Source: Iphinoe sp. HA4291-MV1 (GTDB lineage: Bacteria > Cyanobacteriota > Cyanobacteriia > Cyanobacteriales > Nostocaceae). From it: a DNA stretch of 64,000 nt. The notes under the pieces are model-generated. The model was not told where the DNA came from. It was given only the letters and a program-made list of their open reading frames with translations, and did no database searches. Both the position numbers and the translations under genes were made by a program. Below, in pieces: positions 1-64,000 of the stretch. The stretch lies in contig JAHHHH010000033.1 in the NCBI GenBank assembly GCA_019359415.1, positions 1 to 64,000 of the forward strand, in the 5' to 3' direction. The number at the start of each line of letters is the position of its first letter. Positions within the stretch are counted from its first letter, which is position 1.

Positions 1-84
1 TCCGAACCCTAAACACAAACAAGTAAATTATCTGTTTTTCACGCCTCTGGTAAATAGCGATCGCTAGTTTTTTTCTGAATTCTC

Positions 85-120
85 CTTACGCACTTTTTGT
101 CTTGATTGTCAATGCGTAAG
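85..120. repeat. Short inverted repeat at the left edge of the element
   Basis: The arms CTTACGCA (85-92) and TGCGTAAG (113-120) are perfect inverted repeats. They lie just beyond the stop of the last phage-like ORF. TGCGTAAG-type ends are familiar from cyanobacterial insertion sequences, so this may be an IS or MITE end that trimmed the phage region. A HIP1 site (57-64) nearby fits host-type DNA to the left. Nothing else is seen in positions 1-122. Confidence 0.4.
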
Positions 121-122
121 TT

Positions 123-332
123 CTATGATTGATACCCCGGTGTTTCTTGGGCATCTCCAACAGCAATTGCTTGGGGTATCAGGATGTGGATTGCGCTAAC
201 CTCGTCAATCGAATACTGCCCTACCTCTTTTGGAAGGCAGACAACTGGAATACCAGCATCAGCTAAAGTTTCTCTTAATGGTTGCAATCTTTGAGAAATG
301 GCTATATCCAAAGCAGATAATTTAAGAACCAC
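123..332 (-). CDS. Short phage-type protein, probably truncated
   Basis: This 69-residue product overlaps the 3' end of the preceding minus-strand gene by 11 bp, as expected in a phage morphogenesis operon. The N-terminal pattern (a helix with 'RLQPLRETLADAG' followed by 'VVCLP') resembles the start of Mu gp37-like neck proteins, which are normally 140 residues or more. The ORF stops next to the inverted repeat at 85-120, so the C-terminus may have been lost to a rearrangement. Two copies of the element octamer (130 and 174) lie inside it. The family link is weak. Confidence 0.45.
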   Translation of the reverse strand: MVLKLSALDIAISQRLQPLRETLADAGIPVVCLPKEVGQYSIDEVSAIHILIPQAIAVGDAQETPGYQS

Positions 333-756
333 CGAAGTAACGCCTCGTATATTCGCTGAATATCCTATTTAATTCTCGTATATCTGCATTAGAAAAGCCC
401 ATAAATTCACGTTTTGGCATCTTTAAAGTACCGCGCTGATGCCAGATTGCATAAGAAGTTGCATTACGGATAATTGCGCTATCTCCTTGAAAAAGAACAC
501 TTGTGGAATTAGACATAACTCCGGTTTCAATCAAAATTGTTGAGAAACCTTTTCGAGCTATTGTTGCAGGCTTAAGGGGGGTCCAAGAAATACCATCAGG
601 GCTAGATTGCTTGCTGAAATTATTCCTCGTGCTCACCAATTGATACTCAACCGCCTGCCGCAAAGGGATAGACACACCAAAACCTCTTTGCTTAGCTAAA
701 AGCTGTTCCAACTGACGGAAATCAAAACTGACATCAAACACTTTTAATCCCTCCAT
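322..756 (-). CDS. Phage virion morphogenesis / tail completion protein
   Basis: The 144-residue product matches the pattern of the Mu gpG / P2 gpS tail-completion family. It has an N-terminal helix, then 'DGISWTPLKPATIARK', an 'LIETGVMSNS' segment, and near the C-terminus 'YAIWHQRGT', 'KREFMGFS' and a closing helix. This family caps the tail tube and joins it to the head. It lies in a tight minus-strand run with overlapping neighbours (23 bp with the upstream gene, 11 bp with the downstream one). Length is usual for the family. The assignment comes from motif recognition. Confidence 0.75.
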   Translation of the reverse strand: MEGLKVFDVSFDFRQLEQLLAKQRGFGVSIPLRQAVEYQLVSTRNNFSKQSSPDGISWTPLKPATIARKGFSTILIETGVMSNSTSVLFQGDSAIIRNATSYAIWHQRGTLKMPKREFMGFSNADIRELNRIFSEYTRRYFGGS

Positions 757-1138
757 GCGTGTTGTATGTCACTTGAAGCGTAACCTTCTCACCTAGAATC
801 TCTACAGTCAGGGGAGAAACACCACTTTGTCCTATAGAAGTCACACGACATGTACAAGCACGCCCATTGATGATACCCAGCCCTATGTCTCCTACCTTAA
901 TTTCCTTGGGAAGAACAATAGGGTCTACGCAGTTACACTTGTAATTCTCCGTAGAAAACGAACCCTGTTCGCGTGCTTCAGAATTCCCGCCTTGGGGTTT
1001 AATCTTGAATTTCACCGGGATACTCTGACCTGTTGTCTTGACTAATCCTCTCTCATCCCGGTTGTTTTGTGTCGTAACGACATTAAACACAAATGTAGTT
1101 AATTGAAAAAGCTCTTCATCATCATAAACGGTGGACAT
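734..1138 (-). CDS. Hypothetical virion-operon protein
   Basis: This 134-residue protein has no family I recognise. The ATG at 1138 is preferred over an in-frame TTG at 1150, because the latter lies inside the palindromic repeat at 1144-1156. The C-terminal half is rich in beta-type sequence and has Cys pairs ('CNC' and 'CTC'), and it reads like a small beta-barrel virion protein. It heads the short run that includes the tail-completion gene, so a head-tail or tail role is likely by context only. Confidence 0.55.
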   Translation of the reverse strand: MSTVYDDEELFQLTTFVFNVVTTQNNRDERGLVKTTGQSIPVKFKIKPQGGNSEAREQGSFSTENYKCNCVDPIVLPKEIKVGDIGLGIINGRACTCRVTSIGQSGVSPLTVEILGEKVTLQVTYNTHGGIKSV

Positions 1139-1143
1139 TTCAC

Positions 1144-1156
1144 TGACCAATGTTTA
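1144..1156. promoter_or_regulatory. Border palindrome copy 1 (TGACCAATGTTTA)
   Basis: One of about 11 dispersed near-palindromes of consensus TAACCAATGGTTA. This copy lies directly upstream of the start codon at 1138, with one mismatch in the left arm. Confidence 0.55.
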
Positions 1157-1182
1157 ATGAACTAACAAAAATGCGAGAAAAT

Positions 1183-1219
1183 TTAAAACCCTCTTTTACT
1201 TGATAAAAGAGGGTTTTAA
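1183..1219. terminator. Bidirectional rho-independent terminator
   Basis: A perfect 16-bp stem (1183-1198 with 1204-1219) closes a 5-nt loop. It has A/T tracts on both sides and the AACCCTCT/AGAGGGTT core seen in other terminators of this element. It follows the ribbon-helix-helix gene on the minus strand. Confidence 0.85.
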
Positions 1220-1235
1220 GCTTATCGTAGCTTTT

Positions 1236-1442
1236 TTACATTGCTTTTGATTCAGGTGGAGAAAGAGGTAAACCGTATTGTTGGAAAAGTTCATGAAATT
1301 GTTTTTCTAGAAGTTTTGACATAGAAAGGTTCTGTTTTTCAGCCGCTTTCTTTAATTTGAAATGCCGTTCTGCACTCAATCTGATTGTTAATTTTTCAGT
1401 TTTATGTTTTGGTTTATTTCTTGTGCGTTTAGTCGTAGTCAT
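1236..1442 (-). CDS. Ribbon-helix-helix (CopG/Arc-like) DNA-binding protein
   Basis: The 68-residue product has a basic N-terminus ('TTTKRTRNKPKHK'), then the strand 'EKLTIRLS' and two helices ('ERHFKLKKAAEKQNLS', 'MSKLLEKQFHELF'). This is the RHH fold of plasmid and phage repressors, which pair strands to read the DNA major groove. The start at 1442 is chosen because upstream residues fall in the promoter region, and a GCAC-type operator box lies at 1481-1492. It is single-gene with its own terminator. It is a candidate binder of one of the dispersed motifs, which is inference. Confidence 0.75.
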   Translation of the reverse strand: MTTTKRTRNKPKHKTEKLTIRLSAERHFKLKKAAEKQNLSMSKLLEKQFHELFQQYGLPLSPPESKAM

Positions 1443-1480
1443 ACAATCCGAAAAAGACAGTACTAATATACTAGCATCAT

Positions 1481-1492
1481 ACGGACAAATAA
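1481..1492 (-). promoter_or_regulatory. Operator-like box ACGGACAAATAA upstream of the RHH gene
   Basis: This partial match to the element's GCACGGACAAATAA box lies 39-50 bp upstream of the start at 1442. A TATATT-like -10 (around 1470) is downstream on the minus strand. The -35 box is unclear here. Confidence 0.45.
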
Positions 1493-1599
1493 ACAAGTCT
1501 CAAATTTGTTGTTTTTTCAGCGCCTGTTGATACTCCTCCAAAAAAAGACCAACGAAAAATCTAGGGTTTCAAAAGAGAAAATTAATTAGCGTACGAAGT

Positions 1600-1990
1600 G
1601 TTCTCAAACTGTTCCTGCTGATTCTCCATATACCAAGCGCTTCAGAAGTTATGGAACAGATGGATTCGGAAGTGTTCTAGAAAGTGTTCCAGCTTAAAAC
1701 GTATATACAGTGAGTATCACAGCCTCTCTGGAACACTTCATTCTTTATCTTATATATAGCGTAAAAATATAATAATAAATATAATAAATAAGAATATAAT
1801 AGCAATAAAATAAAATATATACATATATATAAGCTATATAGAAAAATCGTTTTGAAGTGTTCCAGAAGCTAGAATGCTTGCCTAGTAAAGGTTAGAGCAG
1901 GAACATTTATCTGTTTCAATTTGTTCCAATCCGTTCTATCTGTTCCAAAAGATGGAACAGGTACTTTTCATCAGTTCCAAGATTTTCAGA
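1600..1990. repeat. Origin-like repeat A: AT-rich core flanked by GTGTTCC/GGAACAC iterons
   Basis: This segment has many copies of AAGTGTTC, GTTCC and their reverse complements (near 1605, 1668, 1682, 1728, 1855, 1903 and 1920-1980). They flank an almost pure A/T stretch at about 1745-1845. AAGTGTTCCAG near 1680 and CTGGAACACTT near 1727 form inverted arms. A diverged second copy lies at 28005-28400 in the same orientation. Iterons, an AT-rich unwinding region and a primase/helicase gene immediately downstream make a replication origin plausible. No coding function is seen in 1443-2267. Confidence 0.55.
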
Positions 1991-2267
1991 ATTCAGCACA
2001 AATAATTGAGAATGGCTTCGCCAAGAAGAGGGGGGTATCAGCAGGAGCGCCGGATATGCGAAGCTAGAAGCAAAAGGTTTCAAGTTATGAGCGCAGCCGT
2101 GGGGAGTGTCAACAATACTGATACCCCTAGAAGCGATTTCAGGTAGTTCTACCTGTACTGAAGGTACTACTTTTGGTTTTATCGCTCGTGGCGGTTTTTA
2201 TGGTGATAATGCACCGGGAAGTGGACAAGTAATATCTTTAACACGTTCAGCACTCTTATATTTTTAA

Positions 2268-2296
2268 TTGACAAGCACGGACAAATAAGTTAGTGT
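2268..2296 (+). promoter_or_regulatory. Promoter TTGACA-17-TAGTGT with internal operator box
   Basis: A consensus -35 (2268-2273) is followed by a 17-bp spacer holding GCACGGACAAATAA (2275-2288) and a -10 at 2291-2296. It sits upstream of the primase/helicase gene. A weak hairpin with a T6 run (2302-2327) follows in the leader and could act as an attenuator. Confidence 0.65.
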
Positions 2297-2359
2297 GAAA
2301 TTGCTCTAAGGGGTTGGAGCATTTTTTCATTAGACATTATTCATTGAGGTTGAGGTAAC

Positions 2360-4870
2360 ATGAATACACAGCAAGTACTTTCTAACGGGAAAGCTCAAGT
2401 TTTATTGTCTTTTGATGTATCTTATAACAAAGCTTTATGTGTAAAACTACTTGGGCATAAACCCACAGACCTAGAAACAGGAAAAGCTCAGAAGTATTTC
2501 ACAAAAAATGTCGGGATAAAAATTTTTACTTCAATTTCCGAATTTGCAAAATTTTTATCTGAAGGGCATACTTTTTATACTGGAACTTTTAAAGAAGGCT
2601 CAACATCAGCAAAAATTCCGAATGTAAGTCATAGTAATGTAATTTTTTATGATTTTGACTCTTCGGTACAAATGGAGGAAATTTTAAAACATCCATTTGT
2701 ACAAAAGTACGGAGGTATCATTCAACCATCTTATAATGCAGATTTAACTAAAATACTGAAATTTCATCTTTTATTTTTTACCAATCGCTCTATTAATACA
2801 GAAGAATATAAGATTCTTTGGAAAATTGGAGCAAAAGCTTTAGGATATGAACTTGATCCAAGTAAGAAGGGTGCAAACAATCTTTGTTACGGCAGCCCTC
2901 ATAAACCTATTATTATCAATATGGTTTCCCGTCTCCCTGTTGATACCCTTCTTGCCCAAGAGGCTAAAGAGCAAGAAGAACAGGAGAAACAACAGGCTCA
3001 ACAAACTTCTGGAGTTCCGAAGACAACTGAGGTACTGACTAACCAAGTTTTAAAACATCTTTATGCCCATGTTTTTGAAGAAAAATTAGACAGAGATATA
3101 AACAAATTATATTGTTTACATTCGCATAATCTGATACCCACAGAGTTGACAGCTTTGGATAGAGCCGAGGGTATCAAAGAGAAGTATGAGGGGTCCAATC
3201 CTTTCTCACCAACGGATGCTAGCAAGCGTTCGTTTGTTGTATCTGTTAAAGAAAATCAGTTACCCGGTTTTTTTGATAGGTCCAATAATTTTGTTTCTCT
3301 GAATTCCGAGGGGAAGGAAAGGCATGGAGACAATTTTTTAAGATATTGGCATGAAATGCATCTTAAAGCTAAAGTCTCACCTTATCCAGCAGATTTTAAA
3401 CAGGTTTTTAAACAAGTTGTTAAGGACATCTGTAACCATTTTGATGTTGAAACTTTTGATTTTCGGAAAAAAATTGACTTAGATGTCGTGACTGAATTTC
3501 TCAGGGGACAGTTAGACAGAAAAGTTTTTAAACCTCAATGGGAGAATAATGTTGTGTTCATGTATGACGAAAAATGCAATACATGGAATTATCGACAAAA
3601 AAATGACAACATTTATTCTGATGTTCTTTCTCCCATCATTCACCAACAATTTGGACGAGAAGTAGCTGAAAATTTTAAAGTTCAGAAGCATGTAATGACT
3701 TGGTTCAATGTCGTGCATTGGGATTGTTTAGTTTCTCCTAAAATTGAAAATTTGGACTACATACCGTTTATCAAAGGTTACTATGACCTAAAAAATTATC
3801 GGTATGTTGATACCCCTTCCGAGCATGTCTTTAATTTGTCAAGAGTTGAATACAGTTATCAAGAAGTTTCTGATAATGACCCCGTTCTTCTTGCTTTTAA
3901 ACAACACTTTAAAGATTGGTTAAAAGAAGATATCCTTGCTGAATTCCTTCTTCTGTGGACGCAATTGTGCTGTCAGAGGCAAGCCTATAGAACTGGAAGC
4001 ATGGTAGGTCTTATCGGTGACCCGAACACCGGAAAGAGTACTTATTGTATGTTTCTTCTCGAACTCTTCGGTTCACAAGGTCTTAGCTCTATGGCAAAGT
4101 CTTTGGATGCTGATACCCTTATGAGCAAATCAAATAATCACGCAACAGCATCTTTAGAGAATGCTTATGTCGTTGTTTTAGAGGAGATGGTAGGAAATTC
4201 TAACTACACAGACATTAATAAATTAAAAGCATTTACAGGACAGCGTAAAGGTATTCCAAGTTCAGTGAATCCAAAAGGGTTTAAAGAGCGCCCAGTACTT
4301 CATCGTTTAGGTTTGGTCTGGAATAAGCAAGATATGGTAAATGTTCCTGGAACAGACGCAGGGTTTTTCCGACGAAATTTAATTTTAGAGTTCAAAACCA
4401 AAAAACACTTTAATCCAAAAACTGGAAAGACTTTTGATTTTCTTCGACAAGCAGAAAATCTCTTAAAAATTTATTGCTGGTGTATTCAACAGAGTATTGA
4501 AAAAGCTCTGAACAGAGTGGAAGAATTAAAGGACCATAAGATTTTTCAAGAGTTTAAAGTAAGAGTCAGAATGGAGAATTGCTACATAGCTCAATGGTTG
4601 GATGAAATGGTTAACATTACAAATCTAGAAACCGATTTTGTGTCAAGTTCTGACCTTCAACAAAGCTATGAGCAATGGGCTGAACAAAATAAGGCTACTT
4701 CATATGGTAAGAAAAAATTCTTTGTAGAATTCAAAACAATTGCGTCAGATAAAACCCTCGGTTTTGATTGGGATGAAAAAGATAGTGTTACGAAAACGAT
4801 TAACGGAGTCAAACAGCGAGGGTATACGGGAGTAAAATTTAAGGTCGAATCGGAAACTTCTGGATTTTAG
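2360..4870 (+). CDS. Primase / SF3 helicase (D5-like replication protein)
   Basis: This 836-residue protein combines an N-terminal primase-polymerase-like region with a C-terminal superfamily 3 helicase. In the first half, 'VIFYDFDSS' and 'ILKFHLLFFTNR' resemble archaeo-eukaryotic primase motifs. In the second half, Walker A is 'GDPNTGKST', Walker B 'YVVVLEEM', and 'LGLVWNKQD' matches the SF3 sensor motif. Such proteins start replication of phages and plasmids by melting the origin and priming. The ATG at 2360 follows 'TTGAGGTAAC', a Shine-Dalgarno form used repeatedly in this element. It lies next to origin-like repeat A and has its own promoter and terminator. Confidence 0.8.
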   Translation: MNTQQVLSNGKAQVLLSFDVSYNKALCVKLLGHKPTDLETGKAQKYFTKNVGIKIFTSISEFAKFLSEGHTFYTGTFKEGSTSAKIPNVSHSNVIFYDFDSSVQMEEILKHPFVQKYGGIIQPSYNADLTKILKFHLLFFTNRSINTEEYKILWKIGAKALGYELDPSKKGANNLCYGSPHKPIIINMVSRLPVDTLLAQEAKEQEEQEKQQAQQTSGVPKTTEVLTNQVLKHLYAHVFEEKLDRDINKLYCLHSHNLIPTELTALDRAEGIKEKYEGSNPFSPTDASKRSFVVSVKENQLPGFFDRSNNFVSLNSEGKERHGDNFLRYWHEMHLKAKVSPYPADFKQVFKQVVKDICNHFDVETFDFRKKIDLDVVTEFLRGQLDRKVFKPQWENNVVFMYDEKCNTWNYRQKNDNIYSDVLSPIIHQQFGREVAENFKVQKHVMTWFNVVHWDCLVSPKIENLDYIPFIKGYYDLKNYRYVDTPSEHVFNLSRVEYSYQEVSDNDPVLLAFKQHFKDWLKEDILAEFLLLWTQLCCQRQAYRTGSMVGLIGDPNTGKSTYCMFLLELFGSQGLSSMAKSLDADTLMSKSNNHATASLENAYVVVLEEMVGNSNYTDINKLKAFTGQRKGIPSSVNPKGFKERPVLHRLGLVWNKQDMVNVPGTDAGFFRRNLILEFKTKKHFNPKTGKTFDFLRQAENLLKIYCWCIQQSIEKALNRVEELKDHKIFQEFKVRVRMENCYIAQWLDEMVNITNLETDFVSSSDLQQSYEQWAEQNKATSYGKKKFFVEFKTIASDKTLGFDWDEKDSVTKTINGVKQRGYTGVKFKVESETSGF

Positions 4871-4954
4871 CCTTGACGAAAGCTAACATATTTGTTAGAT
4901 TTAAAATAATACATTAGCTTGTATTCATAGTTTGATACTAAACCTCAATTCTTT

Positions 4955-4982
4955 AACCCTCTGTCCGCTAGAGGGTTTTTGT
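4955..4982 (+). terminator. Rho-independent terminator after the replication gene
   Basis: The stem AACCCTCT (4955-4962) pairs with AGAGGGTT (4970-4977) and is followed by T-rich sequence. Confidence 0.8.
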
Positions 4983-5002
4983 TCTGTGTGGGTATCAATC
5001 GG

Positions 5003-5015
5003 TAACCAATGTTTA
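5003..5015. promoter_or_regulatory. Border palindrome copy 2 (TAACCAATGTTTA)
   Basis: This copy overlaps the stop codon of the 52-residue gene on the minus strand and follows the terminator of the replication gene. Confidence 0.6.
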
Positions 5016-5171
5016 TCCAATTTTATCATTGTCATTGTCTTCGTTTTCTTCCTCCTCATCTATATTTTCGTCTTCTAAATTAATTGGTTTTTGCTTTTTC
5101 TTAAAACATTTAAAAGTCAGTTGACTATCTTTTTGTATTTGTTTCTGTTTCTTAACTGCTTGAAACAACAT
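5013..5171 (-). CDS. Small charged protein, 52 residues
   Basis: The product starts 'MLFQAVKKQKQIQKDSQ' and is basic in its first 30 residues, with an acidic run (EDENIDEEEENEDND) at the C-terminus. A strong Shine-Dalgarno (GGAGGA, 4 nt before the ATG at 5171) supports real translation. It is too short for routine gene calling. The polarised charge suggests a DNA- or protein-binding accessory factor, but no family is recognised. It precedes the head genes on the same strand. Confidence 0.65.
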   Translation of the reverse strand: MLFQAVKKQKQIQKDSQLTFKCFKKKQKPINLEDENIDEEEENEDNDNDKIG

Positions 5172-5255
5172 GTTTTCCTCCAAGATTTTGAGTTATAAAA
5201 TCAAGACAATTTTTTGAAGAAGACTTTACGAATATTTTGTATAAAGTGATATCTT

Positions 5256-5897
5256 CTATCTGAAGACTAGAGTGCAAAGACAATTAGCCCGACAAGAACA
5301 TTGCTGTCCAGGAAGAGGCAATTGACCAATTCCTACCCAATCTTGATTTGCATATCGTATACACTCTTCACAGTGTTCTGCTTGTCCCAAGAGACGTTTC
5401 ATTTGCGTCTTACCGGACATCGCTTCACGCTTAAGTTGAAGGGTATCAGCAGTAAATCGTCCTGCTTTAGCGTAAAGTTCTAATCTGTGCGTCACCTGAG
5501 CTAGTGATTGACCTGGAGCTTCTTGAATTAGATACTTCAGCCCAAATTGTTTACCTGTTACCTCGTCACGCCCTTGATAGTATTGCTTTTTCAATAAACT
5601 ACCAATTTGACCTAAATCAGACTCGGTTAAACGGTCTACACCTCCAACGGATAGAATAGCGTGAGAAACATGGATACGTTTGAGGGCATCAGCTAACTCA
5701 ACTGATACCCCTAATTTACAATTTTTAATGTTTGTGGCAAGGCTAACAAATTTTTTCTGTTGTTCTGCTAAATACTTACGTTGTAAGACCAACACAGATT
5801 CTCTACTGACAAAACGGCGGGTGTCTTTCCAACGGTATCGCTTAACAGCAGAGTCGAAGAAGATTTGTGTTGGAAGAATTGCGTCAAGAGAAAGCAT
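5256..5897 (-). CDS. Phage head-morphogenesis-like protein with a Cys cluster
   Basis: This 213-residue protein starts with 'VKRYRWKDTRRFVSRE', like the 'RYRxxxGRFVS' linker motif of phage minor structural proteins. Its middle is helical. The C-terminus has a cysteine cluster ('HCEEC', 'CSCRANCLC') with a 'LPLPG' turn, as seen at the end of Mu gpF-type minor head proteins. It is the last gene of the run that contains the portal gene, which supports a head or neck role. The family call is tentative. Confidence 0.55.
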   Translation of the reverse strand: MLSLDAILPTQIFFDSAVKRYRWKDTRRFVSRESVLVLQRKYLAEQQKKFVSLATNIKNCKLGVSVELADALKRIHVSHAILSVGGVDRLTESDLGQIGSLLKKQYYQGRDEVTGKQFGLKYLIQEAPGQSLAQVTHRLELYAKAGRFTADTLQLKREAMSGKTQMKRLLGQAEHCEECIRYANQDWVGIGQLPLPGQQCSCRANCLCTLVFR

Positions 5898-5906
5898 TTA
5901 GACTAA

Positions 5907-6203
5907 TTAAGATTGAGCGTTTGCTGGTATTCGGCTTTTTTCTAAAGTTTCTGGTCGAGAAGATACAAAATCATAAGTATCTAGTTTTTGGCAGGCTGCA
6001 AGTAAGTCTAAATTAGTTGTTTTTGTTATGTCTTCAATAAGGTGTCCAAAATGCCCGTAAGAATCACTAAGTAGGGTTTTTACATCTTCTACTAATAATG
6101 AAAATCCTTTGAGATTTGCAGATACTACTTTATCTGGGTCATCATGTTCTGTTGTAATTTGTACTTCTTGGTCCGAGTTTCTTCTACGTATAATAATTTC
6201 CAT
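5907..6203 (-). CDS. Hypothetical protein, 98 residues
   Basis: This small protein lies between the portal gene and the head-morphogenesis-like gene, with gaps of about 10 bp on each side, so it is probably co-transcribed. It begins with a predicted strand ('MEIIIRRRNSDQEVQITTE'). The rest is mixed helix with no motif I recognise. The position suggests a small head or scaffold accessory protein, by context only. Confidence 0.5.
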   Translation of the reverse strand: MEIIIRRRNSDQEVQITTEHDDPDKVVSANLKGFSLLVEDVKTLLSDSYGHFGHLIEDITKTTNLDLLAACQKLDTYDFVSSRPETLEKSRIPANAQS

Positions 6204-6212
6204 ACATTTGTC

Positions 6213-9098
6213 CTATTCTCTCGTTAATATTATACCCACAATGAAATTAAAGTGTTCAGGGTCTTTTTGATATAACCGTTTCATTGCTATGTGACTATGA
6301 AAATGTTCACCCCCCATTGCTACAACTTCTGTAGTTCCATTAAACTTATTCCCGTAAATCTTTCCCACATAAGGATTTATAAATTTTCCGGGAAGAGCAA
6401 ATTCATTAGCTTCATAATTTTTGTTTCCAGTTATTATTCTCAATTGTTCTTCATATTGTGATGTAGCGCGACTGTTTCTAAAAGCGTTAGCTGCTTTAGT
6501 AACATTTTCACTTCCATATTCAACATGGTGAAAAAATTCATGTAAATGTGTTGATTTTTCATACACATTACCCACATCAATGACTTTAGTTAGCTTGCTA
6601 GCATAAGCTCTATCATCATCAGCAAGCATAAAAGTAAGGTTTTTTGACCCTTGTCCACCAGTTAACTGAAAAAATTCTATTTGATTCTGTCGAACAACTT
6701 TTCTTACTTCTTCATTTTGAATATTCTTTAAATTTATTTGATCAACAAGTTTAGTTGCTTCTTCTACAGATATACCTCTCTTTATCAAATCTTGTCTTAA
6801 ATTATTAAAACCTTCATCAACTTTTTTATTTCTCTCCAGTATAAAATTTGTATATTCTTCTCTTGCTTTTTCAGATGTCATTTCAGCTTCTTTTAAATCT
6901 TTTAATAAAACTTTCTTTCCATTGATTTTCTCATTTTTACTTCTAGCTGCATTTATCTTTATATAGTTATCATAAGCATCTTCTTTCTTTGTATACAAAG
7001 CTTTCTCTTCTTCTTTTCTAAACCAAGTGTCATCAATGTGTTTTTTAGTCAACTTATTTCCTGTTTTTATTAAAGAGTTATAATCCGAACGGTCCGTATT
7101 TTTGACTATTTCAGTTAATTCTTCGTCAAGAATTTTCTTCTTTGTTGTTTTCGGTTTACTAGGCTTTGGTTCTGGTTTTGGCTCCTTAATTTCTACTTTC
7201 TTTGTTCTTCCAGTTTCAAAATGTTTTTTTCCTTCAGGATGATTACGGATAGCCTCACGCCATGATTCCCGTTTTTGTGCGTTCTTAGGCTTCTCAATCC
7301 CATGTTTTTCAGCTATCGCTTTTAGTTGAGCGAGATTTGTTTTGGAAGTGATTTTTTCAGTTGTTGTCGTTGTTTTTTTACCCGTACTACCCCCGGAATT
7401 TGCACCTCCACAGGCAGTAAATCGTCCATTGGCATCTCTGCAAAGATTTCCTTTTACCTTTTGCCCACCTTTCCCTTTGTCTAAATTTAATGAATCTTGA
7501 TTTATTAAATTTTGTAATTCCTGAGTAATATTTACAATATTTTGATAAGTATCCAAAGCATTAGGATTTTGAACAAGATAAGCTTCTTCAGCTTCTTCTT
7601 CAGATTGATATCCCACTCCATAAATAAATCTTCCATTATCTTGAATTTCAAAAATTTTTGTTTCAAAGGGGAGGGTATCAATATCAATATCTTCTGCCTT
7701 TGCAAAATATTTTTTATCTATAGAATCTTTTTGATATTTCTTTTGTAAAATTTCTTGAGCAATCTTAAGAATTTCATCTTCAGTTATCTCTGCTAATCTG
7801 TCCCACTCGGCATCCGCCAGATTCACAGAGTCTGTTTGTGTTATTTGAGGTTCTTGTGGTTCCGGGGACAAATTAGCTTTTCTAAATGCCCCATCATTTA
7901 AAGCAATATTGAGCGTAAATTTATCCCCCTGATACCCCTCTCTTGCTTCTTCAGGAGTGATGACACCTGCGGTGATAAGCTTGGCTGTGCGGTCGGCAGC
8001 CTTCCCCTCTAGCTCAGCTTCTTCCATTGGAGTCATTTCAAATCGGAAAGGGATTTCCACGGTGAGGGTATCATCAGGCATCCAGACAACAAACACCTCT
8101 TGATAATGTCTCAACCACTGATTAACCGTCCAAGTGTGGCATCGTTTTGCCCATAAGAAACGCTGAACTAGTTGGTTCTGTGTCCCACTTCCAAGGGAAT
8201 TTTTAGGGCTATCCTCAAAAAGAATATCGTAAGGGTAATCAGTTTCAGAAACGAACAAATCCTTAATTTCTAAAACGACTTCTCGGACCCCAGCAAGTGT
8301 TTGAGAAATAAAATTTATAACCTCAGAATCTTTATCGTAAGCGATTAATTTTTCAACCGAACGATTAGCATTAACTGAAAGTAAACGATGTAGGATTTGG
8401 TTTCGACCTTTTTCACTCACAAGTTTATCAGCTAGTTTATTGATTCCAATTGTGAGGTAAGAAATGTTTGAAAGGATATCTCTAACTAAATTATTGCTTT
8501 GAATATAGTTGTTATAAGTTTGATATAACCCAACAAGAACAGAATCAGCATAATTTACGTTTTCGGGGTTTTGCTCTTTTAAGTAATTTTTTTGCCCAAC
8601 CCACCGACTTATTTTAGATTTGTGAAATCTAATTTTTTCCTCTTTTCCAACATAAAAGTCACCTTTGAGTTTTAAATCAAAATGAATCTCATAACCACTT
8701 AGTTCAGAATTTGGTTTGATTGGTTGGTTATCATTTGTGTCATCAAATTTTAAAAGTAAGTATACTTGAGCATATAATCGAGCAAAAATTGAGGCATTTT
8801 CAAAAGCGTTAAGAAGGATATCATCATTTTCATTAACAATAGTCCCATTCTTTCGTTTCAGTTGATACCCTAATGTTTTGGCTTCCGCAGGATATCGAGT
8901 AATTATTTTTCTAATTAAATTAGAGCTACGAAAAAGCGTTGTAATGTCTTCTGTTCCAAGAAGAGTTTTATCGTCGTCCCAAATATTTTTCTGTTTAAAA
9001 TTCGGATTGAAACTTCCATTAAACATTCTAAGGACTTCAAAAAGCCCATTAGAATCTTCATTCAAATCCTGTTCTTGTATCCCCGTTTCGGTAACCAT
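6213..9098 (-). CDS. Phage portal protein fused to a C-terminal zinc-metallopeptidase-like domain
   Basis: This 961-residue protein has an N-terminal half of about 400 residues with the layout of DUF1073/SPP1-type portals: an early 'FRSSNLIRKIITRYPAEAKT' segment, long helices, and 'LSNISYLTIGINKL'. Portals form the DNA channel of the head. A Lys/Glu-rich linker (about 580-680) follows and includes a SAP-like stretch ('LAQLKAIAEKHGIEKP'). The last 180 residues contain 'LHEFFHH' (HExxH at 853-857) and a downstream Glu near 924, as in zinc peptidases. The start overlaps border palindrome 3. At 961 residues it is about twice the length of a plain portal. It may be a maturation protease or a delivered effector. 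Confidence 0.65.
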   Translation of the reverse strand: MVTETGIQEQDLNEDSNGLFEVLRMFNGSFNPNFKQKNIWDDDKTLLGTEDITTLFRSSNLIRKIITRYPAEAKTLGYQLKRKNGTIVNENDDILLNAFENASIFARLYAQVYLLLKFDDTNDNQPIKPNSELSGYEIHFDLKLKGDFYVGKEEKIRFHKSKISRWVGQKNYLKEQNPENVNYADSVLVGLYQTYNNYIQSNNLVRDILSNISYLTIGINKLADKLVSEKGRNQILHRLLSVNANRSVEKLIAYDKDSEVINFISQTLAGVREVVLEIKDLFVSETDYPYDILFEDSPKNSLGSGTQNQLVQRFLWAKRCHTWTVNQWLRHYQEVFVVWMPDDTLTVEIPFRFEMTPMEEAELEGKAADRTAKLITAGVITPEEAREGYQGDKFTLNIALNDGAFRKANLSPEPQEPQITQTDSVNLADAEWDRLAEITEDEILKIAQEILQKKYQKDSIDKKYFAKAEDIDIDTLPFETKIFEIQDNGRFIYGVGYQSEEEAEEAYLVQNPNALDTYQNIVNITQELQNLINQDSLNLDKGKGGQKVKGNLCRDANGRFTACGGANSGGSTGKKTTTTTEKITSKTNLAQLKAIAEKHGIEKPKNAQKRESWREAIRNHPEGKKHFETGRTKKVEIKEPKPEPKPSKPKTTKKKILDEELTEIVKNTDRSDYNSLIKTGNKLTKKHIDDTWFRKEEEKALYTKKEDAYDNYIKINAARSKNEKINGKKVLLKDLKEAEMTSEKAREEYTNFILERNKKVDEGFNNLRQDLIKRGISVEEATKLVDQINLKNIQNEEVRKVVRQNQIEFFQLTGGQGSKNLTFMLADDDRAYASKLTKVIDVGNVYEKSTHLHEFFHHVEYGSENVTKAANAFRNSRATSQYEEQLRIITGNKNYEANEFALPGKFINPYVGKIYGNKFNGTTEVVAMGGEHFHSHIAMKRLYQKDPEHFNFIVGIILTRE

Positions 9099-9104
9099 TG
9101 TTTA
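9092..9104. promoter_or_regulatory. Border palindrome copy 3 (TAACCATTGTTTA)
   Basis: This copy bridges the stop of the 120-residue gene (9102) and the start of the portal gene (9098). The start codon and the codons for Val and Thr are part of the palindrome. Confidence 0.6.
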
Positions 9105-9464
9105 ACCAACTACCATAACTGCTATATCCAAATTTCCGCCTAGTTGATTCAGTAAGTCATCCACAACAAAGCCTGGTGGAATTACAGCCCCATCTGGAGG
9201 AGGATATTTGTCATATCCTGCTTGCATATTCAGCAATCCTTCGATAACAAAATCCTTCTTTTGATATTGAAAAGATACATCATCAGCACGGTTAATGGCT
9301 TGATAATGTGTCCAAATAAGAAAAGCTGCCACAAAGTATGGACGGTAGCCATTTGACCCTTTACTTGCCTCTAAGAGGTCTTCGAGGGTATCAACATTGA
9401 CCCTCGGATTGAGAAAGTTTTTAGCTATGTTACTAGCTTTGTCAATATCATTTATTGGGTTCAT
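9102..9464 (-). CDS. Hypothetical virion-operon protein, 120 residues
   Basis: It overlaps the preceding gene by 4 bp and ends 4 bp before the portal start, so it belongs to the structural operon. It has helical segments ('VDTLEDLLEASKGSNGYRP', 'YFVAAFLIWTHYQAINRAD') and a Pro/Gly-rich loop ('YPPPDGAVIPPG'). This could be a head-tail connector, judged from length and position. No family is recognised. Confidence 0.5.
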   Translation of the reverse strand: MNPINDIDKASNIAKNFLNPRVNVDTLEDLLEASKGSNGYRPYFVAAFLIWTHYQAINRADDVSFQYQKKDFVIEGLLNMQAGYDKYPPPDGAVIPPGFVVDDLLNQLGGNLDIAVMVVG

Positions 9465-9940
9465 AAGATAATTAGTTGGTCATCAGGGATTTGTGTCAAA
9501 GTAAAGGAGAGTTTAGCTTCTGCGAGTTCTCCTGTTGGGAACCACATTGTTTCATTTCTTGTAATATTTCCAAGCAAACAGGGTGAAAAAGTACGTTGAT
9601 TCCAGCGAAAAGCTAGAGCAGGTGGAGAATACGCATTAGTATCAGGTTCAGCAAGTTGTTGAAACTGCTCAATATATGGAAGTAAATTTCGATTCTGCCA
9701 AAGGGTAGAAAGCGGAAGATTATTGATACTCATTACCCAATTATCAGAACCAGAATATTGCAGATATGGAGGAGAAAAGGGAGTATTAGCAGATGTATAA
9801 TTGTTTGCTTTTGTGTAAGAGATTTCTGTTGGCATAGTTAAAAATTCCCAGACAGATTGCCCGTCAAGTCGTGCGAGCAGAGCGTAGGAACCTTTAAAAC
9901 TCGTTGTTTGTGGGAGTTTGTTTATTACTGATGGATTCAT
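9461..9940 (-). CDS. Tail-tube/baseplate junction-like protein
   Basis: The 159-residue product starts 'MNPSVINKLPQTTSFKGSY' and has 'LTMPTEISYTKANNYTS', a region like the 'P..I.Y.K' signature of contractile-system tube-associated proteins. It ends 'RNETMWFPTGELAEAKLSFT', resembling tail-tube-initiator proteins that dock the tube on the hub. It follows the tape measure gene with an ATGA overlap (9937-9940), the usual place for such a protein. The assignment is moderate. Confidence 0.5.
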   Translation of the reverse strand: MNPSVINKLPQTTSFKGSYALLARLDGQSVWEFLTMPTEISYTKANNYTSANTPFSPPYLQYSGSDNWVMSINNLPLSTLWQNRNLLPYIEQFQQLAEPDTNAYSPPALAFRWNQRTFSPCLLGNITRNETMWFPTGELAEAKLSFTLTQIPDDQLIIL

Positions 9941-12222
9941 GCCAATCGAGCCTCTAGTTCATTAGCCAATCGATTCTCTAAAACTTGGATAACTTGTTCA
10001 GCAATATTTTGTGGGTTATCTCCAGATATTTGTAGTAGAATACTTCCTTGCCCAAAATTGACATTTACAGCACTCTTTTGTCCACGAGTATAAGTATTAT
10101 TAATTAAATTATCTAATTGATTTTTTCTTAAAATTGTTTCACTAGTATTTGCAATAACTAAATCAGAGTTTACTGGTTTCCTTTGAGTCTCCACAGCTAA
10201 AGCTGGAATAAAACCATTTGCAGCTGTTGATATTTGTCCTTGGTAACGGGCACTCCCAAATAATCCACTAACAAAATTCCCAACAGATCCTATAATATTT
10301 GCTGCGGGATTACCTGTAACTCTCGCTGCTGTAGATGCAACACTGATACCCGTACTTATTGAGCTAGTCGGATTAGTGTTTCCAAGAACCCCTTGAAGAT
10401 TATTTGTTGCTCCAGTCACAAAACCTTGGATAGGTTTAATTACAGAATCAATCAATTGATTCACCGCATCAATCGCGGTTTGAATTCCAGTTCTAATAGC
10501 ATTGAAAGCATTTTGAGCACCCTCTGTGATACTCTTTCCCGTATCACTAACCAATTTTACAAGATTATCCCAATCCGATTTATAAAAAGCTAATAAAGAA
10601 TTAAATTTCTCACTTAAAAAGGTTGTTATAGTATTCCATTCTTGCTGGTAAAAAGCAAAAACAGGTTCAAAATCTTGCTTAATAAATCCAGGAATACTTT
10701 GTAAAAAAGTTCCTAAATTTGCAAATTCCGTTTTCCAAGTAGCTGTTATTGAATCCCAATTGTCATAAAAAAGTTTTGTGAGAGCGACAACACCTAGAAC
10801 AATAGCAGCTCCAAGAGCCAATGGGATACCTCCAGCAATTGCAACAATACCGCTTACAATAATGCCTCCTACAGTCGCAAGCACACCTGTAACAACAGGA
10901 AAAAGAAAAGCTCCAAGAGCGACAGCAGACCCAATAGCGTAAAATTTCCAATCTAAGTTTGCAAAAAAACTGGCTAATCCGGATACCAAACCAGTTAAAA
11001 TTGCACCATAATTTATTTTGGCTGTCGCTGCTAAAATGCCGTCTAAAATATTATTTGCCAATGTTGCTAAAAATTTGCCCGTAGCTATGCCAAGTGCTTG
11101 AGATTGCCCTTTACCCAAACCAGAAATAGTTATAACAAAACCTGAAATATAAGCGTTAAACACGTCTACAGCAATTTTAAAATCTTTCATTGGGTCTGTT
11201 CCCACTAACCCAAAAAGGCGTGCAAATTGAGCTAATAACCCTCGTTCACCAATGATTAAATCAAGTGTTGTCTGAAAACTCGTGTACACACTTTGATACC
11301 CATTCAGAGTATTGTTATCCAAGTCACGAGTTAAGCTGAAGATACCTATTTCAGGGTCAAAAAGGGAATCCATAAAGGATGATATCTTAGCTTTTGACGT
11401 ACTTTGTAACCGATTAATTGCGCTTTGAGGAAGCGCTTTATCAAGGGCTTTATTCAATAATTCAATACGTTCAAAAGCTGATAAATCTCCAAAGCCTTTT
11501 TTACCGGAAGTCTTAAGTCCTTCTTTAAGCGCGTTCCTAAGTGCTGTATTATTTCCAAAAAATTGATATGTACTAAGTCCTCTTTCACCAGCTATCCCAC
11601 CACTTAAATAAGCTTGGATAGCCGCTTGGGTAACTCCTAAATTAGTGTTACTAAGCTCTGCTGAAAGAGCAATTTTACTAGAAGATTTTAACAGTGTGTC
11701 TCTAATTTGGTCTGTAGACCGTCCGGCTTTCTTGTATGCTTCAGCATAGTCATCAATAATTGTTCGAGAAATCTTAACAATATTTTCAGAAGTGGTCGGT
11801 AAATCTCTTCCAAGAATCGCTACATCTTTATTAAATCGTTGGACAAATATTGAAGCTTTATCTTCACTCAAACCAAGTGTATTAATCGCAGTATTAACTG
11901 TATTAAGATTTTCAACTTCTCGCTCAATCCCTTTCCCTATTTCACTACTTAATTTAGCAAAAGCAAGCCCTACAACTGCCGCTGTTCCTGCTATAAGAAG
12001 TAGTTTATTATTCAACAAATCAAAAGCAGAAACCCCATTTTGTGCGGCATTATTTGCAGCAGTTCCCGCGTTGGCTAAAGCACCAGCTAATCCAGATCCA
12101 GCAGCTTTTGTTGCTTGTCCAACACTTGTTTTAAAAGCATTAAACTGAGTACCCAAAGTCCGAAAAGCGTTAGCTGTTTGATTTTGGGCTTTTAAAATTA
12201 CATTAACTACGGTATCAGCCAT
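9937..12222 (-). CDS. Phage tail tape measure protein
   Basis: This 761-residue protein starts 'MADTVVNVILKAQNQTANAFR', a typical tape measure opening. It has Ala/Gly-rich amphipathic helices, a long hydrophobic block around residues 400-490 ('GSAVALGAFLFPVVTGVLAT' and following), and repeated helical segments with Trp/Phe. Tape measures set tail length and help DNA entry. It is coupled to gpI by a TGATG overlap and to the junction protein by ATGA. Its place between gpI and the tube-related gene supports the call. Confidence 0.85.
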   Translation of the reverse strand: MADTVVNVILKAQNQTANAFRTLGTQFNAFKTSVGQATKAAGSGLAGALANAGTAANNAAQNGVSAFDLLNNKLLLIAGTAAVVGLAFAKLSSEIGKGIEREVENLNTVNTAINTLGLSEDKASIFVQRFNKDVAILGRDLPTTSENIVKISRTIIDDYAEAYKKAGRSTDQIRDTLLKSSSKIALSAELSNTNLGVTQAAIQAYLSGGIAGERGLSTYQFFGNNTALRNALKEGLKTSGKKGFGDLSAFERIELLNKALDKALPQSAINRLQSTSKAKISSFMDSLFDPEIGIFSLTRDLDNNTLNGYQSVYTSFQTTLDLIIGERGLLAQFARLFGLVGTDPMKDFKIAVDVFNAYISGFVITISGLGKGQSQALGIATGKFLATLANNILDGILAATAKINYGAILTGLVSGLASFFANLDWKFYAIGSAVALGAFLFPVVTGVLATVGGIIVSGIVAIAGGIPLALGAAIVLGVVALTKLFYDNWDSITATWKTEFANLGTFLQSIPGFIKQDFEPVFAFYQQEWNTITTFLSEKFNSLLAFYKSDWDNLVKLVSDTGKSITEGAQNAFNAIRTGIQTAIDAVNQLIDSVIKPIQGFVTGATNNLQGVLGNTNPTSSISTGISVASTAARVTGNPAANIIGSVGNFVSGLFGSARYQGQISTAANGFIPALAVETQRKPVNSDLVIANTSETILRKNQLDNLINNTYTRGQKSAVNVNFGQGSILLQISGDNPQNIAEQVIQVLENRLANELEARLA

Positions 12223-12746
12223 CAGGAATTATCAATAATAAAATACACCCAACATGGAGCAAATTGCTTAAGTAACCGGAGTATCAGCAGGTATTCTGGA
12301 CTTCCTACAGTATACGATGGAGGAACTTTAATCAAGTAAGAAAACGGGTCACTGGCAAAGTAAGCTGGGATTGTTGATACCCCTAAAATAATACCAGTTT
12401 GGGGTTTGAGTGTAGCGTTTAAACCATAGATAGAAAATAAAAATGGTAAGATATCTCTATTACCACGATTACGCCAGATGTAACTAGTATTCTTTAATAA
12501 TTTTCTCTTAATTAATTCGGAAACAGAAGAATCCCAAGATTCCCCCCAGCCAGCCCAACGAGCAAGAGTATCCAACCATTCAACTTTACAAGTTTCAGGG
12601 TCTAAATAATATGTTTCAAGATTTTCTAGTAACTCTGTCCAAAAATCTATTCTATCTGATACCCCTCTTGTGAGGGCATCCGAGATTTCAAACTGTTCTA
12701 AATCTTCTTGATATGTTTGTGGAAGTTCGTTTGTAACTGTACTCAT
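12222..12746 (-). CDS. Baseplate protein I (phage tail protein I, gpI family)
   Basis: The 174-residue product shows 'EWLDTLARWAGWGESWD' and 'WRNRGNRDILPFLFSIYGL', both typical of P2 gpI-family wedge proteins, with a C-terminal 'LLILRLLKQFAPCWVYF'. In contractile tails gpI works with gpJ and gp25/W in the baseplate wedge. Its start codon directly abuts the start codon of the plus-strand gp25/W gene (CATATG at 12744-12749), so the three wedge genes are on opposite strands. This split is unusual. Confidence 0.8.
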   Translation of the reverse strand: MSTVTNELPQTYQEDLEQFEISDALTRGVSDRIDFWTELLENLETYYLDPETCKVEWLDTLARWAGWGESWDSSVSELIKRKLLKNTSYIWRNRGNRDILPFLFSIYGLNATLKPQTGIILGVSTIPAYFASDPFSYLIKVPPSYTVGSPEYLLILRLLKQFAPCWVYFIIDNS

Positions 12747-13079
12747 ATGAGTGATTTAAGCTTTCCATTAAGATACAAAACAGGTTCTGTATTATTAGTT
12801 GAAAAGGTAGAGGATATAACTTTAAGTCAGGGTCAGCATTTACTTTCTACTATTACAGGAGAACGTTTATTAAATGAAAATTTTGGGATTCCTTTGGATA
12901 TTTTCTATCATACGGGAATCCCAGAAATTCTAACAGAAAGAATTAGATTAGCCTTTAAACAATTAAATAATATTCAAGCGACTATCAAAATTAAATCTTA
13001 TCAACAAGGAAAGCTATCTTTAGAAATTTCTTTCAATGTCCTTCAACAAACTCTTGCAGTAACATTTTTAAATGGCTAA
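12747..13079 (+). CDS. Baseplate wedge protein, GPW/gp25 family
   Basis: This 110-residue protein has 'LSFPLRYKTGSVLLVEKVED', 'RLLNENFGIPLDIFY' and 'ERIRLAFKQL', which match the T4 gp25 / P2 gpW lysozyme-like wedge family. The start at 12747 (MSDLS) is preferred to an upstream ATG lying in the antisense of gpI. The gene overlaps gpJ by 8 bp. No Shine-Dalgarno stands out, because the leader is gpI coding sequence. Confidence 0.8.
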   Translation: MSDLSFPLRYKTGSVLLVEKVEDITLSQGQHLLSTITGERLLNENFGIPLDIFYHTGIPEILTERIRLAFKQLNNIQATIKIKSYQQGKLSLEISFNVLQQTLAVTFLNG

Positions 13080-14211
13080 TCCAGATATTGACACTACAAC
13101 AGCACAACAATTACTGCTTGAAGCACAGGAGAAAGCAAAAGAGGTATCAGCAGGGAAACTCTCCGATTTCTCTGTTGCCTCACCTGTTACAGCCTTGTTG
13201 GAAGCCGTAGCCATTATTGCAACACGTACACAAACAGTGGTCAATGGACTGTCTACAAGCATTGAAAACAACAGAATTGCTATTTTTGGAATAGAACGAC
13301 AACAAGGTACAGCAGCAACCGGAAGTATCAAAATAACCCTAGATGCCCTTTACTCAGAACCATTTTTCTTAGCCAAAGGCTTTGATTTAACGATAGATGG
13401 AATCCCATTTGAAACTGTTACAGACCTAATAATTCCTGCATATACATCATCTGGAACTGTTTCTATCATTTGTCTAGAACTGAGCGACAGGGGAAATTTA
13501 CCCATTAGCGCAACAGTTTTTTATCAACCTGTTAGTAAGGTTAGCACGATTACTCTAATAAGCTCTACAAATGGAGGTATCAATGTTGAGTCAGATGCTG
13601 AATGGCGTCAAAGAGTTTACACAAGCATTCGACAACGTGATACCCTCATTTCTGAAGAAGATTTTGAGGTAACAGTAATCGATTATCTTGGTGCTGGGTC
13701 TACAGCAGTCGCGATTGGACGGTTAAAACAAGACCGAGTCACCTACGCAAATGGTTATGTTTCTGTCTTCGCTCTCAATGCTAATGGAAGTCTCCTTAAT
13801 GAATCTCAACTGGCAGAATTAAATTCTTATTTAAACCAAAAAACTGCTATGGCTTATGTCATAGTGAGTTCTTTAGACTTATTCACTATTACATTAACTG
13901 TTTATGCAAGTTTTATATCTGGGAATGCTCCAGACACAATAGCTAATGAAATTAGAACTGTGTGCTTTAATTACTTAAAACCAGGGCAATTAAAACCTGG
14001 TGAACAAATATTAAATAAAGCTATAGAAAAAAGAATACAAGATATTTCAGGTATTAAAGAAGGTGTTGTATCCGTTTTAATCAATGGTCTAGCTCAACCT
14101 CAATCACTCCCCAACGCTTGGACTGTAGGGAATCTTACACATTTGACCGTTAACCTTACCTCCACTGATACCAATTCGACACAGTTATTTACTTACAATT
14201 TTGATAGTTGA
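13072..14211 (+). CDS. Baseplate J protein (gpJ family)
   Basis: The 379-residue product has the gpJ hallmarks: an N-terminal helix region ('FSVASPVTALLEAVAIIATR'), 'RQQGTAATGSIKITL', the central 'SDAEWRQRVYTSIRQRDTL' and 'EEDFEVTVIDYLGAG', and a C-terminal 'LKPGEQILNKAIEKRIQDI'. It forms the baseplate wedge ring with gp25/W and gpI. It is translated from the same mRNA as gp25/W. It ends just before border palindrome 4 and a convergent fibre gene. Confidence 0.88.
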   Translation: MANPDIDTTTAQQLLLEAQEKAKEVSAGKLSDFSVASPVTALLEAVAIIATRTQTVVNGLSTSIENNRIAIFGIERQQGTAATGSIKITLDALYSEPFFLAKGFDLTIDGIPFETVTDLIIPAYTSSGTVSIICLELSDRGNLPISATVFYQPVSKVSTITLISSTNGGINVESDAEWRQRVYTSIRQRDTLISEEDFEVTVIDYLGAGSTAVAIGRLKQDRVTYANGYVSVFALNANGSLLNESQLAELNSYLNQKTAMAYVIVSSLDLFTITLTVYASFISGNAPDTIANEIRTVCFNYLKPGQLKPGEQILNKAIEKRIQDISGIKEGVVSVLINGLAQPQSLPNAWTVGNLTHLTVNLTSTDTNSTQLFTYNFDS

Positions 14212-14226
14212 GTAACCAATGGTTAC
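14212..14226. promoter_or_regulatory. Border palindrome copy 4 (GTAACCAATGGTTAC)
   Basis: This is the most symmetric copy: seven-base arms GTAACCA and TGGTTAC around a central A. It lies in the 19-bp gap between two convergent genes, where a promoter is not expected. That argues for a role other than simple promoter control. Confidence 0.65.
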
Positions 14227-14230
14227 TGAA

Positions 14231-15115
14231 TCAAGGCACACGCCAAGCAACAACAGTGCTATTTTCTCGGACACGGCATTGAGTCCCACTAGTTAAATAA
14301 ACTTTTATTGTAGCTTGTTGAGCAGTGGTTAGTATGATAGGTTCGGCATTTTCAGCATTAAAAACCAAATCTCCAAATGCAGAATAACCTTGCTGTAAGG
14401 CTGTTCCAATTTCTTGACCATCTACAAAAAGTGAAATTTTACCACTCATTTCTGGAGTGCTAGCTGTGGCAAGGGTATCAACACGTATCTGACATTGAAA
14501 CTTGTATTTCCCTCCTTGTGGTGGGGTGAAAACGCCTCCTGTATTAAATCCACTACCTTGAAGAGATTCAAATGGAATCGTGTAATAAACGTCTCTACCA
14601 GGAATATTATAAACGGCTGTTTTTTTAGCAACAGCTATTTGTTGCCAAGAACGAGAATCAGCATAAGCAATTGTTGCATAACCAGACAAATTGATGGCTT
14701 GTTTTACCTCAAAGAGAGGAAAATTTTGGATACTACTGATACCCACCCCCGTAGCAACAACCTTTGCAAGTTCTAACCCAACAGCCGGTCGAGTTGTAGA
14801 GACGAGAACCTGACCAGAATCATTAATATAAACATAGCTTGTGGCTGATGCTGGAACAGTGAGTGTAGTTGGAGAGACTACAATAACCGAGGCTCCGGTA
14901 GTTTTAAAACTCCCTCCGGCAACCGAAACAGTCAGCCCTCCTGTAGGTGTGACCTGAAAAGCTTGTGAAAGTTGCGCTTTTAAATCGGCTAATTGTTGTT
15001 GTGCAAAAGCAATTTCCTGCTCTATCGCGGTAAATTTGTCTTTCACTGAGTTTGACCAAGCAGGCATAAGCCGGTCATTGTCTTGTGCCGTCTGTGTAAT
15101 ACTTGTTAAATCCAT
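14231..15115 (-). CDS. Tail fibre / adhesin with a C1q-like C-terminal domain
   Basis: This 294-residue protein has an N-terminal helix (about 25-45, 'FTAIEQEIAFAQQQLADLK'), then beta-rich repeats and a C-terminal domain of about 130 residues. That domain has 'FTPPQGGKYKFQCQIRVDT', 'ISLFVDGQEIG' and a final 'VVAWRVP', the jelly-roll pattern of C1q/TNF-like receptor-binding tips. It lies downstream of another fibre gene on the minus strand with a 48-bp gap. It probably binds the host surface. Confidence 0.7.
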   Translation of the reverse strand: MDLTSITQTAQDNDRLMPAWSNSVKDKFTAIEQEIAFAQQQLADLKAQLSQAFQVTPTGGLTVSVAGGSFKTTGASVIVVSPTTLTVPASATSYVYINDSGQVLVSTTRPAVGLELAKVVATGVGISSIQNFPLFEVKQAINLSGYATIAYADSRSWQQIAVAKKTAVYNIPGRDVYYTIPFESLQGSGFNTGGVFTPPQGGKYKFQCQIRVDTLATASTPEMSGKISLFVDGQEIGTALQQGYSAFGDLVFNAENAEPIILTTAQQATIKVYLTSGTQCRVRENSTVVAWRVP

Positions 15116-15163
15116 ATTTTTTCTGCTAAAAGGATTGAAATTGTTTATCGATTTTAAAAAAGC

Positions 15164-16672
15164 TTAGGAGGTTTGCCAAATAAGTAAAAAATTATTTGCT
15201 CCTCCGCCACCACCAGGAGCGATAGAGTTACCAGAACTTTGCATAGGTGTGCTCCCTGTACCCCCAAGTTGTTGAGAATCCACAAGGGCACGAACTTGAT
15301 AAACTTCTCCAGCGACCAGACCTGACTGAAATGTCCAACCATCTCGCCTAATCTGCCAAGAATCATTTACAGTCGGAAAATTATCCAGATAAAAGTCTCC
15401 ATAGTCCGTCCCTGAAGGGCTAGAACGAGTTAGGATAGCTCGGACAATTCCTCTGGTCTGGTTTCCGGCAAACGCCCCATTAAGTTGAAAAGTCTGTTTT
15501 GTATAAAAAAGATAATTTCCATTTATCGGGACAGTAAAATTTCCATTTGTATCAAGAACTGTTCCAACATTAATAACACGATTATCCCAAGCAATAATCG
15601 CTCGCGTAGCCAACGAGAGACTTAACTGGGCAACCCGTCGTGCGTAGACAAGAGGGTCACCCAATTTTGCAAAAGCAAGAGCCGCGATCGCATCTTCGAC
15701 ATATTGAGCCGTAGGTACTTCTTTTGGTTTGTCTGTTGTGGCTACAGGATACGAAAGAGTATCACGTTTGGTGGTTCCTGTAAAAGTTGCGTTCGCCCTT
15801 GGGGCGGCTTCTGCTTTCGTATAATAATTTGATAAATCAGGATTTGGGATACTGCTGATAGCATCTTTAACATCCCCTCTAGCAGCAGCCTCAGAACTGC
15901 CATTCCAAGTTGCTGGAGAATATCCTACAATTTGCGCTCCAGTACCTCCCGCATCCCCTTTCAAGGCTATAGCTTGCCAATAAGTATTTGCATAAGGAGA
16001 AACAATCGGCGGGGTCTGACCGGAACCAGATGATGCATTAATCCAAACATAACTATTTCCGTTATAAAAAGTGATGTCATTAAGGGTATAAGTGGTCCCC
16101 GCTTGATATCCTCCTTTGATGACAAATTTAGCGCTTATTCTATTCTTATAGGTCGGGTCTAAAGTAAGTAAATCAGCAATCCGGAATGTACTTATATCGA
16201 GATAGGGCTGTTGAGTGGAAATTCCCACAAGAGAACCAAATTCTACCACTGTTCCAACATTTGGAACAACCGCATGGAAAGCAGGTAAAGCAGATTGATA
16301 ACTGTTGGTCACAACACGGTCAAGCCGTTTACTTGTTCCATCATGGATACTTCCTGTATACCAGAAGGTATCTGTGTGTTGATGGTATGCACCTTCGTAA
16401 AGAGTGCCATCTAAAAAATAAAATTTAATCGTTTGGACAGATTTTAGAACTTCTGTAGTGTAGGTAATTCCTTCAGTTGTCACACCTCCAGTACCTACAT
16501 TTTGTGATTGAGGAACTGTCCCACTAAATGAGCTATTTGTAATTGTTAATTCAATAGGTTGACTAATGATTGTGTCAGGATTTGTTGATGTGTCCACCCA
16601 TACTGCGTCTGGAGTGAAACGGACAATTCCATTAAATGGAGTTCCGTTGAATTGTCCTTGAATGGTTGGCAT
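15164..16672 (-). CDS. Large tail fibre protein
   Basis: This 502-residue protein is beta-rich with Gly/Ser/Thr-rich linkers. Residues about 200-240 ('YNGNSYVWINASSGSGQTPP' and following) look like a carbohydrate-binding or fibre-spacer repeat. Around 285-330 there is a shaft-like 'YYTKAEAAPRANATFTGTT' segment. The C-terminal domain ('FTVPINGNYLFYTKQTF', then 'FLLIWQTS') is related in pattern to the C1q-like tip of the neighbouring fibre. A Gly run occurs near the C-terminus. It contains one of the few HIP1 sites in the element (15684-15691). Confidence 0.65.
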   Translation of the reverse strand: MPTIQGQFNGTPFNGIVRFTPDAVWVDTSTNPDTIISQPIELTITNSSFSGTVPQSQNVGTGGVTTEGITYTTEVLKSVQTIKFYFLDGTLYEGAYHQHTDTFWYTGSIHDGTSKRLDRVVTNSYQSALPAFHAVVPNVGTVVEFGSLVGISTQQPYLDISTFRIADLLTLDPTYKNRISAKFVIKGGYQAGTTYTLNDITFYNGNSYVWINASSGSGQTPPIVSPYANTYWQAIALKGDAGGTGAQIVGYSPATWNGSSEAAARGDVKDAISSIPNPDLSNYYTKAEAAPRANATFTGTTKRDTLSYPVATTDKPKEVPTAQYVEDAIAALAFAKLGDPLVYARRVAQLSLSLATRAIIAWDNRVINVGTVLDTNGNFTVPINGNYLFYTKQTFQLNGAFAGNQTRGIVRAILTRSSPSGTDYGDFYLDNFPTVNDSWQIRRDGWTFQSGLVAGEVYQVRALVDSQQLGGTGSTPMQSSGNSIAPGGGGGANNFLLIWQTS

Positions 16673-16736
16673 AAAATTAGTTTAAAGTATTAATATACCC
16701 TGTCTATAGTGTACAAAAATAAAGGTTGAAAGAATT

Positions 16737-17474
16737 ATGGGAGAAGCGAAAAGGAGAAAAAATTTAGACCCTACTTATGGTCAAAGTAAATATTATATTC
16801 CAAAATCTTCAGAAGATTATATTGAAAAATGTTTTGAATTTTTTGGTGGTCTTGTTAGATTCTACGTATGGAAGAACAAAATTTATGCCGGAAATCATGA
16901 TGGAAATATAAGAAAACCTATCGTACCATATCAAGAAGCTTCTCAATATTCAGAACAAAAAGAATTAATGGATGTAGCAGCCGAAGATTTAGAAGGGAGA
17001 GAAGATGGCGCTTGGGTTATATCATCAAAATTAACCAAATGGACACATTTACCTTTATCCTTTTCAGAAAGACTTGCCATAGCGCCTTATGATGAAAATG
17101 TATTAAATAATCTTCCATCTAATCTTCCTATGGCTCCAGTCTTACCACTTTTAGAAACTATTGAAAAACAGAAAAAAGAAACAGAAGTAAAAAAACAAGA
17201 TTTTCAATGTCTTGAAAATCCAGAAAAAATTATTGATGATTTATTTGATGGACAAGCAGTATCGAGTTCAATGGTTGCAGCAATAAATTCAGCGTTAAAT
17301 AAAGACCCGAAAAATTGCGAGTTTTGTATACGGCAAGCTTTTTCATGGTCTGGATATGTCTCAATTTCAGAACGAAAAGAAAGACTTGAAAAAGCTGGGG
17401 TAAAGTTAAGAAAAATGAATAGTAGTGCAGCCACAATATTACAAGACTCCTTGAAAAAAGTCTTAGCAAAATAA
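16737..17474 (+). CDS. Hypothetical protein with an MGEAKRRK N-terminus
   Basis: This 245-residue product begins 'MGEAKRRKNLDPTYGQ', an opening found on several unrelated small cyanobacterial proteins. It has a compact N-terminal region with Trp/Tyr residues, a Lys/Glu-rich coiled stretch near 145-160, and a helical C-terminus. It sits 6 bp upstream of the tail hub gene, so it may be a hub chaperone or accessory. I recognise no catalytic motif. Confidence 0.55.
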   Translation: MGEAKRRKNLDPTYGQSKYYIPKSSEDYIEKCFEFFGGLVRFYVWKNKIYAGNHDGNIRKPIVPYQEASQYSEQKELMDVAAEDLEGREDGAWVISSKLTKWTHLPLSFSERLAIAPYDENVLNNLPSNLPMAPVLPLLETIEKQKKETEVKKQDFQCLENPEKIIDDLFDGQAVSSSMVAAINSALNKDPKNCEFCIRQAFSWSGYVSISERKERLEKAGVKLRKMNSSAATILQDSLKKVLAK

Positions 17475-17480
17475 AAATGT

Positions 17481-20168
17481 ATGTACATCAGAGTCCCTAT
17501 AACCCGTGTAACAATAGGTAAAAAACTAAGTTTTGAAACGGGAGATGGGTTACTTGAAAGTGTCGAAGTTTCTAACTCAGAACAGGAACGAGCAAGTTCT
17601 TGTTCTTTTAGTTTCTTCGACCCTCAATTGAGATTTCTTAATCTCTTTATGACAAATTTTCAAACAGTTGGTGGAATACTGATACCCTCCAACTTGTTGG
17701 AAGACCCAACGAAAACAGTGACAACAACCACAGGAGGAGTATCAGCGAGTAACATAACTGGAAATTTAAGAGGAGATGATTTAGCCAAAGCTATCATTGT
17801 TGAATGCCGAAAAGATGGCGTTACCATGCCCGAACAGATAGCCTATATCTGTGCAACTGTGCAACGAGAAACAGATATGGGGCGTATCATGGTTGAACAA
17901 GGTAGCCGCGAATATTTCAACTATCTTGAAGGACGTTCTGATATAGGAAATACAAGCCCTGGAGATGGTTTTACCTTCCGTGGGCGCGGCTTTATCCAAC
18001 TTACAGGAAAAATCAACTATCAACGCTGGTCCAAAATTTTAGGAATAGATCTAGTAAATAATCCTGACCTCGCGGCAGAACCACGCTATGCTCTTCCAAT
18101 TTTGGTCATCTCCATGCGCGATGGACTGACCACAGGACGAAAACTGAGCCAATACATTCGACCGGGGTCTATTGATTTTTTCAATGCGCGACGGGTGGTC
18201 AATGCCCTTGACCATGCCGCAGACATCGCGGGATATGCCCGTCAATGGTTGGCAAAACTTCCAGCCTTAAGCACATCATTGCCGACTACAACCGCAACTA
18301 CAACAACCCCAACACTCGCCAGCACCGCGACAATTCAAAGAAACAATCAAACTGTAGATGTTAGCCAAGGTATTTTAATAAGGGTTGAATTAGGATTCAA
18401 TGACAGTGCAAATGCTACGATTTTTGATTACCTACTGACAGGGGTATCAGGAAGTAACGATATCCCTCATGTGACAAAGATAACTGGGCGACAAGTACGA
18501 TACGTCATCAGCAAAACCCCTAAAAAATTTACAGTACACAGAAACACAAGTATTAAGCAACTTGTTACAGCAATTGCTCAAAAAGTAGGAGCTAACGTTT
18601 CAATTGCTGATACCCCAGAAGTAAAAAAAATTTACGATGCCATTCGTCAGCAAGAAACTGATTACCAACTTCTGCTCAAACTGGCAAAGCAAAATGGGTT
18701 TTTTGTTCGAGGAGATGCCACAACACTTAAATTAGAGCAATTGAAAGCAGACGAGAAAACATTTGAGGTGAAGCGTGAGGCTCTACTTTCTGCAAACTGG
18801 GGTGAGGAGGCGAGTTCAGACCGGGTTCTAGTGGGACAAGCTGTACAAACAATTCAAACAACACAGATACCTACAGCGCAAACATCTAACACACAATTCA
18901 TCTCACCGACTACCGGCATAATTTCACGCGGCATTATACCGGATGTCCATTATGGACTGGATATTGCTAATGACACAGGTACTCCGGTGGTAGCTGCTGC
19001 TGGAGGAACTGTGACCTATGCGGGATTTAATGATGGGGGGTATGGAAACTTAGTTATTATTCAACACAATGCAACAACAGAATCCCGTTATGCACACGGG
19101 CAAAGAGTATTGGTATCAGTGGGGCAACAAGTAAGTCAGGGGCAAGCAATTCTTATCATGGATTCTACAGGAAATTCCACCGGACCTCACTTACATTTTG
19201 AAGTTCGAGTGAACGGGAAAACTATTGACCCCCTTACAGTTCTCCCACCTCTGGTAAATGGACGAATGGTAAGCAGTGGACGAACACCCAACAGCGATGC
19301 TAATGATACGGCTATAGTAGTCAGCAACGTCACACCAGGCATCCAAGCTTTAACTGCCAAGGCAGATGAAAGTAAAGGCATTGGAAAAGGATTTACAGGA
19401 GACTTGACAATCCTGACGGCACGCCAACCGGAAGCACTACAAATTCAACCAGGGAATATCATTAAGATTGCGGACAATGCTGGATATGGTGGAGCGCTCA
19501 CCAGAGAATACAGAGTAGAAAGCATTCGCCACACCTACAACAAATCAGGACTCGTAACTGCAATAAGTTTCTATCTTCCCGTTTCCGTCAAAATTCGGGC
19601 AACACAGACCTCTACAGCCTCCTCCATAAGCATTTCAGGAGGGGTATCAGGAGGAACACCAATACCTAAAAAGACTGGAACTTATATGTACTACTCACCC
19701 ACTGGACAAAAAGATGAGTTTGGGGCTGATTTATACAAACTTGCGTTAATCCAAAATGGTAAGGAGATGGAATCAGTAAATGCCGTGTCGGGATATAACC
19801 GATTAGGGAAAATACCTAGAAGCCAGGATTCAAGCGGAAGTGGTCGCAGATGCCCTACTGGAGTCTACAAGCTTGATCCAGTGAGGATTGGAGGGAATGC
19901 GGTTGGTGTCGGGAAATACTGGATTGCAGTTAACGGAACTGACCCGCGTTTCGCTATAGGGTTGCACTCGGATTGGAACAGGTATACTGGTCAAAGCGGG
20001 ACAAGTGGTTGTATTGGAATCATTGACCCTCCCGAAAGTGAAGGAGGGTATATTACTAGTTATACAAAAACTCTTCTGGTAGTTGCTTGGCGCAACTCAG
20101 GAGTTGACACTTTGGTTGTAAACCACGGGATAGAAGAAGATAAAAAATACTTACAAGGTTGGATTTAA
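17481..20168 (+). CDS. Tail hub (gpD-like) fused to GH19, M23 and L,D-transpeptidase-like domains
   Basis: This 895-residue protein begins with a gpD-type hub segment (1-65). It then has a chitinase-like glycoside hydrolase 19 region (about 97-265, with 'FRGRGFIQLTGKINYQRWS'). More hub sequence follows (about 290-455), then an M23/LytM peptidase (about 475-590, 'HYGLDIA' and 'GPHLHFEV'), and a third hub stretch (about 600-710). The C-terminal domain (about 735-890) has 'LHSDWNR' and 'GTSGCIGI', the His and Cys motif of YkuD-type L,D-transpeptidases. The protein probably sits at the tail tip and opens peptidoglycan during entry. Confidence 0.75.
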   Translation: MYIRVPITRVTIGKKLSFETGDGLLESVEVSNSEQERASSCSFSFFDPQLRFLNLFMTNFQTVGGILIPSNLLEDPTKTVTTTTGGVSASNITGNLRGDDLAKAIIVECRKDGVTMPEQIAYICATVQRETDMGRIMVEQGSREYFNYLEGRSDIGNTSPGDGFTFRGRGFIQLTGKINYQRWSKILGIDLVNNPDLAAEPRYALPILVISMRDGLTTGRKLSQYIRPGSIDFFNARRVVNALDHAADIAGYARQWLAKLPALSTSLPTTTATTTTPTLASTATIQRNNQTVDVSQGILIRVELGFNDSANATIFDYLLTGVSGSNDIPHVTKITGRQVRYVISKTPKKFTVHRNTSIKQLVTAIAQKVGANVSIADTPEVKKIYDAIRQQETDYQLLLKLAKQNGFFVRGDATTLKLEQLKADEKTFEVKREALLSANWGEEASSDRVLVGQAVQTIQTTQIPTAQTSNTQFISPTTGIISRGIIPDVHYGLDIANDTGTPVVAAAGGTVTYAGFNDGGYGNLVIIQHNATTESRYAHGQRVLVSVGQQVSQGQAILIMDSTGNSTGPHLHFEVRVNGKTIDPLTVLPPLVNGRMVSSGRTPNSDANDTAIVVSNVTPGIQALTAKADESKGIGKGFTGDLTILTARQPEALQIQPGNIIKIADNAGYGGALTREYRVESIRHTYNKSGLVTAISFYLPVSVKIRATQTSTASSISISGGVSGGTPIPKKTGTYMYYSPTGQKDEFGADLYKLALIQNGKEMESVNAVSGYNRLGKIPRSQDSSGSGRRCPTGVYKLDPVRIGGNAVGVGKYWIAVNGTDPRFAIGLHSDWNRYTGQSGTSGCIGIIDPPESEGGYITSYTKTLLVVAWRNSGVDTLVVNHGIEEDKKYLQGWI

Positions 20169-20224
20169 AGCGACCTTGGCTATCTTCCAACCTTATCATT
20201 TGTCTACCTATCTTAGATGAATGA

Positions 20225-20264
20225 TTTAGGCAACAGACCGCGAATCTGTTGCCTAAATTATTAT
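20225..20264 (+). terminator. Terminator after the tail hub gene
   Basis: A perfect 13-bp stem (20225-20237 with 20245-20257, loop CCGCGAA) is followed by a TTATTATTG stretch. Confidence 0.8.
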
Positions 20265-20291
20265 TGATTTAAAATATAACAAAATTGTTCC

Positions 20292-21521
20292 ATGACCAAG
20301 AAACTTATTGAAGCCCTCACTTCAGCAGTCCAAACTAAAGAAAATTTTGAAACTTGGCAAGACTTTGTCAACCAAGTTATCGAAATTGAGGGAGAAGCGG
20401 ATACTCCTCAACGTGTGGCAATTGGATTAAACACTAATCGAATAGAAATTGATGCCAACAACTTGACCTTAATTAGCAGTATCAATAATCTTCGAGTGTC
20501 CCTTCTAGAGTTGAAACTTGCTCTAGAATTTATAGAATATTTGCGCGAAGTGATACCCCCCATTGAAGAGGGCGGCTTAATCATCCCAGAAGACGGAGGG
20601 GGAGCAATTATTGATGATACAGTAACAGTCACAGATAAAACTTGGTCAAGCAATAAAATTCAATCGGGATTAAACACTAAGCAACCAACAGGCAACTATG
20701 TGCTTACCACTGATACCCGTCTCTCCGACGCTAGAACGCCCACAGGGGCGGCTGGAGGGGATTTAACTAGCACATATCCAAACCCAACCCTTGCAGCCCT
20801 TTCTATTGGCTCTATAGGTTCAAATTTCCTCGCCTCCGTGTCGGTGGATAGCAAAGGAAGAGTGACGGGTATCAATCCTTATAACCCGATTAAAGAAGGT
20901 TTCCAATTCCACCACTTCATTGGAGCAGCCGACCTTTTTAACGTCACTGGGACGGGTAGTATAGCAGGGTCGTACGGTGTAGGAACAGCCGCCCATCCTG
21001 GCATATATATTGTAAATTGTCAGCCAGTTTCCGGAAGTCCCAACCCCTCAAGTTTCTGTGCCCAAAAAGGTGCTTTCAATGCCATTATCCTGGGTGCAGC
21101 TATTTGGCGCTTCCGTGCTATCATCCGCATCCCAACGCTTTCCACAGGGTCAGATACTTTTAGCGCTTTCTGGGGACTTTTAGACTCTTCTGGAGCCTCA
21201 GCACCCCAGAATGGATGTATGTTTGTTCACGACAATACAAGAGGCTTGTGGTGCAGAAATTCGAGCGGTGGAACTAATACCGAAGCCTCAAGCGGGGTAT
21301 CAATGGTGGCAGGAAATTGGTACGACTGTGTCATTGAAATAAACAAAGCCGCTAACAGCGTGGTCTACTCTGTTAACGGCTCTGTTGTTCAAACTCTTAC
21401 TACAAATATTCCAACTGGAAATATTTCTTACGGCTTTCATTCCTACAAAGCTTCAGGACAACCAACCACCAGTAGAGGAATAGAAGCAGATTTTTACTCC
21501 CTCTACTGGAATTTTAACTAA
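20292..21521 (+). CDS. Tail fibre with a concanavalin/LamG-like C-terminal domain
   Basis: This 409-residue protein has an N-terminal helical region and a Gly-rich fibre shaft with 'TVTDKTWSSNKIQSGLN' and 'GAAGGDLTSTYPNPTLA', repeats common in phage collar fibres. The C-terminal half is a beta sandwich with 'WRFRAIIRIPTLSTGSDTF', 'GNWYDCVIEINKAANSVVY' and 'GFHSYKASG'. These resemble laminin-G/concanavalin-like phage receptor-binding domains. It converges with a zinc-ribbon gene that begins one base beyond its end. Confidence 0.7.
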   Translation: MTKKLIEALTSAVQTKENFETWQDFVNQVIEIEGEADTPQRVAIGLNTNRIEIDANNLTLISSINNLRVSLLELKLALEFIEYLREVIPPIEEGGLIIPEDGGGAIIDDTVTVTDKTWSSNKIQSGLNTKQPTGNYVLTTDTRLSDARTPTGAAGGDLTSTYPNPTLAALSIGSIGSNFLASVSVDSKGRVTGINPYNPIKEGFQFHHFIGAADLFNVTGTGSIAGSYGVGTAAHPGIYIVNCQPVSGSPNPSSFCAQKGAFNAIILGAAIWRFRAIIRIPTLSTGSDTFSAFWGLLDSSGASAPQNGCMFVHDNTRGLWCRNSSGGTNTEASSGVSMVAGNWYDCVIEINKAANSVVYSVNGSVVQTLTTNIPTGNISYGFHSYKASGQPTTSRGIEADFYSLYWNFN

Positions 21522-21683
21522 TTAATCAATCTTTTTTGCGATTTGACAAGCGAAACAAAACCATTCTTTACCCATTAAATCTTCCCGGATTCGTTTAACC
21601 ATCGTAGTTTGACAATTAGGACATTGTTGAATTTGAATGTAGATTTTCCCTTGTTTATACTGATTCATTTTGTTCCAAGACAT
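21522..21683 (-). CDS. Small zinc-ribbon protein, 53 residues
   Basis: The product has two Cys pairs (CPNC at 21-24, CFAC at 43-46) spaced as in zinc ribbons, with a basic segment between. A GGAG Shine-Dalgarno lies about 8 nt upstream of the ATG at 21683. It abuts the fibre gene at the 3' end and follows the next minus-strand gene by 13 bp. It may bind nucleic acid. It is shorter than usual ORF-calling limits. Confidence 0.65.
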   Translation of the reverse strand: MSWNKMNQYKQGKIYIQIQQCPNCQTTMVKRIREDLMGKEWFCFACQIAKKID

Positions 21684-21696
21684 TTCAGTTTCTCCT

Positions 21697-22200
21697 TCAA
21701 CTCATATGTAGAATGGACACTTGGCTGTACACCAAACTTAAAAACTGATATGCATTTGCTGAATGAGGAAAGGCATAACCAACTTTGACTGTATCTTTAC
21801 AAAAGAAAATTTGAATGCATTCAGCTTGAAACTTTTGAATCGCTTGTTCACTTACCCAGTCGGCTGTGTCATTTGCAGTTACTAACATGATGTATGACCT
21901 GTCTTTCAAAAATAAAGACTCAGGCTCAAAAATAAAATCGTACTGTTGAAAACCTTTAGGAAAAATTTCTTCGGGGTATTGGTCCCAATCAATAATAGAA
22001 CGTGCCCAAATGCACAGCAAATCAGCTAATGATAAATCTTCGTCTATTTGACTCTGCAACCGATTGAGTACTTCTCTTGGAACATACACACTAAAAGTAA
22101 CAGAATTTGAGTTCTTAATCGTGATTCCATTGTTCAAGAATACGTGGTATTTAGATGGAATAGAAGACTTTTTTGAATTCAAGAATAAGTTACCTAACAT
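21697..22200 (-). CDS. Hypothetical protein, 167 residues
   Basis: The ATG at 22200 is chosen over one at 22257 because it has GAGGTG at a good distance, while the longer form would run through the hairpin region. The sequence contains 'VYVPREVLNRLQSQIDEDLS' and a C-terminal 'YAFPHSANAYQFLSLVYSQ'. No family is recognised. It lies in a minus-strand run of small early-type genes (21522-24645). Confidence 0.55.
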   Translation of the reverse strand: MLGNLFLNSKKSSIPSKYHVFLNNGITIKNSNSVTFSVYVPREVLNRLQSQIDEDLSLADLLCIWARSIIDWDQYPEEIFPKGFQQYDFIFEPESLFLKDRSYIMLVTANDTADWVSEQAIQKFQAECIQIFFCKDTVKVGYAFPHSANAYQFLSLVYSQVSILHMS

Positions 22201-22240
22201 TGTTATCACCTCATTAATGGAAACGAAAAACTTTGAGTAG

Positions 22241-22269
22241 CTGATACCCACCCCCAAAGTGGGTATCAG
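22241..22269 (-). terminator. Hairpin built from two inverted copies of the TGATACCC octamer
   Basis: CTGATACCCAC (22241-22251) pairs perfectly with GTGGGTATCAG (22259-22269). It lies between two minus-strand genes. The downstream T-tract is weak and not immediate, so it could be a terminator, an RNA-processing site or a protein-binding site. Confidence 0.55.
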
Positions 22270-22278
22270 TAGACCGAA

Positions 22279-22932
22279 CTAAGCAGCAGGAAGTTGTTTA
22301 CGCATTGACGTAACTTTAGCAATCAGACGTAACCGAAGCTCGCCAATCTTACCCGTAGAATCTTCGCCTAAATCTGTTAACCATTTCTGCAAACTGACTT
22401 TTTTCATGTGGGAAATCTGCATCATGGTGGGCAAGACGGTAGGTGTCTCAACCTCCTTATGAATAATCATGGTTCCAGTAGGAATAGCAACAACTTTATC
22501 AATATCAGTTGGTTCTTGCTCCTCATCAACCACAGGCTCAACAGGCACTTCTAAAGCCTCTCCAGATGGGTCAGGCTCATCATCAGGGGTATCAGACTCT
22601 GTCGCCGCTTCAATAAAGCCAGCAGGGTCTTCGCGCTCAATAATACCCTTCACTTGTTCCAGGAAGAGCTTGAGGGCATCTCCAGCATCCTCTAGACCCT
22701 TAATCATAGAGACTGCCTGCTCAACTTGTTGCAGGGCAGAATCTGAAGCTTGCTGAGCATTTTCAACAGCAGCTCGCTCAACCTCAATTTGAGTCTGTAA
22801 TTGGCGTTGTTCATCAATGCGTTGACGAAGTTCTTCAATTTGCTGTTCGTAAGACCCGATACTGACTTCGATATCTGCAATCTGTGCAGATTTGGATTCA
22901 ACGATTGTAGAGAAAAGTGTAGCGTATGTCAT
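22279..22932 (-). CDS. Coiled-coil protein with a C-terminal SAP-like domain
   Basis: The first 105 residues of this 217-residue protein form a long coiled coil rich in Gln and Glu ('IGSYEQQIEELRQRIDEQRQ'). An acidic linker follows ('TPDDEPDPSGEALEVPVEPV'). The C-terminus has 'LQKWLTDLGEDSTGKIGELR', the helix-turn-helix layout of SAP DNA-binding motifs. It has its own promoter carrying the element operator box. A structural DNA-binding or chromatin-like role is possible, by inference. Confidence 0.6.
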   Translation of the reverse strand: MTYATLFSTIVESKSAQIADIEVSIGSYEQQIEELRQRIDEQRQLQTQIEVERAAVENAQQASDSALQQVEQAVSMIKGLEDAGDALKLFLEQVKGIIEREDPAGFIEAATESDTPDDEPDPSGEALEVPVEPVVDEEQEPTDIDKVVAIPTGTMIIHKEVETPTVLPTMMQISHMKKVSLQKWLTDLGEDSTGKIGELRLRLIAKVTSMRKQLPAA

Positions 22933-23018
22933 TTGTCGAGATTCCTTTGATTTTGTTGTGGTTAAATTACTGAGTGTAGGAAGACGGTGTTTGAAGCGCC
23001 CGTCACCTCACATTTTCG

Positions 23019-23047
23019 TTTTAACTTATTTGTCCGTGCTGTGTCAA
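23019..23047 (-). promoter_or_regulatory. Promoter TTGACA-17-TTAAAA with internal operator box
   Basis: On the minus strand the -35 is at 23042-23047, the spacer holds GCACGGACAAATAA, and the -10 is at 23019-23024. It drives the coiled-coil gene. Confidence 0.65.
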
Positions 23048-23066
23048 GAGACTTGAGGAAAAAATT

Positions 23067-23165
23067 TTAGAGCATTAGTTGAGCAAGATACAAGGCAGTT
23101 GCCCAAAAAGGACACATGAGAAGAATACTGCCAAAATATCGAAAAAGAAAAGTTAGAGAATTCAC
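23067..23165 (-). CDS. Possible small membrane peptide, 32 residues
   Basis: A GTG-initiated ORF encodes an almost wholly hydrophobic peptide with one membrane-spanning stretch ('FGSILLMCPFWATALYLAQ'). The upstream Shine-Dalgarno is weak (AGG about 10 nt away). It lies between the 69-residue gene and the promoter of the coiled-coil gene. It may be chance. Confidence 0.25.
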   Translation of the reverse strand: MNSLTFLFRYFGSILLMCPFWATALYLAQLML

Positions 23166-23201
23166 AATTTTGCTGCCTTGAATGGTAGACTCGAAACAAA
23201 C

Positions 23202-23411
23202 TTAAGCGCCTAATTCTTGAGCCGCCATACCAGCAAACATCATAGCCATTTCAGACCAAAGCCGAGCACGAGTAGCTGGGTTATTTTCTAAGTCTTTAAT
23301 ATCTTCCACAAGAAGTCTCAGTTCATCCACTTTGTCTGAAACTAAGTCAGTATGAAGCTTTGCGATTGTCAAGTAATTGCTGATTGTAGCTTGTCTTTCT
23401 GCTGGTGTCAT
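23202..23411 (-). CDS. Small hypothetical protein, 69 residues
   Basis: The start 'MTPAERQATISNYLTIAKLH' at 23411 is preferred because GAGGTAAG lies just upstream, while an alternative ATG at 23450 lies in the leader. The product is all-helical, with charged pairs typical of a short coiled coil ('SDKVDELRLLVEDIKDLEN'). The leader carries the GGTAACAAC sequence shared with other element genes. Function is unknown. Confidence 0.55.
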   Translation of the reverse strand: MTPAERQATISNYLTIAKLHTDLVSDKVDELRLLVEDIKDLENNPATRARLWSEMAMMFAGMAAQELGA

Positions 23412-23492
23412 GATTCTTACCTCGTTGTTACCTTGTTTGTTTAACCTCATATCTGGCGTGACCAGATAAAGTGAAATAAATGTGCTACTTTT

Positions 23493-23804
23493 TTAACTGG
23501 CACTCTTAGCAATTGCAAACTTATAACGGGGATGTGACGTGTGGCGATAATGTTCTCGAATTTTTGACACAAAATCAGTCGGTTTAGGAGAAGTACCCGT
23601 CAGCTTACAGTATTGAAAAGCAATTGCGGCTGCGTACTTGCTGACGATTACCCAAGATTTTGTCTTCCGCATGTCAAGGACGTGAGCGCGGTCAGCTTCG
23701 TCAAGAATAAGACATTTGGCAAATGCCTGTTTCAGTATTTTGTAATCGATATTCTCTAATCTGAGTTGTTTGAGTGCTCGTTCTTTGATTTCTGTACGTT
23801 TCAT
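23493..23804 (-). CDS. Hypothetical protein, 103 residues
   Basis: This basic helical protein starts 'MKRTEIKERALKQLRLENID', and its later part is rich in aromatic and basic residues. GAGGTAACAAC precedes the ATG at a suitable distance. It has a dedicated promoter with an operator box at 23841-23869. No family is recognised. Confidence 0.55.
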   Translation of the reverse strand: MKRTEIKERALKQLRLENIDYKILKQAFAKCLILDEADRAHVLDMRKTKSWVIVSKYAAAIAFQYCKLTGTSPKPTDFVSKIREHYRHTSHPRYKFAIAKSAS

Positions 23805-23840
23805 AATTGTTGTTACCTCTTTTTCTTAACCCCATGCCTT

Positions 23841-23869
23841 ATTATTGCACGGACAAATAAAATTGTCAA
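23841..23869 (-). promoter_or_regulatory. Promoter TTGACA-17-AATAAT with operator box in reverse orientation
   Basis: On the minus strand the -35 is at 23864-23869 and the -10 at 23841-23846. The last 14 spacer bases read TTATTTGTCCGTGC, which is the box flipped relative to the promoters at 2268 and 23019. Confidence 0.7.
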
Positions 23870-23880
23870 CAGGTACAACA

Positions 23881-23909
23881 AAAAAGCTAGCAGAGTAAAG
23901 CTAGCTTTT
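23881..23909 (-). terminator. Bidirectional terminator
   Basis: AAAAGCTAGC (23882-23891) and GCTAGCTTTT (23900-23909) form a 10-bp stem, with A/T tracts on both sides. It follows the 67-residue gene on the minus strand. Confidence 0.75.
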
Positions 23910-23921
23910 CTAAAATTTTAG

Positions 23922-23934
23922 TAACCAATGGTTA
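23922..23934. promoter_or_regulatory. Border palindrome copy 5 (TAACCAATGGTTA)
   Basis: This copy overlaps the stop codon of the 67-residue gene and lies between that gene and its terminator. Confidence 0.6.
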
Positions 23935-24135
23935 GCGAATATCTTGAAACCATTGATTAAAGACAACTGGAGTGAGCTTACCATTAGCATGTTGTTCTAT
24001 CCAGTACTCTAATTGAATCGCAAAGCTTTCTGCTCCTTTCTGTACCAACTTATCCTTATGAAGCCATCGAACCTCATCTTTACCTTTGACATCAAGACTA
24101 TAAAGTTGCCGAAGTTTTGCGATAATAGCACACAA
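23932..24135 (-). CDS. Hypothetical protein, 67 residues
   Basis: This small helical protein contains 'AESFAIQLEYWIEQHANGK' and ends 'FNQWFQDIR'. It is driven by the promoter at 24228-24256 through a leader that can fold into a hairpin (24161-24217). Its stop lies inside border palindrome 5. Function is unknown. Confidence 0.5.
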   Translation of the reverse strand: MCAIIAKLRQLYSLDVKGKDEVRWLHKDKLVQKGAESFAIQLEYWIEQHANGKLTPVVFNQWFQDIR

Positions 24136-24160
24136 AATAGATAACTCAATGCTCGTATTG

Positions 24161-24217
24161 CAGACATCAGGTTGCCTCTTAGGTCTACCCAGATTCCCGA
24201 TTAACCTCAGATGTCTG
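24161..24217 (-). promoter_or_regulatory. Leader hairpin upstream of the 67-residue gene
   Basis: CAGACATC (24161-24168) and GATGTCTG (24210-24217) form a perfect 8-bp stem, extended by near-complementary AGGTT/AACCT. The arms enclose the transcribed leader after the promoter at 24228, so RNA-level control is possible. Confidence 0.4.
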
Positions 24218-24227
24218 TAGTATTTTT

Positions 24228-24256
24228 AATATAACTTATTTGTCAGTGCGAGTCAA
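24228..24256 (-). promoter_or_regulatory. Promoter TTGACT-17-TATATT with internal operator box
   Basis: On the minus strand the -35 is at 24251-24256 and overlaps the stop codon of the upstream gene. The -10 is at 24228-24233. The spacer holds GCACTGACAAATAA. Confidence 0.7.
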
Positions 24257-24645
24257 TAATTAAGGTCTTCTTCAACAGTTAGGTCATTTTTTGATTTCCG
24301 TCTGGTTCGAGATTTTGGAACAGCCTTAATTGTAAGAATAACAGAAGTATTAAATATTGATACCCCAGTCTGTTGTTTGTATTGGGTATCAAAATGTTCA
24401 ATTATCGGAACATATTTCTGTAATTTCTCCCACAAAACCTCATCTGCGGTTACCGAAGCAACTAATCGGGCAGTTCTCTGTTCTCCTGCACTACTAGTAT
24501 CTAGCCCTTCAATTTTAATTCTCCCTTCAGCTATTTTATACATATAAAAGGCTAAAGGATACGTAACAAAGTCCAAACCAGCATTGTCAAGAATTTTTGT
24601 TGCATTTTTAGCCACACTATATTTTACGGTCATGGGCTGAACCAT
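24253..24645 (-). CDS. Hypothetical protein, 130 residues
   Basis: This protein begins 'MVQPMTVKYSVAKNATKILD', has mixed helix and strand, and ends with a basic tail ('PKSRTRRKSKNDL') and acidic residues. It follows the RusA-like gene at a distance of about 90 bp on the same strand. No family is recognised. A role in DNA metabolism is possible from its place among replication genes. Confidence 0.5.
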   Translation of the reverse strand: MVQPMTVKYSVAKNATKILDNAGLDFVTYPLAFYMYKIAEGRIKIEGLDTSSAGEQRTARLVASVTADEVLWEKLQKYVPIIEHFDTQYKQQTGVSIFNTSVILTIKAVPKSRTRRKSKNDLTVEEDLNY

Positions 24646-24716
24646 TTTAAAAAATCTACCATTTTTAAACCTTTTCGATTGTAGATGGAGGGGGTAAATA
24701 GGTCAATGATTTTCAA

Positions 24717-24729
24717 TAACCATTGTTTA
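24717..24729. promoter_or_regulatory. Border palindrome copy 6 (TAACCATTGTTTA)
   Basis: This copy lies just past the 3' end of the RusA-like gene, in the gap to the next minus-strand gene. Confidence 0.6.
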
Positions 24730-24736
24730 TTGGAAT

Positions 24737-25141
24737 TTATTTTGTATATTTATCATAATTTAGTATCAATTCATGCCATTCAGCTTGGTCTTCGCAGACA
24801 AAAAAGATAAATCTATCTCTTGAAGCCCTAGAAGCCTTAGCATGAATTTCAGGAATCTCTAGATAGTTATCGTCTTTAATATAGTTATATTCTTTCAATA
24901 AATCTTGCCAAGCACCAACTCTATTATCTACATCAGGACGACCACGACCAGCAATAAAAAAACGAAAAGAGAGACAATAAAATTTCTCAGGCATCTGAAA
25001 ACCAGTACCTCTCAATATCCGAGCCGTTTGTTGTTGCCATTCGCCATAAGACCCATTTTTATAATGAGTTATATTTCCAGCTTTGCCCTTCTTACCACGA
25101 GGCTTAGAGACGACTTTAATAGGCAGGTCCACAATAATCAC
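24737..25141 (-). CDS. RusA-like Holliday junction resolvase
   Basis: This 134-residue protein shows the RusA-family pattern. An early strand ('MIIVDLPIKVVSKPRGKKG') is followed by 'FRFFIAGRGRPDVDNRVGAW', whose Asp-Val-Asp-Asn supplies metal ligands, then 'DLLKEYNYIKDDNYLEI' with the Asp-Asp pair. RusA proteins cut four-way DNA junctions, and phages use them to resolve recombining or replicating genomes. Length is usual. It is coupled to the XRE regulator by an ATGA overlap (25138-25141). Confidence 0.75.
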   Translation of the reverse strand: MIIVDLPIKVVSKPRGKKGKAGNITHYKNGSYGEWQQQTARILRGTGFQMPEKFYCLSFRFFIAGRGRPDVDNRVGAWQDLLKEYNYIKDDNYLEIPEIHAKASRASRDRFIFFVCEDQAEWHELILNYDKYTK

Positions 25142-25356
25142 AATTCAACTCCTTTAGATTCCAAATATTGAAGAATTTTGAGAAAATTTGCAAGACTTGT
25201 GGATTCAAAATTTCGAGATTCCCAACGAATAATTGACTGTGTTGATACCCCCAACGTTTTAGCTAATTCTTCTTGTGTCACGTTAGCTTTTGAACGAGTT
25301 CGTGACAAAGTCTGAGAGATATAAAGAAGTTTCTCAGAAAAATGCGAGAATTCCAT
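25138..25356 (-). CDS. XRE-family helix-turn-helix regulator
   Basis: This 72-residue protein contains a clear Cro/CI-type HTH ('VTQEELAKTLGVSTQSIIRW'). It lacks any C-terminal domain, so it is a short Cro-like repressor. It is co-transcribed with the RusA-like resolvase. It could bind one of the dispersed element motifs, which is untested inference. Confidence 0.8.
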   Translation of the reverse strand: MEFSHFSEKLLYISQTLSRTRSKANVTQEELAKTLGVSTQSIIRWESRNFESTSLANFLKILQYLESKGVEL

Positions 25357-25390
25357 ACTTTCATACAGTAATTATCGCATTATTATACAC

Positions 25391-25411
25391 AAAAAATCCC
25401 CGGTGCCGGGG
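25391..25411 (-). terminator. Terminator for the ParB-like gene
   Basis: A GC-rich hairpin (CCCCGGTGCCGGGG, 25398-25411) is followed on the minus strand by A-T6 sequence (25391-25397). Confidence 0.8.
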
Positions 25412-25451
25412 GGATGAGGTCAAACAAAATAAGCACCAAAACAAAATTCTT

Positions 25452-26909
25452 CTACAAAGGCAACGCTTCTAATTCAGCCTGAAACTCTTGTAACCCTTGT
25501 TTGTATGGGTCAAGTGAAACGTCAGTACGAGGAGGGGTATCAGGTTTCTTTCCCCTCTTTGTATCTGTAAGTTTTGCAAGAGAACCAGAAACCAGAGTAT
25601 CGTATTGCTTACTTAATTGTTCACACTGTTTTTTCAACAGTTTAAATTCTTTTCCTTCTGTACAAATTTGCTCTACATGATTCTTTTGCTCAAACAAAGG
25701 CATAATGTATTTCTCATGCCACTGAATATAAGCTTCTAAAGCTTCAGTAGAAAGCCCATAATTCCCAAGGATTGCATTATCAATTTTTGCGTAATTGATA
25801 GCAATATTTTCAGCCACCCCTTTATTCTTTTGAAGAGATTCTATAGGGCGCTTGCGAACTAATTCCACAATAGAAGTAGTCTCATCAAACGTTTCATCAA
25901 GAGTTGGATATTTTTCTTCATCTGCATCCGTCTTCACGTTCTCAGGAGTTTCCTCTTTTAATTTCTTAGCCTGGTCTATCCCCCTCAAACTTGCGAAATA
26001 ACTATCTACATCTTTTGATTGAATTCGAGAATTTGGAGTCAAATCACGTAGTTTAATAAACGTTGTTTCCAGCGTTTCTACTTCAGGATTTAAAACCCCA
26101 GCTTCAACGGCTGAGTTATATCGTTGGTCCACTAGAACAGCAGTCCGCCACGCAATGAAATTATTTTCTAAAAGCTCGTGAGCTACACTAGGCAAATTTG
26201 CAACCTTACGGTAACGACCAAAATCAACTTCATTCAAACCGAAAAGCATACAACAAGTCTCAGTAGCTTTCTTTCGTGATTCCCTCTCCGCTAATTCTTG
26301 AGAGCGGTATAAGCTATACAGATTTTCCCAATGCCGGTCCGCAGCTTTAGCTGATTGAAGAAGTGTATGTTTTGTAGTAGTGTCATTTAGGCTCTTCTGA
26401 AGCCACAAAAGTGTACTTTCATCAGGTTGAGTATCAGAAAGGAGATATCGAACAGGCACATCTTCAAAAACAAGAGGAAGAGACTTATGATATTCAATTT
26501 GCTCTTTTACTTTCTCTGTAAGTTCCTTATCAATCTCAGAATCCCCGTGTTTAACCTTCCCTTCCTGATACCACTTTTTTAGATAGGGATTCTTTTTCGC
26601 CTGTTTGAGAGCTTCACAACGAGTTGTTCCATTGATAATGTACTCGACACCCGTCTCAGGATTTTTCCATAAAATAAGCGGCTCAATAACGCGAAAAACA
26701 ATTGTAGACTTCTCCTCACCCGGATAATTAACCAAAATTCTCAGAGCTTTTACCATCTCTGCGACAGCTTCATCAGAAGGTTTTTCTCTCAAGTAAATAC
26801 CTTCCCCCAACTCTGATAAAGGCTTAAGCGTATATAAATGCTCAAGAGATAGGGAAGTAGTAGGAGAAAAAGTTAACTTTGGTTGAATTAAATTTGTTGT
26901 ATTAGCCAT
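25452..26909 (-). CDS. ParB-like protein (ParB/Srx N-terminal domain)
   Basis: The N-terminal 170 residues of this 485-residue protein carry a ParB-type core, with 'EYIINGTTRCEALKQAKK' corresponding to the GxxRxxA nucleotide-binding motif. A central helical region (about 180-300, 'LFGLNEVDFGRYRKVANLP') could hold a DNA-binding HTH. The C-terminal part (about 390-450) is coiled coil. ParB proteins bind centromere sites and load sliding clamps; related phage proteins are nucleases or regulators. There is no adjacent ParA. It is a candidate reader of the repeated palindromes. The leader carries AGGTAACAAC before the ATG. Confidence 0.65.
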   Translation of the reverse strand: MANTTNLIQPKLTFSPTTSLSLEHLYTLKPLSELGEGIYLREKPSDEAVAEMVKALRILVNYPGEEKSTIVFRVIEPLILWKNPETGVEYIINGTTRCEALKQAKKNPYLKKWYQEGKVKHGDSEIDKELTEKVKEQIEYHKSLPLVFEDVPVRYLLSDTQPDESTLLWLQKSLNDTTTKHTLLQSAKAADRHWENLYSLYRSQELAERESRKKATETCCMLFGLNEVDFGRYRKVANLPSVAHELLENNFIAWRTAVLVDQRYNSAVEAGVLNPEVETLETTFIKLRDLTPNSRIQSKDVDSYFASLRGIDQAKKLKEETPENVKTDADEEKYPTLDETFDETTSIVELVRKRPIESLQKNKGVAENIAINYAKIDNAILGNYGLSTEALEAYIQWHEKYIMPLFEQKNHVEQICTEGKEFKLLKKQCEQLSKQYDTLVSGSLAKLTDTKRGKKPDTPPRTDVSLDPYKQGLQEFQAELEALPL

Positions 26910-26987
26910 CAGTTGTTACCTAAAACCGTTATCTATAACTATACAAGAATAAAAAAGCTTCTGACAAGCAACCAGTCAGAAATTCAG

Positions 26988-27000
26988 TAACCAATGTTTA
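26988..27000. promoter_or_regulatory. Border palindrome copy 7 (TAACCAATGTTTA)
   Basis: This copy lies upstream of the ParB-like gene and overlaps the stop codon of the 37-residue hydrophobic ORF. Confidence 0.6.
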
Positions 27001-27111
27001 CCAAAAATCATTCGATTTTAAAGTAATTAAAAATGTTTGAAAGAAAAAAATTACAACAAAAACATAAAATGGCGAATTACACATAAACAAAAGTAAAATC
27101 AGAATATACAT
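26998..27111 (-). CDS. Small hydrophobic protein, 37 residues
   Basis: The ORF begins 'MYILILLLFMC' and is nearly all hydrophobic and aromatic, with one or two membrane-spanning segments. It has the element's typical leader: TGAGGTTAA, then AGGTAACAACT directly before the ATG at 27111. Its stop lies in border palindrome 7, as with other element genes. That combination makes chance less likely. Role unknown; small membrane proteins in phages can be holin-like. Confidence 0.45.
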   Translation of the reverse strand: MYILILLLFMCNSPFYVFVVIFFFQTFLITLKSNDFW

Positions 27112-27142
27112 AGTTGTTACCTATTAACCTCAGACTATGTAT
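27106..27142. promoter_or_regulatory. Leader hairpin (ATACATAGT / ACTATGTAT)
   Basis: A perfect 9-bp stem (27106-27114 with 27134-27142) encloses the GGTAACAAC-type leader. It overlaps the start codon of the 37-residue ORF on the minus strand and could hide its ribosome binding site. Confidence 0.4.
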
Positions 27143-27149
27143 GACCAGG

Positions 27150-27183
27150 GAGCAAGGAAACCCCAAAGAACCTTGCTCTTTTT
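27150..27183 (+). terminator. Rho-independent terminator or attenuator
   Basis: GAGCAAGG (27150-27157) and CCTTGCTC (27171-27178) are followed by TTTTT. It lies 50 bp upstream of the ribbon-helix-helix start and would stop plus-strand transcription entering from the left. Confidence 0.75.
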
Positions 27184-27232
27184 CTTAGTAAATGCTAGGA
27201 TGAGACAGGAAAAGTTATTTGTCAGTGCAAAG

Positions 27233-27382
27233 ATGCCTACACAGACTCAAACTCGAAAAGAAATTGAGGCGCTACAAATTCGTTTGACGCCTCAACAAAA
27301 AGCCAATTTACAAACTTTAGCCAATATTAAAAAAATAAACGTAACGCAACTAATTGAAGACTGCATAGACGCACTACCCTAG
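27233..27382 (+). CDS. Ribbon-helix-helix DNA-binding protein, 49 residues
   Basis: The product 'MPTQTQTRKEIEALQIRLTP' and the two helices that follow ('QQKANLQTLANIKKIN', 'VTQLIEDCIDAL') match the RHH fold. The start at 27233 is chosen because the upstream ORF extension crosses a terminator; an ATG at 27200 is a second option. An operator box (TTATTTGTCAGTGC, about 27216-27229) lies immediately before the start, which suggests autoregulation. It is one of three RHH genes in the element. Confidence 0.7.
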   Translation: MPTQTQTRKEIEALQIRLTPQQKANLQTLANIKKINVTQLIEDCIDALP

Positions 27383-27464
27383 CTAGAGAACAACACAAAC
27401 AAAACCACTGTATTATTTATAAAGATTTAACGTATAGGGAATCACTTTTTCATTGAGAAAAGAA

Positions 27465-27515
27465 AAATACTATAATCCTCCCTTAGCAATAGTTTAAGGG
27501 AGGATTATAGTATTT
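27465..27515. terminator. Long perfect hairpin (21-bp stem)
   Basis: Positions 27465-27485 pair perfectly with 27495-27515 around a 9-nt loop. The arms contain ATAATCCTCCC and its complement. An A-rich stretch at 27460-27467 gives a T-tract on the minus strand. It is probably a bidirectional terminator. Confidence 0.7.
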
Positions 27516-27554
27516 CAACCTAGTGTTGATACTTCTTAATCTCGGTCGCTTAGA

Positions 27555-27567
27555 TAACCAATGGTTA
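27555..27567. promoter_or_regulatory. Border palindrome copy 8 (TAACCAATGGTTA)
   Basis: This copy lies in a gene-free stretch (27383-28509) between the long hairpin and origin-like repeat B. I see no convincing gene in 27570-28000; a 64-codon ORF there lacks a ribosome binding site. Confidence 0.55.
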
Positions 27568-28004
27568 GCCAAAACATATCAAAAATATTAGTTTTTTAAA
27601 AGTATTAATTAACACTAAGTATTTATAATCGAAACAACCTTAACATCATAACCAAGACCAGAATAAAGCAAAGTTCCTCGTTTATCGCCAGTCTTATATG
27701 GTTGCATTCCTCATTTATCTTGTTCTGGAGGAGAATCACACTTCACAGTTCCTTATATTCATTTTTTCAAATCACACAAATTCTAGGCGAAAGAAAGCGC
27801 TTCTCTATTGATACTCTCTCCCCCTCACCAATTAAAAGACCCCTCATTGATTCCATAGCTGAGGAGTTGGCAAAGAATACAGGACTTTCATTATAGCCTT
27901 GTACGGTATATTTACATTTCTTAATCCATTAGCACTCAGTTTTCCAAAAGAGCAACAGGCTGATACTCCTCCTCATGGGGTTTTCAGGCTTTGGAATTAG
28001 TTAG

Positions 28005-28400
28005 AGTGCGAACTGTTCTCCAACCGTTCTAGCTGAGACTCCTCCCCGTAGGGGTTTCAAAGGTTGTGGAACATGTGGTGTCTGAAGTGTTCTAAAAAGT
28101 GTTCTGACTTCAAACATAGATACAGTAAGTCTTCTAGCTTCTGTAGAACACTTCATTTATTACTATATATACTGTATAAATAGAATAATAAATATAATAA
28201 ATGATAATAATATATCAATAAGAGAAAATATATATATATATATAGAGCTATAGGGAAGACCTGTGCAAGTGTTCCAGGGGTATTTTTTCGGTTAAAACCC
28301 TTGCCCCGTATAGGCTTTGTGTAGAACGTATGGAAGGGTATCACCTGTGCCGAAAAGTTCCAAAAAACGGAACAGGTACTTTTCATCAGTTCCACTCTAA
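28005..28400. repeat. Origin-like repeat B, diverged copy of repeat A
   Basis: This segment keeps the order and spacing of repeat A: TGTTCT-type repeats, 'GAAGTGTTCTAAAAAGTG', the inverted GTAGAACACTTC, a long AATAATAAATATAATAAA core (about 28150-28250), 'CAAGTGTTCCAG', and at the end 'GGAACAGGTACTTTTCATC', a stretch identical to the end of repeat A. It lies upstream of the RHH/KilA-N/BRO-N operon. It could be a second origin, an incompatibility region or a recombination site. Confidence 0.55.
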
Positions 28401-28509
28401 GAAGTGGGTATCAGCAAGTGCCTAAAGCTGTAACCCTTTTCTCATAAGAGTTTCAAGTTTTTGCAAATTTTATTTGTCATATCGATATCGCTAGCGCTTT
28501 GATATGCAC

Positions 28510-28653
28510 ATGGCTAGAAAAACTGAGAACTTAATCCGCTTAAGCCCCCAGGCAAAGGAAGATTTAAGGCATCTTGCCTCTGTCTTTGGTTTAAGCCTGT
28601 CTGAAACTGTTGAAAAATTAATCATTGAGAAAGCTAAAGAGCAAGCAAAATGA
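28510..28653 (+). CDS. Ribbon-helix-helix DNA-binding protein, 47 residues
   Basis: This small product starts 'MARKTENLIRLSPQAKEDLR' and has a second helix 'LSLSETVEKLIIEKAKEQ', the RHH layout. Its TGA overlaps the ATG of the KilA-N gene (ATGA at 28650-28653), so the two are translationally coupled. A TTATTTGTCATATCG sequence about 40 bp upstream resembles half of the element operator box. An alternative in-frame ATG lies at 28504. Confidence 0.7.
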   Translation: MARKTENLIRLSPQAKEDLRHLASVFGLSLSETVEKLIIEKAKEQAK

Positions 28654-28874
28654 CTGATTTAATTTTGAGAGAGTTCAATGGGTATCAAGTTAGACATCGA
28701 GAAGATAATTATTTATGTTTAACTGATATGGCATCGGCGACTGGAAAACGTTTTTACGATTGGGAAAGATTAAAATCGACAAAAGAATTAATTTCAGTGC
28801 TTTCATATAATAACGGGATTTCTCCAAATGATTTGATACAAACTAAACCCCACATACAGTCTACAAATATGTAG
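28650..28874 (+). CDS. Truncated KilA-N domain protein
   Basis: This 74-residue protein contains 'REDNYLCLTDMASATGKRFY' and 'WERLKSTKELISVLSYNNG', which match the first half of a KilA-N DNA-binding domain (dipartite phage antirepressor family). Intact KilA-N proteins continue for another 60 residues or more. The early stop suggests either truncation or a minimal form. It is coupled to the RHH gene upstream and followed by a BRO-N gene. Confidence 0.65.
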   Translation: MTDLILREFNGYQVRHREDNYLCLTDMASATGKRFYDWERLKSTKELISVLSYNNGISPNDLIQTKPHIQSTNM

Positions 28875-28945
28875 AGTGTTAAAAATTGCTCTGTTTCCTG
28901 TTCCCTATGTTGTAAAAGGCTTTTAAAGCTTTTTTCAAATAAATA

Positions 28946-28974
28946 TTGACAATGAATTTGTTTACTACCATAAT
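28946..28974 (+). promoter_or_regulatory. Promoter TTGACA-17-CATAAT of the BRO-N gene
   Basis: Consensus -35 at 28946-28951, a 17-bp spacer and -10 at 28969-28974. The -10 lies inside the palindrome ACTACCATAATGGTAGT (28964-28980). Confidence 0.75.
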
Positions 28975-29002
28975 GGTAGTATACCCAAAAGACCATTATG
29001 GT
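28964..29002 (+). promoter_or_regulatory. Two operator-like palindromes over the BRO-N promoter and start codon
   Basis: ACTACCATAATGGTAGT (28964-28980) covers the -10, and ACCATTATGGT (28992-29002) covers the ATG at 28998. Both share the ACCAT-N-ATGGT core, so one dimeric repressor could block transcription and initiation. Confidence 0.65.
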
Positions 29003-29744
29003 ATTAAACGTGAGTGATATTGTTAAATTGGAATATCTAAATGTTGAACATACTTTTATGTTCTTAGACAGTCTTCATTGGACTTTGGCAGAACCCGTCG
29101 TTAAGTTTTTAGGTTTTGGTAGTAATACTAGTCGAGCATTGAAAAGACATTGTAGAGAACACCATTACCGACAAATTCGGATTGAAGGGACAGAAGGTAG
29201 GAGTCCATTATATGTATCATTGGCTGGTTTAATTCGATTGACTATTAGGTCGGACCATGAAAAAGCTCAAGATTTTCAAGATTGGATTACTGATGAAGTA
29301 GTACCAATGGTTTTAACTCAAGGTCTTTATGCAGATAAATCCCGTTTCTCTGATGAAGAGTATCAAAAATTAATGGATGTGGTTGCCGAACGTGACGCAA
29401 GGATTGCACAGTTAGAGTCAGAAAATGGAGAGGTTCGTCAGTGTGTGACAGATTTTTGCAATCGGATGAGTTTCAAGGACTGGCAGAAATTTTTGCAAAA
29501 CAAAGGTTTCTACATTAGCGAGCCAAGAATTAGACAGATTAAGCGTGCTTTGCAGGTCGCTGGAAACGGTATGTTCCCCGACGACGATGACCCCCACACC
29601 TTTAAGAATCTGTACTTGGCAACATTGCAGACTTTGAACTCTAGAGATGACTATGGTCATGAGCACCGGAAATTTCAAGACATGTTCCAAGCGATCGCCC
29701 AAGTGCCAAGACAAGAGTACAAAGGTGTTCGTTATTCAGATTGA
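28998..29744 (+). CDS. BRO-N domain antirepressor-like protein
   Basis: The first 110 residues of this 248-residue protein form a BRO-N domain: 'HWTLAEPVVKFLGFGSNTSR', 'HHYRQIRIEGTEGRSPLYVS' and 'FQDWITDEVVPMVLTQG'. The middle is coiled coil (about 125-145). The C-terminus is helical with an acidic patch (PDDDDPH). BRO proteins bind DNA and often act as phage antirepressors. No Shine-Dalgarno is seen before the ATG, and two palindromes overlap the promoter and start. It contains a HIP1 site near 29690. Confidence 0.75.
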   Translation: MVLNVSDIVKLEYLNVEHTFMFLDSLHWTLAEPVVKFLGFGSNTSRALKRHCREHHYRQIRIEGTEGRSPLYVSLAGLIRLTIRSDHEKAQDFQDWITDEVVPMVLTQGLYADKSRFSDEEYQKLMDVVAERDARIAQLESENGEVRQCVTDFCNRMSFKDWQKFLQNKGFYISEPRIRQIKRALQVAGNGMFPDDDDPHTFKNLYLATLQTLNSRDDYGHEHRKFQDMFQAIAQVPRQEYKGVRYSD

Positions 29745-30196
29745 GCAAAGAAGAGGTATCAGTAGTGGCCACAAATCAACCAGAACAATCAGATGGGCTT
29801 AGGCGTTTAGAGAACGCGGTCGCCCGGTTTGCAGAGATAACAATGGATAATTTGGTTCGACACGATGAAATGTTGACCAGGTTAGAAGAGTCTTCCTCTC
29901 GGCATGATGAAATGTTGACCAGGTTAGAAGAGTCTTCCTCTCGGCATGACGAAGCGTTAACTCGGTTAGAGGAATCATCCTTTCAACATGATGCTGCACT
30001 TACTCGAATAGAAACGGCTATAGACCGATTGGAGGAACAAACAGCGCGGAATGCGCGAGGGATTGAAGCCCTGACCACTTCCACTACTGAAACTATACGC
30101 TTGGTGGCAGACCAAAGCCTCAGAATTGAGCAAATTCTTGAGTATTTGTTTCGGGAACGTCCCAACGGTAGAGGAGGGGGAAGCGAAGGAAACTGA
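29741..30196 (+). CDS. Coiled-coil protein with 14-residue repeats
   Basis: The product starts at TTG 29741, overlapping the BRO-N stop (TTGA); a GTG downstream is an alternative. Residues about 40-95 hold four tandem units related to 'HDEMLTRLEESSSR', encoded by 42-bp direct repeats that are nearly identical in the first two copies (29860-29945). This repeat pattern predicts a parallel coiled-coil oligomer. Similar 'ALTRLE' proteins are common in cyanobacteria and of unknown role. Confidence 0.6.
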   Translation: MSKEEVSVVATNQPEQSDGLRRLENAVARFAEITMDNLVRHDEMLTRLEESSSRHDEMLTRLEESSSRHDEALTRLEESSFQHDAALTRIETAIDRLEEQTARNARGIEALTTSTTETIRLVADQSLRIEQILEYLFRERPNGRGGGSEGN

Positions 30197-30259
30197 CTAA
30201 GCTTACCCTGTATGGGTTTGAGGCTTGTTTCTTACTCAAAAATGTTTAAGTCGCGTTAG

Positions 30260-30272
30260 TAAACAATGAATA
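30260..30272. promoter_or_regulatory. Degenerate border palindrome copy 9 (TAAACAATGAATA)
   Basis: The weakest copy of the palindrome, in the gap after the coiled-coil gene. Confidence 0.3.
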
Positions 30273-30441
30273 ATTCAGAAACCTTGCTAACCGGCATTTA
30301 GAGGGGTATCAGCCACATCGCTCTACGATTGTCCGTTGGTTTCAGCACGCAGCGAAGAGTTATGACCCTAAGCGTTTATATTCATTTCAAGAAGTAGCTT
30401 TAGTTTTTGCCTCTGCGAACACATTTCAACAAAAATGTCGT

Positions 30442-30536
30442 ATAATGAGTAAAGAAGTGTATAAATAACCCGTTTGTCGGGGTTTAATTAGATGCACAGT
30501 TTAGCCCTCTGGTTTGCCTTCAGAGGGTATTTTGTT
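30442..30536 (+). ncRNA. Candidate small RNA with its own promoter and terminator
   Basis: A TATAAT box (about 30442-30447) is followed by a hairpin (AACCCGTTTGTCGGGGTT, about 30467-30484) and a clear terminator (30505-30536), with no ORF of note between. The -35 box is weak. A transcript of about 80 nt is predicted. Confidence 0.35.
30505..30536 (+). terminator. Rho-independent terminator
   Basis: CCCTCTG (30505-30511) pairs with CAGAGGG (30521-30527), followed by TATTTTGTTT. The stem sequence is the same as in the terminator at 32466. Confidence 0.8.
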
Positions 30537-30540
30537 TCAA

Positions 30541-30553
30541 TAAACATTGGTTA
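30541..30553. promoter_or_regulatory. Border palindrome copy 10 (TAAACATTGGTTA)
   Basis: This copy follows the terminator at 30505-30536 by a few bases, as copy 2 follows its terminator. It is in the opposite orientation to copies such as 26988. Confidence 0.55.
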
Positions 30554-30704
30554 TTCAAAAATTTATTTAATCTATTGATTTTCTTCCTAAGTGGTTCCGA
30601 CCCAATATTATTTACAAATGGCTTTGGGAAGGGGTGACTCCAGATTTTGACAAACTTGATACTTCAGATGATGACTTAACCAAAGATATATGGGACGATT
30701 AAAT

Positions 30705-31004
30705 ATGGGACGCTCAAATTAATATTATCGTTATATTTATAGTTCTGAATGGCGGCAAAAGTCAAATAAATGTCTTAATTCCACTCAAAAAACTTGCGTA
30801 CTGTTTCCCTGGTTGAAAGCTAGGCACGCACACCACATGACATATAAGAACTTTAAGCGTGAAAGAGTTTGGAGAGATATTGTACCGTTGTCTAAGACAG
30901 CCCATTGGATTATCCATTGGGGGATTTTTTGGAAGACTTGGTTAAGACCCGTTGTTAACGCATATCTGCGTATAGCTTATATTCTTGTTAGAATACTTAA
31001 TTAA
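30705..31004 (+). pseudogene. HNH-endonuclease-like gene with an in-frame stop
   Basis: After an ATG at 30705 and five codons there is a TAA, and the same frame then continues for 93 residues. It shows 'YIYSSEWRQKS', 'KARHAHHMTYKNFKRERVWR' and 'DIVPLSKTAHWIIH', the HH...N...H pattern of HNH nucleases. The usual zinc-binding Cys pairs are mostly missing. The 63-codon ORF from 30813 is the intact part. It is either a decayed homing-type nuclease or expressed from an internal start. Confidence 0.5.
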
Positions 31005-31096
31005 AGAATTTTGAAAGTGTATACCCTCAAGGGGAATTTTTGTATCTTTGCATTCATAGGTAAAACTTATGGATATCTCTGCATTCATAAGATATT

Positions 31097-31140
31097 GCAC
31101 GGACAAATAAGTTGACAACATAAATGTAAGGTCATATATT
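31097..31140 (+). promoter_or_regulatory. Promoter TTGACA-17-TATATT preceded by the operator box
   Basis: GCACGGACAAATAA (31097-31110) lies directly upstream of the -35 (31112-31117); the -10 is at 31135-31140. This is the strongest match to a sigma70 promoter in the element. Here the box flanks the promoter instead of sitting in the spacer. Confidence 0.75.
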
Positions 31141-31313
31141 AGTAAATGTGGAGGGCGAGAGAAAGTAAGTCCGAACCACCGCAGGAAAAAAGCTCTAAAT
31201 CCTTATTAAAGATTGAAAAAGCCATCATTTCATAAGTCGGTCAGTAGGCAAGTACCTCCCCCTCACGGTTCAAAATAGGTAACAACTTTCACGAATTTCT
31301 TTGGGGTTTTTTA
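31141..31313 (+). promoter_or_regulatory. Long, possibly structured 5' leader
   Basis: About 170 nt lie between the promoter and the ATG at 31314. GTGGAGGG (31148-31155) can pair with CCCTCAC (31260-31266), and GAACC (31173-31177) with GGTTC (31267-31271). The order of these arms is that of a pseudoknot. AGGTAACAAC is near the 3' end but too far from the ATG to act as its ribosome binding site. I match no known riboswitch class. Confidence 0.4.
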
Positions 31314-32432
31314 ATGGTAAATACAGTAGCAAGACCGGCGTCTGCAAAAGTTTCTGCTCCGATTGAAACTATCTTTTTGCGCGATGCTTTTGGGTCTTTA
31401 ATTTCTCCGGAACGTCTTTTAGATGTGGTTGGAGAAAGCGTGTGCAGTGAAGAAGGTATCAAGAGTGTGGTACCCATACAAGTTCTGACAGAACGTGAAC
31501 AAGCAATCTTTGCAGATTTAACGAATTTGTTTGGGGTGAAACCGACTAATGCAGGTTTTGTCACGTATGATGAAAATTATTCGTTCAAGTTTTTTAGTTA
31601 TCCCCGAATAGGGCTAAATAATGAAGGGCAATTAGGGTTACTCATTGGAGCTGATAACCAAGACGCTAATCATATTAGCGCTTTTGTTCCAATGGTTTAT
31701 AAGCCTGGAAAAGATGAGGACGAAGACGGTGAGTATTATCTTGGTAAAGCTCGTTGTGGCTTGGTTTCTATTCCTGATGAGATTGATAAAACGAAGTCTA
31801 AACATTATATTGCAATCAAGTCTAAACGTTTTATCTACAATATCAGCTTCAAACCCCAATCTGATTTAGACTTTAATCTTGTCCCCAGTGCTTTCCATAA
31901 CGGTCAATTTGACACCGTCTGTTCTGCTTTTCAAGGTTCTCTCGCGATAGTGAATAAAATGTTCACTAGTCTGTTCAAGAATGCTACATTCCCTAAAACA
32001 GGAGTCTTTCTCATTCTTAGCAATGGACAAATTACTGAAAATGAACACGACGGTAAAGTCTTAGTTTCTACGAGATGGCGGCTTTTAGCCAGTTCTCATC
32101 CAAATTTGTTAGTTGATGTTTACAAAAATCCTGCAACTCCACTGCGCGAAGTGTACAGTATTTCTTGTAATAATTCTTGCAAAGTGACTAAAGAGGTTCT
32201 TGCAGGATATAAACCAAAGTATTTTGGATTGTATATTGCTGGTGCTCATCCGAAGAATCCAGAATGGATTCCTGAACACTCTACCTTTACCGACCCTCGT
32301 TTTATCGCTCCAGCAATCAAGGTCAAATTTGCTCCATTAATCCAAAAACTAGCCGAATTGAAGGCTTCATCTGGACCAGATATCCGAGCGATCGCAGAAA
32401 GTATGGGCAATGACCCCTTAGCTGGTTTCTAA
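31314..32432 (+). CDS. Hypothetical protein of the replication module, 372 residues
   Basis: This soluble protein has mixed strands and helices and no motif I recognise. It is the first gene of a run that continues with the SF2 helicase and DNA polymerase. Its last residues ('RAIAESMGNDPLAGF') form a short tail ending in an aromatic residue, as in some phage single-strand-binding proteins, but that is a thin clue. It has the strongest promoter of the element and a structured leader, so it may be made in large amounts. It contains a HIP1 site near 32388. Confidence 0.5.
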   Translation: MVNTVARPASAKVSAPIETIFLRDAFGSLISPERLLDVVGESVCSEEGIKSVVPIQVLTEREQAIFADLTNLFGVKPTNAGFVTYDENYSFKFFSYPRIGLNNEGQLGLLIGADNQDANHISAFVPMVYKPGKDEDEDGEYYLGKARCGLVSIPDEIDKTKSKHYIAIKSKRFIYNISFKPQSDLDFNLVPSAFHNGQFDTVCSAFQGSLAIVNKMFTSLFKNATFPKTGVFLILSNGQITENEHDGKVLVSTRWRLLASSHPNLLVDVYKNPATPLREVYSISCNNSCKVTKEVLAGYKPKYFGLYIAGAHPKNPEWIPEHSTFTDPRFIAPAIKVKFAPLIQKLAELKASSGPDIRAIAESMGNDPLAGF

Positions 32433-32465
32433 AAGTTTGTCCCTCTTTTTCAGTTCATCTTTTAT

Positions 32466-32490
32466 CCCTCTGACTCCCGCAGAGGGTTTT
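32466..32490 (+). terminator. Rho-independent terminator
   Basis: CCCTCTG (32466-32472) pairs with CAGAGGG (32480-32486), followed by TTTTCTT. It separates the 372-residue gene from the helicase gene. Confidence 0.8.
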
Positions 32491-32510
32491 CTTCTATGGA
32501 GTGAATAATT

Positions 32511-33968
32511 ATGGAACTTAGAGACTATCAAGAACAAGCTGTAAACCGCCTTTTCAATGCGACTCAAAATACTTGCCGTCAGCTTCCAACTGGTGGGGGT
32601 AAGAGTTTCGAGATATATCACCTTGTCCAACGCAAACTACAAACAGGGGTATCAAGGATAGCTATCCTTGCTCCCAACCGCGAAATTATTGATACCCTTT
32701 TTTCATATTTCAAAGGAGGAGAGGCTACAAGAGCTTACACGGGTATGAAACCTGATTTGGATAAGAAAGTACTGCTCGCCACTTATGGCACGGCTAAAAA
32801 GCTCTTACCTGTGTTCGAGCCAGAGTTAATTCTTGTCGATGAGGCGGCACACATAGCTGCAAATGACCTTGGAGCAACGATTAAGAAGCTAAATGTGTTA
32901 ACTCACGGGTTTACCGCTACACCGAATCGCCTCGATGGCAAGGGGCTTAAAGATTTCTTCTCAGACTTGATACTTGCGCCCCCCATCCGTTGGTTCATTC
33001 AAAATAAGTATCTTAGCCCCTACTTTCTTCATGCGATTGAATGCCCACTTTTCAAGGATGCCAGCACAGATAATCTCAGCGTACAGTCATCAATTTTCGG
33101 GACTAAACCAGAAGTAGAAAAGACTGTCAAAATTTATTTCGAGAAGTGCAGAGATGAGAAGACACTCATCTTCTGCACTGGTGTGAAACATGCTATCGAC
33201 CTTCAAACTGAATTTGCTAAACATGGTCTTAACGCAGCTTTTATTCAGTCTAAAACACCGCAAAAAGAACGAAACGAGTTCTTTCAACAATTCAAAAAAG
33301 GTGAAATAAAAGTTCTTATTAATATACAAATCTTTGTGGAAGGGGTTGACGTGCCCAGTGTGCAAAATGTATTTTTGTGCCGGTTTACATACAGCACGGC
33401 TCTTCTGCTTCAGATGCTGGGTCGTGTCCTCCGTCGCGCAGAAGGTAAAAAAGAAGCGCATATTTTTGACTTGGCGGGAAACTGTTATTATCATGGTTCA
33501 CCTGATGCTGATTTTGATTGGTCGCTTCTTGGTCAATCCTGGAGACTAGAGGATAACAAGCAGACTCTACAAGTAAAGTGTGAGTGCTGCGGAAATGACC
33601 TTATCCATAAGAAATGGGTTACAGATTACATTGATATTTGTTGTATAGCTTGTCACACAGAAATTTTTGTTTCACCTACCCTTAGCAACACTCGAAAAGC
33701 TCAACAGTACTATGTTGGTAAGACATTTGATTTAGCAGAATTAAACGATTATGACCCCAAAATTGTTGCAGAGTTAACCTCATTAATACTCCAACAAAAA
33801 ACTAAGGGAAGAAGGAAGCTTAAATTAGAGCAGAAAATCACTAAAATACTGGCGATGGCTGTGCCAGACGCTCTTAAAAAACGTGCTTTGCTCCATCTTG
33901 GAGTATCAAAGAGTACCATTGATTTCTATTTTGATAATGAAGATGACGGAATCGAAGAAGTTAGTTAG
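32511..33968 (+). CDS. SF2 DEAD/DEAH-type helicase with a zinc-finger region
   Basis: This 485-residue protein carries the SF2 motifs in order: 'LPTGGGKS' (I), 'LVDEAAH' (II), 'GFTATP' (III), and in the second RecA fold 'QMLGRVLRRAEG' (VI). After the helicase core there are two Cys pairs ('CECCGN', 'CCIACH'), a likely zinc ribbon. Phage SF2 helicases of this type help replication fork restart and recombination. The Shine-Dalgarno is weak (GGAG about 14 nt upstream). It lies between a terminator and the palindrome/promoter of the polymerase gene. Confidence 0.82.
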   Translation: MELRDYQEQAVNRLFNATQNTCRQLPTGGGKSFEIYHLVQRKLQTGVSRIAILAPNREIIDTLFSYFKGGEATRAYTGMKPDLDKKVLLATYGTAKKLLPVFEPELILVDEAAHIAANDLGATIKKLNVLTHGFTATPNRLDGKGLKDFFSDLILAPPIRWFIQNKYLSPYFLHAIECPLFKDASTDNLSVQSSIFGTKPEVEKTVKIYFEKCRDEKTLIFCTGVKHAIDLQTEFAKHGLNAAFIQSKTPQKERNEFFQQFKKGEIKVLINIQIFVEGVDVPSVQNVFLCRFTYSTALLLQMLGRVLRRAEGKKEAHIFDLAGNCYYHGSPDADFDWSLLGQSWRLEDNKQTLQVKCECCGNDLIHKKWVTDYIDICCIACHTEIFVSPTLSNTRKAQQYYVGKTFDLAELNDYDPKIVAELTSLILQQKTKGRRKLKLEQKITKILAMAVPDALKKRALLHLGVSKSTIDFYFDNEDDGIEEVS

Positions 33969-34031
33969 TTGTCTACTCAAGTAAAGCAGCAATTTTGACC
34001 TGGATAAAAAACGATACTGGTGAATTTTCAC

Positions 34032-34044
34032 TAACCAATGTTTA
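34032..34044. promoter_or_regulatory. Border palindrome copy 11 (TAACCAATGTTTA)
   Basis: This copy abuts an 11-bp inverted repeat (AGCAGATGTTA at 34044-34054 with TAACATCTGCT at 34063-34073), which may be the terminator of the helicase gene. The polymerase promoter starts at the end of that repeat. Confidence 0.6.
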
Positions 34045-34072
34045 GCAGATGTTAAAAACGCCTAACATCTGC

Positions 34073-34101
34073 TTGACAGTGTTATATGTCAGTGCAATAC
34101 T
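34073..34101 (+). promoter_or_regulatory. Promoter TTGACA-17-AATACT with flipped operator box
   Basis: -35 at 34073-34078, -10 at 34096-34101. The last 14 spacer bases (34082-34095) read TTATATGTCAGTGC, the same orientation and spacing as in the promoter at 23841-23869. It drives the DNA polymerase gene. Confidence 0.7.
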
Positions 34102-34137
34102 TTAGCTATTAACCTTGAGTCTCTGGGGTATCAGCTA

Positions 34138-36141
34138 ATGTCTAATTTTCAATCTCCTCAATTTGTAGTTATTAATCCTGAAAGTTCTGAAGTTCTAGCA
34201 GCATTAGAGAAAACTAAATCCGTAGGATTTGACTTGGAAACGAGTATTAGTAAACCTCGTGATGGAATCATCAGATTATATCAACTTTATGTTCCAGAGA
34301 ATGACACAGTTTACATTTGGGACATTTACCATCATGATTTTAAAGGGTATTTTAGTTCCGATTTTCGCGCTTTCTTATCTTTTTTAAGTAATCCAAATAT
34401 TGAAATCAGAATTCACAATGTTCTCTTTGAGTATTCTTGGATTAGGGAAAAACACCAATTAAAAATCCAGAATATTCTTGATACCCTCGTTCTTAGTCAG
34501 GTCAAAAATGCTGGGTTATTCGAGGCATATCAGAAAGTAGGATATAGTGAACCGAATAGCCTAGAGACTCTTTCTGAACTCTATGGTTTAAACCTTGACA
34601 AACAGTATCAAAAGTATGATTACTCGGACCCCTCACCAATTACACTTGAGGTCTATCAGTATGCTGCAAATGATGCTAAAGCTACTTGGTATTTGGGTGA
34701 AGTGATTTCTCGACCAAAGCAAGACGTTGACCTTCGGGCGGCATCAGTTTTTGGAGAGTTAAACTATCGAGGAATTCCGGTAAATGTTCAAAAGTTAGTG
34801 CAACTTCTTGAACAGTATGAAGCGACTTGGAAAGATTTATATGAGCAGATTAAGGAGATAACAGAGTGTAATCCCAATAGTCCGAAGCAGCTACTTTCTT
34901 GGATTATTAATAAGTATGGAAAAGCTCCATTGGGGTATCATCGGAAAAAGAAAGCTATTGAAGCTTGTACTAAGAAATCTGCTGTTAATGACTTTATTTT
35001 TAAGCTTAATCAGCAAGGATTTGATACCACGACACTTAGGATGATTCAAGAGTACCGTTCGATTAAGAAGCGGAGCGATTATCCAAAAGAGTATTTAAGC
35101 AATCTCCATGAGGGGCGGATTTACGGGAATTATAAGGTCTTTGGTTTCCAAGGTGAGGGGCGTTCATCCTGTGCCAAGGCTAATATTCAAAACGTGGCGA
35201 AATCATCACCCACAACTAAGAAATATGGTTTATCATCGCTTCGTTCATTATTTGAAGCAGAGCCAGGTTGGACCTTTATTGAAATTGACCTTGCAGCGGC
35301 ACACGCTCAAATAGCTCGTGCTGTAAGTAGGGATAGAAAATTAGTTGAATCTCTTAAAACTGGGATTAAACTTCATTTCTACACTCTTCAAAGTATTCTT
35401 GCAAAACAGAATATTTTTATGAGTCCTGCTGAGATTAAACAAGCAAAAGCAAATGAGTCTCACCCCTATCATTTACGTATTAATGAGCTATATAAACTTT
35501 CTAAAAATGTGTATTATTCGTTTTTGAATTTTTCCGGTGCTACCACGCTTCAGGACACGTTTTCAAACGAAGATGTAATCATCGATGTAGACACGTGCAA
35601 AGAATATCTTGATGCTACAGCTAAAACATTTTCAGACTTACGGAACTTCCAAAAGAATCTTATCAAGCTTGTCGAGAATCGTTACGCTCCAAGATATGCA
35701 CCCAACGGACAGTATTTAGGACTTGTAAGTCAACTTTCTATGCCAGATGGGAGTATCATTCATTTCATTAAAGGTGGCAGAGGAGCGAGTAAAATCTGTG
35801 CTGCCGTTTGGCTTCGTGTAGAAGCGAGTGCGATTAAACAGAGTTTAATCAGCATTCAGGACATGATTGATTTGAACTTTGAAGATAGTGCTGAGATTGT
35901 GAACTTCTCACATGACTCTGTTCTTCTTCACGCTAAAGAAGAGGTTGCTCTCGACCTTGCCAACTTTGCTTATAAAGTGGTCAACAGAGATATCAGACAA
36001 TACGTGAAGGATTACCAACCAGAAGAAGAGTATCATTATTCTTGCTGGCTTCCTGGTCAGGAGCCAAAGAAAGGAGAATTGATTAATAAGACGGGATGGG
36101 TACATCTGGGGTACGAATTGAAAAAGAACTGGGAAGGTTAG
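34138..36141 (+). CDS. Family A DNA polymerase with 3'-5' exonuclease domain
   Basis: This 667-residue protein has an N-terminal exonuclease domain ('VGFDLETS' as Exo I; 'YQYAANDAKATWYLGE' near Exo III). The polymerase domain follows: 'EGRSSCAKANIQNVAKSS', motif A as 'IDLAAAHAQIARAVSRD', motif B region 'LSKNVYYSFLNFSGATTLQ', and motif C 'NFSHDSVLLHA'. Motif A differs from the usual DYSQIELR form. No 5' nuclease domain is present, as in T7-like phage polymerases. It probably replicates the element. Its 3' end overlaps the convergent HTH gene by 4 bp, which marks the element's right limit. Confidence 0.85.
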   Translation: MSNFQSPQFVVINPESSEVLAALEKTKSVGFDLETSISKPRDGIIRLYQLYVPENDTVYIWDIYHHDFKGYFSSDFRAFLSFLSNPNIEIRIHNVLFEYSWIREKHQLKIQNILDTLVLSQVKNAGLFEAYQKVGYSEPNSLETLSELYGLNLDKQYQKYDYSDPSPITLEVYQYAANDAKATWYLGEVISRPKQDVDLRAASVFGELNYRGIPVNVQKLVQLLEQYEATWKDLYEQIKEITECNPNSPKQLLSWIINKYGKAPLGYHRKKKAIEACTKKSAVNDFIFKLNQQGFDTTTLRMIQEYRSIKKRSDYPKEYLSNLHEGRIYGNYKVFGFQGEGRSSCAKANIQNVAKSSPTTKKYGLSSLRSLFEAEPGWTFIEIDLAAAHAQIARAVSRDRKLVESLKTGIKLHFYTLQSILAKQNIFMSPAEIKQAKANESHPYHLRINELYKLSKNVYYSFLNFSGATTLQDTFSNEDVIIDVDTCKEYLDATAKTFSDLRNFQKNLIKLVENRYAPRYAPNGQYLGLVSQLSMPDGSIIHFIKGGRGASKICAAVWLRVEASAIKQSLISIQDMIDLNFEDSAEIVNFSHDSVLLHAKEEVALDLANFAYKVVNRDIRQYVKDYQPEEEYHYSCWLPGQEPKKGELINKTGWVHLGYELKKNWEG

Positions 36142-36680
36142 AACAAACTATTAACAAATTCTTCCAGGTCAGAGCGCTTAATTCTCCAACTCCTACCGAT
36201 AATTTTAGCTTTCAACTTCTCCTGCGCAATCGCATTACGGAGAAATTCTTTGGACAGCCCGGTAAGTGCCTGTGCTTCAGCAAACGTTAGCAATAGCTTA
36301 TCTGCAATTGGTACACTGGGCTGATTCTCAGTTTTACTCAGCAAACCTTCAATGATGGACGATAACTTATCTATAACGCTAATCTCGCCAAATTCCGAAA
36401 TCTCGCCAGAGTAAAGTACTGGTTTATCTGTCTCTGGCTGTTGCTCTGTCGCAATTTGGCGAGGTTCGGTATTCGGCGGAGTTTGGCGAGATTCTACAGC
36501 CGGTTTGTAACTGGGTTGTTCTAGTTCTGCTTTGAACACTTCAAGTTCTGCCCTGTCAAAATGAGCAGTCGGGCGAGTTTTCCCTTTTTCGTACCTTACG
36601 CTAATCCTCCCTTGCTGTACATAACGCTCAAGGGCACGGACACTAACATCAAGAAAATTTGCTGCTTCCTGCTTGTTCAT
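36138..36680 (-). CDS. Protein with two excisionase-type HTH domains
   Basis: The start 'MNKQEAANFLDVSVRALERY' at 36680 is preferred, because the upstream extension consists of iteron repeats. The 180-residue product has one MerR/excisionase-like HTH at the N-terminus and a second at the C-terminus ('LTFAEAQALTGLSKEFLRNA', 'RSWRIKRSDLEEF'), joined by a Pro/Glu linker. The linker is encoded partly by repeats of TTTGGCGAGATT, which also lie upstream of the start. Such proteins act as excisionases or plasmid regulators. A broken paralogue lies at 38986-39385. Confidence 0.7.
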   Translation of the reverse strand: MNKQEAANFLDVSVRALERYVQQGRISVRYEKGKTRPTAHFDRAELEVFKAELEQPSYKPAVESRQTPPNTEPRQIATEQQPETDKPVLYSGEISEFGEISVIDKLSSIIEGLLSKTENQPSVPIADKLLLTFAEAQALTGLSKEFLRNAIAQEKLKAKIIGRSWRIKRSDLEEFVNSLF

Positions 36681-36717
36681 AAATCTCGCCAAATCTCGCC
36701 AAAATCCGAATCTCGCC
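36681..36717. repeat. Iteron-like repeats AAATCTCGCC upstream of the HTH gene
   Basis: Direct copies lie at 36681-36690, 36691-36700 and 36709-36717. Related GGCGAGAT units recur inside the gene (36382-36500). They may be the binding sites of the encoded HTH protein. Confidence 0.55.
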
Positions 36718-36938
36718 AAAATCTTATCAAAGGATTGGCATTATGACCAGCTAGCAAATCGGATTGAGGAAGTCGGTTGCTGGCTGGTTCTCGGTTTTAT
36801 TGATTGACGAAAGTTTATCAATCGGGAGCATCCCAATTTGGCAAAAATAAAAAGAGATGGTATTAACTTTGCTGTCTCCAGGCACAAGTCAGACATTTTT
36901 TTGTGTTATTTTTGAATCGTTAGTTCTAAGCAGTGAAT

Positions 36939-37100
36939 ATGGTAATTATAGAAAAAACGAAAAACATCATAACGAAAGAGAAACCAAACGCCGATTGGGG
37001 AATCGCCGATGGCGAACTCTGCGAGGAGGAACTAAAGGCAGTGGTAGGGGGATCGGTTAGGATTACTAGTATAGTGGCAGGGGCATATAAGAAGGCATAG
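36939..37100 (+). CDS. Small peptide with a double-glycine-type leader, 53 residues
   Basis: The peptide reads 'MVIIEKTKNIITKEKPNADW' at the N-terminus, then 'GELCEEELKAVVGG' followed by a 15-residue tail (SVRITSIVAGAYKKA). The ELxxEEL..V.GG pattern is that of leader peptides cut by C39-type transporters or used by RiPP enzymes. The tail is basic and lacks Cys. No clear Shine-Dalgarno is seen. No transporter or modifying gene is adjacent; the nearest candidate enzyme is the radical SAM protein about 5 kb away. Confidence 0.45.
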   Translation: MVIIEKTKNIITKEKPNADWGIADGELCEEELKAVVGGSVRITSIVAGAYKKA

Positions 37101-37129
37101 TGAACTACCCGGCTTAGGTCAACCGAATA

Positions 37130-37386
37130 TCAGTAGACCGAAAACTTTTGCGATCGTTGTGGAGAATGGACTAAGAATCAGACTTCTGCCTAATTAACTG
37201 TAGTTTTGAATACATTTTTTCATATTGTTCGGGAAAAATATATGATAAGCATTGAAAATTGATCTGTTGCTTTTAGACAGAAGTTTACTTTATGATTCAT
37301 GAAAAACGATCAACTTTTTAGACTTCAGCAAAACTGTATCATAAACTACTCTTTTTTGACGCTCGCCGAACTTTTCGGTCTACTGA
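37130..37386. mobile_element. MITE-like element with 15-bp inverted ends
   Basis: TCAGTAGACCGAAAA (37130-37144) is repeated inverted as TTTTCGGTCTACTGA (37372-37386), with further partial complementarity inside. The 257-bp unit has no ORF and no clear target duplication. It occupies most of the gap 37101-37544; the remaining sequence shows nothing else. Confidence 0.5.
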
Positions 37387-37544
37387 AGGTGATTTTCTGA
37401 GAATTCTTTAAGTTGCATTCAATCTCAGTACACTCAGGAGCTAACCCTCAGTTTATCTGGTTTTTGGCTTAACCGAACCGTATTGATAGTTAGGCAGTTT
37501 CGTTTGGTCGAGTTGGTAGTAACTTAAAACTTACGCGTCAGTGT

Positions 37545-38129
37545 TCAAGATGATGCAAGTATTGCATTGATATGTCGCCGCACTAGATATTTTTGTTGAT
37601 CTGCGGAGAACTGCTCAGGAAAAATGACAACACCAGTGCCAATGCCATCAACTAGGGCGATGAGTGCATTGGCTTCGAGGGTTAAATCAAGATCGGCTCG
37701 AATCAGCAAGGCTTTTTGTAAGTCAGCTAACTCTTGACAAATAATCTGCCGTAAGAAGTCATAGCGTTTTCGGTGCTCCTGAACAAGGCGTTCGCGCCCG
37801 ATAGAATAGCCCAAAAATGCCACCCAAACCTTCCAATCAGCTTTGTCAATGTCCTCCAGAGGTAGAGCCACAAAAATCATCTGCACTAGTCTGTCAATTC
37901 CTTGCCGTCCCTCGGCACAGGTTTTCATGTCCTCTAGCACGTTTTCAAACACCTGTTTCAAGGTAAATAGGGTGAGTTCTTCTTTATCTCGAAAGTAATG
38001 GGTAACAACCCCGGTCGAAGAGCCAAGTTCTTGCGCGATTGCCCGCATACTGGCACGATCCAATCCTTCACGGACAATCACCCGCCATGCCGCTTTAGCG
38101 ACTTCAATACGGCGATCATCATAACTCAT
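37545..38129 (-). CDS. TetR/AcrR-family transcriptional regulator
   Basis: The 194-residue product has the N-terminal TetR HTH ('ASMRAIAQELGSSTGVVTHY' and 'FRDKEEL'). The C-terminal ligand-binding domain is close in pattern to BetI-type regulators ('IDRLVQMIFVALP', 'ALIALVDGIGTGVVIFPEQF'). It is divergent from the GNAT gene, with two operator palindromes between (38176-38224), so it probably represses both. The higher GC content of this pair compared with the phage element suggests a separate acquisition. Confidence 0.85.
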   Translation of the reverse strand: MSYDDRRIEVAKAAWRVIVREGLDRASMRAIAQELGSSTGVVTHYFRDKEELTLFTLKQVFENVLEDMKTCAEGRQGIDRLVQMIFVALPLEDIDKADWKVWVAFLGYSIGRERLVQEHRKRYDFLRQIICQELADLQKALLIRADLDLTLEANALIALVDGIGTGVVIFPEQFSADQQKYLVRRHINAILASS

Positions 38130-38175
38130 AGCTCTCCTCGGTTTACAGCAACATGAAACAAGTATCTTGACATCT

Positions 38176-38224
38176 TATCACAACAGTTGTTATGTTTTAA
38201 ATTGACATAACAACTGTTGTGATA
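38176..38224. promoter_or_regulatory. Large TetR-type operator: two inverted 20-bp arms
   Basis: TATCACAACAGTTGTTATGT (38176-38195) is repeated inverted at 38205-38224 without mismatch, 9 bp apart. Each arm itself holds the palindrome ACAACAGTTGT, so two repressor dimers could bind side by side. Confidence 0.75.
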
Positions 38225-38265
38225 TTTACTCCAGCGACTAACCTGTTTTGCACACGGAGTTCGCG

Positions 38266-38724
38266 ATGATTCGACCGACCATGCCTGATGACACGACCGC
38301 GCTGATTGCCTTAGCCGACGCAACTGGACTGTTCCAACCGAAGCAACTTGAGGAGCTTGGCGAAATGCTGTCCGATTACTTCGGTGGTAGCAGCGACAGC
38401 TATTCTCTACGAGACGGCAAAGCCGATCGCTTTTGGATTACCGACGATGACAACGGGGCGGTGGGGGTCGCTTACTGTGAGATGGAACGGATGACCGATC
38501 AGACGTGGAATCTACAGTTGATTGCTATCCGACCCGACCGCCAAGGACAAGGACGTGGTGCGACCCTGCTACGCTACGTTGAGCAAACATTGATGGCACG
38601 CGGCGGGCGTGTGTTGCTGGTGGAAACGTCAGGGACGCCGGACTTCGAGCGGATACGCGACTTCTATCAAGCGGGCGCTGACAAAATCGTTTACCGCAAG
38701 GCGCTGTCCGCTCAGGAGCAGTAA
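38266..38724 (+). CDS. GNAT-family N-acetyltransferase
   Basis: This 152-residue protein has the GNAT acetyl-CoA motif 'IAIRPDRQGQGRGATLLRYV' and a C-terminal 'RIRDFYQAGADKIVYRKAL'. The start at 38266 has GGAG about 8 nt upstream; an in-frame ATG at 38248 is less likely. Together with the divergent TetR regulator it resembles small inducible detoxification or resistance units. The substrate cannot be read from sequence. Confidence 0.82.
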   Translation: MIRPTMPDDTTALIALADATGLFQPKQLEELGEMLSDYFGGSSDSYSLRDGKADRFWITDDDNGAVGVAYCEMERMTDQTWNLQLIAIRPDRQGQGRGATLLRYVEQTLMARGGRVLLVETSGTPDFERIRDFYQAGADKIVYRKALSAQEQ

Positions 38725-38985
38725 GCTTCCGAAGCGATCTGTCTGCTTTCTACCCAACTCCTTATCCCTGGCAAGGCAATACGGTTCAGTTAAAGGGGAA
38801 AGGTTTTGAATATATCCCTTACCCCATTGGTGACAGGTTAAGGCTACAGTGCATTTGTCAATATATCTAACGACTGGAAATCATGCCAAAAACACACCAA
38901 AAACAACACAAGAATACTAATTACAACTAATTCTCAACTATTGTGACCTCTGCGTAACCGGGAATCAATTTTGGGCATTTGAGCG

Positions 38986-39385
38986 TCAGAACTCTCGGTA
39001 TTTCAACTTCTCCTGCGCGATGGGCTTCGCCCCGCCGTAGGCGATCGCATCACGTAGAAATTCTTTAGACAGCCCCGTAAGTGCCTGTGCTTCAGCAAGT
39101 GTTAACAGTAGCTTATCGGCTATTGGTACATTGGGCTGATTCTCGGTTCTACCCAACAAAGCTTCAACGATTGATGCCAGCTTATCGATAACACTAATCT
39201 CGCCAAATTCCGCAATCTCGCCAGAGTAAAGCACTGGTTTATCCGTTTCTGGCTGTTGTTCTGTCGCAATTTGGCGAGATTCTATAGCTGGTTTGTAACT
39301 GGGTTGGTTCAGTTCTGCCTTAAACGTTTCCAGTTCTGCCTGGTCAAAATTAGCCGTCGGGCGAGTTTTCCCTTTCTCTAGCTTT
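38986..39385 (-). pseudogene. Broken copy of the double-HTH gene
   Basis: The reading frame from about 39385 to 38986 matches the linker and second HTH of the gene at 36138-36680. The first HTH is missing and the C-terminus shifts frame after 'QEKLKYREF'. A 24-bp in-frame insertion (near 39019-39042) adds YGGAKP-type residues. The two copies are direct repeats about 2.8 kb apart, and the peptide/TetR/GNAT segment lies between them. Confidence 0.7.
39019..39042. repeat. Small dispersed repeat inserted in the broken HTH gene
   Basis: Compared with the intact paralogue, 24 bp have been added (GGGCTTCGCCCCGCCGTAGG with a duplicated GCGAT). The insert folds on itself and ends at a HIP1 site. It matches the style of the very short mobile repeats known from Nostoc genomes. 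Confidence 0.6.
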
Positions 39386-39535
39386 AGGCTATCTCTGGTA
39401 ACTATATCGAATAATTTTTAAAACCTTTAATAATAGCATATTTAAAGTCCTACTGTCAGTGGACAGTTTATTATAAATAGCTAAAAAAGATTACCTGATA
39501 GCTGGAAACTTTCTCAAACAACGGTAGGTCAACAA

Positions 39536-40141
39536 ATGCAAGTATTCAATCAACAAAAACTAGGTTTCGTTGAATCTATGAGCATTAAGATAAATGGTCA
39601 TGGTCAAGCAAAAATACTCACTGATAGTGAGATTATGCAGATTTTCATCTATACACCACAACCGTATAAAACAGTATACGCTTTATGCCTTTACACAGGC
39701 TGTCGGATATCAGAAGCGCTATCACTCAAGAAGAAAGATGTTACTGATTCCGTAGTGATGTTCCCTAAAGGTATTACTAAAGGTCATATCGCTACTAGGA
39801 CAGTAGATATTACCCAAGAGCTAAGACTGTTTCTGGACTGCTACACCCCATCAAGAGATTCTGTGTGGTTGTTCCCAGGTAAACGTGGGGTAAGTGACAC
39901 AATCGACCGCACAACAGCCCATAAGGTCTTAAAAGATATCTCTACAAAACACGGAATTATCGGCGTTAGCACTCACAGTTTTAGAAGGACGGCATTAACC
40001 CGGATGAGCAATCGCGGTATACCGCTACGTCATATACAAGAGATATCCGGTCACAGGTCATTAACTGAACTCCAAAAGTATCTAGGTGTAACTGATGAGG
40101 ACAAACTAAAAGCTGTGAAACAACTTAGTTTTTTAGGATAA
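39536..40141 (+). CDS. Tyrosine recombinase / integrase
   Basis: This 201-residue protein has the full catalytic set: Arg in 'YTGCRISEALSL', Lys in 'FPKGITKGHI', His-Arg in 'STHSFRRTALTRM', His in 'ISGHRSLTELQ', and the Tyr nucleophile in 'KYLGV'. The N-terminal core-binding domain is very short, so it is a compact integrase like those of small cyanobacterial elements. It is the only integrase in the window and may have moved the 36-39 kb segment or the whole phage region. No attachment site could be identified. Confidence 0.8.
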   Translation: MQVFNQQKLGFVESMSIKINGHGQAKILTDSEIMQIFIYTPQPYKTVYALCLYTGCRISEALSLKKKDVTDSVVMFPKGITKGHIATRTVDITQELRLFLDCYTPSRDSVWLFPGKRGVSDTIDRTTAHKVLKDISTKHGIIGVSTHSFRRTALTRMSNRGIPLRHIQEISGHRSLTELQKYLGVTDEDKLKAVKQLSFLG

Positions 40142-40155
40142 AGGAGTAATTAACG

Positions 40156-40230
40156 ATGGAATTTCATTGGGTAGAATTTCAATATAAAGACAGACCAAGA
40201 GTTAAAGGTGTTTATGGAATAATGCTATAG
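40156..40230 (+). CDS. Very short ORF after the integrase, 24 residues
   Basis: A strong Shine-Dalgarno (AGGAG) precedes the ATG at 40156. The peptide 'MEFHWVEFQYKDRPRVKGVY' ends after 24 codons, close to dispersed repeats, so it is probably the start of a gene truncated by insertion. Confidence 0.35.
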   Translation: MEFHWVEFQYKDRPRVKGVYGIML

Positions 40231-40269
40231 CAATCCTAAATCATTTGTAAAATTCTCTCTTCTCTCTTT

Positions 40270-40348
40270 TCTTGGCGCTCTTCTCCTGGCGGAGACGCTG
40301 CGCGTTCGCCTCTGGCGTCGCCCTTTGGGCGAAGGCGTCTTGGCGGTT
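40270..40348. repeat. Cluster of small palindromic dispersed repeats
   Basis: Short GC-rich palindromes such as GTCGCCCTTTGGGCGAAGGC and GGAGACGCTGCGCG lie together. They separate the truncated ORF at 40156 from the transposase remnant at 40381. Confidence 0.55.
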
Positions 40349-40380
40349 GATAATTTTTACAACTCAAATAGGACTGCTAT

Positions 40381-41183
40381 AAAACTCAGATACAAGTAGT
40401 TATTAGCTGGCTCAAACAGAAAAACTACTGGCATCTAGAGGAACTAAAAGAGTACATAGAAGATAATTTTAATGTAGTTTTTGAATCAAATCAAAGCTAT
40501 TATGAGTTGTTTAAGCAGGCGAGTATCAGTTGGAAGAAAACACAGAAAAAGAATCCCCGTAAAGACCCAGATTTAGTCGCTAAAAAAAACTCGAAATCAC
40601 AGCATGGCTTAGAGCACATCAAAGTGAGATAGTATCGGGCCAGCTTGTTGTGTTTTTTGAGGATGAATGCCACCTTTTATGGGGAGATATTTGTGGGTAT
40701 ATTTGGGGTAATACAAAAGAAAGAATTGAAGTTCCTGTAATTAATGAAAGACAAAGACAAACGTACTTTGGTGCTCTCAACTATTATACGCAAGAATTTT
40801 TAGTTAAACCCTACAATAAAGGTAACTCTACAAACGCGCTCGCGTTTGTAAAATATTTAATTTCTCAGTACCCAAAAAGCCGTATTGCTTTGATTTGGGA
40901 TGGAGCAAGCTATCATCGGTCGGCAGAATTTAAAACTTATTTAGAGACTGTTAATCAAGGATTAAGTGAAGACGAATGGAAAGTGAGTTGTATGAGATTT
41001 GCGCCTAATGACCCGACCCAAAATCCTGTAGAGGACATTTGGTTATGCGCTAAAAAGTTTGTCAGAAAATTTTACCACTTGTGCAAATCCTTTTCTGATG
41101 TCAAGAGATTATTTGAACTCGTTACTCATCATCAAGTTTTTGACTTTCCGAAGATATTTATGTATGGTTCATGTTTTTTATAA
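40381..41183 (+). pseudogene. IS630-family transposase, N-terminally truncated, with a frame change
   Basis: The first frame (40381-40632) encodes 'WLKQKNYWHLEELKEYIEDN' and related residues. The second (to 41183) holds the DDE residues in 'FFEDECHL', 'LIWDGASYH' and 'NDPTQNPVEDIWL'. The frames meet at an A8 run (40582-40589) that would allow a -1 slip. The N-terminal HTH region is missing, so the copy is dead unless the rest lies elsewhere. Confidence 0.75.
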
Positions 41184-41263
41184 CTCCTGCATGGATTACT
41201 ATAATTTGTTACCCGACAACGACTTTTGAGATAAACTGACAGCCGTTTCTTTTATTCTTCTCT

Positions 41264-41350
41264 ACCAGTTGTAGCGTAGCGGTGACTGAGCGCCTCGAAG
41301 GATTTAGGGGATTAGAATAAATTAAAAAGGCGCTCGGTCAACAACTGGTT
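41264..41350. repeat. Inverted repeat in the gap after the IS630 remnant
   Basis: CCAGTTGT (about 41265) and TGACTGAGCGCC (about 41283) recur inverted as GGCGCTCGGTCA and ACAACTGG (41329-41347), with a 10-bp insertion in the left arm. The gap 41184-41566 holds no gene. A second hairpin-prone stretch (AAGCCCCGCCCTTTAGGGC, about 41455-41473) looks like an IS200/IS605-type end. Confidence 0.45.
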
Positions 41351-41566
41351 ACAGTATCATACCAGTTAATGACCCTCCCATCTTTCACGCCTATCTTTCA
41401 CTCTTGCCTTAAACGTAGTCAATTAAGACTTAAGCTGGTCATATGGGCTTTTTCAAGCCCCGCCCTTTAGGGCTGGGGTTTATGACCTAATTTGTACTAT
41501 GAACCAATTTAAACCTTTTTTCTCCTCTGGATAATTTCAGTTATTTACTACTTGCTTATTTCGGAA

Positions 41567-41930
41567 AGTGACAGAAGAGGGATACGTCCAAAACTCGCGT
41601 GTCGTTGGGGCGGATGAAACAAGCTTTGCTCAGGGGAACGTTGATGGATGCAATCACAAAAACAGTTAAGGTTGGCTCTGGGTAGCGGTTACGCCATTAG
41701 TGACATTTTTTCAGATTGCGCTTTCCCGTTGTTCCGATGCTGCCCGTAATCTCCTGGGTGAGGACTTTCAGGGGATTTTAAATTCCGACCGATATGCAGC
41801 ATACAACTGGAGTAATCGACCACGGGGCGATCGCATCATTCATACTTTGATTCAGCAACGCCATTATTCGGATCAGAAGTACCCAGAGATTGATAACCTG
41901 CAACTTGGGTTATTAGCAACAGCACAATGA
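41567..41930 (+). pseudogene. IS66-family transposase remnant
   Basis: The frame carries 'VGADETSF', then stops and shifts. It resumes with 'VTPLVTFFQIALSRCSDAAR' and 'LLGEDFQGILNSDRYAAYNW', which match the IS66 catalytic core. Stops and missing ends show that it is decayed. Confidence 0.65.
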
Positions 41931-41934
41931 AAAA

Positions 41935-43212
41935 CTAAACGCTAATAACTTCTCTGCAAATAAGCTCCTCTATTACTGGTAAGATTTTCACTTGTCCCTC
42001 ATCCATATTTAACTTCCAACGCTGGCTGAGCTTATCAATTATTCCAGAGCAAGTTGTTTCACCATCACATAATTCCAAAATTGATTCAGAAATTATGTCT
42101 TTGTTACTTATAACACCACTATCCAGATTTTCTAATACATTTGATTTGTTGAATTTCCCAAATGAAGGAGTTTCTGCAAGTTGTGGTTTTTTCGGAAGTA
42201 AGCTCGATAGTCTTGAGGTAATCAATTCTGCAAGTGCACATTTACGACATGGCTCGGGAACAATACCACCACGAACTTGTTCTCTCATCTTACTACGATT
42301 CTGAAGAATTTCATCTATACTATTTTCTCCTATTTTTCCTAAAGCATTTTTTTCGTCTTTAATACTACAACAAGGTGTAATAACTCCATTACGATCCACA
42401 TACAAAGCCCCATCTAGCCAAGGACAGCTTCGGAAATCCGTTCTAAAAGCCGTATTTGCAGCTTTATTTGCTTTTTCCTCCAGAAAAGGTAGAAATTCCG
42501 CATTAGAGACAAGTTCTTCGTAGAAGTGTTTAATGTTACTTTTAAAACCCTTATAAAACTGTAAAAATTCTGCATACTTAAGTAAGAAAAGAGCTTGATC
42601 TTCTTTTGAAACAAATTCTTGAGACATAGCTTCACCGTAAATTCGAGTATAAGATTCCATTAGGTTAAGAGGTTGAACAGACATTTTTCCATCCATTCCC
42701 AACTGCTTATAAAGATCTACGATTAAGGGAAACATCTCTTTTGTTCGATTGAGAACTGTAACAGCAAAGCCAACAGCAGGGTATTTTTGTCCACGATCAT
42801 TACGAGCTTTGAGTAGAGCTTTAATGCCATCAATAACTTTCTCTAATTTTCCCCCACGAATTTCATAAAAATCTTTTGGTTTTGGTGACTCTATCGAGAT
42901 TTGAAGAGCTTCAATACCGCATTCCAAAATTTTGTCAATGCGTTGACTGGTAAACATACTGCCATTTGTAATCATCGATATTCTTATTCCTCGACTTTGA
43001 GCTAGCTTAGCCATGTCAAAGAATTGAGGATGTAGTAAAGGTTCTCCTTCACCTTGAAGTTCAATATGCTGTAGTTCGGGGAATTCATTAATAATTTTCT
43101 CAAAAGTTTCAAAACTAATATCTGACTGCTCCATATAACGACCGCAGCAGAATTTACAAGTAAAGTTGCAGCGAGTAGTAGGCTCAATTTGAAGAAACTT
43201 AACTGAATTCAT
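41935..43212 (-). CDS. Radical SAM/SPASM protein with C-terminal PqqD-like domain
   Basis: This 425-residue protein begins with the radical SAM cluster motif CNFTCKFC (residues 15-22) and 'ELQGEGEPLLHP'. A SPASM region follows ('CPWLDGALYVDRNGVITPCC', then 'CRKCAL') that can bind extra Fe-S clusters. The last 65 residues ('SNKDIISESILELCDGETTC' and following) resemble PqqD, the recognition domain of RiPP maturases. It has GAGGA 6 nt before the ATG and follows the NRPS gene and a 35-residue ORF on the same strand. It may modify a peptide or the PKS/NRPS product. Confidence 0.75.
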   Translation of the reverse strand: MNSVKFLQIEPTTRCNFTCKFCCGRYMEQSDISFETFEKIINEFPELQHIELQGEGEPLLHPQFFDMAKLAQSRGIRISMITNGSMFTSQRIDKILECGIEALQISIESPKPKDFYEIRGGKLEKVIDGIKALLKARNDRGQKYPAVGFAVTVLNRTKEMFPLIVDLYKQLGMDGKMSVQPLNLMESYTRIYGEAMSQEFVSKEDQALFLLKYAEFLQFYKGFKSNIKHFYEELVSNAEFLPFLEEKANKAANTAFRTDFRSCPWLDGALYVDRNGVITPCCSIKDEKNALGKIGENSIDEILQNRSKMREQVRGGIVPEPCRKCALAELITSRLSSLLPKKPQLAETPSFGKFNKSNVLENLDSGVISNKDIISESILELCDGETTCSGIIDKLSQRWKLNMDEGQVKILPVIEELICREVISV

Positions 43213-43227
43213 TGCTATTCCTCGTCT

Positions 43228-43335
43228 TTAATTACAAAAATTTTCTTTTTCTGAGAAGCTGTATAGCCTTCCTATTTGATTTGTGAGGATTGCGAGACCT
43301 AAGTACAGAATTTTATAAATTGGATGTTGCGCCAT
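43228..43335 (-). CDS. Small ORF between NRPS and radical SAM genes, 35 residues
   Basis: The ORF starts 11 nt past the NRPS stop, has GAGG about 8 nt before the ATG, and ends 15 nt before the radical SAM start. The peptide 'MAQHPIYKILYLGLAILTNQ' continues 'IGRLYSFSEKENFCN'. Its position directly upstream of a PqqD-fused radical SAM enzyme is where a precursor peptide is expected. The sequence matches no precursor family I know, so chance remains possible. Confidence 0.4.
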   Translation of the reverse strand: MAQHPIYKILYLGLAILTNQIGRLYSFSEKENFCN

Positions 43336-43345
43336 GTGTGATTCC

Positions 43346-46300
43346 TCAATCATCTACCTGTGACCGTTCAATGCACATTGTTAGTTGTTGTGCTAAAACC
43401 TGAACGTGAGGTTCACTGAGCATTGTGATATGGTCACCTGGAACAAGGTGGATATCCACAGGTTGAGCAGAAAACTTGTCCCAGTCCAATCTTAGTTCAT
43501 CTAAAATCTCAGAGTAGGCATTACTCACAGCATCCATCTCGCTAGCCTTGAAAAACGTAACCCGAGCGGGATAAATTGCCTGTGGCATATAAACAGAAGC
43601 AGATTGATAGTTAGTTTTGAAGACTTGCATCATACGTCGAAGTTGCTTGATGCCAACATCGGCAGGCAGTAGATTCATCATTTGCAACCGCTGTTTGAAG
43701 TAGTTCAGTTGCTCGTCTGGAGCAAGAACTTTGAGAGCTTCTTCGGATACGTTTAAGCTTTTTCCGTAAATGTTTTCAAATACGCTAGTGATCGTGTTCA
43801 GCCATGCAGCATCATCGCCATCAAAATCGAGTTTATTTGTTTTGTAACCAGGTACACTAGAGTCTAAAAGGGCTAGTAGAGCCACCTCATATCCCTGCTG
43901 ATGTAACTGGGTCGCCATCTCAAAAGCTACCATACCACCAAAGGAATAACCGCCCAAAAGGTACGGTCCAGAGGTTTGAATGGACTGTATTGCTTCAATG
44001 TAATAAGCTGCCATATCCTCGATTCGTGTGTGCGGCTTTGATTCCCCATCAAGACTGAGTGGTTCCAATCCATAAAATGGTTGCTCTTTACCTAAATGAT
44101 GTGCCAGATTGTGTAAAATGGTAGTATTGTCATAAGATCCAGGCACGCAGAAGAAAGGTCGCTTAGAACCATTAGGCTGAATAGGTACAAGGGGGGACTG
44201 ATTTAAAAAACTGGACTGCTGGCGTAAAATACTAGCCAAATGTTCAATAGTCGCTTTTTGGAAGATAGTAGATAGTGCAATTTCCTTGCCAAAGGACTTC
44301 TGAATTTGAGCTATTAAGCGCACAGCCAAAACGGAATGACCACCAAGGCTAAAGAAGTTGTCTGTAATTCCAATAGGGCGGATTTCTAAGAGTTCTTCCC
44401 ATATTTGAGCCAGTTGAGATTCTAAAGGATCACGGGGTGCCACAAAGTCTTTTTTCCGCTTTGAAGATGCCCAATTTGGTACTGGAAGTTCGCGGTAGTC
44501 TATGTTTCCATCAGCAGTCACCGGCATTTCTTGGAGCTGCAGAAACTGACAATTGCTCTGCGTTTGGAAGCGATCGCAAACTACTAGCTCCTGTAGTTTA
44601 GTAATGGGTGTTTGCTCAGCTTTAGTGGTATAATATGCCAGCAATTCTTGTGTTTGATAAGATGTCGTCTCCGTGTATTCTTGGATATGCTGATTGCTGC
44701 CATCTAACCCTACAAACAGTTGTGCCTGATTGTGGTATAGAGCTGCAAGCAACGAATACAGTCCCTGCTCAATTGTTATAGTATGATAACCGAGAGCACG
44801 AAAAAGCTCTTTGTCTTTGATACTGCGGCTCATACCCACTTCGTCCCACATACTCCACGCAAAGCAGTAGCTGCGTAACGGGTTTTGATATCGTTGATAG
44901 TAGGAAAAACAGTCTAAAAAACTGTTAGCAGCAGCATAAGCACCCACAGTAGCACTTGCAAAAAAGCCGTTCACCGAAGAGAAGGAGATGAAGATGCTAT
45001 TTGGTCGTTCTTTAACGAGTTGGTGTAGCGCCCATGTCCCTAACAACTTGGGACGAAGCGTTGCTGCAAATTTGTCCTGGGTTTCTTCTTGCAGCAAGCA
45101 CTCATGAAAAATACCTGCAAGATGAATCACCCCATCTAATTCAGATTTCCAGTGAGATTTTGCTTGCTCAACCACTTGTTGCAGCTGGGCAAAATCACAG
45201 ACATCAACAGCCTGATAAAGAATTTCTCCTCCAAGCTGCTCCAACACTAGAAGAGTTTTGATGCTTTGAGATATGGTATCATCAGCCTTTTCTAAATGAG
45301 CCTCCCACGCATTTCTCTGTGGTAAAGAAGTTCTACTCACTAACAACAGCCGAACTTGATAATGTGTGAGCAGATACTTGGCAATCTCGACACCAATGCC
45401 TCCTAGCCCTCCAGTTACCAGATACATCCCGCCGTGCTTTAAGGGAATCTCCTGCTTTTTCTCTTGAGTGAGGTTAACTTTACTCAGGCGAGGAATCAAA
45501 CGCTGTCCATTGCGATAAGCAACTTCTTTGTCGCTTTGCATCACTCGAATCTCTTGGAAAATACGAGTTGCATTCACCTCAACCTGATCTACAGGTAAAT
45601 CGACATGACAGCATTTCAAAGCGGGCATTTCCTGGGAAATTGTTTTCATTAAGCCCAAAATAGGCGTTTTTTCGTAGGCTATTTTATCAGATGGGGAGGT
45701 AGGTTGTGTATGACTAGCAATGACATATAATTGGGCTTGAGTATGACTTTGAACTTGAGCCAGAGCTTGAGCCAAGAAAAGTAAGCTGTAAGTCCCTTGA
45801 TACTGGGCTTGTTCTAGTCCATCTAGGCTAGATATCTCTCCAGCATAGTCATTGTAAGTCCACAGGTGCAAAATTAAATCAATTTGAAAGCCATCTTTTG
45901 AGAGCGATTCCAGCAGTTGCAGATAGTGCTTGGGTTCATTAGGATTAATGCGGTAGTCGTTGGAGGTGAGTTTAGCAAAGTCTGCTCCTGCTTGGACACG
46001 TACACAGCCACGATTGAACTGACTTAGTTCTGTACACAGGTACGTACCTAAGCCCAATGAATCGAGAAACACCAAAGATTTACCGACTATTAACTGACGA
46101 TTCAAAGACATCACTTCTTTCGGACGCCAGATCTTGCGGTAGAACCAATCTGGCAAGGTGTTGGCGTTCTGTAATTGAATGTCGATTTCCTTGAGAATTT
46201 CTTGAAACTGACCCGCCTCCAACAATTTTTTGAGTTGTGTACGCTGAATTTTGCCACTGGTTGTTTTGGGAAAATCCTGTTTGGCGATAGGAACAACGTA

Positions 46301-49300
46301 AGTAGGACTAATACCCAGGTTGGAAACTATCTTAGCTTGGATTGCTTTAATCAACTTAATTTTTTCTTCTAGACCTTCAACCACTGGTGTAAAAAATATG
46401 ACGAGTCCTTCTGTGCCAGTGCTAGGATTATCAACTGCACAAGCTCCTACATAAGTCGATTCTACACCATCGATTCCATTGACTACATCCTCAATTTCAT
46501 AACAGTAATAGTTAGTGCCATTGATAATAATCATTTCTTTTTGGCGACCAGTCAGTGTTAGGCGACCGTTGAGGATAAACCCTAAATCTCCGGTATCAAA
46601 CCAACCATCCCCAACAAAAGCCTTTTGGTTGGCGATCGCATTATTCAGGTAACCTGGCGTAACGACGTCACCTTTGATTTGAAGGTGACCAATCACCCCT
46701 TCACTTAGCAATTGATTATTCTCGTCAACAATGCGTATCTGCGTTCCTGGTACAGGAGCACCCAAATCAATGAAACTAATTGTTGTAGTTGTGGCATCTT
46801 TCTGTTGTGCTGCTTCTAAACGCCCACCCAAAGAATCTTTGCGAAAACGATGCCAACCTGATTTTAAATTAAAGCTATTGTTATAAGTCATGCAGGTACA
46901 GACTTCTGCCATACCAAAGGCTGGTTGCATTGCGTTAGTCCGCACTTTAAAGGGTGTCACTTGTTGCAAGAAGTCTCGCACAACTGGTAAAGTGACTTGC
47001 TCTCCTGCATTCATGAAAAACTTAATTGAGGAGAGATTCCAAACTCTGTCTTGCACTTTAGAGAGGCGATCGCTCACCAACTTGTAACCAAAATTTGGTG
47101 ACCAAGTATGAGTCACTTGGTAGGTTTCAATTAAATCTAACCACTTGAGAGGATCTGCCAAAATCAAATTCGTTTTCACTTGAATTTGCTGGCATCCCAA
47201 ATAGATATCTTTTAAATGAAATGTTAACAAAGGTACAACGTGATCAACTGGCAGCCAATTCAAGGATATATCTGACGAGCTATAATCATTAAATTGCTGT
47301 GAAGCGTGAATGTGGCACATAATACCCTGATGCGTTTCCTGAATGCATTTTGGTACACCAGTACTACCAGAAGTTAATTGCAAGAAAACAATATCATGAG
47401 GATGACTAGGATGAATATATTCAGATGGGGGATAAATACGTAGTTGATCAATCGAGAAAACTTTCAGATCTGTTATCGGCAAGAATTTGCCAAGACCAGA
47501 GAGTGGAGAAATCAAATGGCCGCTTGCCAGAATGCATGGCTGATCCAGTAAATGCCAGGTTTTGTATAGTTTATTAACAATTCCATTGGTTTCCTCATAG
47601 GAGGAAGCGACTGCAACAGTTACGGGTATTATGCCACCGAGAATACAAGCCCATAAAATTGGAAAGTAATCTCTCAGGTTTTCTATCTGCAATATCACCT
47701 TGTCATAAGGTTTCAGCCCCATTTGATACAAGCCGTTTAAGATACATTTTGCTTCTTCTAGTAAAGAGGCATAGGTCTGTATAATAACTGAACTATCAGG
47801 TTGAACATGAATTAAACCTTTATCCGGATATTTAGCCGCAGTACATAGCAAAGCTTCAGTTAAGGTTTTCGGTGCATGTTCATCTCTTACCAATGGTCCG
47901 CCATCACTGAGAGCCATAGCTTGCGGTTTTGCTTGTGCTACATTTGGAACCTCCAATAAAAAAGCATCTGTTGACACTCCAAAAGGTTGTATGAGAGTTG
48001 TTTGCCACTTAGGAACAAGTGTTGACAGATGTAATGCAGGCAAGTTTTCTACTTGAGCTTGAACTGTAACAACAAATTGGTCAATTTCTGATATTGTTTG
48101 GATCTGTTTTTCCCAACGCTGCACCAAATCCGAGTCAATCACTTCTGTCCGGGTCAGGGCTTGTTCATCTACTTGTCCTGTAGCTGTGAGTGGTAAACTA
48201 GTTAGCAGCACAAAAGTACATAAGTGCGAATTAGGAGGCAAAACGACTTGCAGATGAGATTGCAGCTGTTCTGGTGAAAAAGGCCCTGCCGGAACCACAT
48301 AAGCCACCAACTCTTGCTTAAAGGTTTCCGTACTCCTCGCTAGTACTACACAGTCTTTGACAGAGGTATTCTGCAATATTGTTGCTTCCACCTCATTTAA
48401 GTCAATGCGGAAACCACTAATCCAAACTTGGCGATCGCTAATACCCAAAATCTCAAGCTTGCCATCATTGAGACGACGACCCAAGTAACCTGTTCTGAGT
48501 AGCTGCTTATGAGGGACTTCAGAGAAAGGGTTATCGACAAAGCGCTGGGCTGTCTCTTCTGGATGGTGGAGATAACCACGGAATAGCCCCTTTCCGGCAA
48601 CATAAATTTCACCAGTTACCCCTATGGGAACTAGTTGCATATACTTATCTAACACATACATCGACAGGTTATTGTTAAGGTGGCTAACCAACAATTCGTC
48701 CAAGGTATTCCTATACCTGTAGACTTGTGCAGCCAACTCTGTGCCGGCTTCGGGAAGACCATAGAGATTGTATAACTCACAGCTCAAATGTTGGAATAAC
48801 GCGTCGAGCACCGTATTGTGCAGTGGTTCTGTGCTGCACAACACACAACGTAGTAAACTCAGTGAAGCTACTGTATTTTCTGATAAATCTTTAAAAAGAG
48901 TATACAGCACAGAAGGCACAAAGTGGATAACGCTGACTTTTTGTTCAGCAATGACACGCTGCAAATACTTGGAGCTATATTCACCTTGCGGCAACGCAAT
49001 CACTAAACGCCCCCCATGAACCAAGGGCCAAAAGATTTCCCAGACTGCTGTATCCTGAGTTAAGGGGGCTTTGTGCAACACTGCATCAGACTTAGACAGG
49101 GCAAAAGTCTTTTGTAGCCAATCCAGACGCCCAGCAACCCCACGATGCTCAACTAGAACCCCACGCCTTGATGAGTAAAGAATGTAAGCAAGGTTTTCAG
49201 GTGTTGCTTTGCTTGTCAGGTTCTCATCACTCTGTTGTGCAATGACCTCCCCTGATGAGTCCAAGCACAGCACTTGCGCCTGGTGCTTTGGAAGACGCTC

Positions 49301-51298
49301 TCGCAAAAGCTGTTGGCTCAACAACACTGATGGCTTAGTTTCTACCAACATTAATTGTAATCGCTCCCAGGAATCGGTAGGGTCTAGGGACAAATAAGCC
49401 CCACCCGCCTTGAGAATACCCAACAGCCCTATTACCATCTCTAAAGAGCGCTCTACGCAAATGCCCACTATCACCTCTGGTCCTACCCCTAGGGTTTGTA
49501 GGTGATGCGCTATTTTGTTTGCTTTTCTGTTCAACTCATCGTAGGTAAGTTGTTTGTCTTCAAACACAACTGCCACTGCGTCCGGCGTTTTCAAAGATTG
49601 CGCTTCAAATAGCTGATGTACGCACAAATGTTTGGGATGATCTGCTGGAGTATTATTCCACTCCACAAGCATCTGGTGTCGTTGGGCTGCACTAAAGAGC
49701 GGTAACTCTGATAGCTTTTGATGGGGATTAGTAACAATCCCTGACAGCAGAGTTTGAAAATGACTCATCATGCGAGTTATTGTTGCCTGCTCAAACAAAT
49801 CAGTACTGTACATCAAATACCCACGAAGACCCTCTGCACACTCCCACATGTGAAACTCTAAATCTAATCTTGCCACTTGTAGATTGTTTGTGTCCATAGG
49901 AGAAGTGAGCGTCAGATTCTTGAGTGCTAATGTCTCTGGTTTCTTCTGCAGGGTGAATACCACTTGGTACAACGGGTTGTAGCTTAGAGAACGTTTGGGT
50001 TGTAGTTCTGCCACCAAGCGATTAAAGGGTAAACCTTGGTGAGCATAGGCTGACAAAGCGACTTTTTGCACCCGCACCAATAACTCTCGAAACGTTGGGT
50101 TGCCCGACATGTCAGTACGCAGCACCACAATATTGGCGAAACACCCAATCAACCCCTCAATTTCCGTTAGATTACGGTTGGCAATAGGAGACCCCACGAC
50201 AATATCTTGCTGACTTGTGTAGCGATACAACAAAGTTTGGAACGCTGCCAAGAGCGTCATAAACAGACTGACTCCCTCCTGCTGACTCAAGGACTTAAGT
50301 GCCGAGCTTAAGCTTTTGGGTAGCTCGAAGAATTGTCTAAACCCCCGAAAGCTTTGAACTGCCGGTCGTGGATGGTCTATGGGCAGTTCCAACACAGCTG
50401 GAGCGCTTTGGAGTTGTTGTTTCCAGTAGGTTAACAGTGTCTTTTCTACCTCCCCCTGCAACCATTGATGCTGCCAACAGGCATAGTCGGCATACTGAAC
50501 AGGTAGCTTAGGTAATGGTGTTAGCGTAGCTTGCCGTAAGTCCTGCGGAGGCTTGTGCCAAGCGCGTAGCATCTCCGTGAGGAGAAGGCTGGGTTGGCTA
50601 GTACAAAAGGCTTCATAGAGAGCTGCTAACTCCCGAATAAAAACGCTCATTGACCAACCATCAAAAACAATGTGATGTATCGTTAGCAACAAGACATGTT
50701 CCGTTTCTTCTAAGTGTAACAGCAGGACACGCAATAAAGGTCCAGTAGCCAAGTTGAAGCGGTACTGAGATCTTTCTGTAGTTATTCGTTGCGCTTCAAT
50801 CTCCCGTTCACCATGAGAAAGATGCCGCAGGTCTACTGCTGGCATCGTTAAATTCAGGGTTGAGGCGATAATCTGAATCGGTTGTCCATCAATTTGAGTG
50901 AATGTAGTCCGTAAAACTTCGTGGCGTCGGATAATTTCGTTTATGCTTTGCACAAGCGCGACGACGTTAAGGGAACCATGAAGGCGCAAACCTAGTTGCA
51001 TGTTGTAAGAAGGGTGACTTGGTTCCATCTGGTCGTAGAACCAAATTTGTTCCTGGGGGAAAGACAGAAGCAAATCCTGCTCTCGTGAAACTTTTACCAG
51101 GGGCAGCAGGTCAGTATCACTTGCGCTCATGTTGTCATGCCGCAGTAGCATCAACAATTCTGTCTTTTGCTTAACTAGTAAGTCACGTATCTGTTGTGTC
51201 AGTACTCCCTTTGCAGCACGAACACGCAATTGGTCACCATCAGCACTCAACTTCACACCTGCAAGAGAAAGTTCCGCTATTAGTTGCTTAAGGTTCAT
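43346..51298 (-). CDS. NRPS: docking-C-A(inactive)-AMP ligase-KR-T-TE
   Basis: The 2650-residue synthetase starts with a TubC-type docking domain (1-52). A condensation domain follows (about 65-510, HHIVFDG at 208-214). The first adenylation domain (about 560-1050) has lost its P-loop ('LAYILYSSRRGVLVEHRG') and its A10 Lys ('TATGQVDEQAL'). A second AMP ligase (about 1140-1720) is intact ('LTSGSTGVPK', 'FDTGDLG', 'TTSGKIQR'). Then come KR (about 1880-2200, 'GGLGGIG'), carrier ('FFSLGGHSVLAVRL') and thioesterase ('GGYSFGGMVAFEMA') domains. AMP ligase plus KR suggests activation and reduction of an alpha-keto acid, and C would form an ester or amide. It is coupled to the PKS by an ATGA overlap. 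Confidence 0.85.
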   Translation of the reverse strand: MNLKQLIAELSLAGVKLSADGDQLRVRAAKGVLTQQIRDLLVKQKTELLMLLRHDNMSASDTDLLPLVKVSREQDLLLSFPQEQIWFYDQMEPSHPSYNMQLGLRLHGSLNVVALVQSINEIIRRHEVLRTTFTQIDGQPIQIIASTLNLTMPAVDLRHLSHGEREIEAQRITTERSQYRFNLATGPLLRVLLLHLEETEHVLLLTIHHIVFDGWSMSVFIRELAALYEAFCTSQPSLLLTEMLRAWHKPPQDLRQATLTPLPKLPVQYADYACWQHQWLQGEVEKTLLTYWKQQLQSAPAVLELPIDHPRPAVQSFRGFRQFFELPKSLSSALKSLSQQEGVSLFMTLLAAFQTLLYRYTSQQDIVVGSPIANRNLTEIEGLIGCFANIVVLRTDMSGNPTFRELLVRVQKVALSAYAHQGLPFNRLVAELQPKRSLSYNPLYQVVFTLQKKPETLALKNLTLTSPMDTNNLQVARLDLEFHMWECAEGLRGYLMYSTDLFEQATITRMMSHFQTLLSGIVTNPHQKLSELPLFSAAQRHQMLVEWNNTPADHPKHLCVHQLFEAQSLKTPDAVAVVFEDKQLTYDELNRKANKIAHHLQTLGVGPEVIVGICVERSLEMVIGLLGILKAGGAYLSLDPTDSWERLQLMLVETKPSVLLSQQLLRERLPKHQAQVLCLDSSGEVIAQQSDENLTSKATPENLAYILYSSRRGVLVEHRGVAGRLDWLQKTFALSKSDAVLHKAPLTQDTAVWEIFWPLVHGGRLVIALPQGEYSSKYLQRVIAEQKVSVIHFVPSVLYTLFKDLSENTVASLSLLRCVLCSTEPLHNTVLDALFQHLSCELYNLYGLPEAGTELAAQVYRYRNTLDELLVSHLNNNLSMYVLDKYMQLVPIGVTGEIYVAGKGLFRGYLHHPEETAQRFVDNPFSEVPHKQLLRTGYLGRRLNDGKLEILGISDRQVWISGFRIDLNEVEATILQNTSVKDCVVLARSTETFKQELVAYVVPAGPFSPEQLQSHLQVVLPPNSHLCTFVLLTSLPLTATGQVDEQALTRTEVIDSDLVQRWEKQIQTISEIDQFVVTVQAQVENLPALHLSTLVPKWQTTLIQPFGVSTDAFLLEVPNVAQAKPQAMALSDGGPLVRDEHAPKTLTEALLCTAAKYPDKGLIHVQPDSSVIIQTYASLLEEAKCILNGLYQMGLKPYDKVILQIENLRDYFPILWACILGGIIPVTVAVASSYEETNGIVNKLYKTWHLLDQPCILASGHLISPLSGLGKFLPITDLKVFSIDQLRIYPPSEYIHPSHPHDIVFLQLTSGSTGVPKCIQETHQGIMCHIHASQQFNDYSSSDISLNWLPVDHVVPLLTFHLKDIYLGCQQIQVKTNLILADPLKWLDLIETYQVTHTWSPNFGYKLVSDRLSKVQDRVWNLSSIKFFMNAGEQVTLPVVRDFLQQVTPFKVRTNAMQPAFGMAEVCTCMTYNNSFNLKSGWHRFRKDSLGGRLEAAQQKDATTTTISFIDLGAPVPGTQIRIVDENNQLLSEGVIGHLQIKGDVVTPGYLNNAIANQKAFVGDGWFDTGDLGFILNGRLTLTGRQKEMIIINGTNYYCYEIEDVVNGIDGVESTYVGACAVDNPSTGTEGLVIFFTPVVEGLEEKIKLIKAIQAKIVSNLGISPTYVVPIAKQDFPKTTSGKIQRTQLKKLLEAGQFQEILKEIDIQLQNANTLPDWFYRKIWRPKEVMSLNRQLIVGKSLVFLDSLGLGTYLCTELSQFNRGCVRVQAGADFAKLTSNDYRINPNEPKHYLQLLESLSKDGFQIDLILHLWTYNDYAGEISSLDGLEQAQYQGTYSLLFLAQALAQVQSHTQAQLYVIASHTQPTSPSDKIAYEKTPILGLMKTISQEMPALKCCHVDLPVDQVEVNATRIFQEIRVMQSDKEVAYRNGQRLIPRLSKVNLTQEKKQEIPLKHGGMYLVTGGLGGIGVEIAKYLLTHYQVRLLLVSRTSLPQRNAWEAHLEKADDTISQSIKTLLVLEQLGGEILYQAVDVCDFAQLQQVVEQAKSHWKSELDGVIHLAGIFHECLLQEETQDKFAATLRPKLLGTWALHQLVKERPNSIFISFSSVNGFFASATVGAYAAANSFLDCFSYYQRYQNPLRSYCFAWSMWDEVGMSRSIKDKELFRALGYHTITIEQGLYSLLAALYHNQAQLFVGLDGSNQHIQEYTETTSYQTQELLAYYTTKAEQTPITKLQELVVCDRFQTQSNCQFLQLQEMPVTADGNIDYRELPVPNWASSKRKKDFVAPRDPLESQLAQIWEELLEIRPIGITDNFFSLGGHSVLAVRLIAQIQKSFGKEIALSTIFQKATIEHLASILRQQSSFLNQSPLVPIQPNGSKRPFFCVPGSYDNTTILHNLAHHLGKEQPFYGLEPLSLDGESKPHTRIEDMAAYYIEAIQSIQTSGPYLLGGYSFGGMVAFEMATQLHQQGYEVALLALLDSSVPGYKTNKLDFDGDDAAWLNTITSVFENIYGKSLNVSEEALKVLAPDEQLNYFKQRLQMMNLLPADVGIKQLRRMMQVFKTNYQSASVYMPQAIYPARVTFFKASEMDAVSNAYSEILDELRLDWDKFSAQPVDIHLVPGDHITMLSEPHVQVLAQQLTMCIERSQVDD

Positions 51299-54200
51299 AG
51301 AGTAATTTCCTCCAGATCTTCACTAGATTCAGTCGATGGTGACTCTGATAGCTTTATACTCGCTAACGCTAATTGCTCAAGGGAAATTTCTGCTAGCTGG
51401 GAAATGCTCAAACCCTGCATGATTTTCATTGTGGACAGATTCACCCCGCTCTCCCTTTTGAGACGATTACTTAGCTCAACAGCCATTAGAGAATCAAGCC
51501 CTAGTTGCAGTAGCGATCGCCTGATGTCCAGTTTGGCGACAGCAATTCCCATTATTTTTGCTACTTGTTCTTTAATACGAAACACCAACAACTGCTCTTG
51601 CTCTGCTGGTGTTGCCGATAATAAAGCGCTGTAGCTCAAATTTTCTTCACCATTCTCAGCATCTGCCTGTTCTGAGACTGCTGCTGCCTTATTCAGGTAA
51701 GAAAACCTTGGTGATGCACCAGCCGGATGAACTTGGCTCCATCGATGCCAATCTGCATCCACTACTCCCGTCTGAACCGCCTCTGGTTGGAGTAGTAATT
51801 CTCCCATTTTCTTCAGCACTTGCTGCAGTGGCAAAGGTTGAATTCCAAGTCGCTTGAGATGTTCAGCAACATCAGCGTTGCGGGTAACATAACCAACATC
51901 AGCAATAGAACCCCAATTGATGGTTAGAGCTGGCAGACCGATTGCATGGCGGTAATGAGCCAGCGCGTCAAGAAAAATATTAGCAGCTACGTAATTTCCT
52001 TGTCCTGGATTTCCTACGAGTGAAGTGAAAGAAGAGAACAGCAAGAAGAAATCCAACGGTGTATTTAATGTCTGAGTATGCAAATTCCAGGCTCCAAGCA
52101 TTTTGGGTGCCATGACTTTGTGCATACGCTCCCAGTTCAGTTGCAGCACAAGAGCATCGTCAAGTACCATTGCAGCGTGGATAATACCTCTTAACGGCGG
52201 CAGAGACTGACTAATGTCAGCTAGAATGCTTTGAACTTGCTGTTGTTGAGTTACGTCTGCTTTAGCAACAACAACTTCAGCACCCGACTCTTTCATGGCT
52301 TCTATGGCTGTTGAAGCTGCTGTTGAAAGCACATCGCTCCGTCCCATCAGTACTAAGTGTCGCGCCCCGTGTTCCACTAACCACTTCGCCACCGCTAAGC
52401 CAATACCACCGAGTCCACCAGTGAGCAGGTAAGTTCCATCACTGCGAAATGTGATTGTTTCCTCACATGAAGGAGCCAACCTGACCTTTGGGTCTTGCAA
52501 ATCTACTACAATTTTGCCGATGTGCTTGGCTTGTGCCATGTAGCGGAAAGCACTTACTACCCGCGAGATGGGAAATACCCGATGAGGAAGCGGGTGGAAG
52601 GTTCCTTTGTTAAAGTATTGCATCAATTCGCACAGTAAAGAACCGCAAAAATCAGGGCGTTCATGTGCAAACCGATCAAGATCCACAGCAAAGAACGATA
52701 AATTCTTTTGAAAAGGTCGTAGCCCTAACTTGCTGTTGCTGTCAATATCCCGCTTGCCAATTTCTATAAAACGTCCATAGGCTCTTAAAACGGAGAGGCT
52801 CTTGGGGATAGCCTCTCCGGACATTGAGTTGAGGACGATATCTACGCCTTTACCACCTGTCAGCTCCATGACTTCATCAGCAAACGCTAACGATCGGGAA
52901 TCCATGACGTGCTGCACGCCCAAGTTCTTGAGAAACTCCCGCTTTTGTGGACTACCCGCTGTGGCAAAGATTTCTGCACCAGCTGCAGTGGCAATTTGGA
53001 TGGCAGCAAGACCCACACCCCCAGCGGCAGCATGGATGAGAACCCGTTCTCCCTTACTGATTCGCCCTAAGTAGTGTAAGGCGTAGTAAGCAGTTAGGAA
53101 AACTAGAGGAATTGTGGCAGCTGACTCAAAACTGAGATGTGCAGGCTTATGCACCACTAAACGGATATCTGTAATTACATAAGTGCCAAAGCTGTGAGGA
53201 GCAAGAGCAACGACTTCATCTCCTATCTCAAATCCTTCAACGCCAGAGCCAATTGCAGTAATAATTCCTGTACATTCTAGACCAAGAGCTTGTCCAAAAA
53301 AATTACCCTCTAAATTAACATCGGCCAGCAAGTTCATTGCCTTAGCTACGTCTTTGAAGTTAAGACCTGTAGCAGAAACCTGAATTTCAACCTCTCCAAG
53401 ATCAGGTTTTTGGCGTGTCGTTGCCCGCAGAGTCAGGTTGTCGAAAATTCCAGGTGTGGAATTTTCTAAACGAAAAGCTTGAGGAGTCGCAGTTACAGCC
53501 TGTTCTGGGACTGAACCAATATCTGTAGATGATAAGAGCATCAACCGATGGACATAACGAGCTTCACCCCGCAGAGCGATTTCATCTTCTCGTTCATCTG
53601 AGCATAACTCGTCAAACAGAGATTGAATTTCTGACGGGGAGGTAGTAGAACTAAGATCAACCATCGTGCAACGAAAATCTGGATGTTCGTTGACGATCAC
53701 CCTACCTAAGCCCCACAAGGGATACTGGGCAATTGAAAGAGATTTAACTTCTTCTCCCACGCTTTGAAGACCACGAGTTACTAAAAATAGATGAGGGGAA
53801 TGGTTCCAACCAACTTTCACCAATGCCTGAACCAAGTGAACTACGCTCAAGACACCTACTGTCTGGGCTGATTCTAAGGAAGAAATTGTGGTCTGCTCTA
53901 TGGGAGGTGCGTCTAAACTCCAGAGGTGGATTATACCACGACAAGGAGACTGAGCGCTGTTAACTGTTTCCAGAACTTGTTGTATATCTTCTAAATGTTG
54001 CGTTCTGATTTGGAAGTGATTGTCATCAAGCTGAGAAAAAGCTGTTCCGGGCGAGATGAGAATCGGGTTTTGTGAGTGTTGTTTAAGCAAATTTGCTAGC
54101 TGCTGACTAACGCCGAAGCTGTCTGCAAAAATCAACCAGCTTTCTTGTTTTTCTGGTTGATGGGAAACGTTTATTTTCACAGCAGATTCTTGCTCAAAAT

Positions 54201-57200
54201 TAGAAGCAGTAGCTATGATCACAGTTTGTAGAGATTCCTCATTTGCCTCTGGATCTCGAATTCCGGCAACTTCCTTAAACCCTACCTCTATGAGCAAATT
54301 GTGCCATTTTTGAAAACTAAGGATTGGATGTGACGGTCGTAAATCCAAATCAGAAAATAGCCACCAGCCTTTGAGTAATCCGAATACCAAGTCGTTCCAA
54401 CGTGGGGATTTGGTGAACTCCAGCAAAACTAGCAACCCATCCGATGCCAAAAGCTGTTTGACATTCTTCAGTGTTTTACGCAAATCAGTTGTCGCGTGCA
54501 GTGCATCTCCAGCCAGAATTAAATCAAACGAATGCGGCGAGAAACCTTGAGCTATGGGATCAACTTCAATATCTAATAGTTGATATTCAACAAACGGATA
54601 ATCGTGAAACTTCTGCTGAGCTTGAGCAGTGAAGACTTGGGAAACGTCAGTAAAAACATATTGTGAGCGATTGATTGGAAGTAGAGGAAATACATAAGAA
54701 GCTAGGAAGCCTGTACCGCCACCAATCTCTAAAATCCGCACTGTTCGTGCTTGAGGTAAACTTGCAATTGATGCCGCGATCGCATGTTGCATCAGCAGGT
54801 TATAGATCCTATAGGTGGGCGAATCTTGGTACAAATGCTCAGATGTTGTCAAAGACTCTTCCGGGAAAATCAGTCCTAAAGGGTCAACATTACCTCGTAA
54901 GACGTCCGCTAACTGCTGCCCACATCTTCCCAGCAGCGTCAGTTCCGCTAAGTAACTAGGATATTGAGCTATAAGCTCTTGCCAAATCTGATCTGGCTCT
55001 TTTAATTTTAGTATCTGACGGACTGACCATTGCTTGTCTACCTGACTCAGCACACCATCTTCTTGTAATATTTCCAGTATTCGACCCAGAAGACGTTTGT
55101 GTTGCTCAGCGACGCCTAATTTTTCTGCAAGAGTTTCCGCATCAACGTGTTGGTGTAATTGAGGCTGCCAACCGAGTTGTTGAAAGGCTTGGAGAATGTA
55201 AGCTGTACACAAAACATCCAACTGCGGCTCTACTGCCGAGTAGTAATCCTTCATTCTCAGATATTTACTCAACCGGGCTGCTTCAGGTTGGACAACCTCA
55301 GCAATTTGCTTTGGAGAGGGCAAATAATCAGGTTGCAAGTAAACCAACTCTTGACCTGGGCGTGGCTTCCATTGCCATCGATATTCATGAAGATAATCGT
55401 CAATTTTGTTTGGAGTAGCTGCTACATGTGTTTTTTCCAAAAACTTGTAGCGGAATCCTTGAATTTCTACCAACACGTTCCCCGCATTATCCAGCAGTCG
55501 AATATCTCCCTTGAAACTAGTGGCGCTTCGCTCCACCACACGAGCGTAGCTCCAAACTTCCAATCCAGGACGAGCATAGACCCGAAATCGGCGAATCTCA
55601 ATCGGTAGGTAAAGGCTGTCTGCTTTATCGCCTAAAAAAGCCCTTAAAAGAACCTGAAAACAGGCATCAAGAATAGCTGGATGTAGCTGATAGTCCTCAA
55701 CTTCTGTCTGTAGCGCAGAACTGACCTGTATCTTGGCCAGTGCTTCTGCTTCACCACAAAAGAACTGCTCAATTCCTTGAAAATAGGGACCATACTCAAG
55801 TCCCGTTTTTTGAAATTGCCGATAGCAATCGTTATGATGAATCTCTTTTGGACAACGGCTTTTGTACTCATCCAGTACAACCGATTTTGGCGCTGAGCTA
55901 TATGAAGTGTGGCTTAGCTTTCCTGTGGCATGTTTTGTCCAGGATTCTTCAGTGTCTTTGGCTCTACTGTAAATATCGAAAGATGTTTGATTTGAATCGA
56001 GAATCAATTGTAGCGAGGGTGTTTCGTTGTCGGGTAAAGGCAGTGCTCGCAGAAACTCAATTTCTTCTAAAACATAAGGCTCATTACCGAAAGTTTCTTT
56101 TGCAGCAGCCAGAGCCATTTCTACATAAGCTGCTCCTGGGTAGACTGCGACTCCTTGAATGCGATGATCCTCAAGATAAGTAAGTTGCTGCTTATCTATT
56201 AATACATCCCACACTGGTTGTGCCGATTTCAATTTGCATCCCAGCAGAGGATGAATTTGTGTTGAGAGCATAGCTCGTAAGGAAGTTTGTCCCAACCTGG
56301 CTTGCTGCGATTCTGAGGATTCACTCCAATAACGCTCTCGTTGCCAAGGATAAGATGGAAGCCGTACGAGTTGACCTCCTTGCGGATAGAGCAAATTCCA
56401 ATCAATTGGGTATCCGAGGGTGTAGAGCTTACCAACAGACCCTAACATCATTGCTCGTTCCGGTTCTTTGCGTCGTAGTGAAGGAACTACGGTTGCTGTT
56501 TTGTTAGCTGTGGCAAAGCATTCAGAAATGTAACTTGCCAGGACTGGATGAGCGCCAATTTCTAGGAAGAGGTCATACCCTGCTTGCATGAGTCCGTCTA
56601 CTGCTAAAGCAAACAGAACTGGCTCCCTCATGTTTTGCCCCCAGTAAACAGCGTCTACTTCTGGCCCATAAACCTGCTGCCCTGTAACGGTAGAGAACAG
56701 GGGAATGGTTGCTGGTTGCGGGTTAATGCCTTGGAGCAAATCTGCTAATTCTGCCTTCAAAGGTTCCATCAAGATACTATGATAAGGAACTTCCACTCGT
56801 AGGAATCGGCAGAAAATCTCCTTTTGTTCTAAAGATTTCGCAATTTCTGACAAGGCTTGGGCATCCCCGGATAGGGTAAGACCTTGTGGGCTGTTGATAG
56901 CGGCGATGGAAACCCTATCTTCGTATCGGGCGATCGCACTTTGAGCTTCCTGTTGTGTCAGAGCGATCGCTAACATCTTGCCAAGTCCAGCAGTGGTTGC
57001 TTGCAAGCGGCTGCGATGGAAAATCACCCGGATAGCGTCTTCTAGACTCAGAACTCCGGCAACATGAGCAGCTGCCACTTCGCCTACACTATGACCAACA
57101 ATCGCATCTGGAATAATGCCCCAGCTGCGCCATAAAGCACACAGCGCAACTTGCACAGCAAATATGGAGCACTGAGAGACAAGGGTTTCATTGATGCGAG

Positions 57201-59010
57201 AATGCTCCTCATTCGCTGTCAGTTCATCCCACAACGACCAATCAGCATACTGCCGCAGGAGTTCATCACACTGTTTAATGGTCTTTTGGAAAACTGGTTC
57301 AGATTCCAAGAGGTTCCGCCCCATTGCCCACCATTGCTGTCCCATACCGGAGAACACGAAAGCGAGTTTGGGCGAGGAGCCTGAAACTAGACAACCAGAA
57401 GACATCGCCAGACGGGTTTCTCCCGCTAAAAACGCTTCTAACTGTTCTGCTATTTCTTCAAAGGAATCCGACACCAGCGCTAATCGATGCTCGTGGTGCC
57501 CACGACGCAGACTGGCAGTGTAGCAGATATCTGATAATGAAACGCCGGAACTGGAAGCCGTGGTTAAAAAGTCATGGGTTACTTTTGCAACCGCAGCAAG
57601 TGCTTCTGGACTTTTTGCCGAAAGGGGCAATAGCAGTGCACACCCCTCTAATGGCGCAGTGTGTTGTGGTAAACTATCAATACCTTCGAGAACTACGTGG
57701 GCGTTAGTACCGCCAAACCCGAAGGAATTCACACCAGCTATTCGTGGTTCCTGGCCATTTTCGGGCCAAGGTTCTATGGTTTGTGGTACTCTTAAGCGCA
57801 GTTGTTCTAAAGGAATTTTGGGATTTGGCGAGAGGAAATGGAGATTTGCCGGAATTTGGCGATATTTTAAAGCCAGTGCTGCCTTGATTAAACCAGCAAT
57901 ACCTGCTGCTGATTCCAAATGTCCAATATTTGTTTTGACTGAGCCAATAATACAGTAGCTGTTTTGTTGACGACCCTTACCAAGTATATTACCTATGGCA
58001 TTTGCTTCAATTGGATCACCTACAGACGTTCCTGTTCCATGCGCCTCGACGTACTGTACTTGCTCAGGTGATACCCCAGCTTGCCTATAAGCTTCTCGTA
58101 GCATTACTTCTTGTGCTTGGGCGGAGGGAACCGTAATGCCGTTCGTGTGACCATCCGAGTTAACGGCAGTACCTCTAATTACTGCATAAATCGGATCTTG
58201 GTCAGCTAAAGCTCTGGATAAAGGCTTTAGGACTACAATACCTGCACCCTCACCCCGAACGTAACCGTTTGCTCGTGCATCAAAGCTCTTGCATTGACCG
58301 TCGGGAGAGAGCATTGATGCCTTACTGAAACCTATAGTTGGTTCTGGCTTGAGCATGGCATTCACGCCTCCTGCTAAAGTCAGCGTGGACTCTCCATTCC
58401 AAATACTTTGACAGGCGAGGTGAACTGCAACCAGAGCACTGGAGCAGGCAGTGTCAACAGCCATACTTGGTCCGGTGAAATTGAATGTATAGGAGATGCG
58501 GTTGGCTGCAATGCACTTCACCCCGCCCAAATTGGTATAAGCGTTTATGAAATTGCGATCGCTTACGCTCGTTTGGATATCAAAGTAATCGTTCAATGAT
58601 ATGCCGATAAATACTCCTGTGCTTGTGCCAGCTAAGCGTTCTGGCACCTGTCCTCCATCTTCTAAGGCTTGATACGCTACTTCCAGTAGTATCCGCTGCT
58701 GGGGATCGATACGTTCTGCCTCTTTTGGAGAAATCTCAAAAAATTGCGCATCAAATTGGTCGATATTCTCAATAAATCCGCCTCTACGGGTATATATTTT
58801 CCCTGGTTTTTCCCGCTCTGGGTCGTAGAAAGTGCGCAAGTTCCAGCGATCTGCTGGAACCTCAGTAATGGCATCTATGCCGTTACTCAGTAGATTCCAG
58901 AAAGCTTCTGGACTATTAACACCGCCAGGAAGGCGGCAACCAATGCCGATGATAGCAATTGGTTCTTTTTCATAGGTGTGTCGTTTTTCGTACTTAGTGT
59001 TCTCTATCAT
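51295..59010 (-). CDS. Type I PKS: KS-AT-DH-MT-ER-KR-ACP
   Basis: This 2571-residue highly reducing PKS has KS (about 15-440, Cys189 in 'VDTACSSALVAVH', His324, His364), AT (about 545-850, GHSVGE at 639-644, 'VPYHS' at 741-745), and DH (from about 917, 'HRIQGVAVYP'). C-methyltransferase (about 1400-1620, 'LEIGGGTGF'), ER ('HAAAGGVGLAAIQIA'), KR ('GGLGGIGLAVAKW') and ACP ('LGLDSLMAVEL') follow. It should add one fully reduced, alpha-methylated two-carbon unit. The acidic tail 'STESSEDLEEITL' may dock to the TubC domain of the NRPS. An IS end lies 22 bp upstream of its start, inside the leader. Confidence 0.88.
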   Translation of the reverse strand: MIENTKYEKRHTYEKEPIAIIGIGCRLPGGVNSPEAFWNLLSNGIDAITEVPADRWNLRTFYDPEREKPGKIYTRRGGFIENIDQFDAQFFEISPKEAERIDPQQRILLEVAYQALEDGGQVPERLAGTSTGVFIGISLNDYFDIQTSVSDRNFINAYTNLGGVKCIAANRISYTFNFTGPSMAVDTACSSALVAVHLACQSIWNGESTLTLAGGVNAMLKPEPTIGFSKASMLSPDGQCKSFDARANGYVRGEGAGIVVLKPLSRALADQDPIYAVIRGTAVNSDGHTNGITVPSAQAQEVMLREAYRQAGVSPEQVQYVEAHGTGTSVGDPIEANAIGNILGKGRQQNSYCIIGSVKTNIGHLESAAGIAGLIKAALALKYRQIPANLHFLSPNPKIPLEQLRLRVPQTIEPWPENGQEPRIAGVNSFGFGGTNAHVVLEGIDSLPQHTAPLEGCALLLPLSAKSPEALAAVAKVTHDFLTTASSSGVSLSDICYTASLRRGHHEHRLALVSDSFEEIAEQLEAFLAGETRLAMSSGCLVSGSSPKLAFVFSGMGQQWWAMGRNLLESEPVFQKTIKQCDELLRQYADWSLWDELTANEEHSRINETLVSQCSIFAVQVALCALWRSWGIIPDAIVGHSVGEVAAAHVAGVLSLEDAIRVIFHRSRLQATTAGLGKMLAIALTQQEAQSAIARYEDRVSIAAINSPQGLTLSGDAQALSEIAKSLEQKEIFCRFLRVEVPYHSILMEPLKAELADLLQGINPQPATIPLFSTVTGQQVYGPEVDAVYWGQNMREPVLFALAVDGLMQAGYDLFLEIGAHPVLASYISECFATANKTATVVPSLRRKEPERAMMLGSVGKLYTLGYPIDWNLLYPQGGQLVRLPSYPWQRERYWSESSESQQARLGQTSLRAMLSTQIHPLLGCKLKSAQPVWDVLIDKQQLTYLEDHRIQGVAVYPGAAYVEMALAAAKETFGNEPYVLEEIEFLRALPLPDNETPSLQLILDSNQTSFDIYSRAKDTEESWTKHATGKLSHTSYSSAPKSVVLDEYKSRCPKEIHHNDCYRQFQKTGLEYGPYFQGIEQFFCGEAEALAKIQVSSALQTEVEDYQLHPAILDACFQVLLRAFLGDKADSLYLPIEIRRFRVYARPGLEVWSYARVVERSATSFKGDIRLLDNAGNVLVEIQGFRYKFLEKTHVAATPNKIDDYLHEYRWQWKPRPGQELVYLQPDYLPSPKQIAEVVQPEAARLSKYLRMKDYYSAVEPQLDVLCTAYILQAFQQLGWQPQLHQHVDAETLAEKLGVAEQHKRLLGRILEILQEDGVLSQVDKQWSVRQILKLKEPDQIWQELIAQYPSYLAELTLLGRCGQQLADVLRGNVDPLGLIFPEESLTTSEHLYQDSPTYRIYNLLMQHAIAASIASLPQARTVRILEIGGGTGFLASYVFPLLPINRSQYVFTDVSQVFTAQAQQKFHDYPFVEYQLLDIEVDPIAQGFSPHSFDLILAGDALHATTDLRKTLKNVKQLLASDGLLVLLEFTKSPRWNDLVFGLLKGWWLFSDLDLRPSHPILSFQKWHNLLIEVGFKEVAGIRDPEANEESLQTVIIATASNFEQESAVKINVSHQPEKQESWLIFADSFGVSQQLANLLKQHSQNPILISPGTAFSQLDDNHFQIRTQHLEDIQQVLETVNSAQSPCRGIIHLWSLDAPPIEQTTISSLESAQTVGVLSVVHLVQALVKVGWNHSPHLFLVTRGLQSVGEEVKSLSIAQYPLWGLGRVIVNEHPDFRCTMVDLSSTTSPSEIQSLFDELCSDEREDEIALRGEARYVHRLMLLSSTDIGSVPEQAVTATPQAFRLENSTPGIFDNLTLRATTRQKPDLGEVEIQVSATGLNFKDVAKAMNLLADVNLEGNFFGQALGLECTGIITAIGSGVEGFEIGDEVVALAPHSFGTYVITDIRLVVHKPAHLSFESAATIPLVFLTAYYALHYLGRISKGERVLIHAAAGGVGLAAIQIATAAGAEIFATAGSPQKREFLKNLGVQHVMDSRSLAFADEVMELTGGKGVDIVLNSMSGEAIPKSLSVLRAYGRFIEIGKRDIDSNSKLGLRPFQKNLSFFAVDLDRFAHERPDFCGSLLCELMQYFNKGTFHPLPHRVFPISRVVSAFRYMAQAKHIGKIVVDLQDPKVRLAPSCEETITFRSDGTYLLTGGLGGIGLAVAKWLVEHGARHLVLMGRSDVLSTAASTAIEAMKESGAEVVVAKADVTQQQQVQSILADISQSLPPLRGIIHAAMVLDDALVLQLNWERMHKVMAPKMLGAWNLHTQTLNTPLDFFLLFSSFTSLVGNPGQGNYVAANIFLDALAHYRHAIGLPALTINWGSIADVGYVTRNADVAEHLKRLGIQPLPLQQVLKKMGELLLQPEAVQTGVVDADWHRWSQVHPAGASPRFSYLNKAAAVSEQADAENGEENLSYSALLSATPAEQEQLLVFRIKEQVAKIMGIAVAKLDIRRSLLQLGLDSLMAVELSNRLKRESGVNLSTMKIMQGLSISQLAEISLEQLALASIKLSESPSTESSEDLEEITL

Positions 59011-59232
59011 AAAGCTATTTTCTCCAAATTATAACCCACATTCCGCAGATGTGATTCATATTACTAGTAATTTTGAAAAGTCAAACCCAGAAGATTTTTT
59101 ATCAGTTTAATTTTTGTGGGTTAATTTCATTTTTCGTTCAAATAATTCCAAAATATTAAGTAAGTTAGTAAGCTGCTACGCAGCTTGATTGTATAATATC
59201 AAATTAAGTAACTAAGCTATGAGCAGCCATAT

Positions 59233-60099
59233 ATGCCAGCGAAAAACCATCTTTCTCAAGAGCAGAAGGAACAGCTATTGAAAACGTTAAAAGAACATGA
59301 TAATCCATATGTAAGAGAGAAGATTTTGATTCTATTGTTGATGAATGATGGAAAATCTTATCAAGAAATTAGTGATTTTTTAGATATTTCATATCCAACT
59401 GTAGCATATTGGGCAGTTCATGGCGATCCAGATAAACTAGAAAGTTTTTCAGATGGAAGAAGAGAAGGTAACTTCCGTAAAATTACCAAAGAATATGAAG
59501 ATTTATTATTAGAAATAATTGATAAAGACCCAGTAGAGTATGGATATGAATTTGGTCGATGGACAGCAGCAAGACTAGCAACATACCTCGAAGAAGTAAC
59601 AGGAATTAAGTTAAGTGGCTCTCAAGTTAGGAGGACTTTAGAGCGAAAAAAGTACGTTTACCTCTGGGCAAAATATAGCCTGGAGGACAAGCAGAATCCA
59701 GAAAAACGTAAAGCATTTAAAGAAAAATTATCAGAATATTTAAGAATAACAAAAGAGAGTCCAGAGCGTTTACAGGTATGGTTTTGGGATGAAAGTGGAT
59801 TTAGTTTAAGAGTGATAAGAAGAAAAAATTGGGGTAAGAAAGGTACAAGGAAGCAAGTCACAGGACAAAGAAGAAGAGGAAGAGTAAATATTATGGGAGG
59901 TCTACGTTATCATGATAAGAAGAGAATAAATTTTGTGATTAAAAAAGGAGCTTATCACGGAATTTCAAAATATATTTACTCTCTCATTCATCAACACATT
60001 TATCAGAAATTAACCAATCTAATCCTAGCCAAGACCATTTTAATCTTAACTCAAAATTCCTATTTATTTAAAAATATCCAGAATATCTACATTTTTTGA
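59233..60099 (+). CDS. IS630-family transposase, C-terminus altered
   Basis: The 288-residue ORF begins with a HTH region ('SYQEISDFLDISYPTVAYWA') and 'ARLATYLEEVTGIKLSGSQV', then the first catalytic Asp in 'VWFWDESGF' and 'RGRVNIMGGLRYHDKKRINF'. After about residue 240 the sequence no longer matches the family: the 'DNASFH' and 'PPYSPxxNPIE' motifs are missing. It is therefore probably frameshifted or truncated. It lies inside the IS1634 element. Confidence 0.7.
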   Translation: MPAKNHLSQEQKEQLLKTLKEHDNPYVREKILILLLMNDGKSYQEISDFLDISYPTVAYWAVHGDPDKLESFSDGRREGNFRKITKEYEDLLLEIIDKDPVEYGYEFGRWTAARLATYLEEVTGIKLSGSQVRRTLERKKYVYLWAKYSLEDKQNPEKRKAFKEKLSEYLRITKESPERLQVWFWDESGFSLRVIRRKNWGKKGTRKQVTGQRRRGRVNIMGGLRYHDKKRINFVIKKGAYHGISKYIYSLIHQHIYQKLTNLILAKTILILTQNSYLFKNIQNIYIF

Positions 60100-60114
60100 G
60101 TCAAATAATCCACC

Positions 60115-62091
60115 TCAAATCATGAGATAATATTGACGACAACTTTGACTTAAATAATGCAGAATCTTTTGACGTTCTTCCGTTAAATTGCTCATCTGTT
60201 TCTGTCCATTTATGATGAGCAGAGGTACAGATTGAAACATCTGAAATATCCACCTCATTGTCGGTTTCTTTGTCAATTTATTCACTTGATTTCTGATGCT
60301 ATCATCTGATGATAATAATGCTTGTCTCAACTTTTTTTGTGCTAGGTTATAGACTAACAAACACAGTCCCATTATCATGGCAATTGCCTCCACTCTTTCT
60401 GGACTTTTGACGCATCTGGCTCTTTTTTCTAAGCCGCAACCCCGTGACAAACACACTTGATGTAAAAAACAATGGGTCTTTGAAAAACCTAAATCCTCTT
60501 TCATTGGATTGTTGAGCTTTGTATTCATCTAGTACTTGCTGATTACTCAATTCATTTTCATCTAATATATTCGTTGCTAATAGAAATCTTCCAGCTTTTA
60601 TTTTTTCAACTTCTATCACTTCTGGTCTCGGCTCTATTTGACCTTTTACTTGATATCTTATTTGCTGAACTTGAGTTAATTTGCTTGGTCTTCCTGCTTT
60701 TTTATACTCGGCTTTCTCGGAGTATTCAATCTCTTTTACTTGGTGATATTTCCAGGTTTTGGATAACTTTTCTATGGCGATTTTAGCATCTGCCTGACAC
60801 GCAAACTCTTGTCTCGATAGTTGACGTAGTGCTGCTTGCGCTTTTTCTTCCTGCTTTGAGACTTGTTTTTTCACTTGTTGAATACTTGATTGTTTTCGCT
60901 CTTCACTTTCTCTGATTAACCATCTTTGCTTAATTTTTCCATATTCACTTTCTCTGGCTGCTATTTTATATCCTGATGTTTGACTATCTTTCCATTCATT
61001 TTTCTTAATATTTAAGATTTTATGTTGCGCTTCTTTAATACTTAGTGGAACTCTTGTTATCCATTTTAATTCTCTCATTGCTTCTAGGTTATCGGCTGTG
61101 TATCAGGCACTGTCTGCTACACATATTCCCTCAAATGTCCATTGCTTTCTAAATTCTTTTAATCTTGATACAAATACACTTTTATCATCTACGTTTCCTG
61201 AGTCTATTTTTAAATATAATGGGATATCTCCATCTCCTGTCACTATCATATCTATGATAAATTGTTTTAAGTCTGGTCGGTGATCTCTTGAATATCCATG
61301 TACAATTTCTATTGGTTTCATCTCTGATAATGATTCATTTAATTCTCTTTTTTGATTGACTTCTTCTGTTGATTGTGCATCTTTTTTATATTCCCCGTGT
61401 ACATACATTGAACTCCCGTCTAAATGAATGCTATCCATTTCTACTTGGTATTTATCAGCAGCTTTTATGGCGATTGCTGTAAATAATTTCGTTGTCCCTA
61501 CTTGATAATATTGGTCTAATGCTCTTCCTAACTTGTCATCATTTAGATGTGATGGTAATACTCCTGTTCCTATTAAATGCTCGGTCGCTTTTCCTACAAA
61601 AAATTCTTCAAATAAGTATAATGGCGCGCTCAAAAACCCTAATCCATTCAAAATCATCGCTTTCATTACTTGTCCAGGTGTGAGAGTTTCTTTAACTTTT
61701 ATTCCCACTTTTTTATCCGGGTAAGCGCATCTAATTTTGTAGCTCTTGATACAGACAAAAAGCTTGAGACTCCATCTGAATATCAATTTTTCATTCAAAA
61801 TCGGACGAATTGTCGTAAATGATTGAAAAAACATGGGTCAAATAGCTTTTTATGTTTTTTAACCACATAAAGACGAAAATGTCAATCCCACCCCCTTGGC
61901 TCATGTAGTAATTTTGAACTTATTTGTGCTTTGGGTAAACCCCAAAACTGCCGTGTCAATAGGGTTTGAGATGCGCTTACCCTGACTTTTTTATTCACTT
62001 CTTCTACCAATTCCATCTCGTCTATTATTCCCGCTACTATGCCTAAATGGTCTATATCTACGACTTTTATTGCTTCTAGTGCCTCATTCAT
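60115..62091 (-). pseudogene. Decayed IS1634-family transposase, interrupted by a MITE
   Basis: The frame starts at 62091 ('IDHLGIVAGIIDEMELVEEV'), is broken by the MITE at 61717-61984, and resumes with 'LTPGQVMKAMILNGLGFLSA'. An in-frame TGA follows 'CVADSA' near 61100. A frame shift with extra bases lies near 60400, before 'SPERVEAIAMIMGLCLLVYN'. All family motifs are present across the pieces, but no full protein can be made. Confidence 0.8.
61717..61984. mobile_element. 268-bp MITE with perfect 10-bp target duplication
   Basis: The ends C(A/C)GGGTAAGCGCATCT are inverted repeats of 16 bp with one mismatch. ACTTTTTTAT flanks both sides (61707-61716 and 61985-61994). The interior has no ORF for a transposase. 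CAGGG ends with 8-10 bp duplications are typical of the ISAs1 family, so it is probably mobilised by such an enzyme elsewhere. Confidence 0.75.
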
Positions 62092-62229
62092 GCTTTTTTC
62101 TGTCTCTACTTGATGCTTATTATTTTATATAATAAAAGCCTGAAATGATTGTTTCATAACCATTTCAGGCTTCATACTCTTCAATTTCATAATTATTAAA
62201 TCCGCTTTAATATCTGCGGAATGTGGGTT

Positions 62230-62450
62230 TAATCTAAGATTTAAAATCTAAAATTTAAAATTCGGTCGGGGGCTTGAACCCACCACGAAGAGTGTTGACC
62301 GCCAAATCTTCTCCTTTGGAAACGCGCAAGGGACGATTTGGCGGGGGCGGTGAGTACCCCCAACCGTTCCAGTCGCACAGAATACCCAACTGAATTCTGG
62401 CGACTGACGCCTTCCTACTTTCTTGGTCAAGATGAGCTTACGGGTTTTTG
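62230..62450. other. Non-coding stretch after the IS element
   Basis: This contains AT-rich repeats (GATTTAAAATCTAAAATTTA at 62240-62259) and GC-rich short inverted repeats around 62330-62370 (GGGGGCGGTGAGTACCCCC). It has no ORF or RNA gene that I can support. Confidence 0.3.
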
Positions 62451-62451
62451 G

Positions 62452-62802
62452 TTACTTGCCTTTCGCCCGCCTAATAAATTCAATGATTACATGCCCTTGC
62501 ATGGCTGAAATCATCCCTATCACCGCTGGCGGGATGCTTCCGATACTTCTACCTTTCCACTCTCCATCAATCTTTTCTTCCCAGTTGAAACCCCAGCGCC
62601 AGTGCTTGGGATTATCTGGATCGCGCTCTCCTTCCACCCGTGGGTAAGAAGCGATCGCTCCTGATTTCAGCTTTTTATTCTCCAGATATTTGTACAAGCA
62701 TCCACGATTCTTAGAGGAAAAATCATTTTTCAGAAGGCAGCTATGATACCCACGCTTAAAAACGTGGGATTGAAACAAGGACGCCGTATAACTTGATTGC
62801 AC
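62452..62802 (-). CDS. Small cyanobacterial protein of unknown function
   Basis: The C-terminal 70 residues ('GAIASYPRVEGERDPDNPKH', 'WGFNWEEKIDGEWK') match a pattern I know from many short cyanobacterial proteins of unknown role. The N-terminal 45 residues cross a hairpin region and are probably not part of the real protein, so the true start is uncertain and may be near 62670. It lies between IS remnants, so it may be a fragment. Confidence 0.4.
   Translation of the reverse strand: MQSSYTASLFQSHVFKRGYHSCLLKNDFSSKNRGCLYKYLENKKLKSGAIASYPRVEGERDPDNPKHWRWGFNWEEKIDGEWKGRSIGSIPPAVIGMISAMQGHVIIEFIRRAKGK
62742..62772 (+). repeat. Isolated hairpin ending in GGGATTGAAAC
   Basis: CCCACG and CGTGGG pair around an A-rich loop, and ATTGAAAC follows. 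This resembles a cyanobacterial CRISPR repeat end, but there is only one copy and no spacers or cas genes. Confidence 0.35.
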
Positions 62803-63016
62803 ATCACGAGAAATACATTTTTATGATTTTGGTAGAGCTTCTAAACCCACCCCGCGCATGATTTTTAGGCAATTTACAATCAAGCCTCTGCCTTGTCCTG
62901 ACGGACACGCTACGCGAACGTACTTCTGTCTTTCTTTTGTAAGTAGATGGAAAAAAATAAACAGTGCTATGCGAAGATATGTAAAGCAAAGTATAGCCAC
63001 CGTCTAAAGCAAAAAT

Positions 63017-63250
63017 GTCATCTCCTCCAGTGCGGGTATTTTTGAGCCACAAACAAGACCGTCAGTTATTTGAGTCAATTAAAGCTCCAGGAGTGTCTAA
63101 ACGTGCAAAAAATCGTGCTGAGGTAGTGCGTCTCTCATCACAAGGGTGGAAAGTCAAAAAAATCGCCAACAATTAATGGGCGGAATCTACGGTGCGTGTA
63201 ACGCTACATCGATGGCTTTTATTTAAGGATAGAGTTGTATCTGTTGAAGC
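63017..63250 (+). pseudogene. N-terminal remnant of an IS630-type transposase
   Basis: The frame reads 'RAKNRAEVVRLSSQGWKVKK', stops, and continues 'WAESTVRVTLHRWLLF', matching the HTH region of IS630 transposases. Stops and the missing catalytic domain show a dead fragment. Confidence 0.6.
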
Positions 63251-63319
63251 CGACCGTTGCATGACTATGACTACTGCATCTAAATTAACTTAATTTCCGT
63301 TAATTAACAGTATTTACTA

Positions 63320-64000
63320 TGACTCATTTTGGCATCATCTATCCACCAGCAACTGGACACCTTAATCCAATGACAGCGTTAGGGCGAGAACTGCAACGGC
63401 GCGGTCATCAAGTCACAGTCTTAAGCAAGTTGGATGTTCAATCCAATGCCCTAGCAGCAGGATTGGAATTTCGGGCGATCGCAGAATCTGAATATCCTCT
63501 GAGGTCAACAGCACAAATGTCTGTCCAGCTAGGGCAACTGAATGGGCTTGCGGCATTACGTTACACTGTTAGTCTGTATAAAGAGTTCACTGCTCTACTC
63601 CTGCGGGATATTCCAAAAGCAATCAAAGAGGCCGGTGTAGAAGCATTGCTGGTAGACGAAACGATATTTGCAGGAAATGCTGTCGCAGAATTTCTTCAAA
63701 TTCCCTTCGTTACCGTATGCTTTGGCGGTTGTGGAGGCTTGAGATCTGATCCACAGAACGCAATTCCCCCATTTTTCACAACCTGGAGTTATAGTCCTGC
63801 GTGGTGGGCGCTTTTACGCAATCAATTAGTTTGGTTTCTATTTCATTGGCTCACACAACCCATCCGAGACGTGGAAAACGAGTATCGCCGACAATGGAAG
63901 TTGCCCCTTCGGTCTAGTGATGATGAAGTTTACTCTAAGCTGGCGATTATCAGCCAACAACTTGCTGAGTTGGAATTTCCCAGGCAGAAATTGCCGTCGC
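63320..64000 (+). CDS. UDP-glycosyltransferase-like protein (GT1/MGT), partial
   Basis: The ORF runs off the window after 227 residues. It starts 'MTHFGIIYPPATGHLNPMTA', with 'GRELQRRGHQVTVLS' typical of the GT-B N-terminal fold of macrolide-type and UDP-glycosyltransferases, and 'VEALLVDETIFAGNAVAEFL'. The nucleotide-sugar-binding half lies beyond the end. It is divergent from the PKS and separated from it by the IS block. It might glycosylate the PKS/NRPS product or a lipid; that link is inference. Confidence 0.75.

Follow-up and report, generated by a model that had tools for sequence, protein, structure and literature searches.

A strand-polar octamer scattered through a cyanobacterial phage-like element as a candidate array of primase initiation sites

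Introduction

Okazaki-fragment starts are usually set by words of 3–5 nt that occur everywhere by chance, which makes selection for their positions difficult to detect. The gene 4 primase of T7 uses sequence-specific lagging-strand start sites throughout the phage genome, as is proposed here for a cyanobacterial element, but is a TOPRIM-type enzyme with 3–5-nt sites that are very frequent by chance. Cyanobacteria also carry a host-wide octamer, HIP1 (i.e., the palindromic GCGATCGC), which is scattered through genes and gaps.

Among AEP-type enzymes, the NrS-1 primase-polymerase, a phage enzyme with a helicase domain, initiates at an 8-nt asymmetric template word, TTTGGTTA (PMC8718748, PMC7102993). 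According to the same sources, each strand of the NrS-1 genome has one copy of this word, two in all (PMC7102993), and GTG is used by the enzyme as well (PMC8718748). RepB' of RSF1010, which has the AEP fold, likewise shows sequence-specific initiation on single strands, at ssiA and ssiB, although these are 40-nt hairpin sites, present once per strand and used in a leading-strand mode (PMC4434180). As described for these two systems, AEP initiation sites are thus few per replicon, which counts against reading a motif with many copies as primase sites.

In the cyanobacterial phages A-1 and N-1, Chenard et al. 2016 (PMC4916379) described 43 and 21 asymmetric PHIRE motifs, respectively (with an 11-bp conserved block in N-1), and discussed them as promoters or stoperators. 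The portions of that account drawn on here contain neither the strand-wise spacing, nor the base switch, nor the primase link reported below.

Results and Discussion

The window (i.e., the whole 64,000-nt stretch of Iphinoe sp. HA4291-MV1 DNA that was analysed) contains a phage-like element at positions 1–36140, in which TGATACCC/GGGTATCA occurs in 49 exact copies. On the plus strand, 25 copies are located at 130–137, 871–878, 2119–2126, 2941–2948, 3132–3139, 3808–3815, 4111–4118, 5703–5710, 7930–7937, 8863–8870, 10344–10351, 11294–11301, 12375–12382, 12657–12664, 13638–13645, 14737–14744, 17680–17687, 18608–18615, 20551–20558, 20711–20718, 22242–22249, 24358–24365, 25243–25250, 32690–32697, and 34479–34486. 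The 24 copies on the minus strand are located at 174–181, 2033–2040, 3169–3176, 4990–4997, 5441–5448, 7673–7680, 8066–8073, 9386–9393, 14473–14480, 18442–18449, 19642–19649, 20867–20874, 21295–21302, 22261–22268, 22587–22594, 24384–24391, 25535–25542, 28336–28343, 28406–28413, 28680–28687, 30304–30311, 32647–32654, 34126–34133, and 34933–34940.

A preliminary description of this DNA had estimated about 49 copies in the element, about one expected by chance in 36 kb, about two in the rest of the window, and equal use of both orientations. These figures held up, and all 51 positions it listed were right within 6 bases. Over 1–36140, an order-2 Markov model for both strands yields 0.96 expected copies and an order-3 model 2.2 (log10 p = –47), and TGATACCC has the top observed/expected ratio among 8-mers with at least eight copies, while 36141–64000 contains exactly two copies (at 58069 and 62744). 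The 7.36-Mb assembly holds 279 copies, corresponding to 1 per 738 bp in the element versus roughly 1 per 32 kb elsewhere (230 copies; 120 for the reversed control word). The statement that the octamer occurs only in the phage-like element is true within the window but not for the genome, as contig C130 carries 8 copies in 19 kb.

The word is sharply delimited. Among the 24 words that differ from it by a single base, strong enrichment is limited to TGATACTC (15 copies vs. 1.05 expected, within 641–36035; starts at 641+, 1528+, 1712–, 9724+, 10527+, 12279–, 15757–, 17737–, 26429–, 27809+, 27961+, 29358–, 33901–, 35751–, and 36028–), the remaining one-mismatch neighbours being near chance (27 vs. 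ca. 21), and 43 of the 49 copies have a pyrimidine directly 5′. In the selected ORF set, 38 sites lie inside ORFs (20 sense, 18 antisense) and 11 outside, and every codon frame without an in-frame TGA, five in total, is used. The octamer is a selected nucleotide-level site specific to the element rather than codon bias, as had been proposed.

Six isolated phages of the Nostoc/Anabaena group whose primase is homologous (i.e., A-1(L), N-1, Elbi, YongM, YongM2, and Dfl-JY23) have equivalent asymmetric motifs, at 83–99 copies each. Their common form is TGACTCCGG(GG), and that of N-1 is TGATTCCGG(GG). The PHIRE motifs of A-1 and N-1 probably belong to this same family (PMC4916379), so that the earlier remark that no such cyanobacterial phage motif had been described was not quite right. 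With 36–52 copies per strand in the isolated phages and 24–25 in the element, the numbers differ from the single NrS-1 word per strand.

On each strand of the six phages the sites are evenly spaced (means of 1.24–1.76 kb), with only 8 of 534 same-strand gaps being shorter than 300 bp. Site numbers are similar on both strands, and opposite-strand sites are positioned without regard to each other. This both-strand, strand-polar arrangement at intervals useful for replication is as expected of sequence-specific primase initiation sites. In the element, strand-wise spacing is only weakly regular: TGATACCC alone was not regular (p = 0.34 in the uniform test, 0.54 in the label test), TGATACYC gave 0.017 and 0.068, and YTGATACYC, a word picked after inspection of the flanks, gave 0.0045 and 0.015. 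A T-rich tract, expected upstream of the sites, was not found in the pre-set interval from –11 to –8.

The equal and even distribution over both strands also bears on the idea of strand-polar signals for recombination or translocation, similar to Chi or KOPS, that FtsK-like or helicase proteins, for instance, might read. The word is asymmetric and would be read on one strand, and the annotations of A-1(L) and YongM include an FtsK-like protein. KOPS-type signals, however, are strand-skewed towards the terminus; moreover, the FtsK-like protein of A-1(L) has no homologue in the window, and neither such a protein nor the helicase was detected in the motif-bearing contigs C130, C105, G339, and G406 (blastp, 1e-4). 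We consider this reading highly unlikely.

Mycobacteriophage stoperators follow transcription in their orientation. For the motif, 92 sites were sense and 104 antisense, and the 20 vs. 18 split in the window is similarly unbiased; nor are the sites of either set oriented with a gene they could serve as promoters. A stoperator or operator function, in which a phage repressor or nucleoid-like regulator would bind the scattered motif and control transcription (cf. cluster A mycobacteriophages), would fit the asymmetry and high copy number of the motif and the intergenic enrichment in Elbi, where 31 of 72 sites are not inside a CDS although CDSs cover 90% of the genome. This enrichment could, however, merely reflect coding cost. 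Stoperators were already suggested for A-1 and N-1 in 2016 (PMC4916379), and a possible binder, a double HTH_17 protein, is encoded at the end of the element (36138–36719, minus strand) and likewise beside the C130 primase. Nevertheless, none of the six isolated phages has a homologue of this protein (blastp, 1e-4; ca. 50 kb of each compared), and operators bound as duplex are not expected to yield even spacing on each strand independently. Regulation of this kind thus appears very unlikely.

Presence of the motif tracks the primase domain rather than the tail genes. When 7-mers were ranked after removal of HIP1-containing words (our own choice), a TGAYWCC word was within the five most over-represented in 11 of 12 elements with the primase N-domain and in none of 13 controls, one of which is a phage contig from the same host whose tail genes are related. 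The exception, G706, was not counted as a control because it has an N-domain homologue (tblastn E-values down to 9e-9), yet no excess of TGAYWCC was seen across 40 kb of it; post hoc, the top 7-mer in the 6 kb around its primase gene was CGATACC (7 vs. 0.36 expected). Moreover, the N-1 primase has diverged, and the N-1 motif carries a C-to-T change at homologous sites. The motif is conserved at 17 of 25 aligned sites, compared to 14% in controls.

HIP1 is frequent in both the host and the isolated phages; the element holds only four copies of GCGATCGC. Since iterated words thus occur here, a mutational or HIP1-like process could be imagined to spread the octamer without direct function. However, TGATACCC resembles HIP1 in its scatter over genes and gaps but is not palindromic, and its one-mismatch neighbours other than TGATACTC stay near chance. 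The strand-wise spacing and the site conservation argue for selection rather than mutational spread, making this explanation very improbable.

The ParB-like protein of the element (25452–26909, minus strand; 24% identity over 344 aa to that of A-1(L)) offers another possible reader, for which the sites would serve partition or coating. Its gene is present in the window and in all six isolated phages, and the N-1 copy has diverged like the N-1 motif (45.5% identity vs. 66–90%), more so than the N-1 thymidylate synthase (63%); both divergences count against the primase reading. On the other hand, no homologue was found in the motif-bearing contigs C130, C105, G339, and G406, which are possibly partial, and a duplex binder has no reason for spacing its sites per strand. 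There is accordingly little likelihood of such a role.

The primase-helicase itself (2360–4870, plus strand; 836 aa) is the reader that we propose. It comprises an N-terminal archaeo-eukaryotic-type primase domain (ca. aa 15–210), followed by an NTPase/helicase-like part in which no Pfam match was found; the PHROG DNA primase family matches aa 192–827 (E-value of 1e-62). The modelled N-domain matches the folds of S-2L PrimPol and RepB' (3h20, 3h25), indicating that it has the catalytic fold of the AEP/PrimPol superfamily. The full-length model (pLDDT of 34) was left out of this comparison, and profile searches of PDB sequences with the N-domain found no primase. AEP motifs are described as I hhhDhD/E, II His, and III hD/E (PMC5862659), and by eye VIFYDFD, KFH, and YELD are candidates for these; in aligned relatives motifs I and II are visible and III is uncertain in the A-1 group. 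Primer synthesis by this enzyme is putative.

The motif probably constitutes the initiation sites of this AEP-type primase, setting the starts of Okazaki fragments. In this reading the motif family shares the core TGAYWCC, TGATACCC would be the version used by this element, and the primase would recognize it on single-stranded DNA. Whenever fork movement uncovers template for the lagging strand, the enzyme would bind a properly oriented site and begin a primer there, about every 1.1–1.5 kb per strand. Because each strand would need its own series of sites, the spacing on one strand would not depend on genes or on the opposite strand, and because the primase would be the reader, the motif would switch genome-wide upon primase change. 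Replication priming, favoured by the comparative evidence, was missing from the functions that the preliminary description had listed for its selected site (i.e., packaging, recombination, modification, coating, or uptake).

Programmed single-strand nicks, like the localized interruptions known in phage tf and its kin (PMC3517423), would also give rise to an asymmetric, strand-specific consensus that recurs along the genome. Here, however, no nickase was identified and the gene in common is the primase, so nick sites seem a very improbable explanation.

Given its length, the word has to be maintained at each site, and the genome thus appears to record the per-strand spacing needed by its replisome. 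We lean slightly towards a broader picture in which this phage lineage hard-wires lagging-strand replication through dozens of long, enzyme-specific primase words, near-regular per strand, so that each Okazaki fragment would have a genomic address and the array would be rewritten base by base upon primase change; C130 and C105, other loci of the cell with a related primase, would rely on this word as well, perhaps being satellites that share its code. The motifs of A-1 and N-1 were already known as possible promoters or stoperators (PMC4916379), and the primase link is the addition made here; it was not found in searches of open-access literature, and none of the matches listed for TGACTCCGG was about phages. 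With phages already isolated on Nostoc, Anabaena, and Dolichospermum, lagging-strand priming, sequence reading by an AEP primase, and the co-evolution of an enzyme with ca. 50–100 genome-wide sites become directly testable.

Other genes of the element include a RusA-type resolvase (24737–25141, minus strand), and, on the plus strand, a protein of unknown function common to A-1(L)-group phages (31314–32432; 33–35% identity), a DEAD/ResIII-type helicase (32511–33968; 43–44% identity to that of the A-1(L) group), and a family A DNA polymerase (34138–36141). Relatives of the polymerase occurred in 10 of 291 genomes, including its own, and the word was absent from contigs, whole or part, of 7 of the other 9. 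Primase searches of 388 order, 218 family, and 388 class genomes yielded G339, G406, G706, and own-genome C105, with weak C-terminal matches in G024 and G050. No relative was confirmed in viral-contig protein searches (with the window portal, the window primase, and alignments A3 and A4) or in a genome-contig search with alignment A1. No comparable scattered word was present in S-2L, S-LBS1, CL131, kac65v151 (50 kb each for the latter two), Paenibacillus Bob, Lactococcus 1358, or Corynebacterium Adelaide (HIP1 words removed; best log10 p of –11).

Scans of viral contigs for clustered TGATACCC revealed none as dense as the window among the matches listed, and neither did a count over 257 loci. 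Six of the denser loci were inspected (L022, L025, L053, L057, L089, and L211). Five were rejected, each having all its copies on a single strand and within or close to one repeat-like cluster. L211 contains seven copies in 13.9 kb, six of them on one strand.

Distribution of the octamer in the window

A phage-like element spans the window from position 1 to ~36.7 kb, with the contig start coinciding with, or falling inside, its left end. Its genes include those for a portal, a tape measure, a P2-I-type tail protein, baseplate J and a tail fibre, together with a primase-helicase (2360–4870), a helicase, a family A polymerase, a Bro-N protein and a ParB-like protein. The ORFs scanned yielded no recognisable terminase or major capsid gene. 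Between positions 1 and 36140 the octamer TGATACCC/GGGTATCA occurs 49 times (25 on the plus and 24 on the minus strand) against an expectation of 0.96 (order-2 Markov), topping the observed/expected ratio among 8-mers with at least eight copies (log10 p of –47 under an order-3 model). Two copies lie in 36141–64000, and 279 are present across the 140 contigs (7.36 Mb) of the assembly. The excess over chance and the contrast with the rest of the window, both put forward in the preliminary description, were confirmed, as was the equal use of both orientations in genes and gaps: 38 of the 49 sites fall inside the ORFs we chose (20 sense, 18 antisense), using all five frames free of an in-frame stop, and 11 fall outside. 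When pooled over both strands, the sites are randomly spaced (CV 0.96). A pyrimidine precedes 43 of the 49 copies, and TGATACTC is the sole strongly enriched single-base variant (15 vs. 1.05 expected).

Elsewhere in the same genome, twelve TGATACCC copies at exact 21-bp steps (contig C40, 24986–25224) belong to a tandem array that has nothing to do with the scattered sites. In another genome (G253:C234, loci L123 and L124), AGTCCTGA occurs 11 times on one strand and 0 times on the other, with regular spacing (CV 0.33).

Related words accompany homologous primases

A tblastn search of 50,697 phage records with the window primase matched 11 records, of which seven belong to phages of Nostoc, Anabaena or Dolichospermum. 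Six of these seven were analysed (KU234533, Nostoc phage A1, being left out), and each carries a scattered asymmetric motif, i.e., TGACTCCGG(GG) in Elbi, YongM, YongM2, A-1(L) and Dfl-JY23 (the 9-mer 83–99 times each) or TGATTCCGG(GG) in N-1 (92 times). Whole-genome searches added primase carriers in the same family (G339), the same genus (G406) and the same genome (C105), and a further contig of the same genome (C130), first noticed by its motif, also proved to carry a primase homologue. The leading word of these small, partial contigs is TGATACC in C130 and C105, and TGATTCC in G339 and G406. In a maximum-likelihood tree built from the N-terminal parts of the primases, the three elements with TGATACC group together (99/97), as do the five phages with TGACTCC (97/97), to which N-1 is sister; G339 and G406 are long branches. 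In C130 and C105 (L135, L287/L288), homologous primase, tyrosine integrase and TPS-domain-type genes follow in identical order; both have the look of small integrative elements related to each other, and may be phage satellites.

When 7-mers were ranked after dropping words containing HIP1 (a palindromic octamer of cyanobacteria), a TGA[CT][AT]CC word stood at rank 1–5 in 11 of the 12 elements that carry the primase N-domain, and at rank 337 or worse in all 13 controls (the right part of the window, the phage contig C134, seven related-polymerase contigs and four other cyanophages). This association has a Fisher p of 3e-6, or 5e-4 with the 12 elements collapsed to six lineages. With 11 primase N-terminal stretches (460 aa each) as tblastn queries (E 0.01), no control was matched except S-LBS1, over 65 aa at the end of the C130 stretch, in its helicase part. 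The primase is the only family common to all 11 motif-bearing elements (blastp 1e-4).

C134 (17.8 kb) is the telling control, as it comes from the same host and encodes tail and portal proteins 28–55% identical to those of the window, yet has neither a primase homologue nor the motif. C130 is its converse: what it has in common with window 1–36.8 kb is limited to the primase N-domain (39% over 382 aa) and an HTH gene overlapped by a short ORF, and it carries the window's own octamer eight times in 19 kb. The exception is the twelfth element, G706: a homologue of the N-domain is present (E down to 9e-9), yet 40 kb of sequence show no excess of TGAYWCC. Within the 6 kb surrounding this distant homologue (G706:C1, ~371000–377000; L290/L291), the top 7-mer is CGATACC (7 vs. 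0.36), potentially the TGATACC of the window with one base changed, a likeness noticed after the fact. HIP1 flanks this gene region on both sides and occurs inside it.

A concerted base change in N-1

For Elbi and N-1, whose aligned blocks are 74% identical (~50 kb taken from each phage), the other eight bases were kept at 17 of 25 aligned Elbi sites (control 9-mers, 14%), and position 4 had changed from C to T in all 17 (controls, 13%). The four other comparisons gave T in 13 of 13 kept sites for YongM (19 aligned), 20 of 20 for Dfl-JY23 (25 aligned), 11 of 12 for A-1(L) (21 aligned) and 10 of 11 for YongM2 (16 aligned); all five comparisons share N-1. The N-1 primase is 42.5% identical to that of A-1(L) over 428 of 1033 aa, whereas Elbi reaches 66% over 1031 aa. 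Helicase, polymerase and baseplate J stand at 81, 78 and 77% for N-1 and at 79, 80 and 84% for Elbi, so that these three are not set apart from the Elbi values in the way the primase is; the FtsK-like protein of N-1 is at 62% and its thymidylate synthase at 63%. A ParB-like protein reading the motif would also be compatible with the concerted change, because the N-1 ParB-like protein has diverged as well (45.5% vs. 66–90%).

Strand-wise spacing and a possible priming role

Spacing was assessed on 65–69 kb per isolated phage (three records being 0.4–1.9 kb short, and circular records handled as linear). Same-strand sites are evenly spaced in all six (CV 0.42–0.67 vs. 0.96–0.97 for random positions; mean intervals 1.24–1.76 kb), and shuffling strand labels over fixed positions gave p ≤0.00015 in each. 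Summed over the six, just 8 of 534 same-strand gaps are below 300 bp, while 131 of 266 plus-strand sites lie within that distance of one on the minus strand. Such disregard of opposite-strand neighbours fits a single-strand reader, and a duplex-binding factor would have no obvious reason for it. In the window element strand-wise evenness is weak: it is absent for TGATACCC alone, and appears with p-values of 0.017 (uniform) and 0.068 (label) for TGATACYC, and 0.0045 and 0.015 for YTGATACYC. The window sites are also less restricted to intergenic gaps than those of Elbi, of which 31 of 72 (first 50 kb) are not inside a CDS at 90% CDS coverage. The weaker pattern may reflect an old provirus, or an incomplete site definition.

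The reading best supported by these data makes the motif an initiation word for the element's primase, which would bind it and start a primer there, with one particular strand serving as template. NrS-1, with one 8-nt initiation word per strand (PMC8718748, PMC7102993), and RSF1010, with one ssi per strand (PMC4434180), are few-copy precedents, unlike the many, evenly spaced copies of the isolated phages, for which no primase-site precedent was found in the literature searched. The motif goes unmentioned in the paper describing the Elbi genome (PMC8297451). The preliminary description knew of no such cyanobacterial phage motif, which is not quite right: motifs in A-1 and N-1, probably of the same family, have been put forward in print as candidate promoters or stoperators (PMC4916379). 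That paper remarks that they are not consistently aligned with gene direction, and our orientation counts agree.

Upstream of the motif, T occurs at 43–67% at –7 and –6 in the six isolated phages (L259–L264, L273–L278; background 32%), a preference noticed only after an upstream window fixed beforehand came out negative, and not seen in the window element.

Other features of the window

HIP1 is denser in the right part of the window (13 copies vs. 4 in the element), which carries an NRPS/PKS locus: two giant ORFs of 2650 and 2571 aa (43346–59010), with a domain scan of the first showing condensation, AMP-binding, KR and thioesterase domains, and a radical SAM gene adjoining them. The first 125 bp of the window (1–125) are 99.2% identical to the end of C134 (17770–17646), with divergence beyond, and are a possible shared attachment or repeat sequence. 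A double HTH_17 (excisionase-like) gene is present in copies ~81% alike in protein, near tyrosine recombinase genes, at window 36138–36719 and 38986–39417 and at C130 13948–14511. Finally, the portal (6213–9098) has a C-terminal extension (~aa 778–957) matching ORFs of other phages, one of them annotated as a metallopeptidase.
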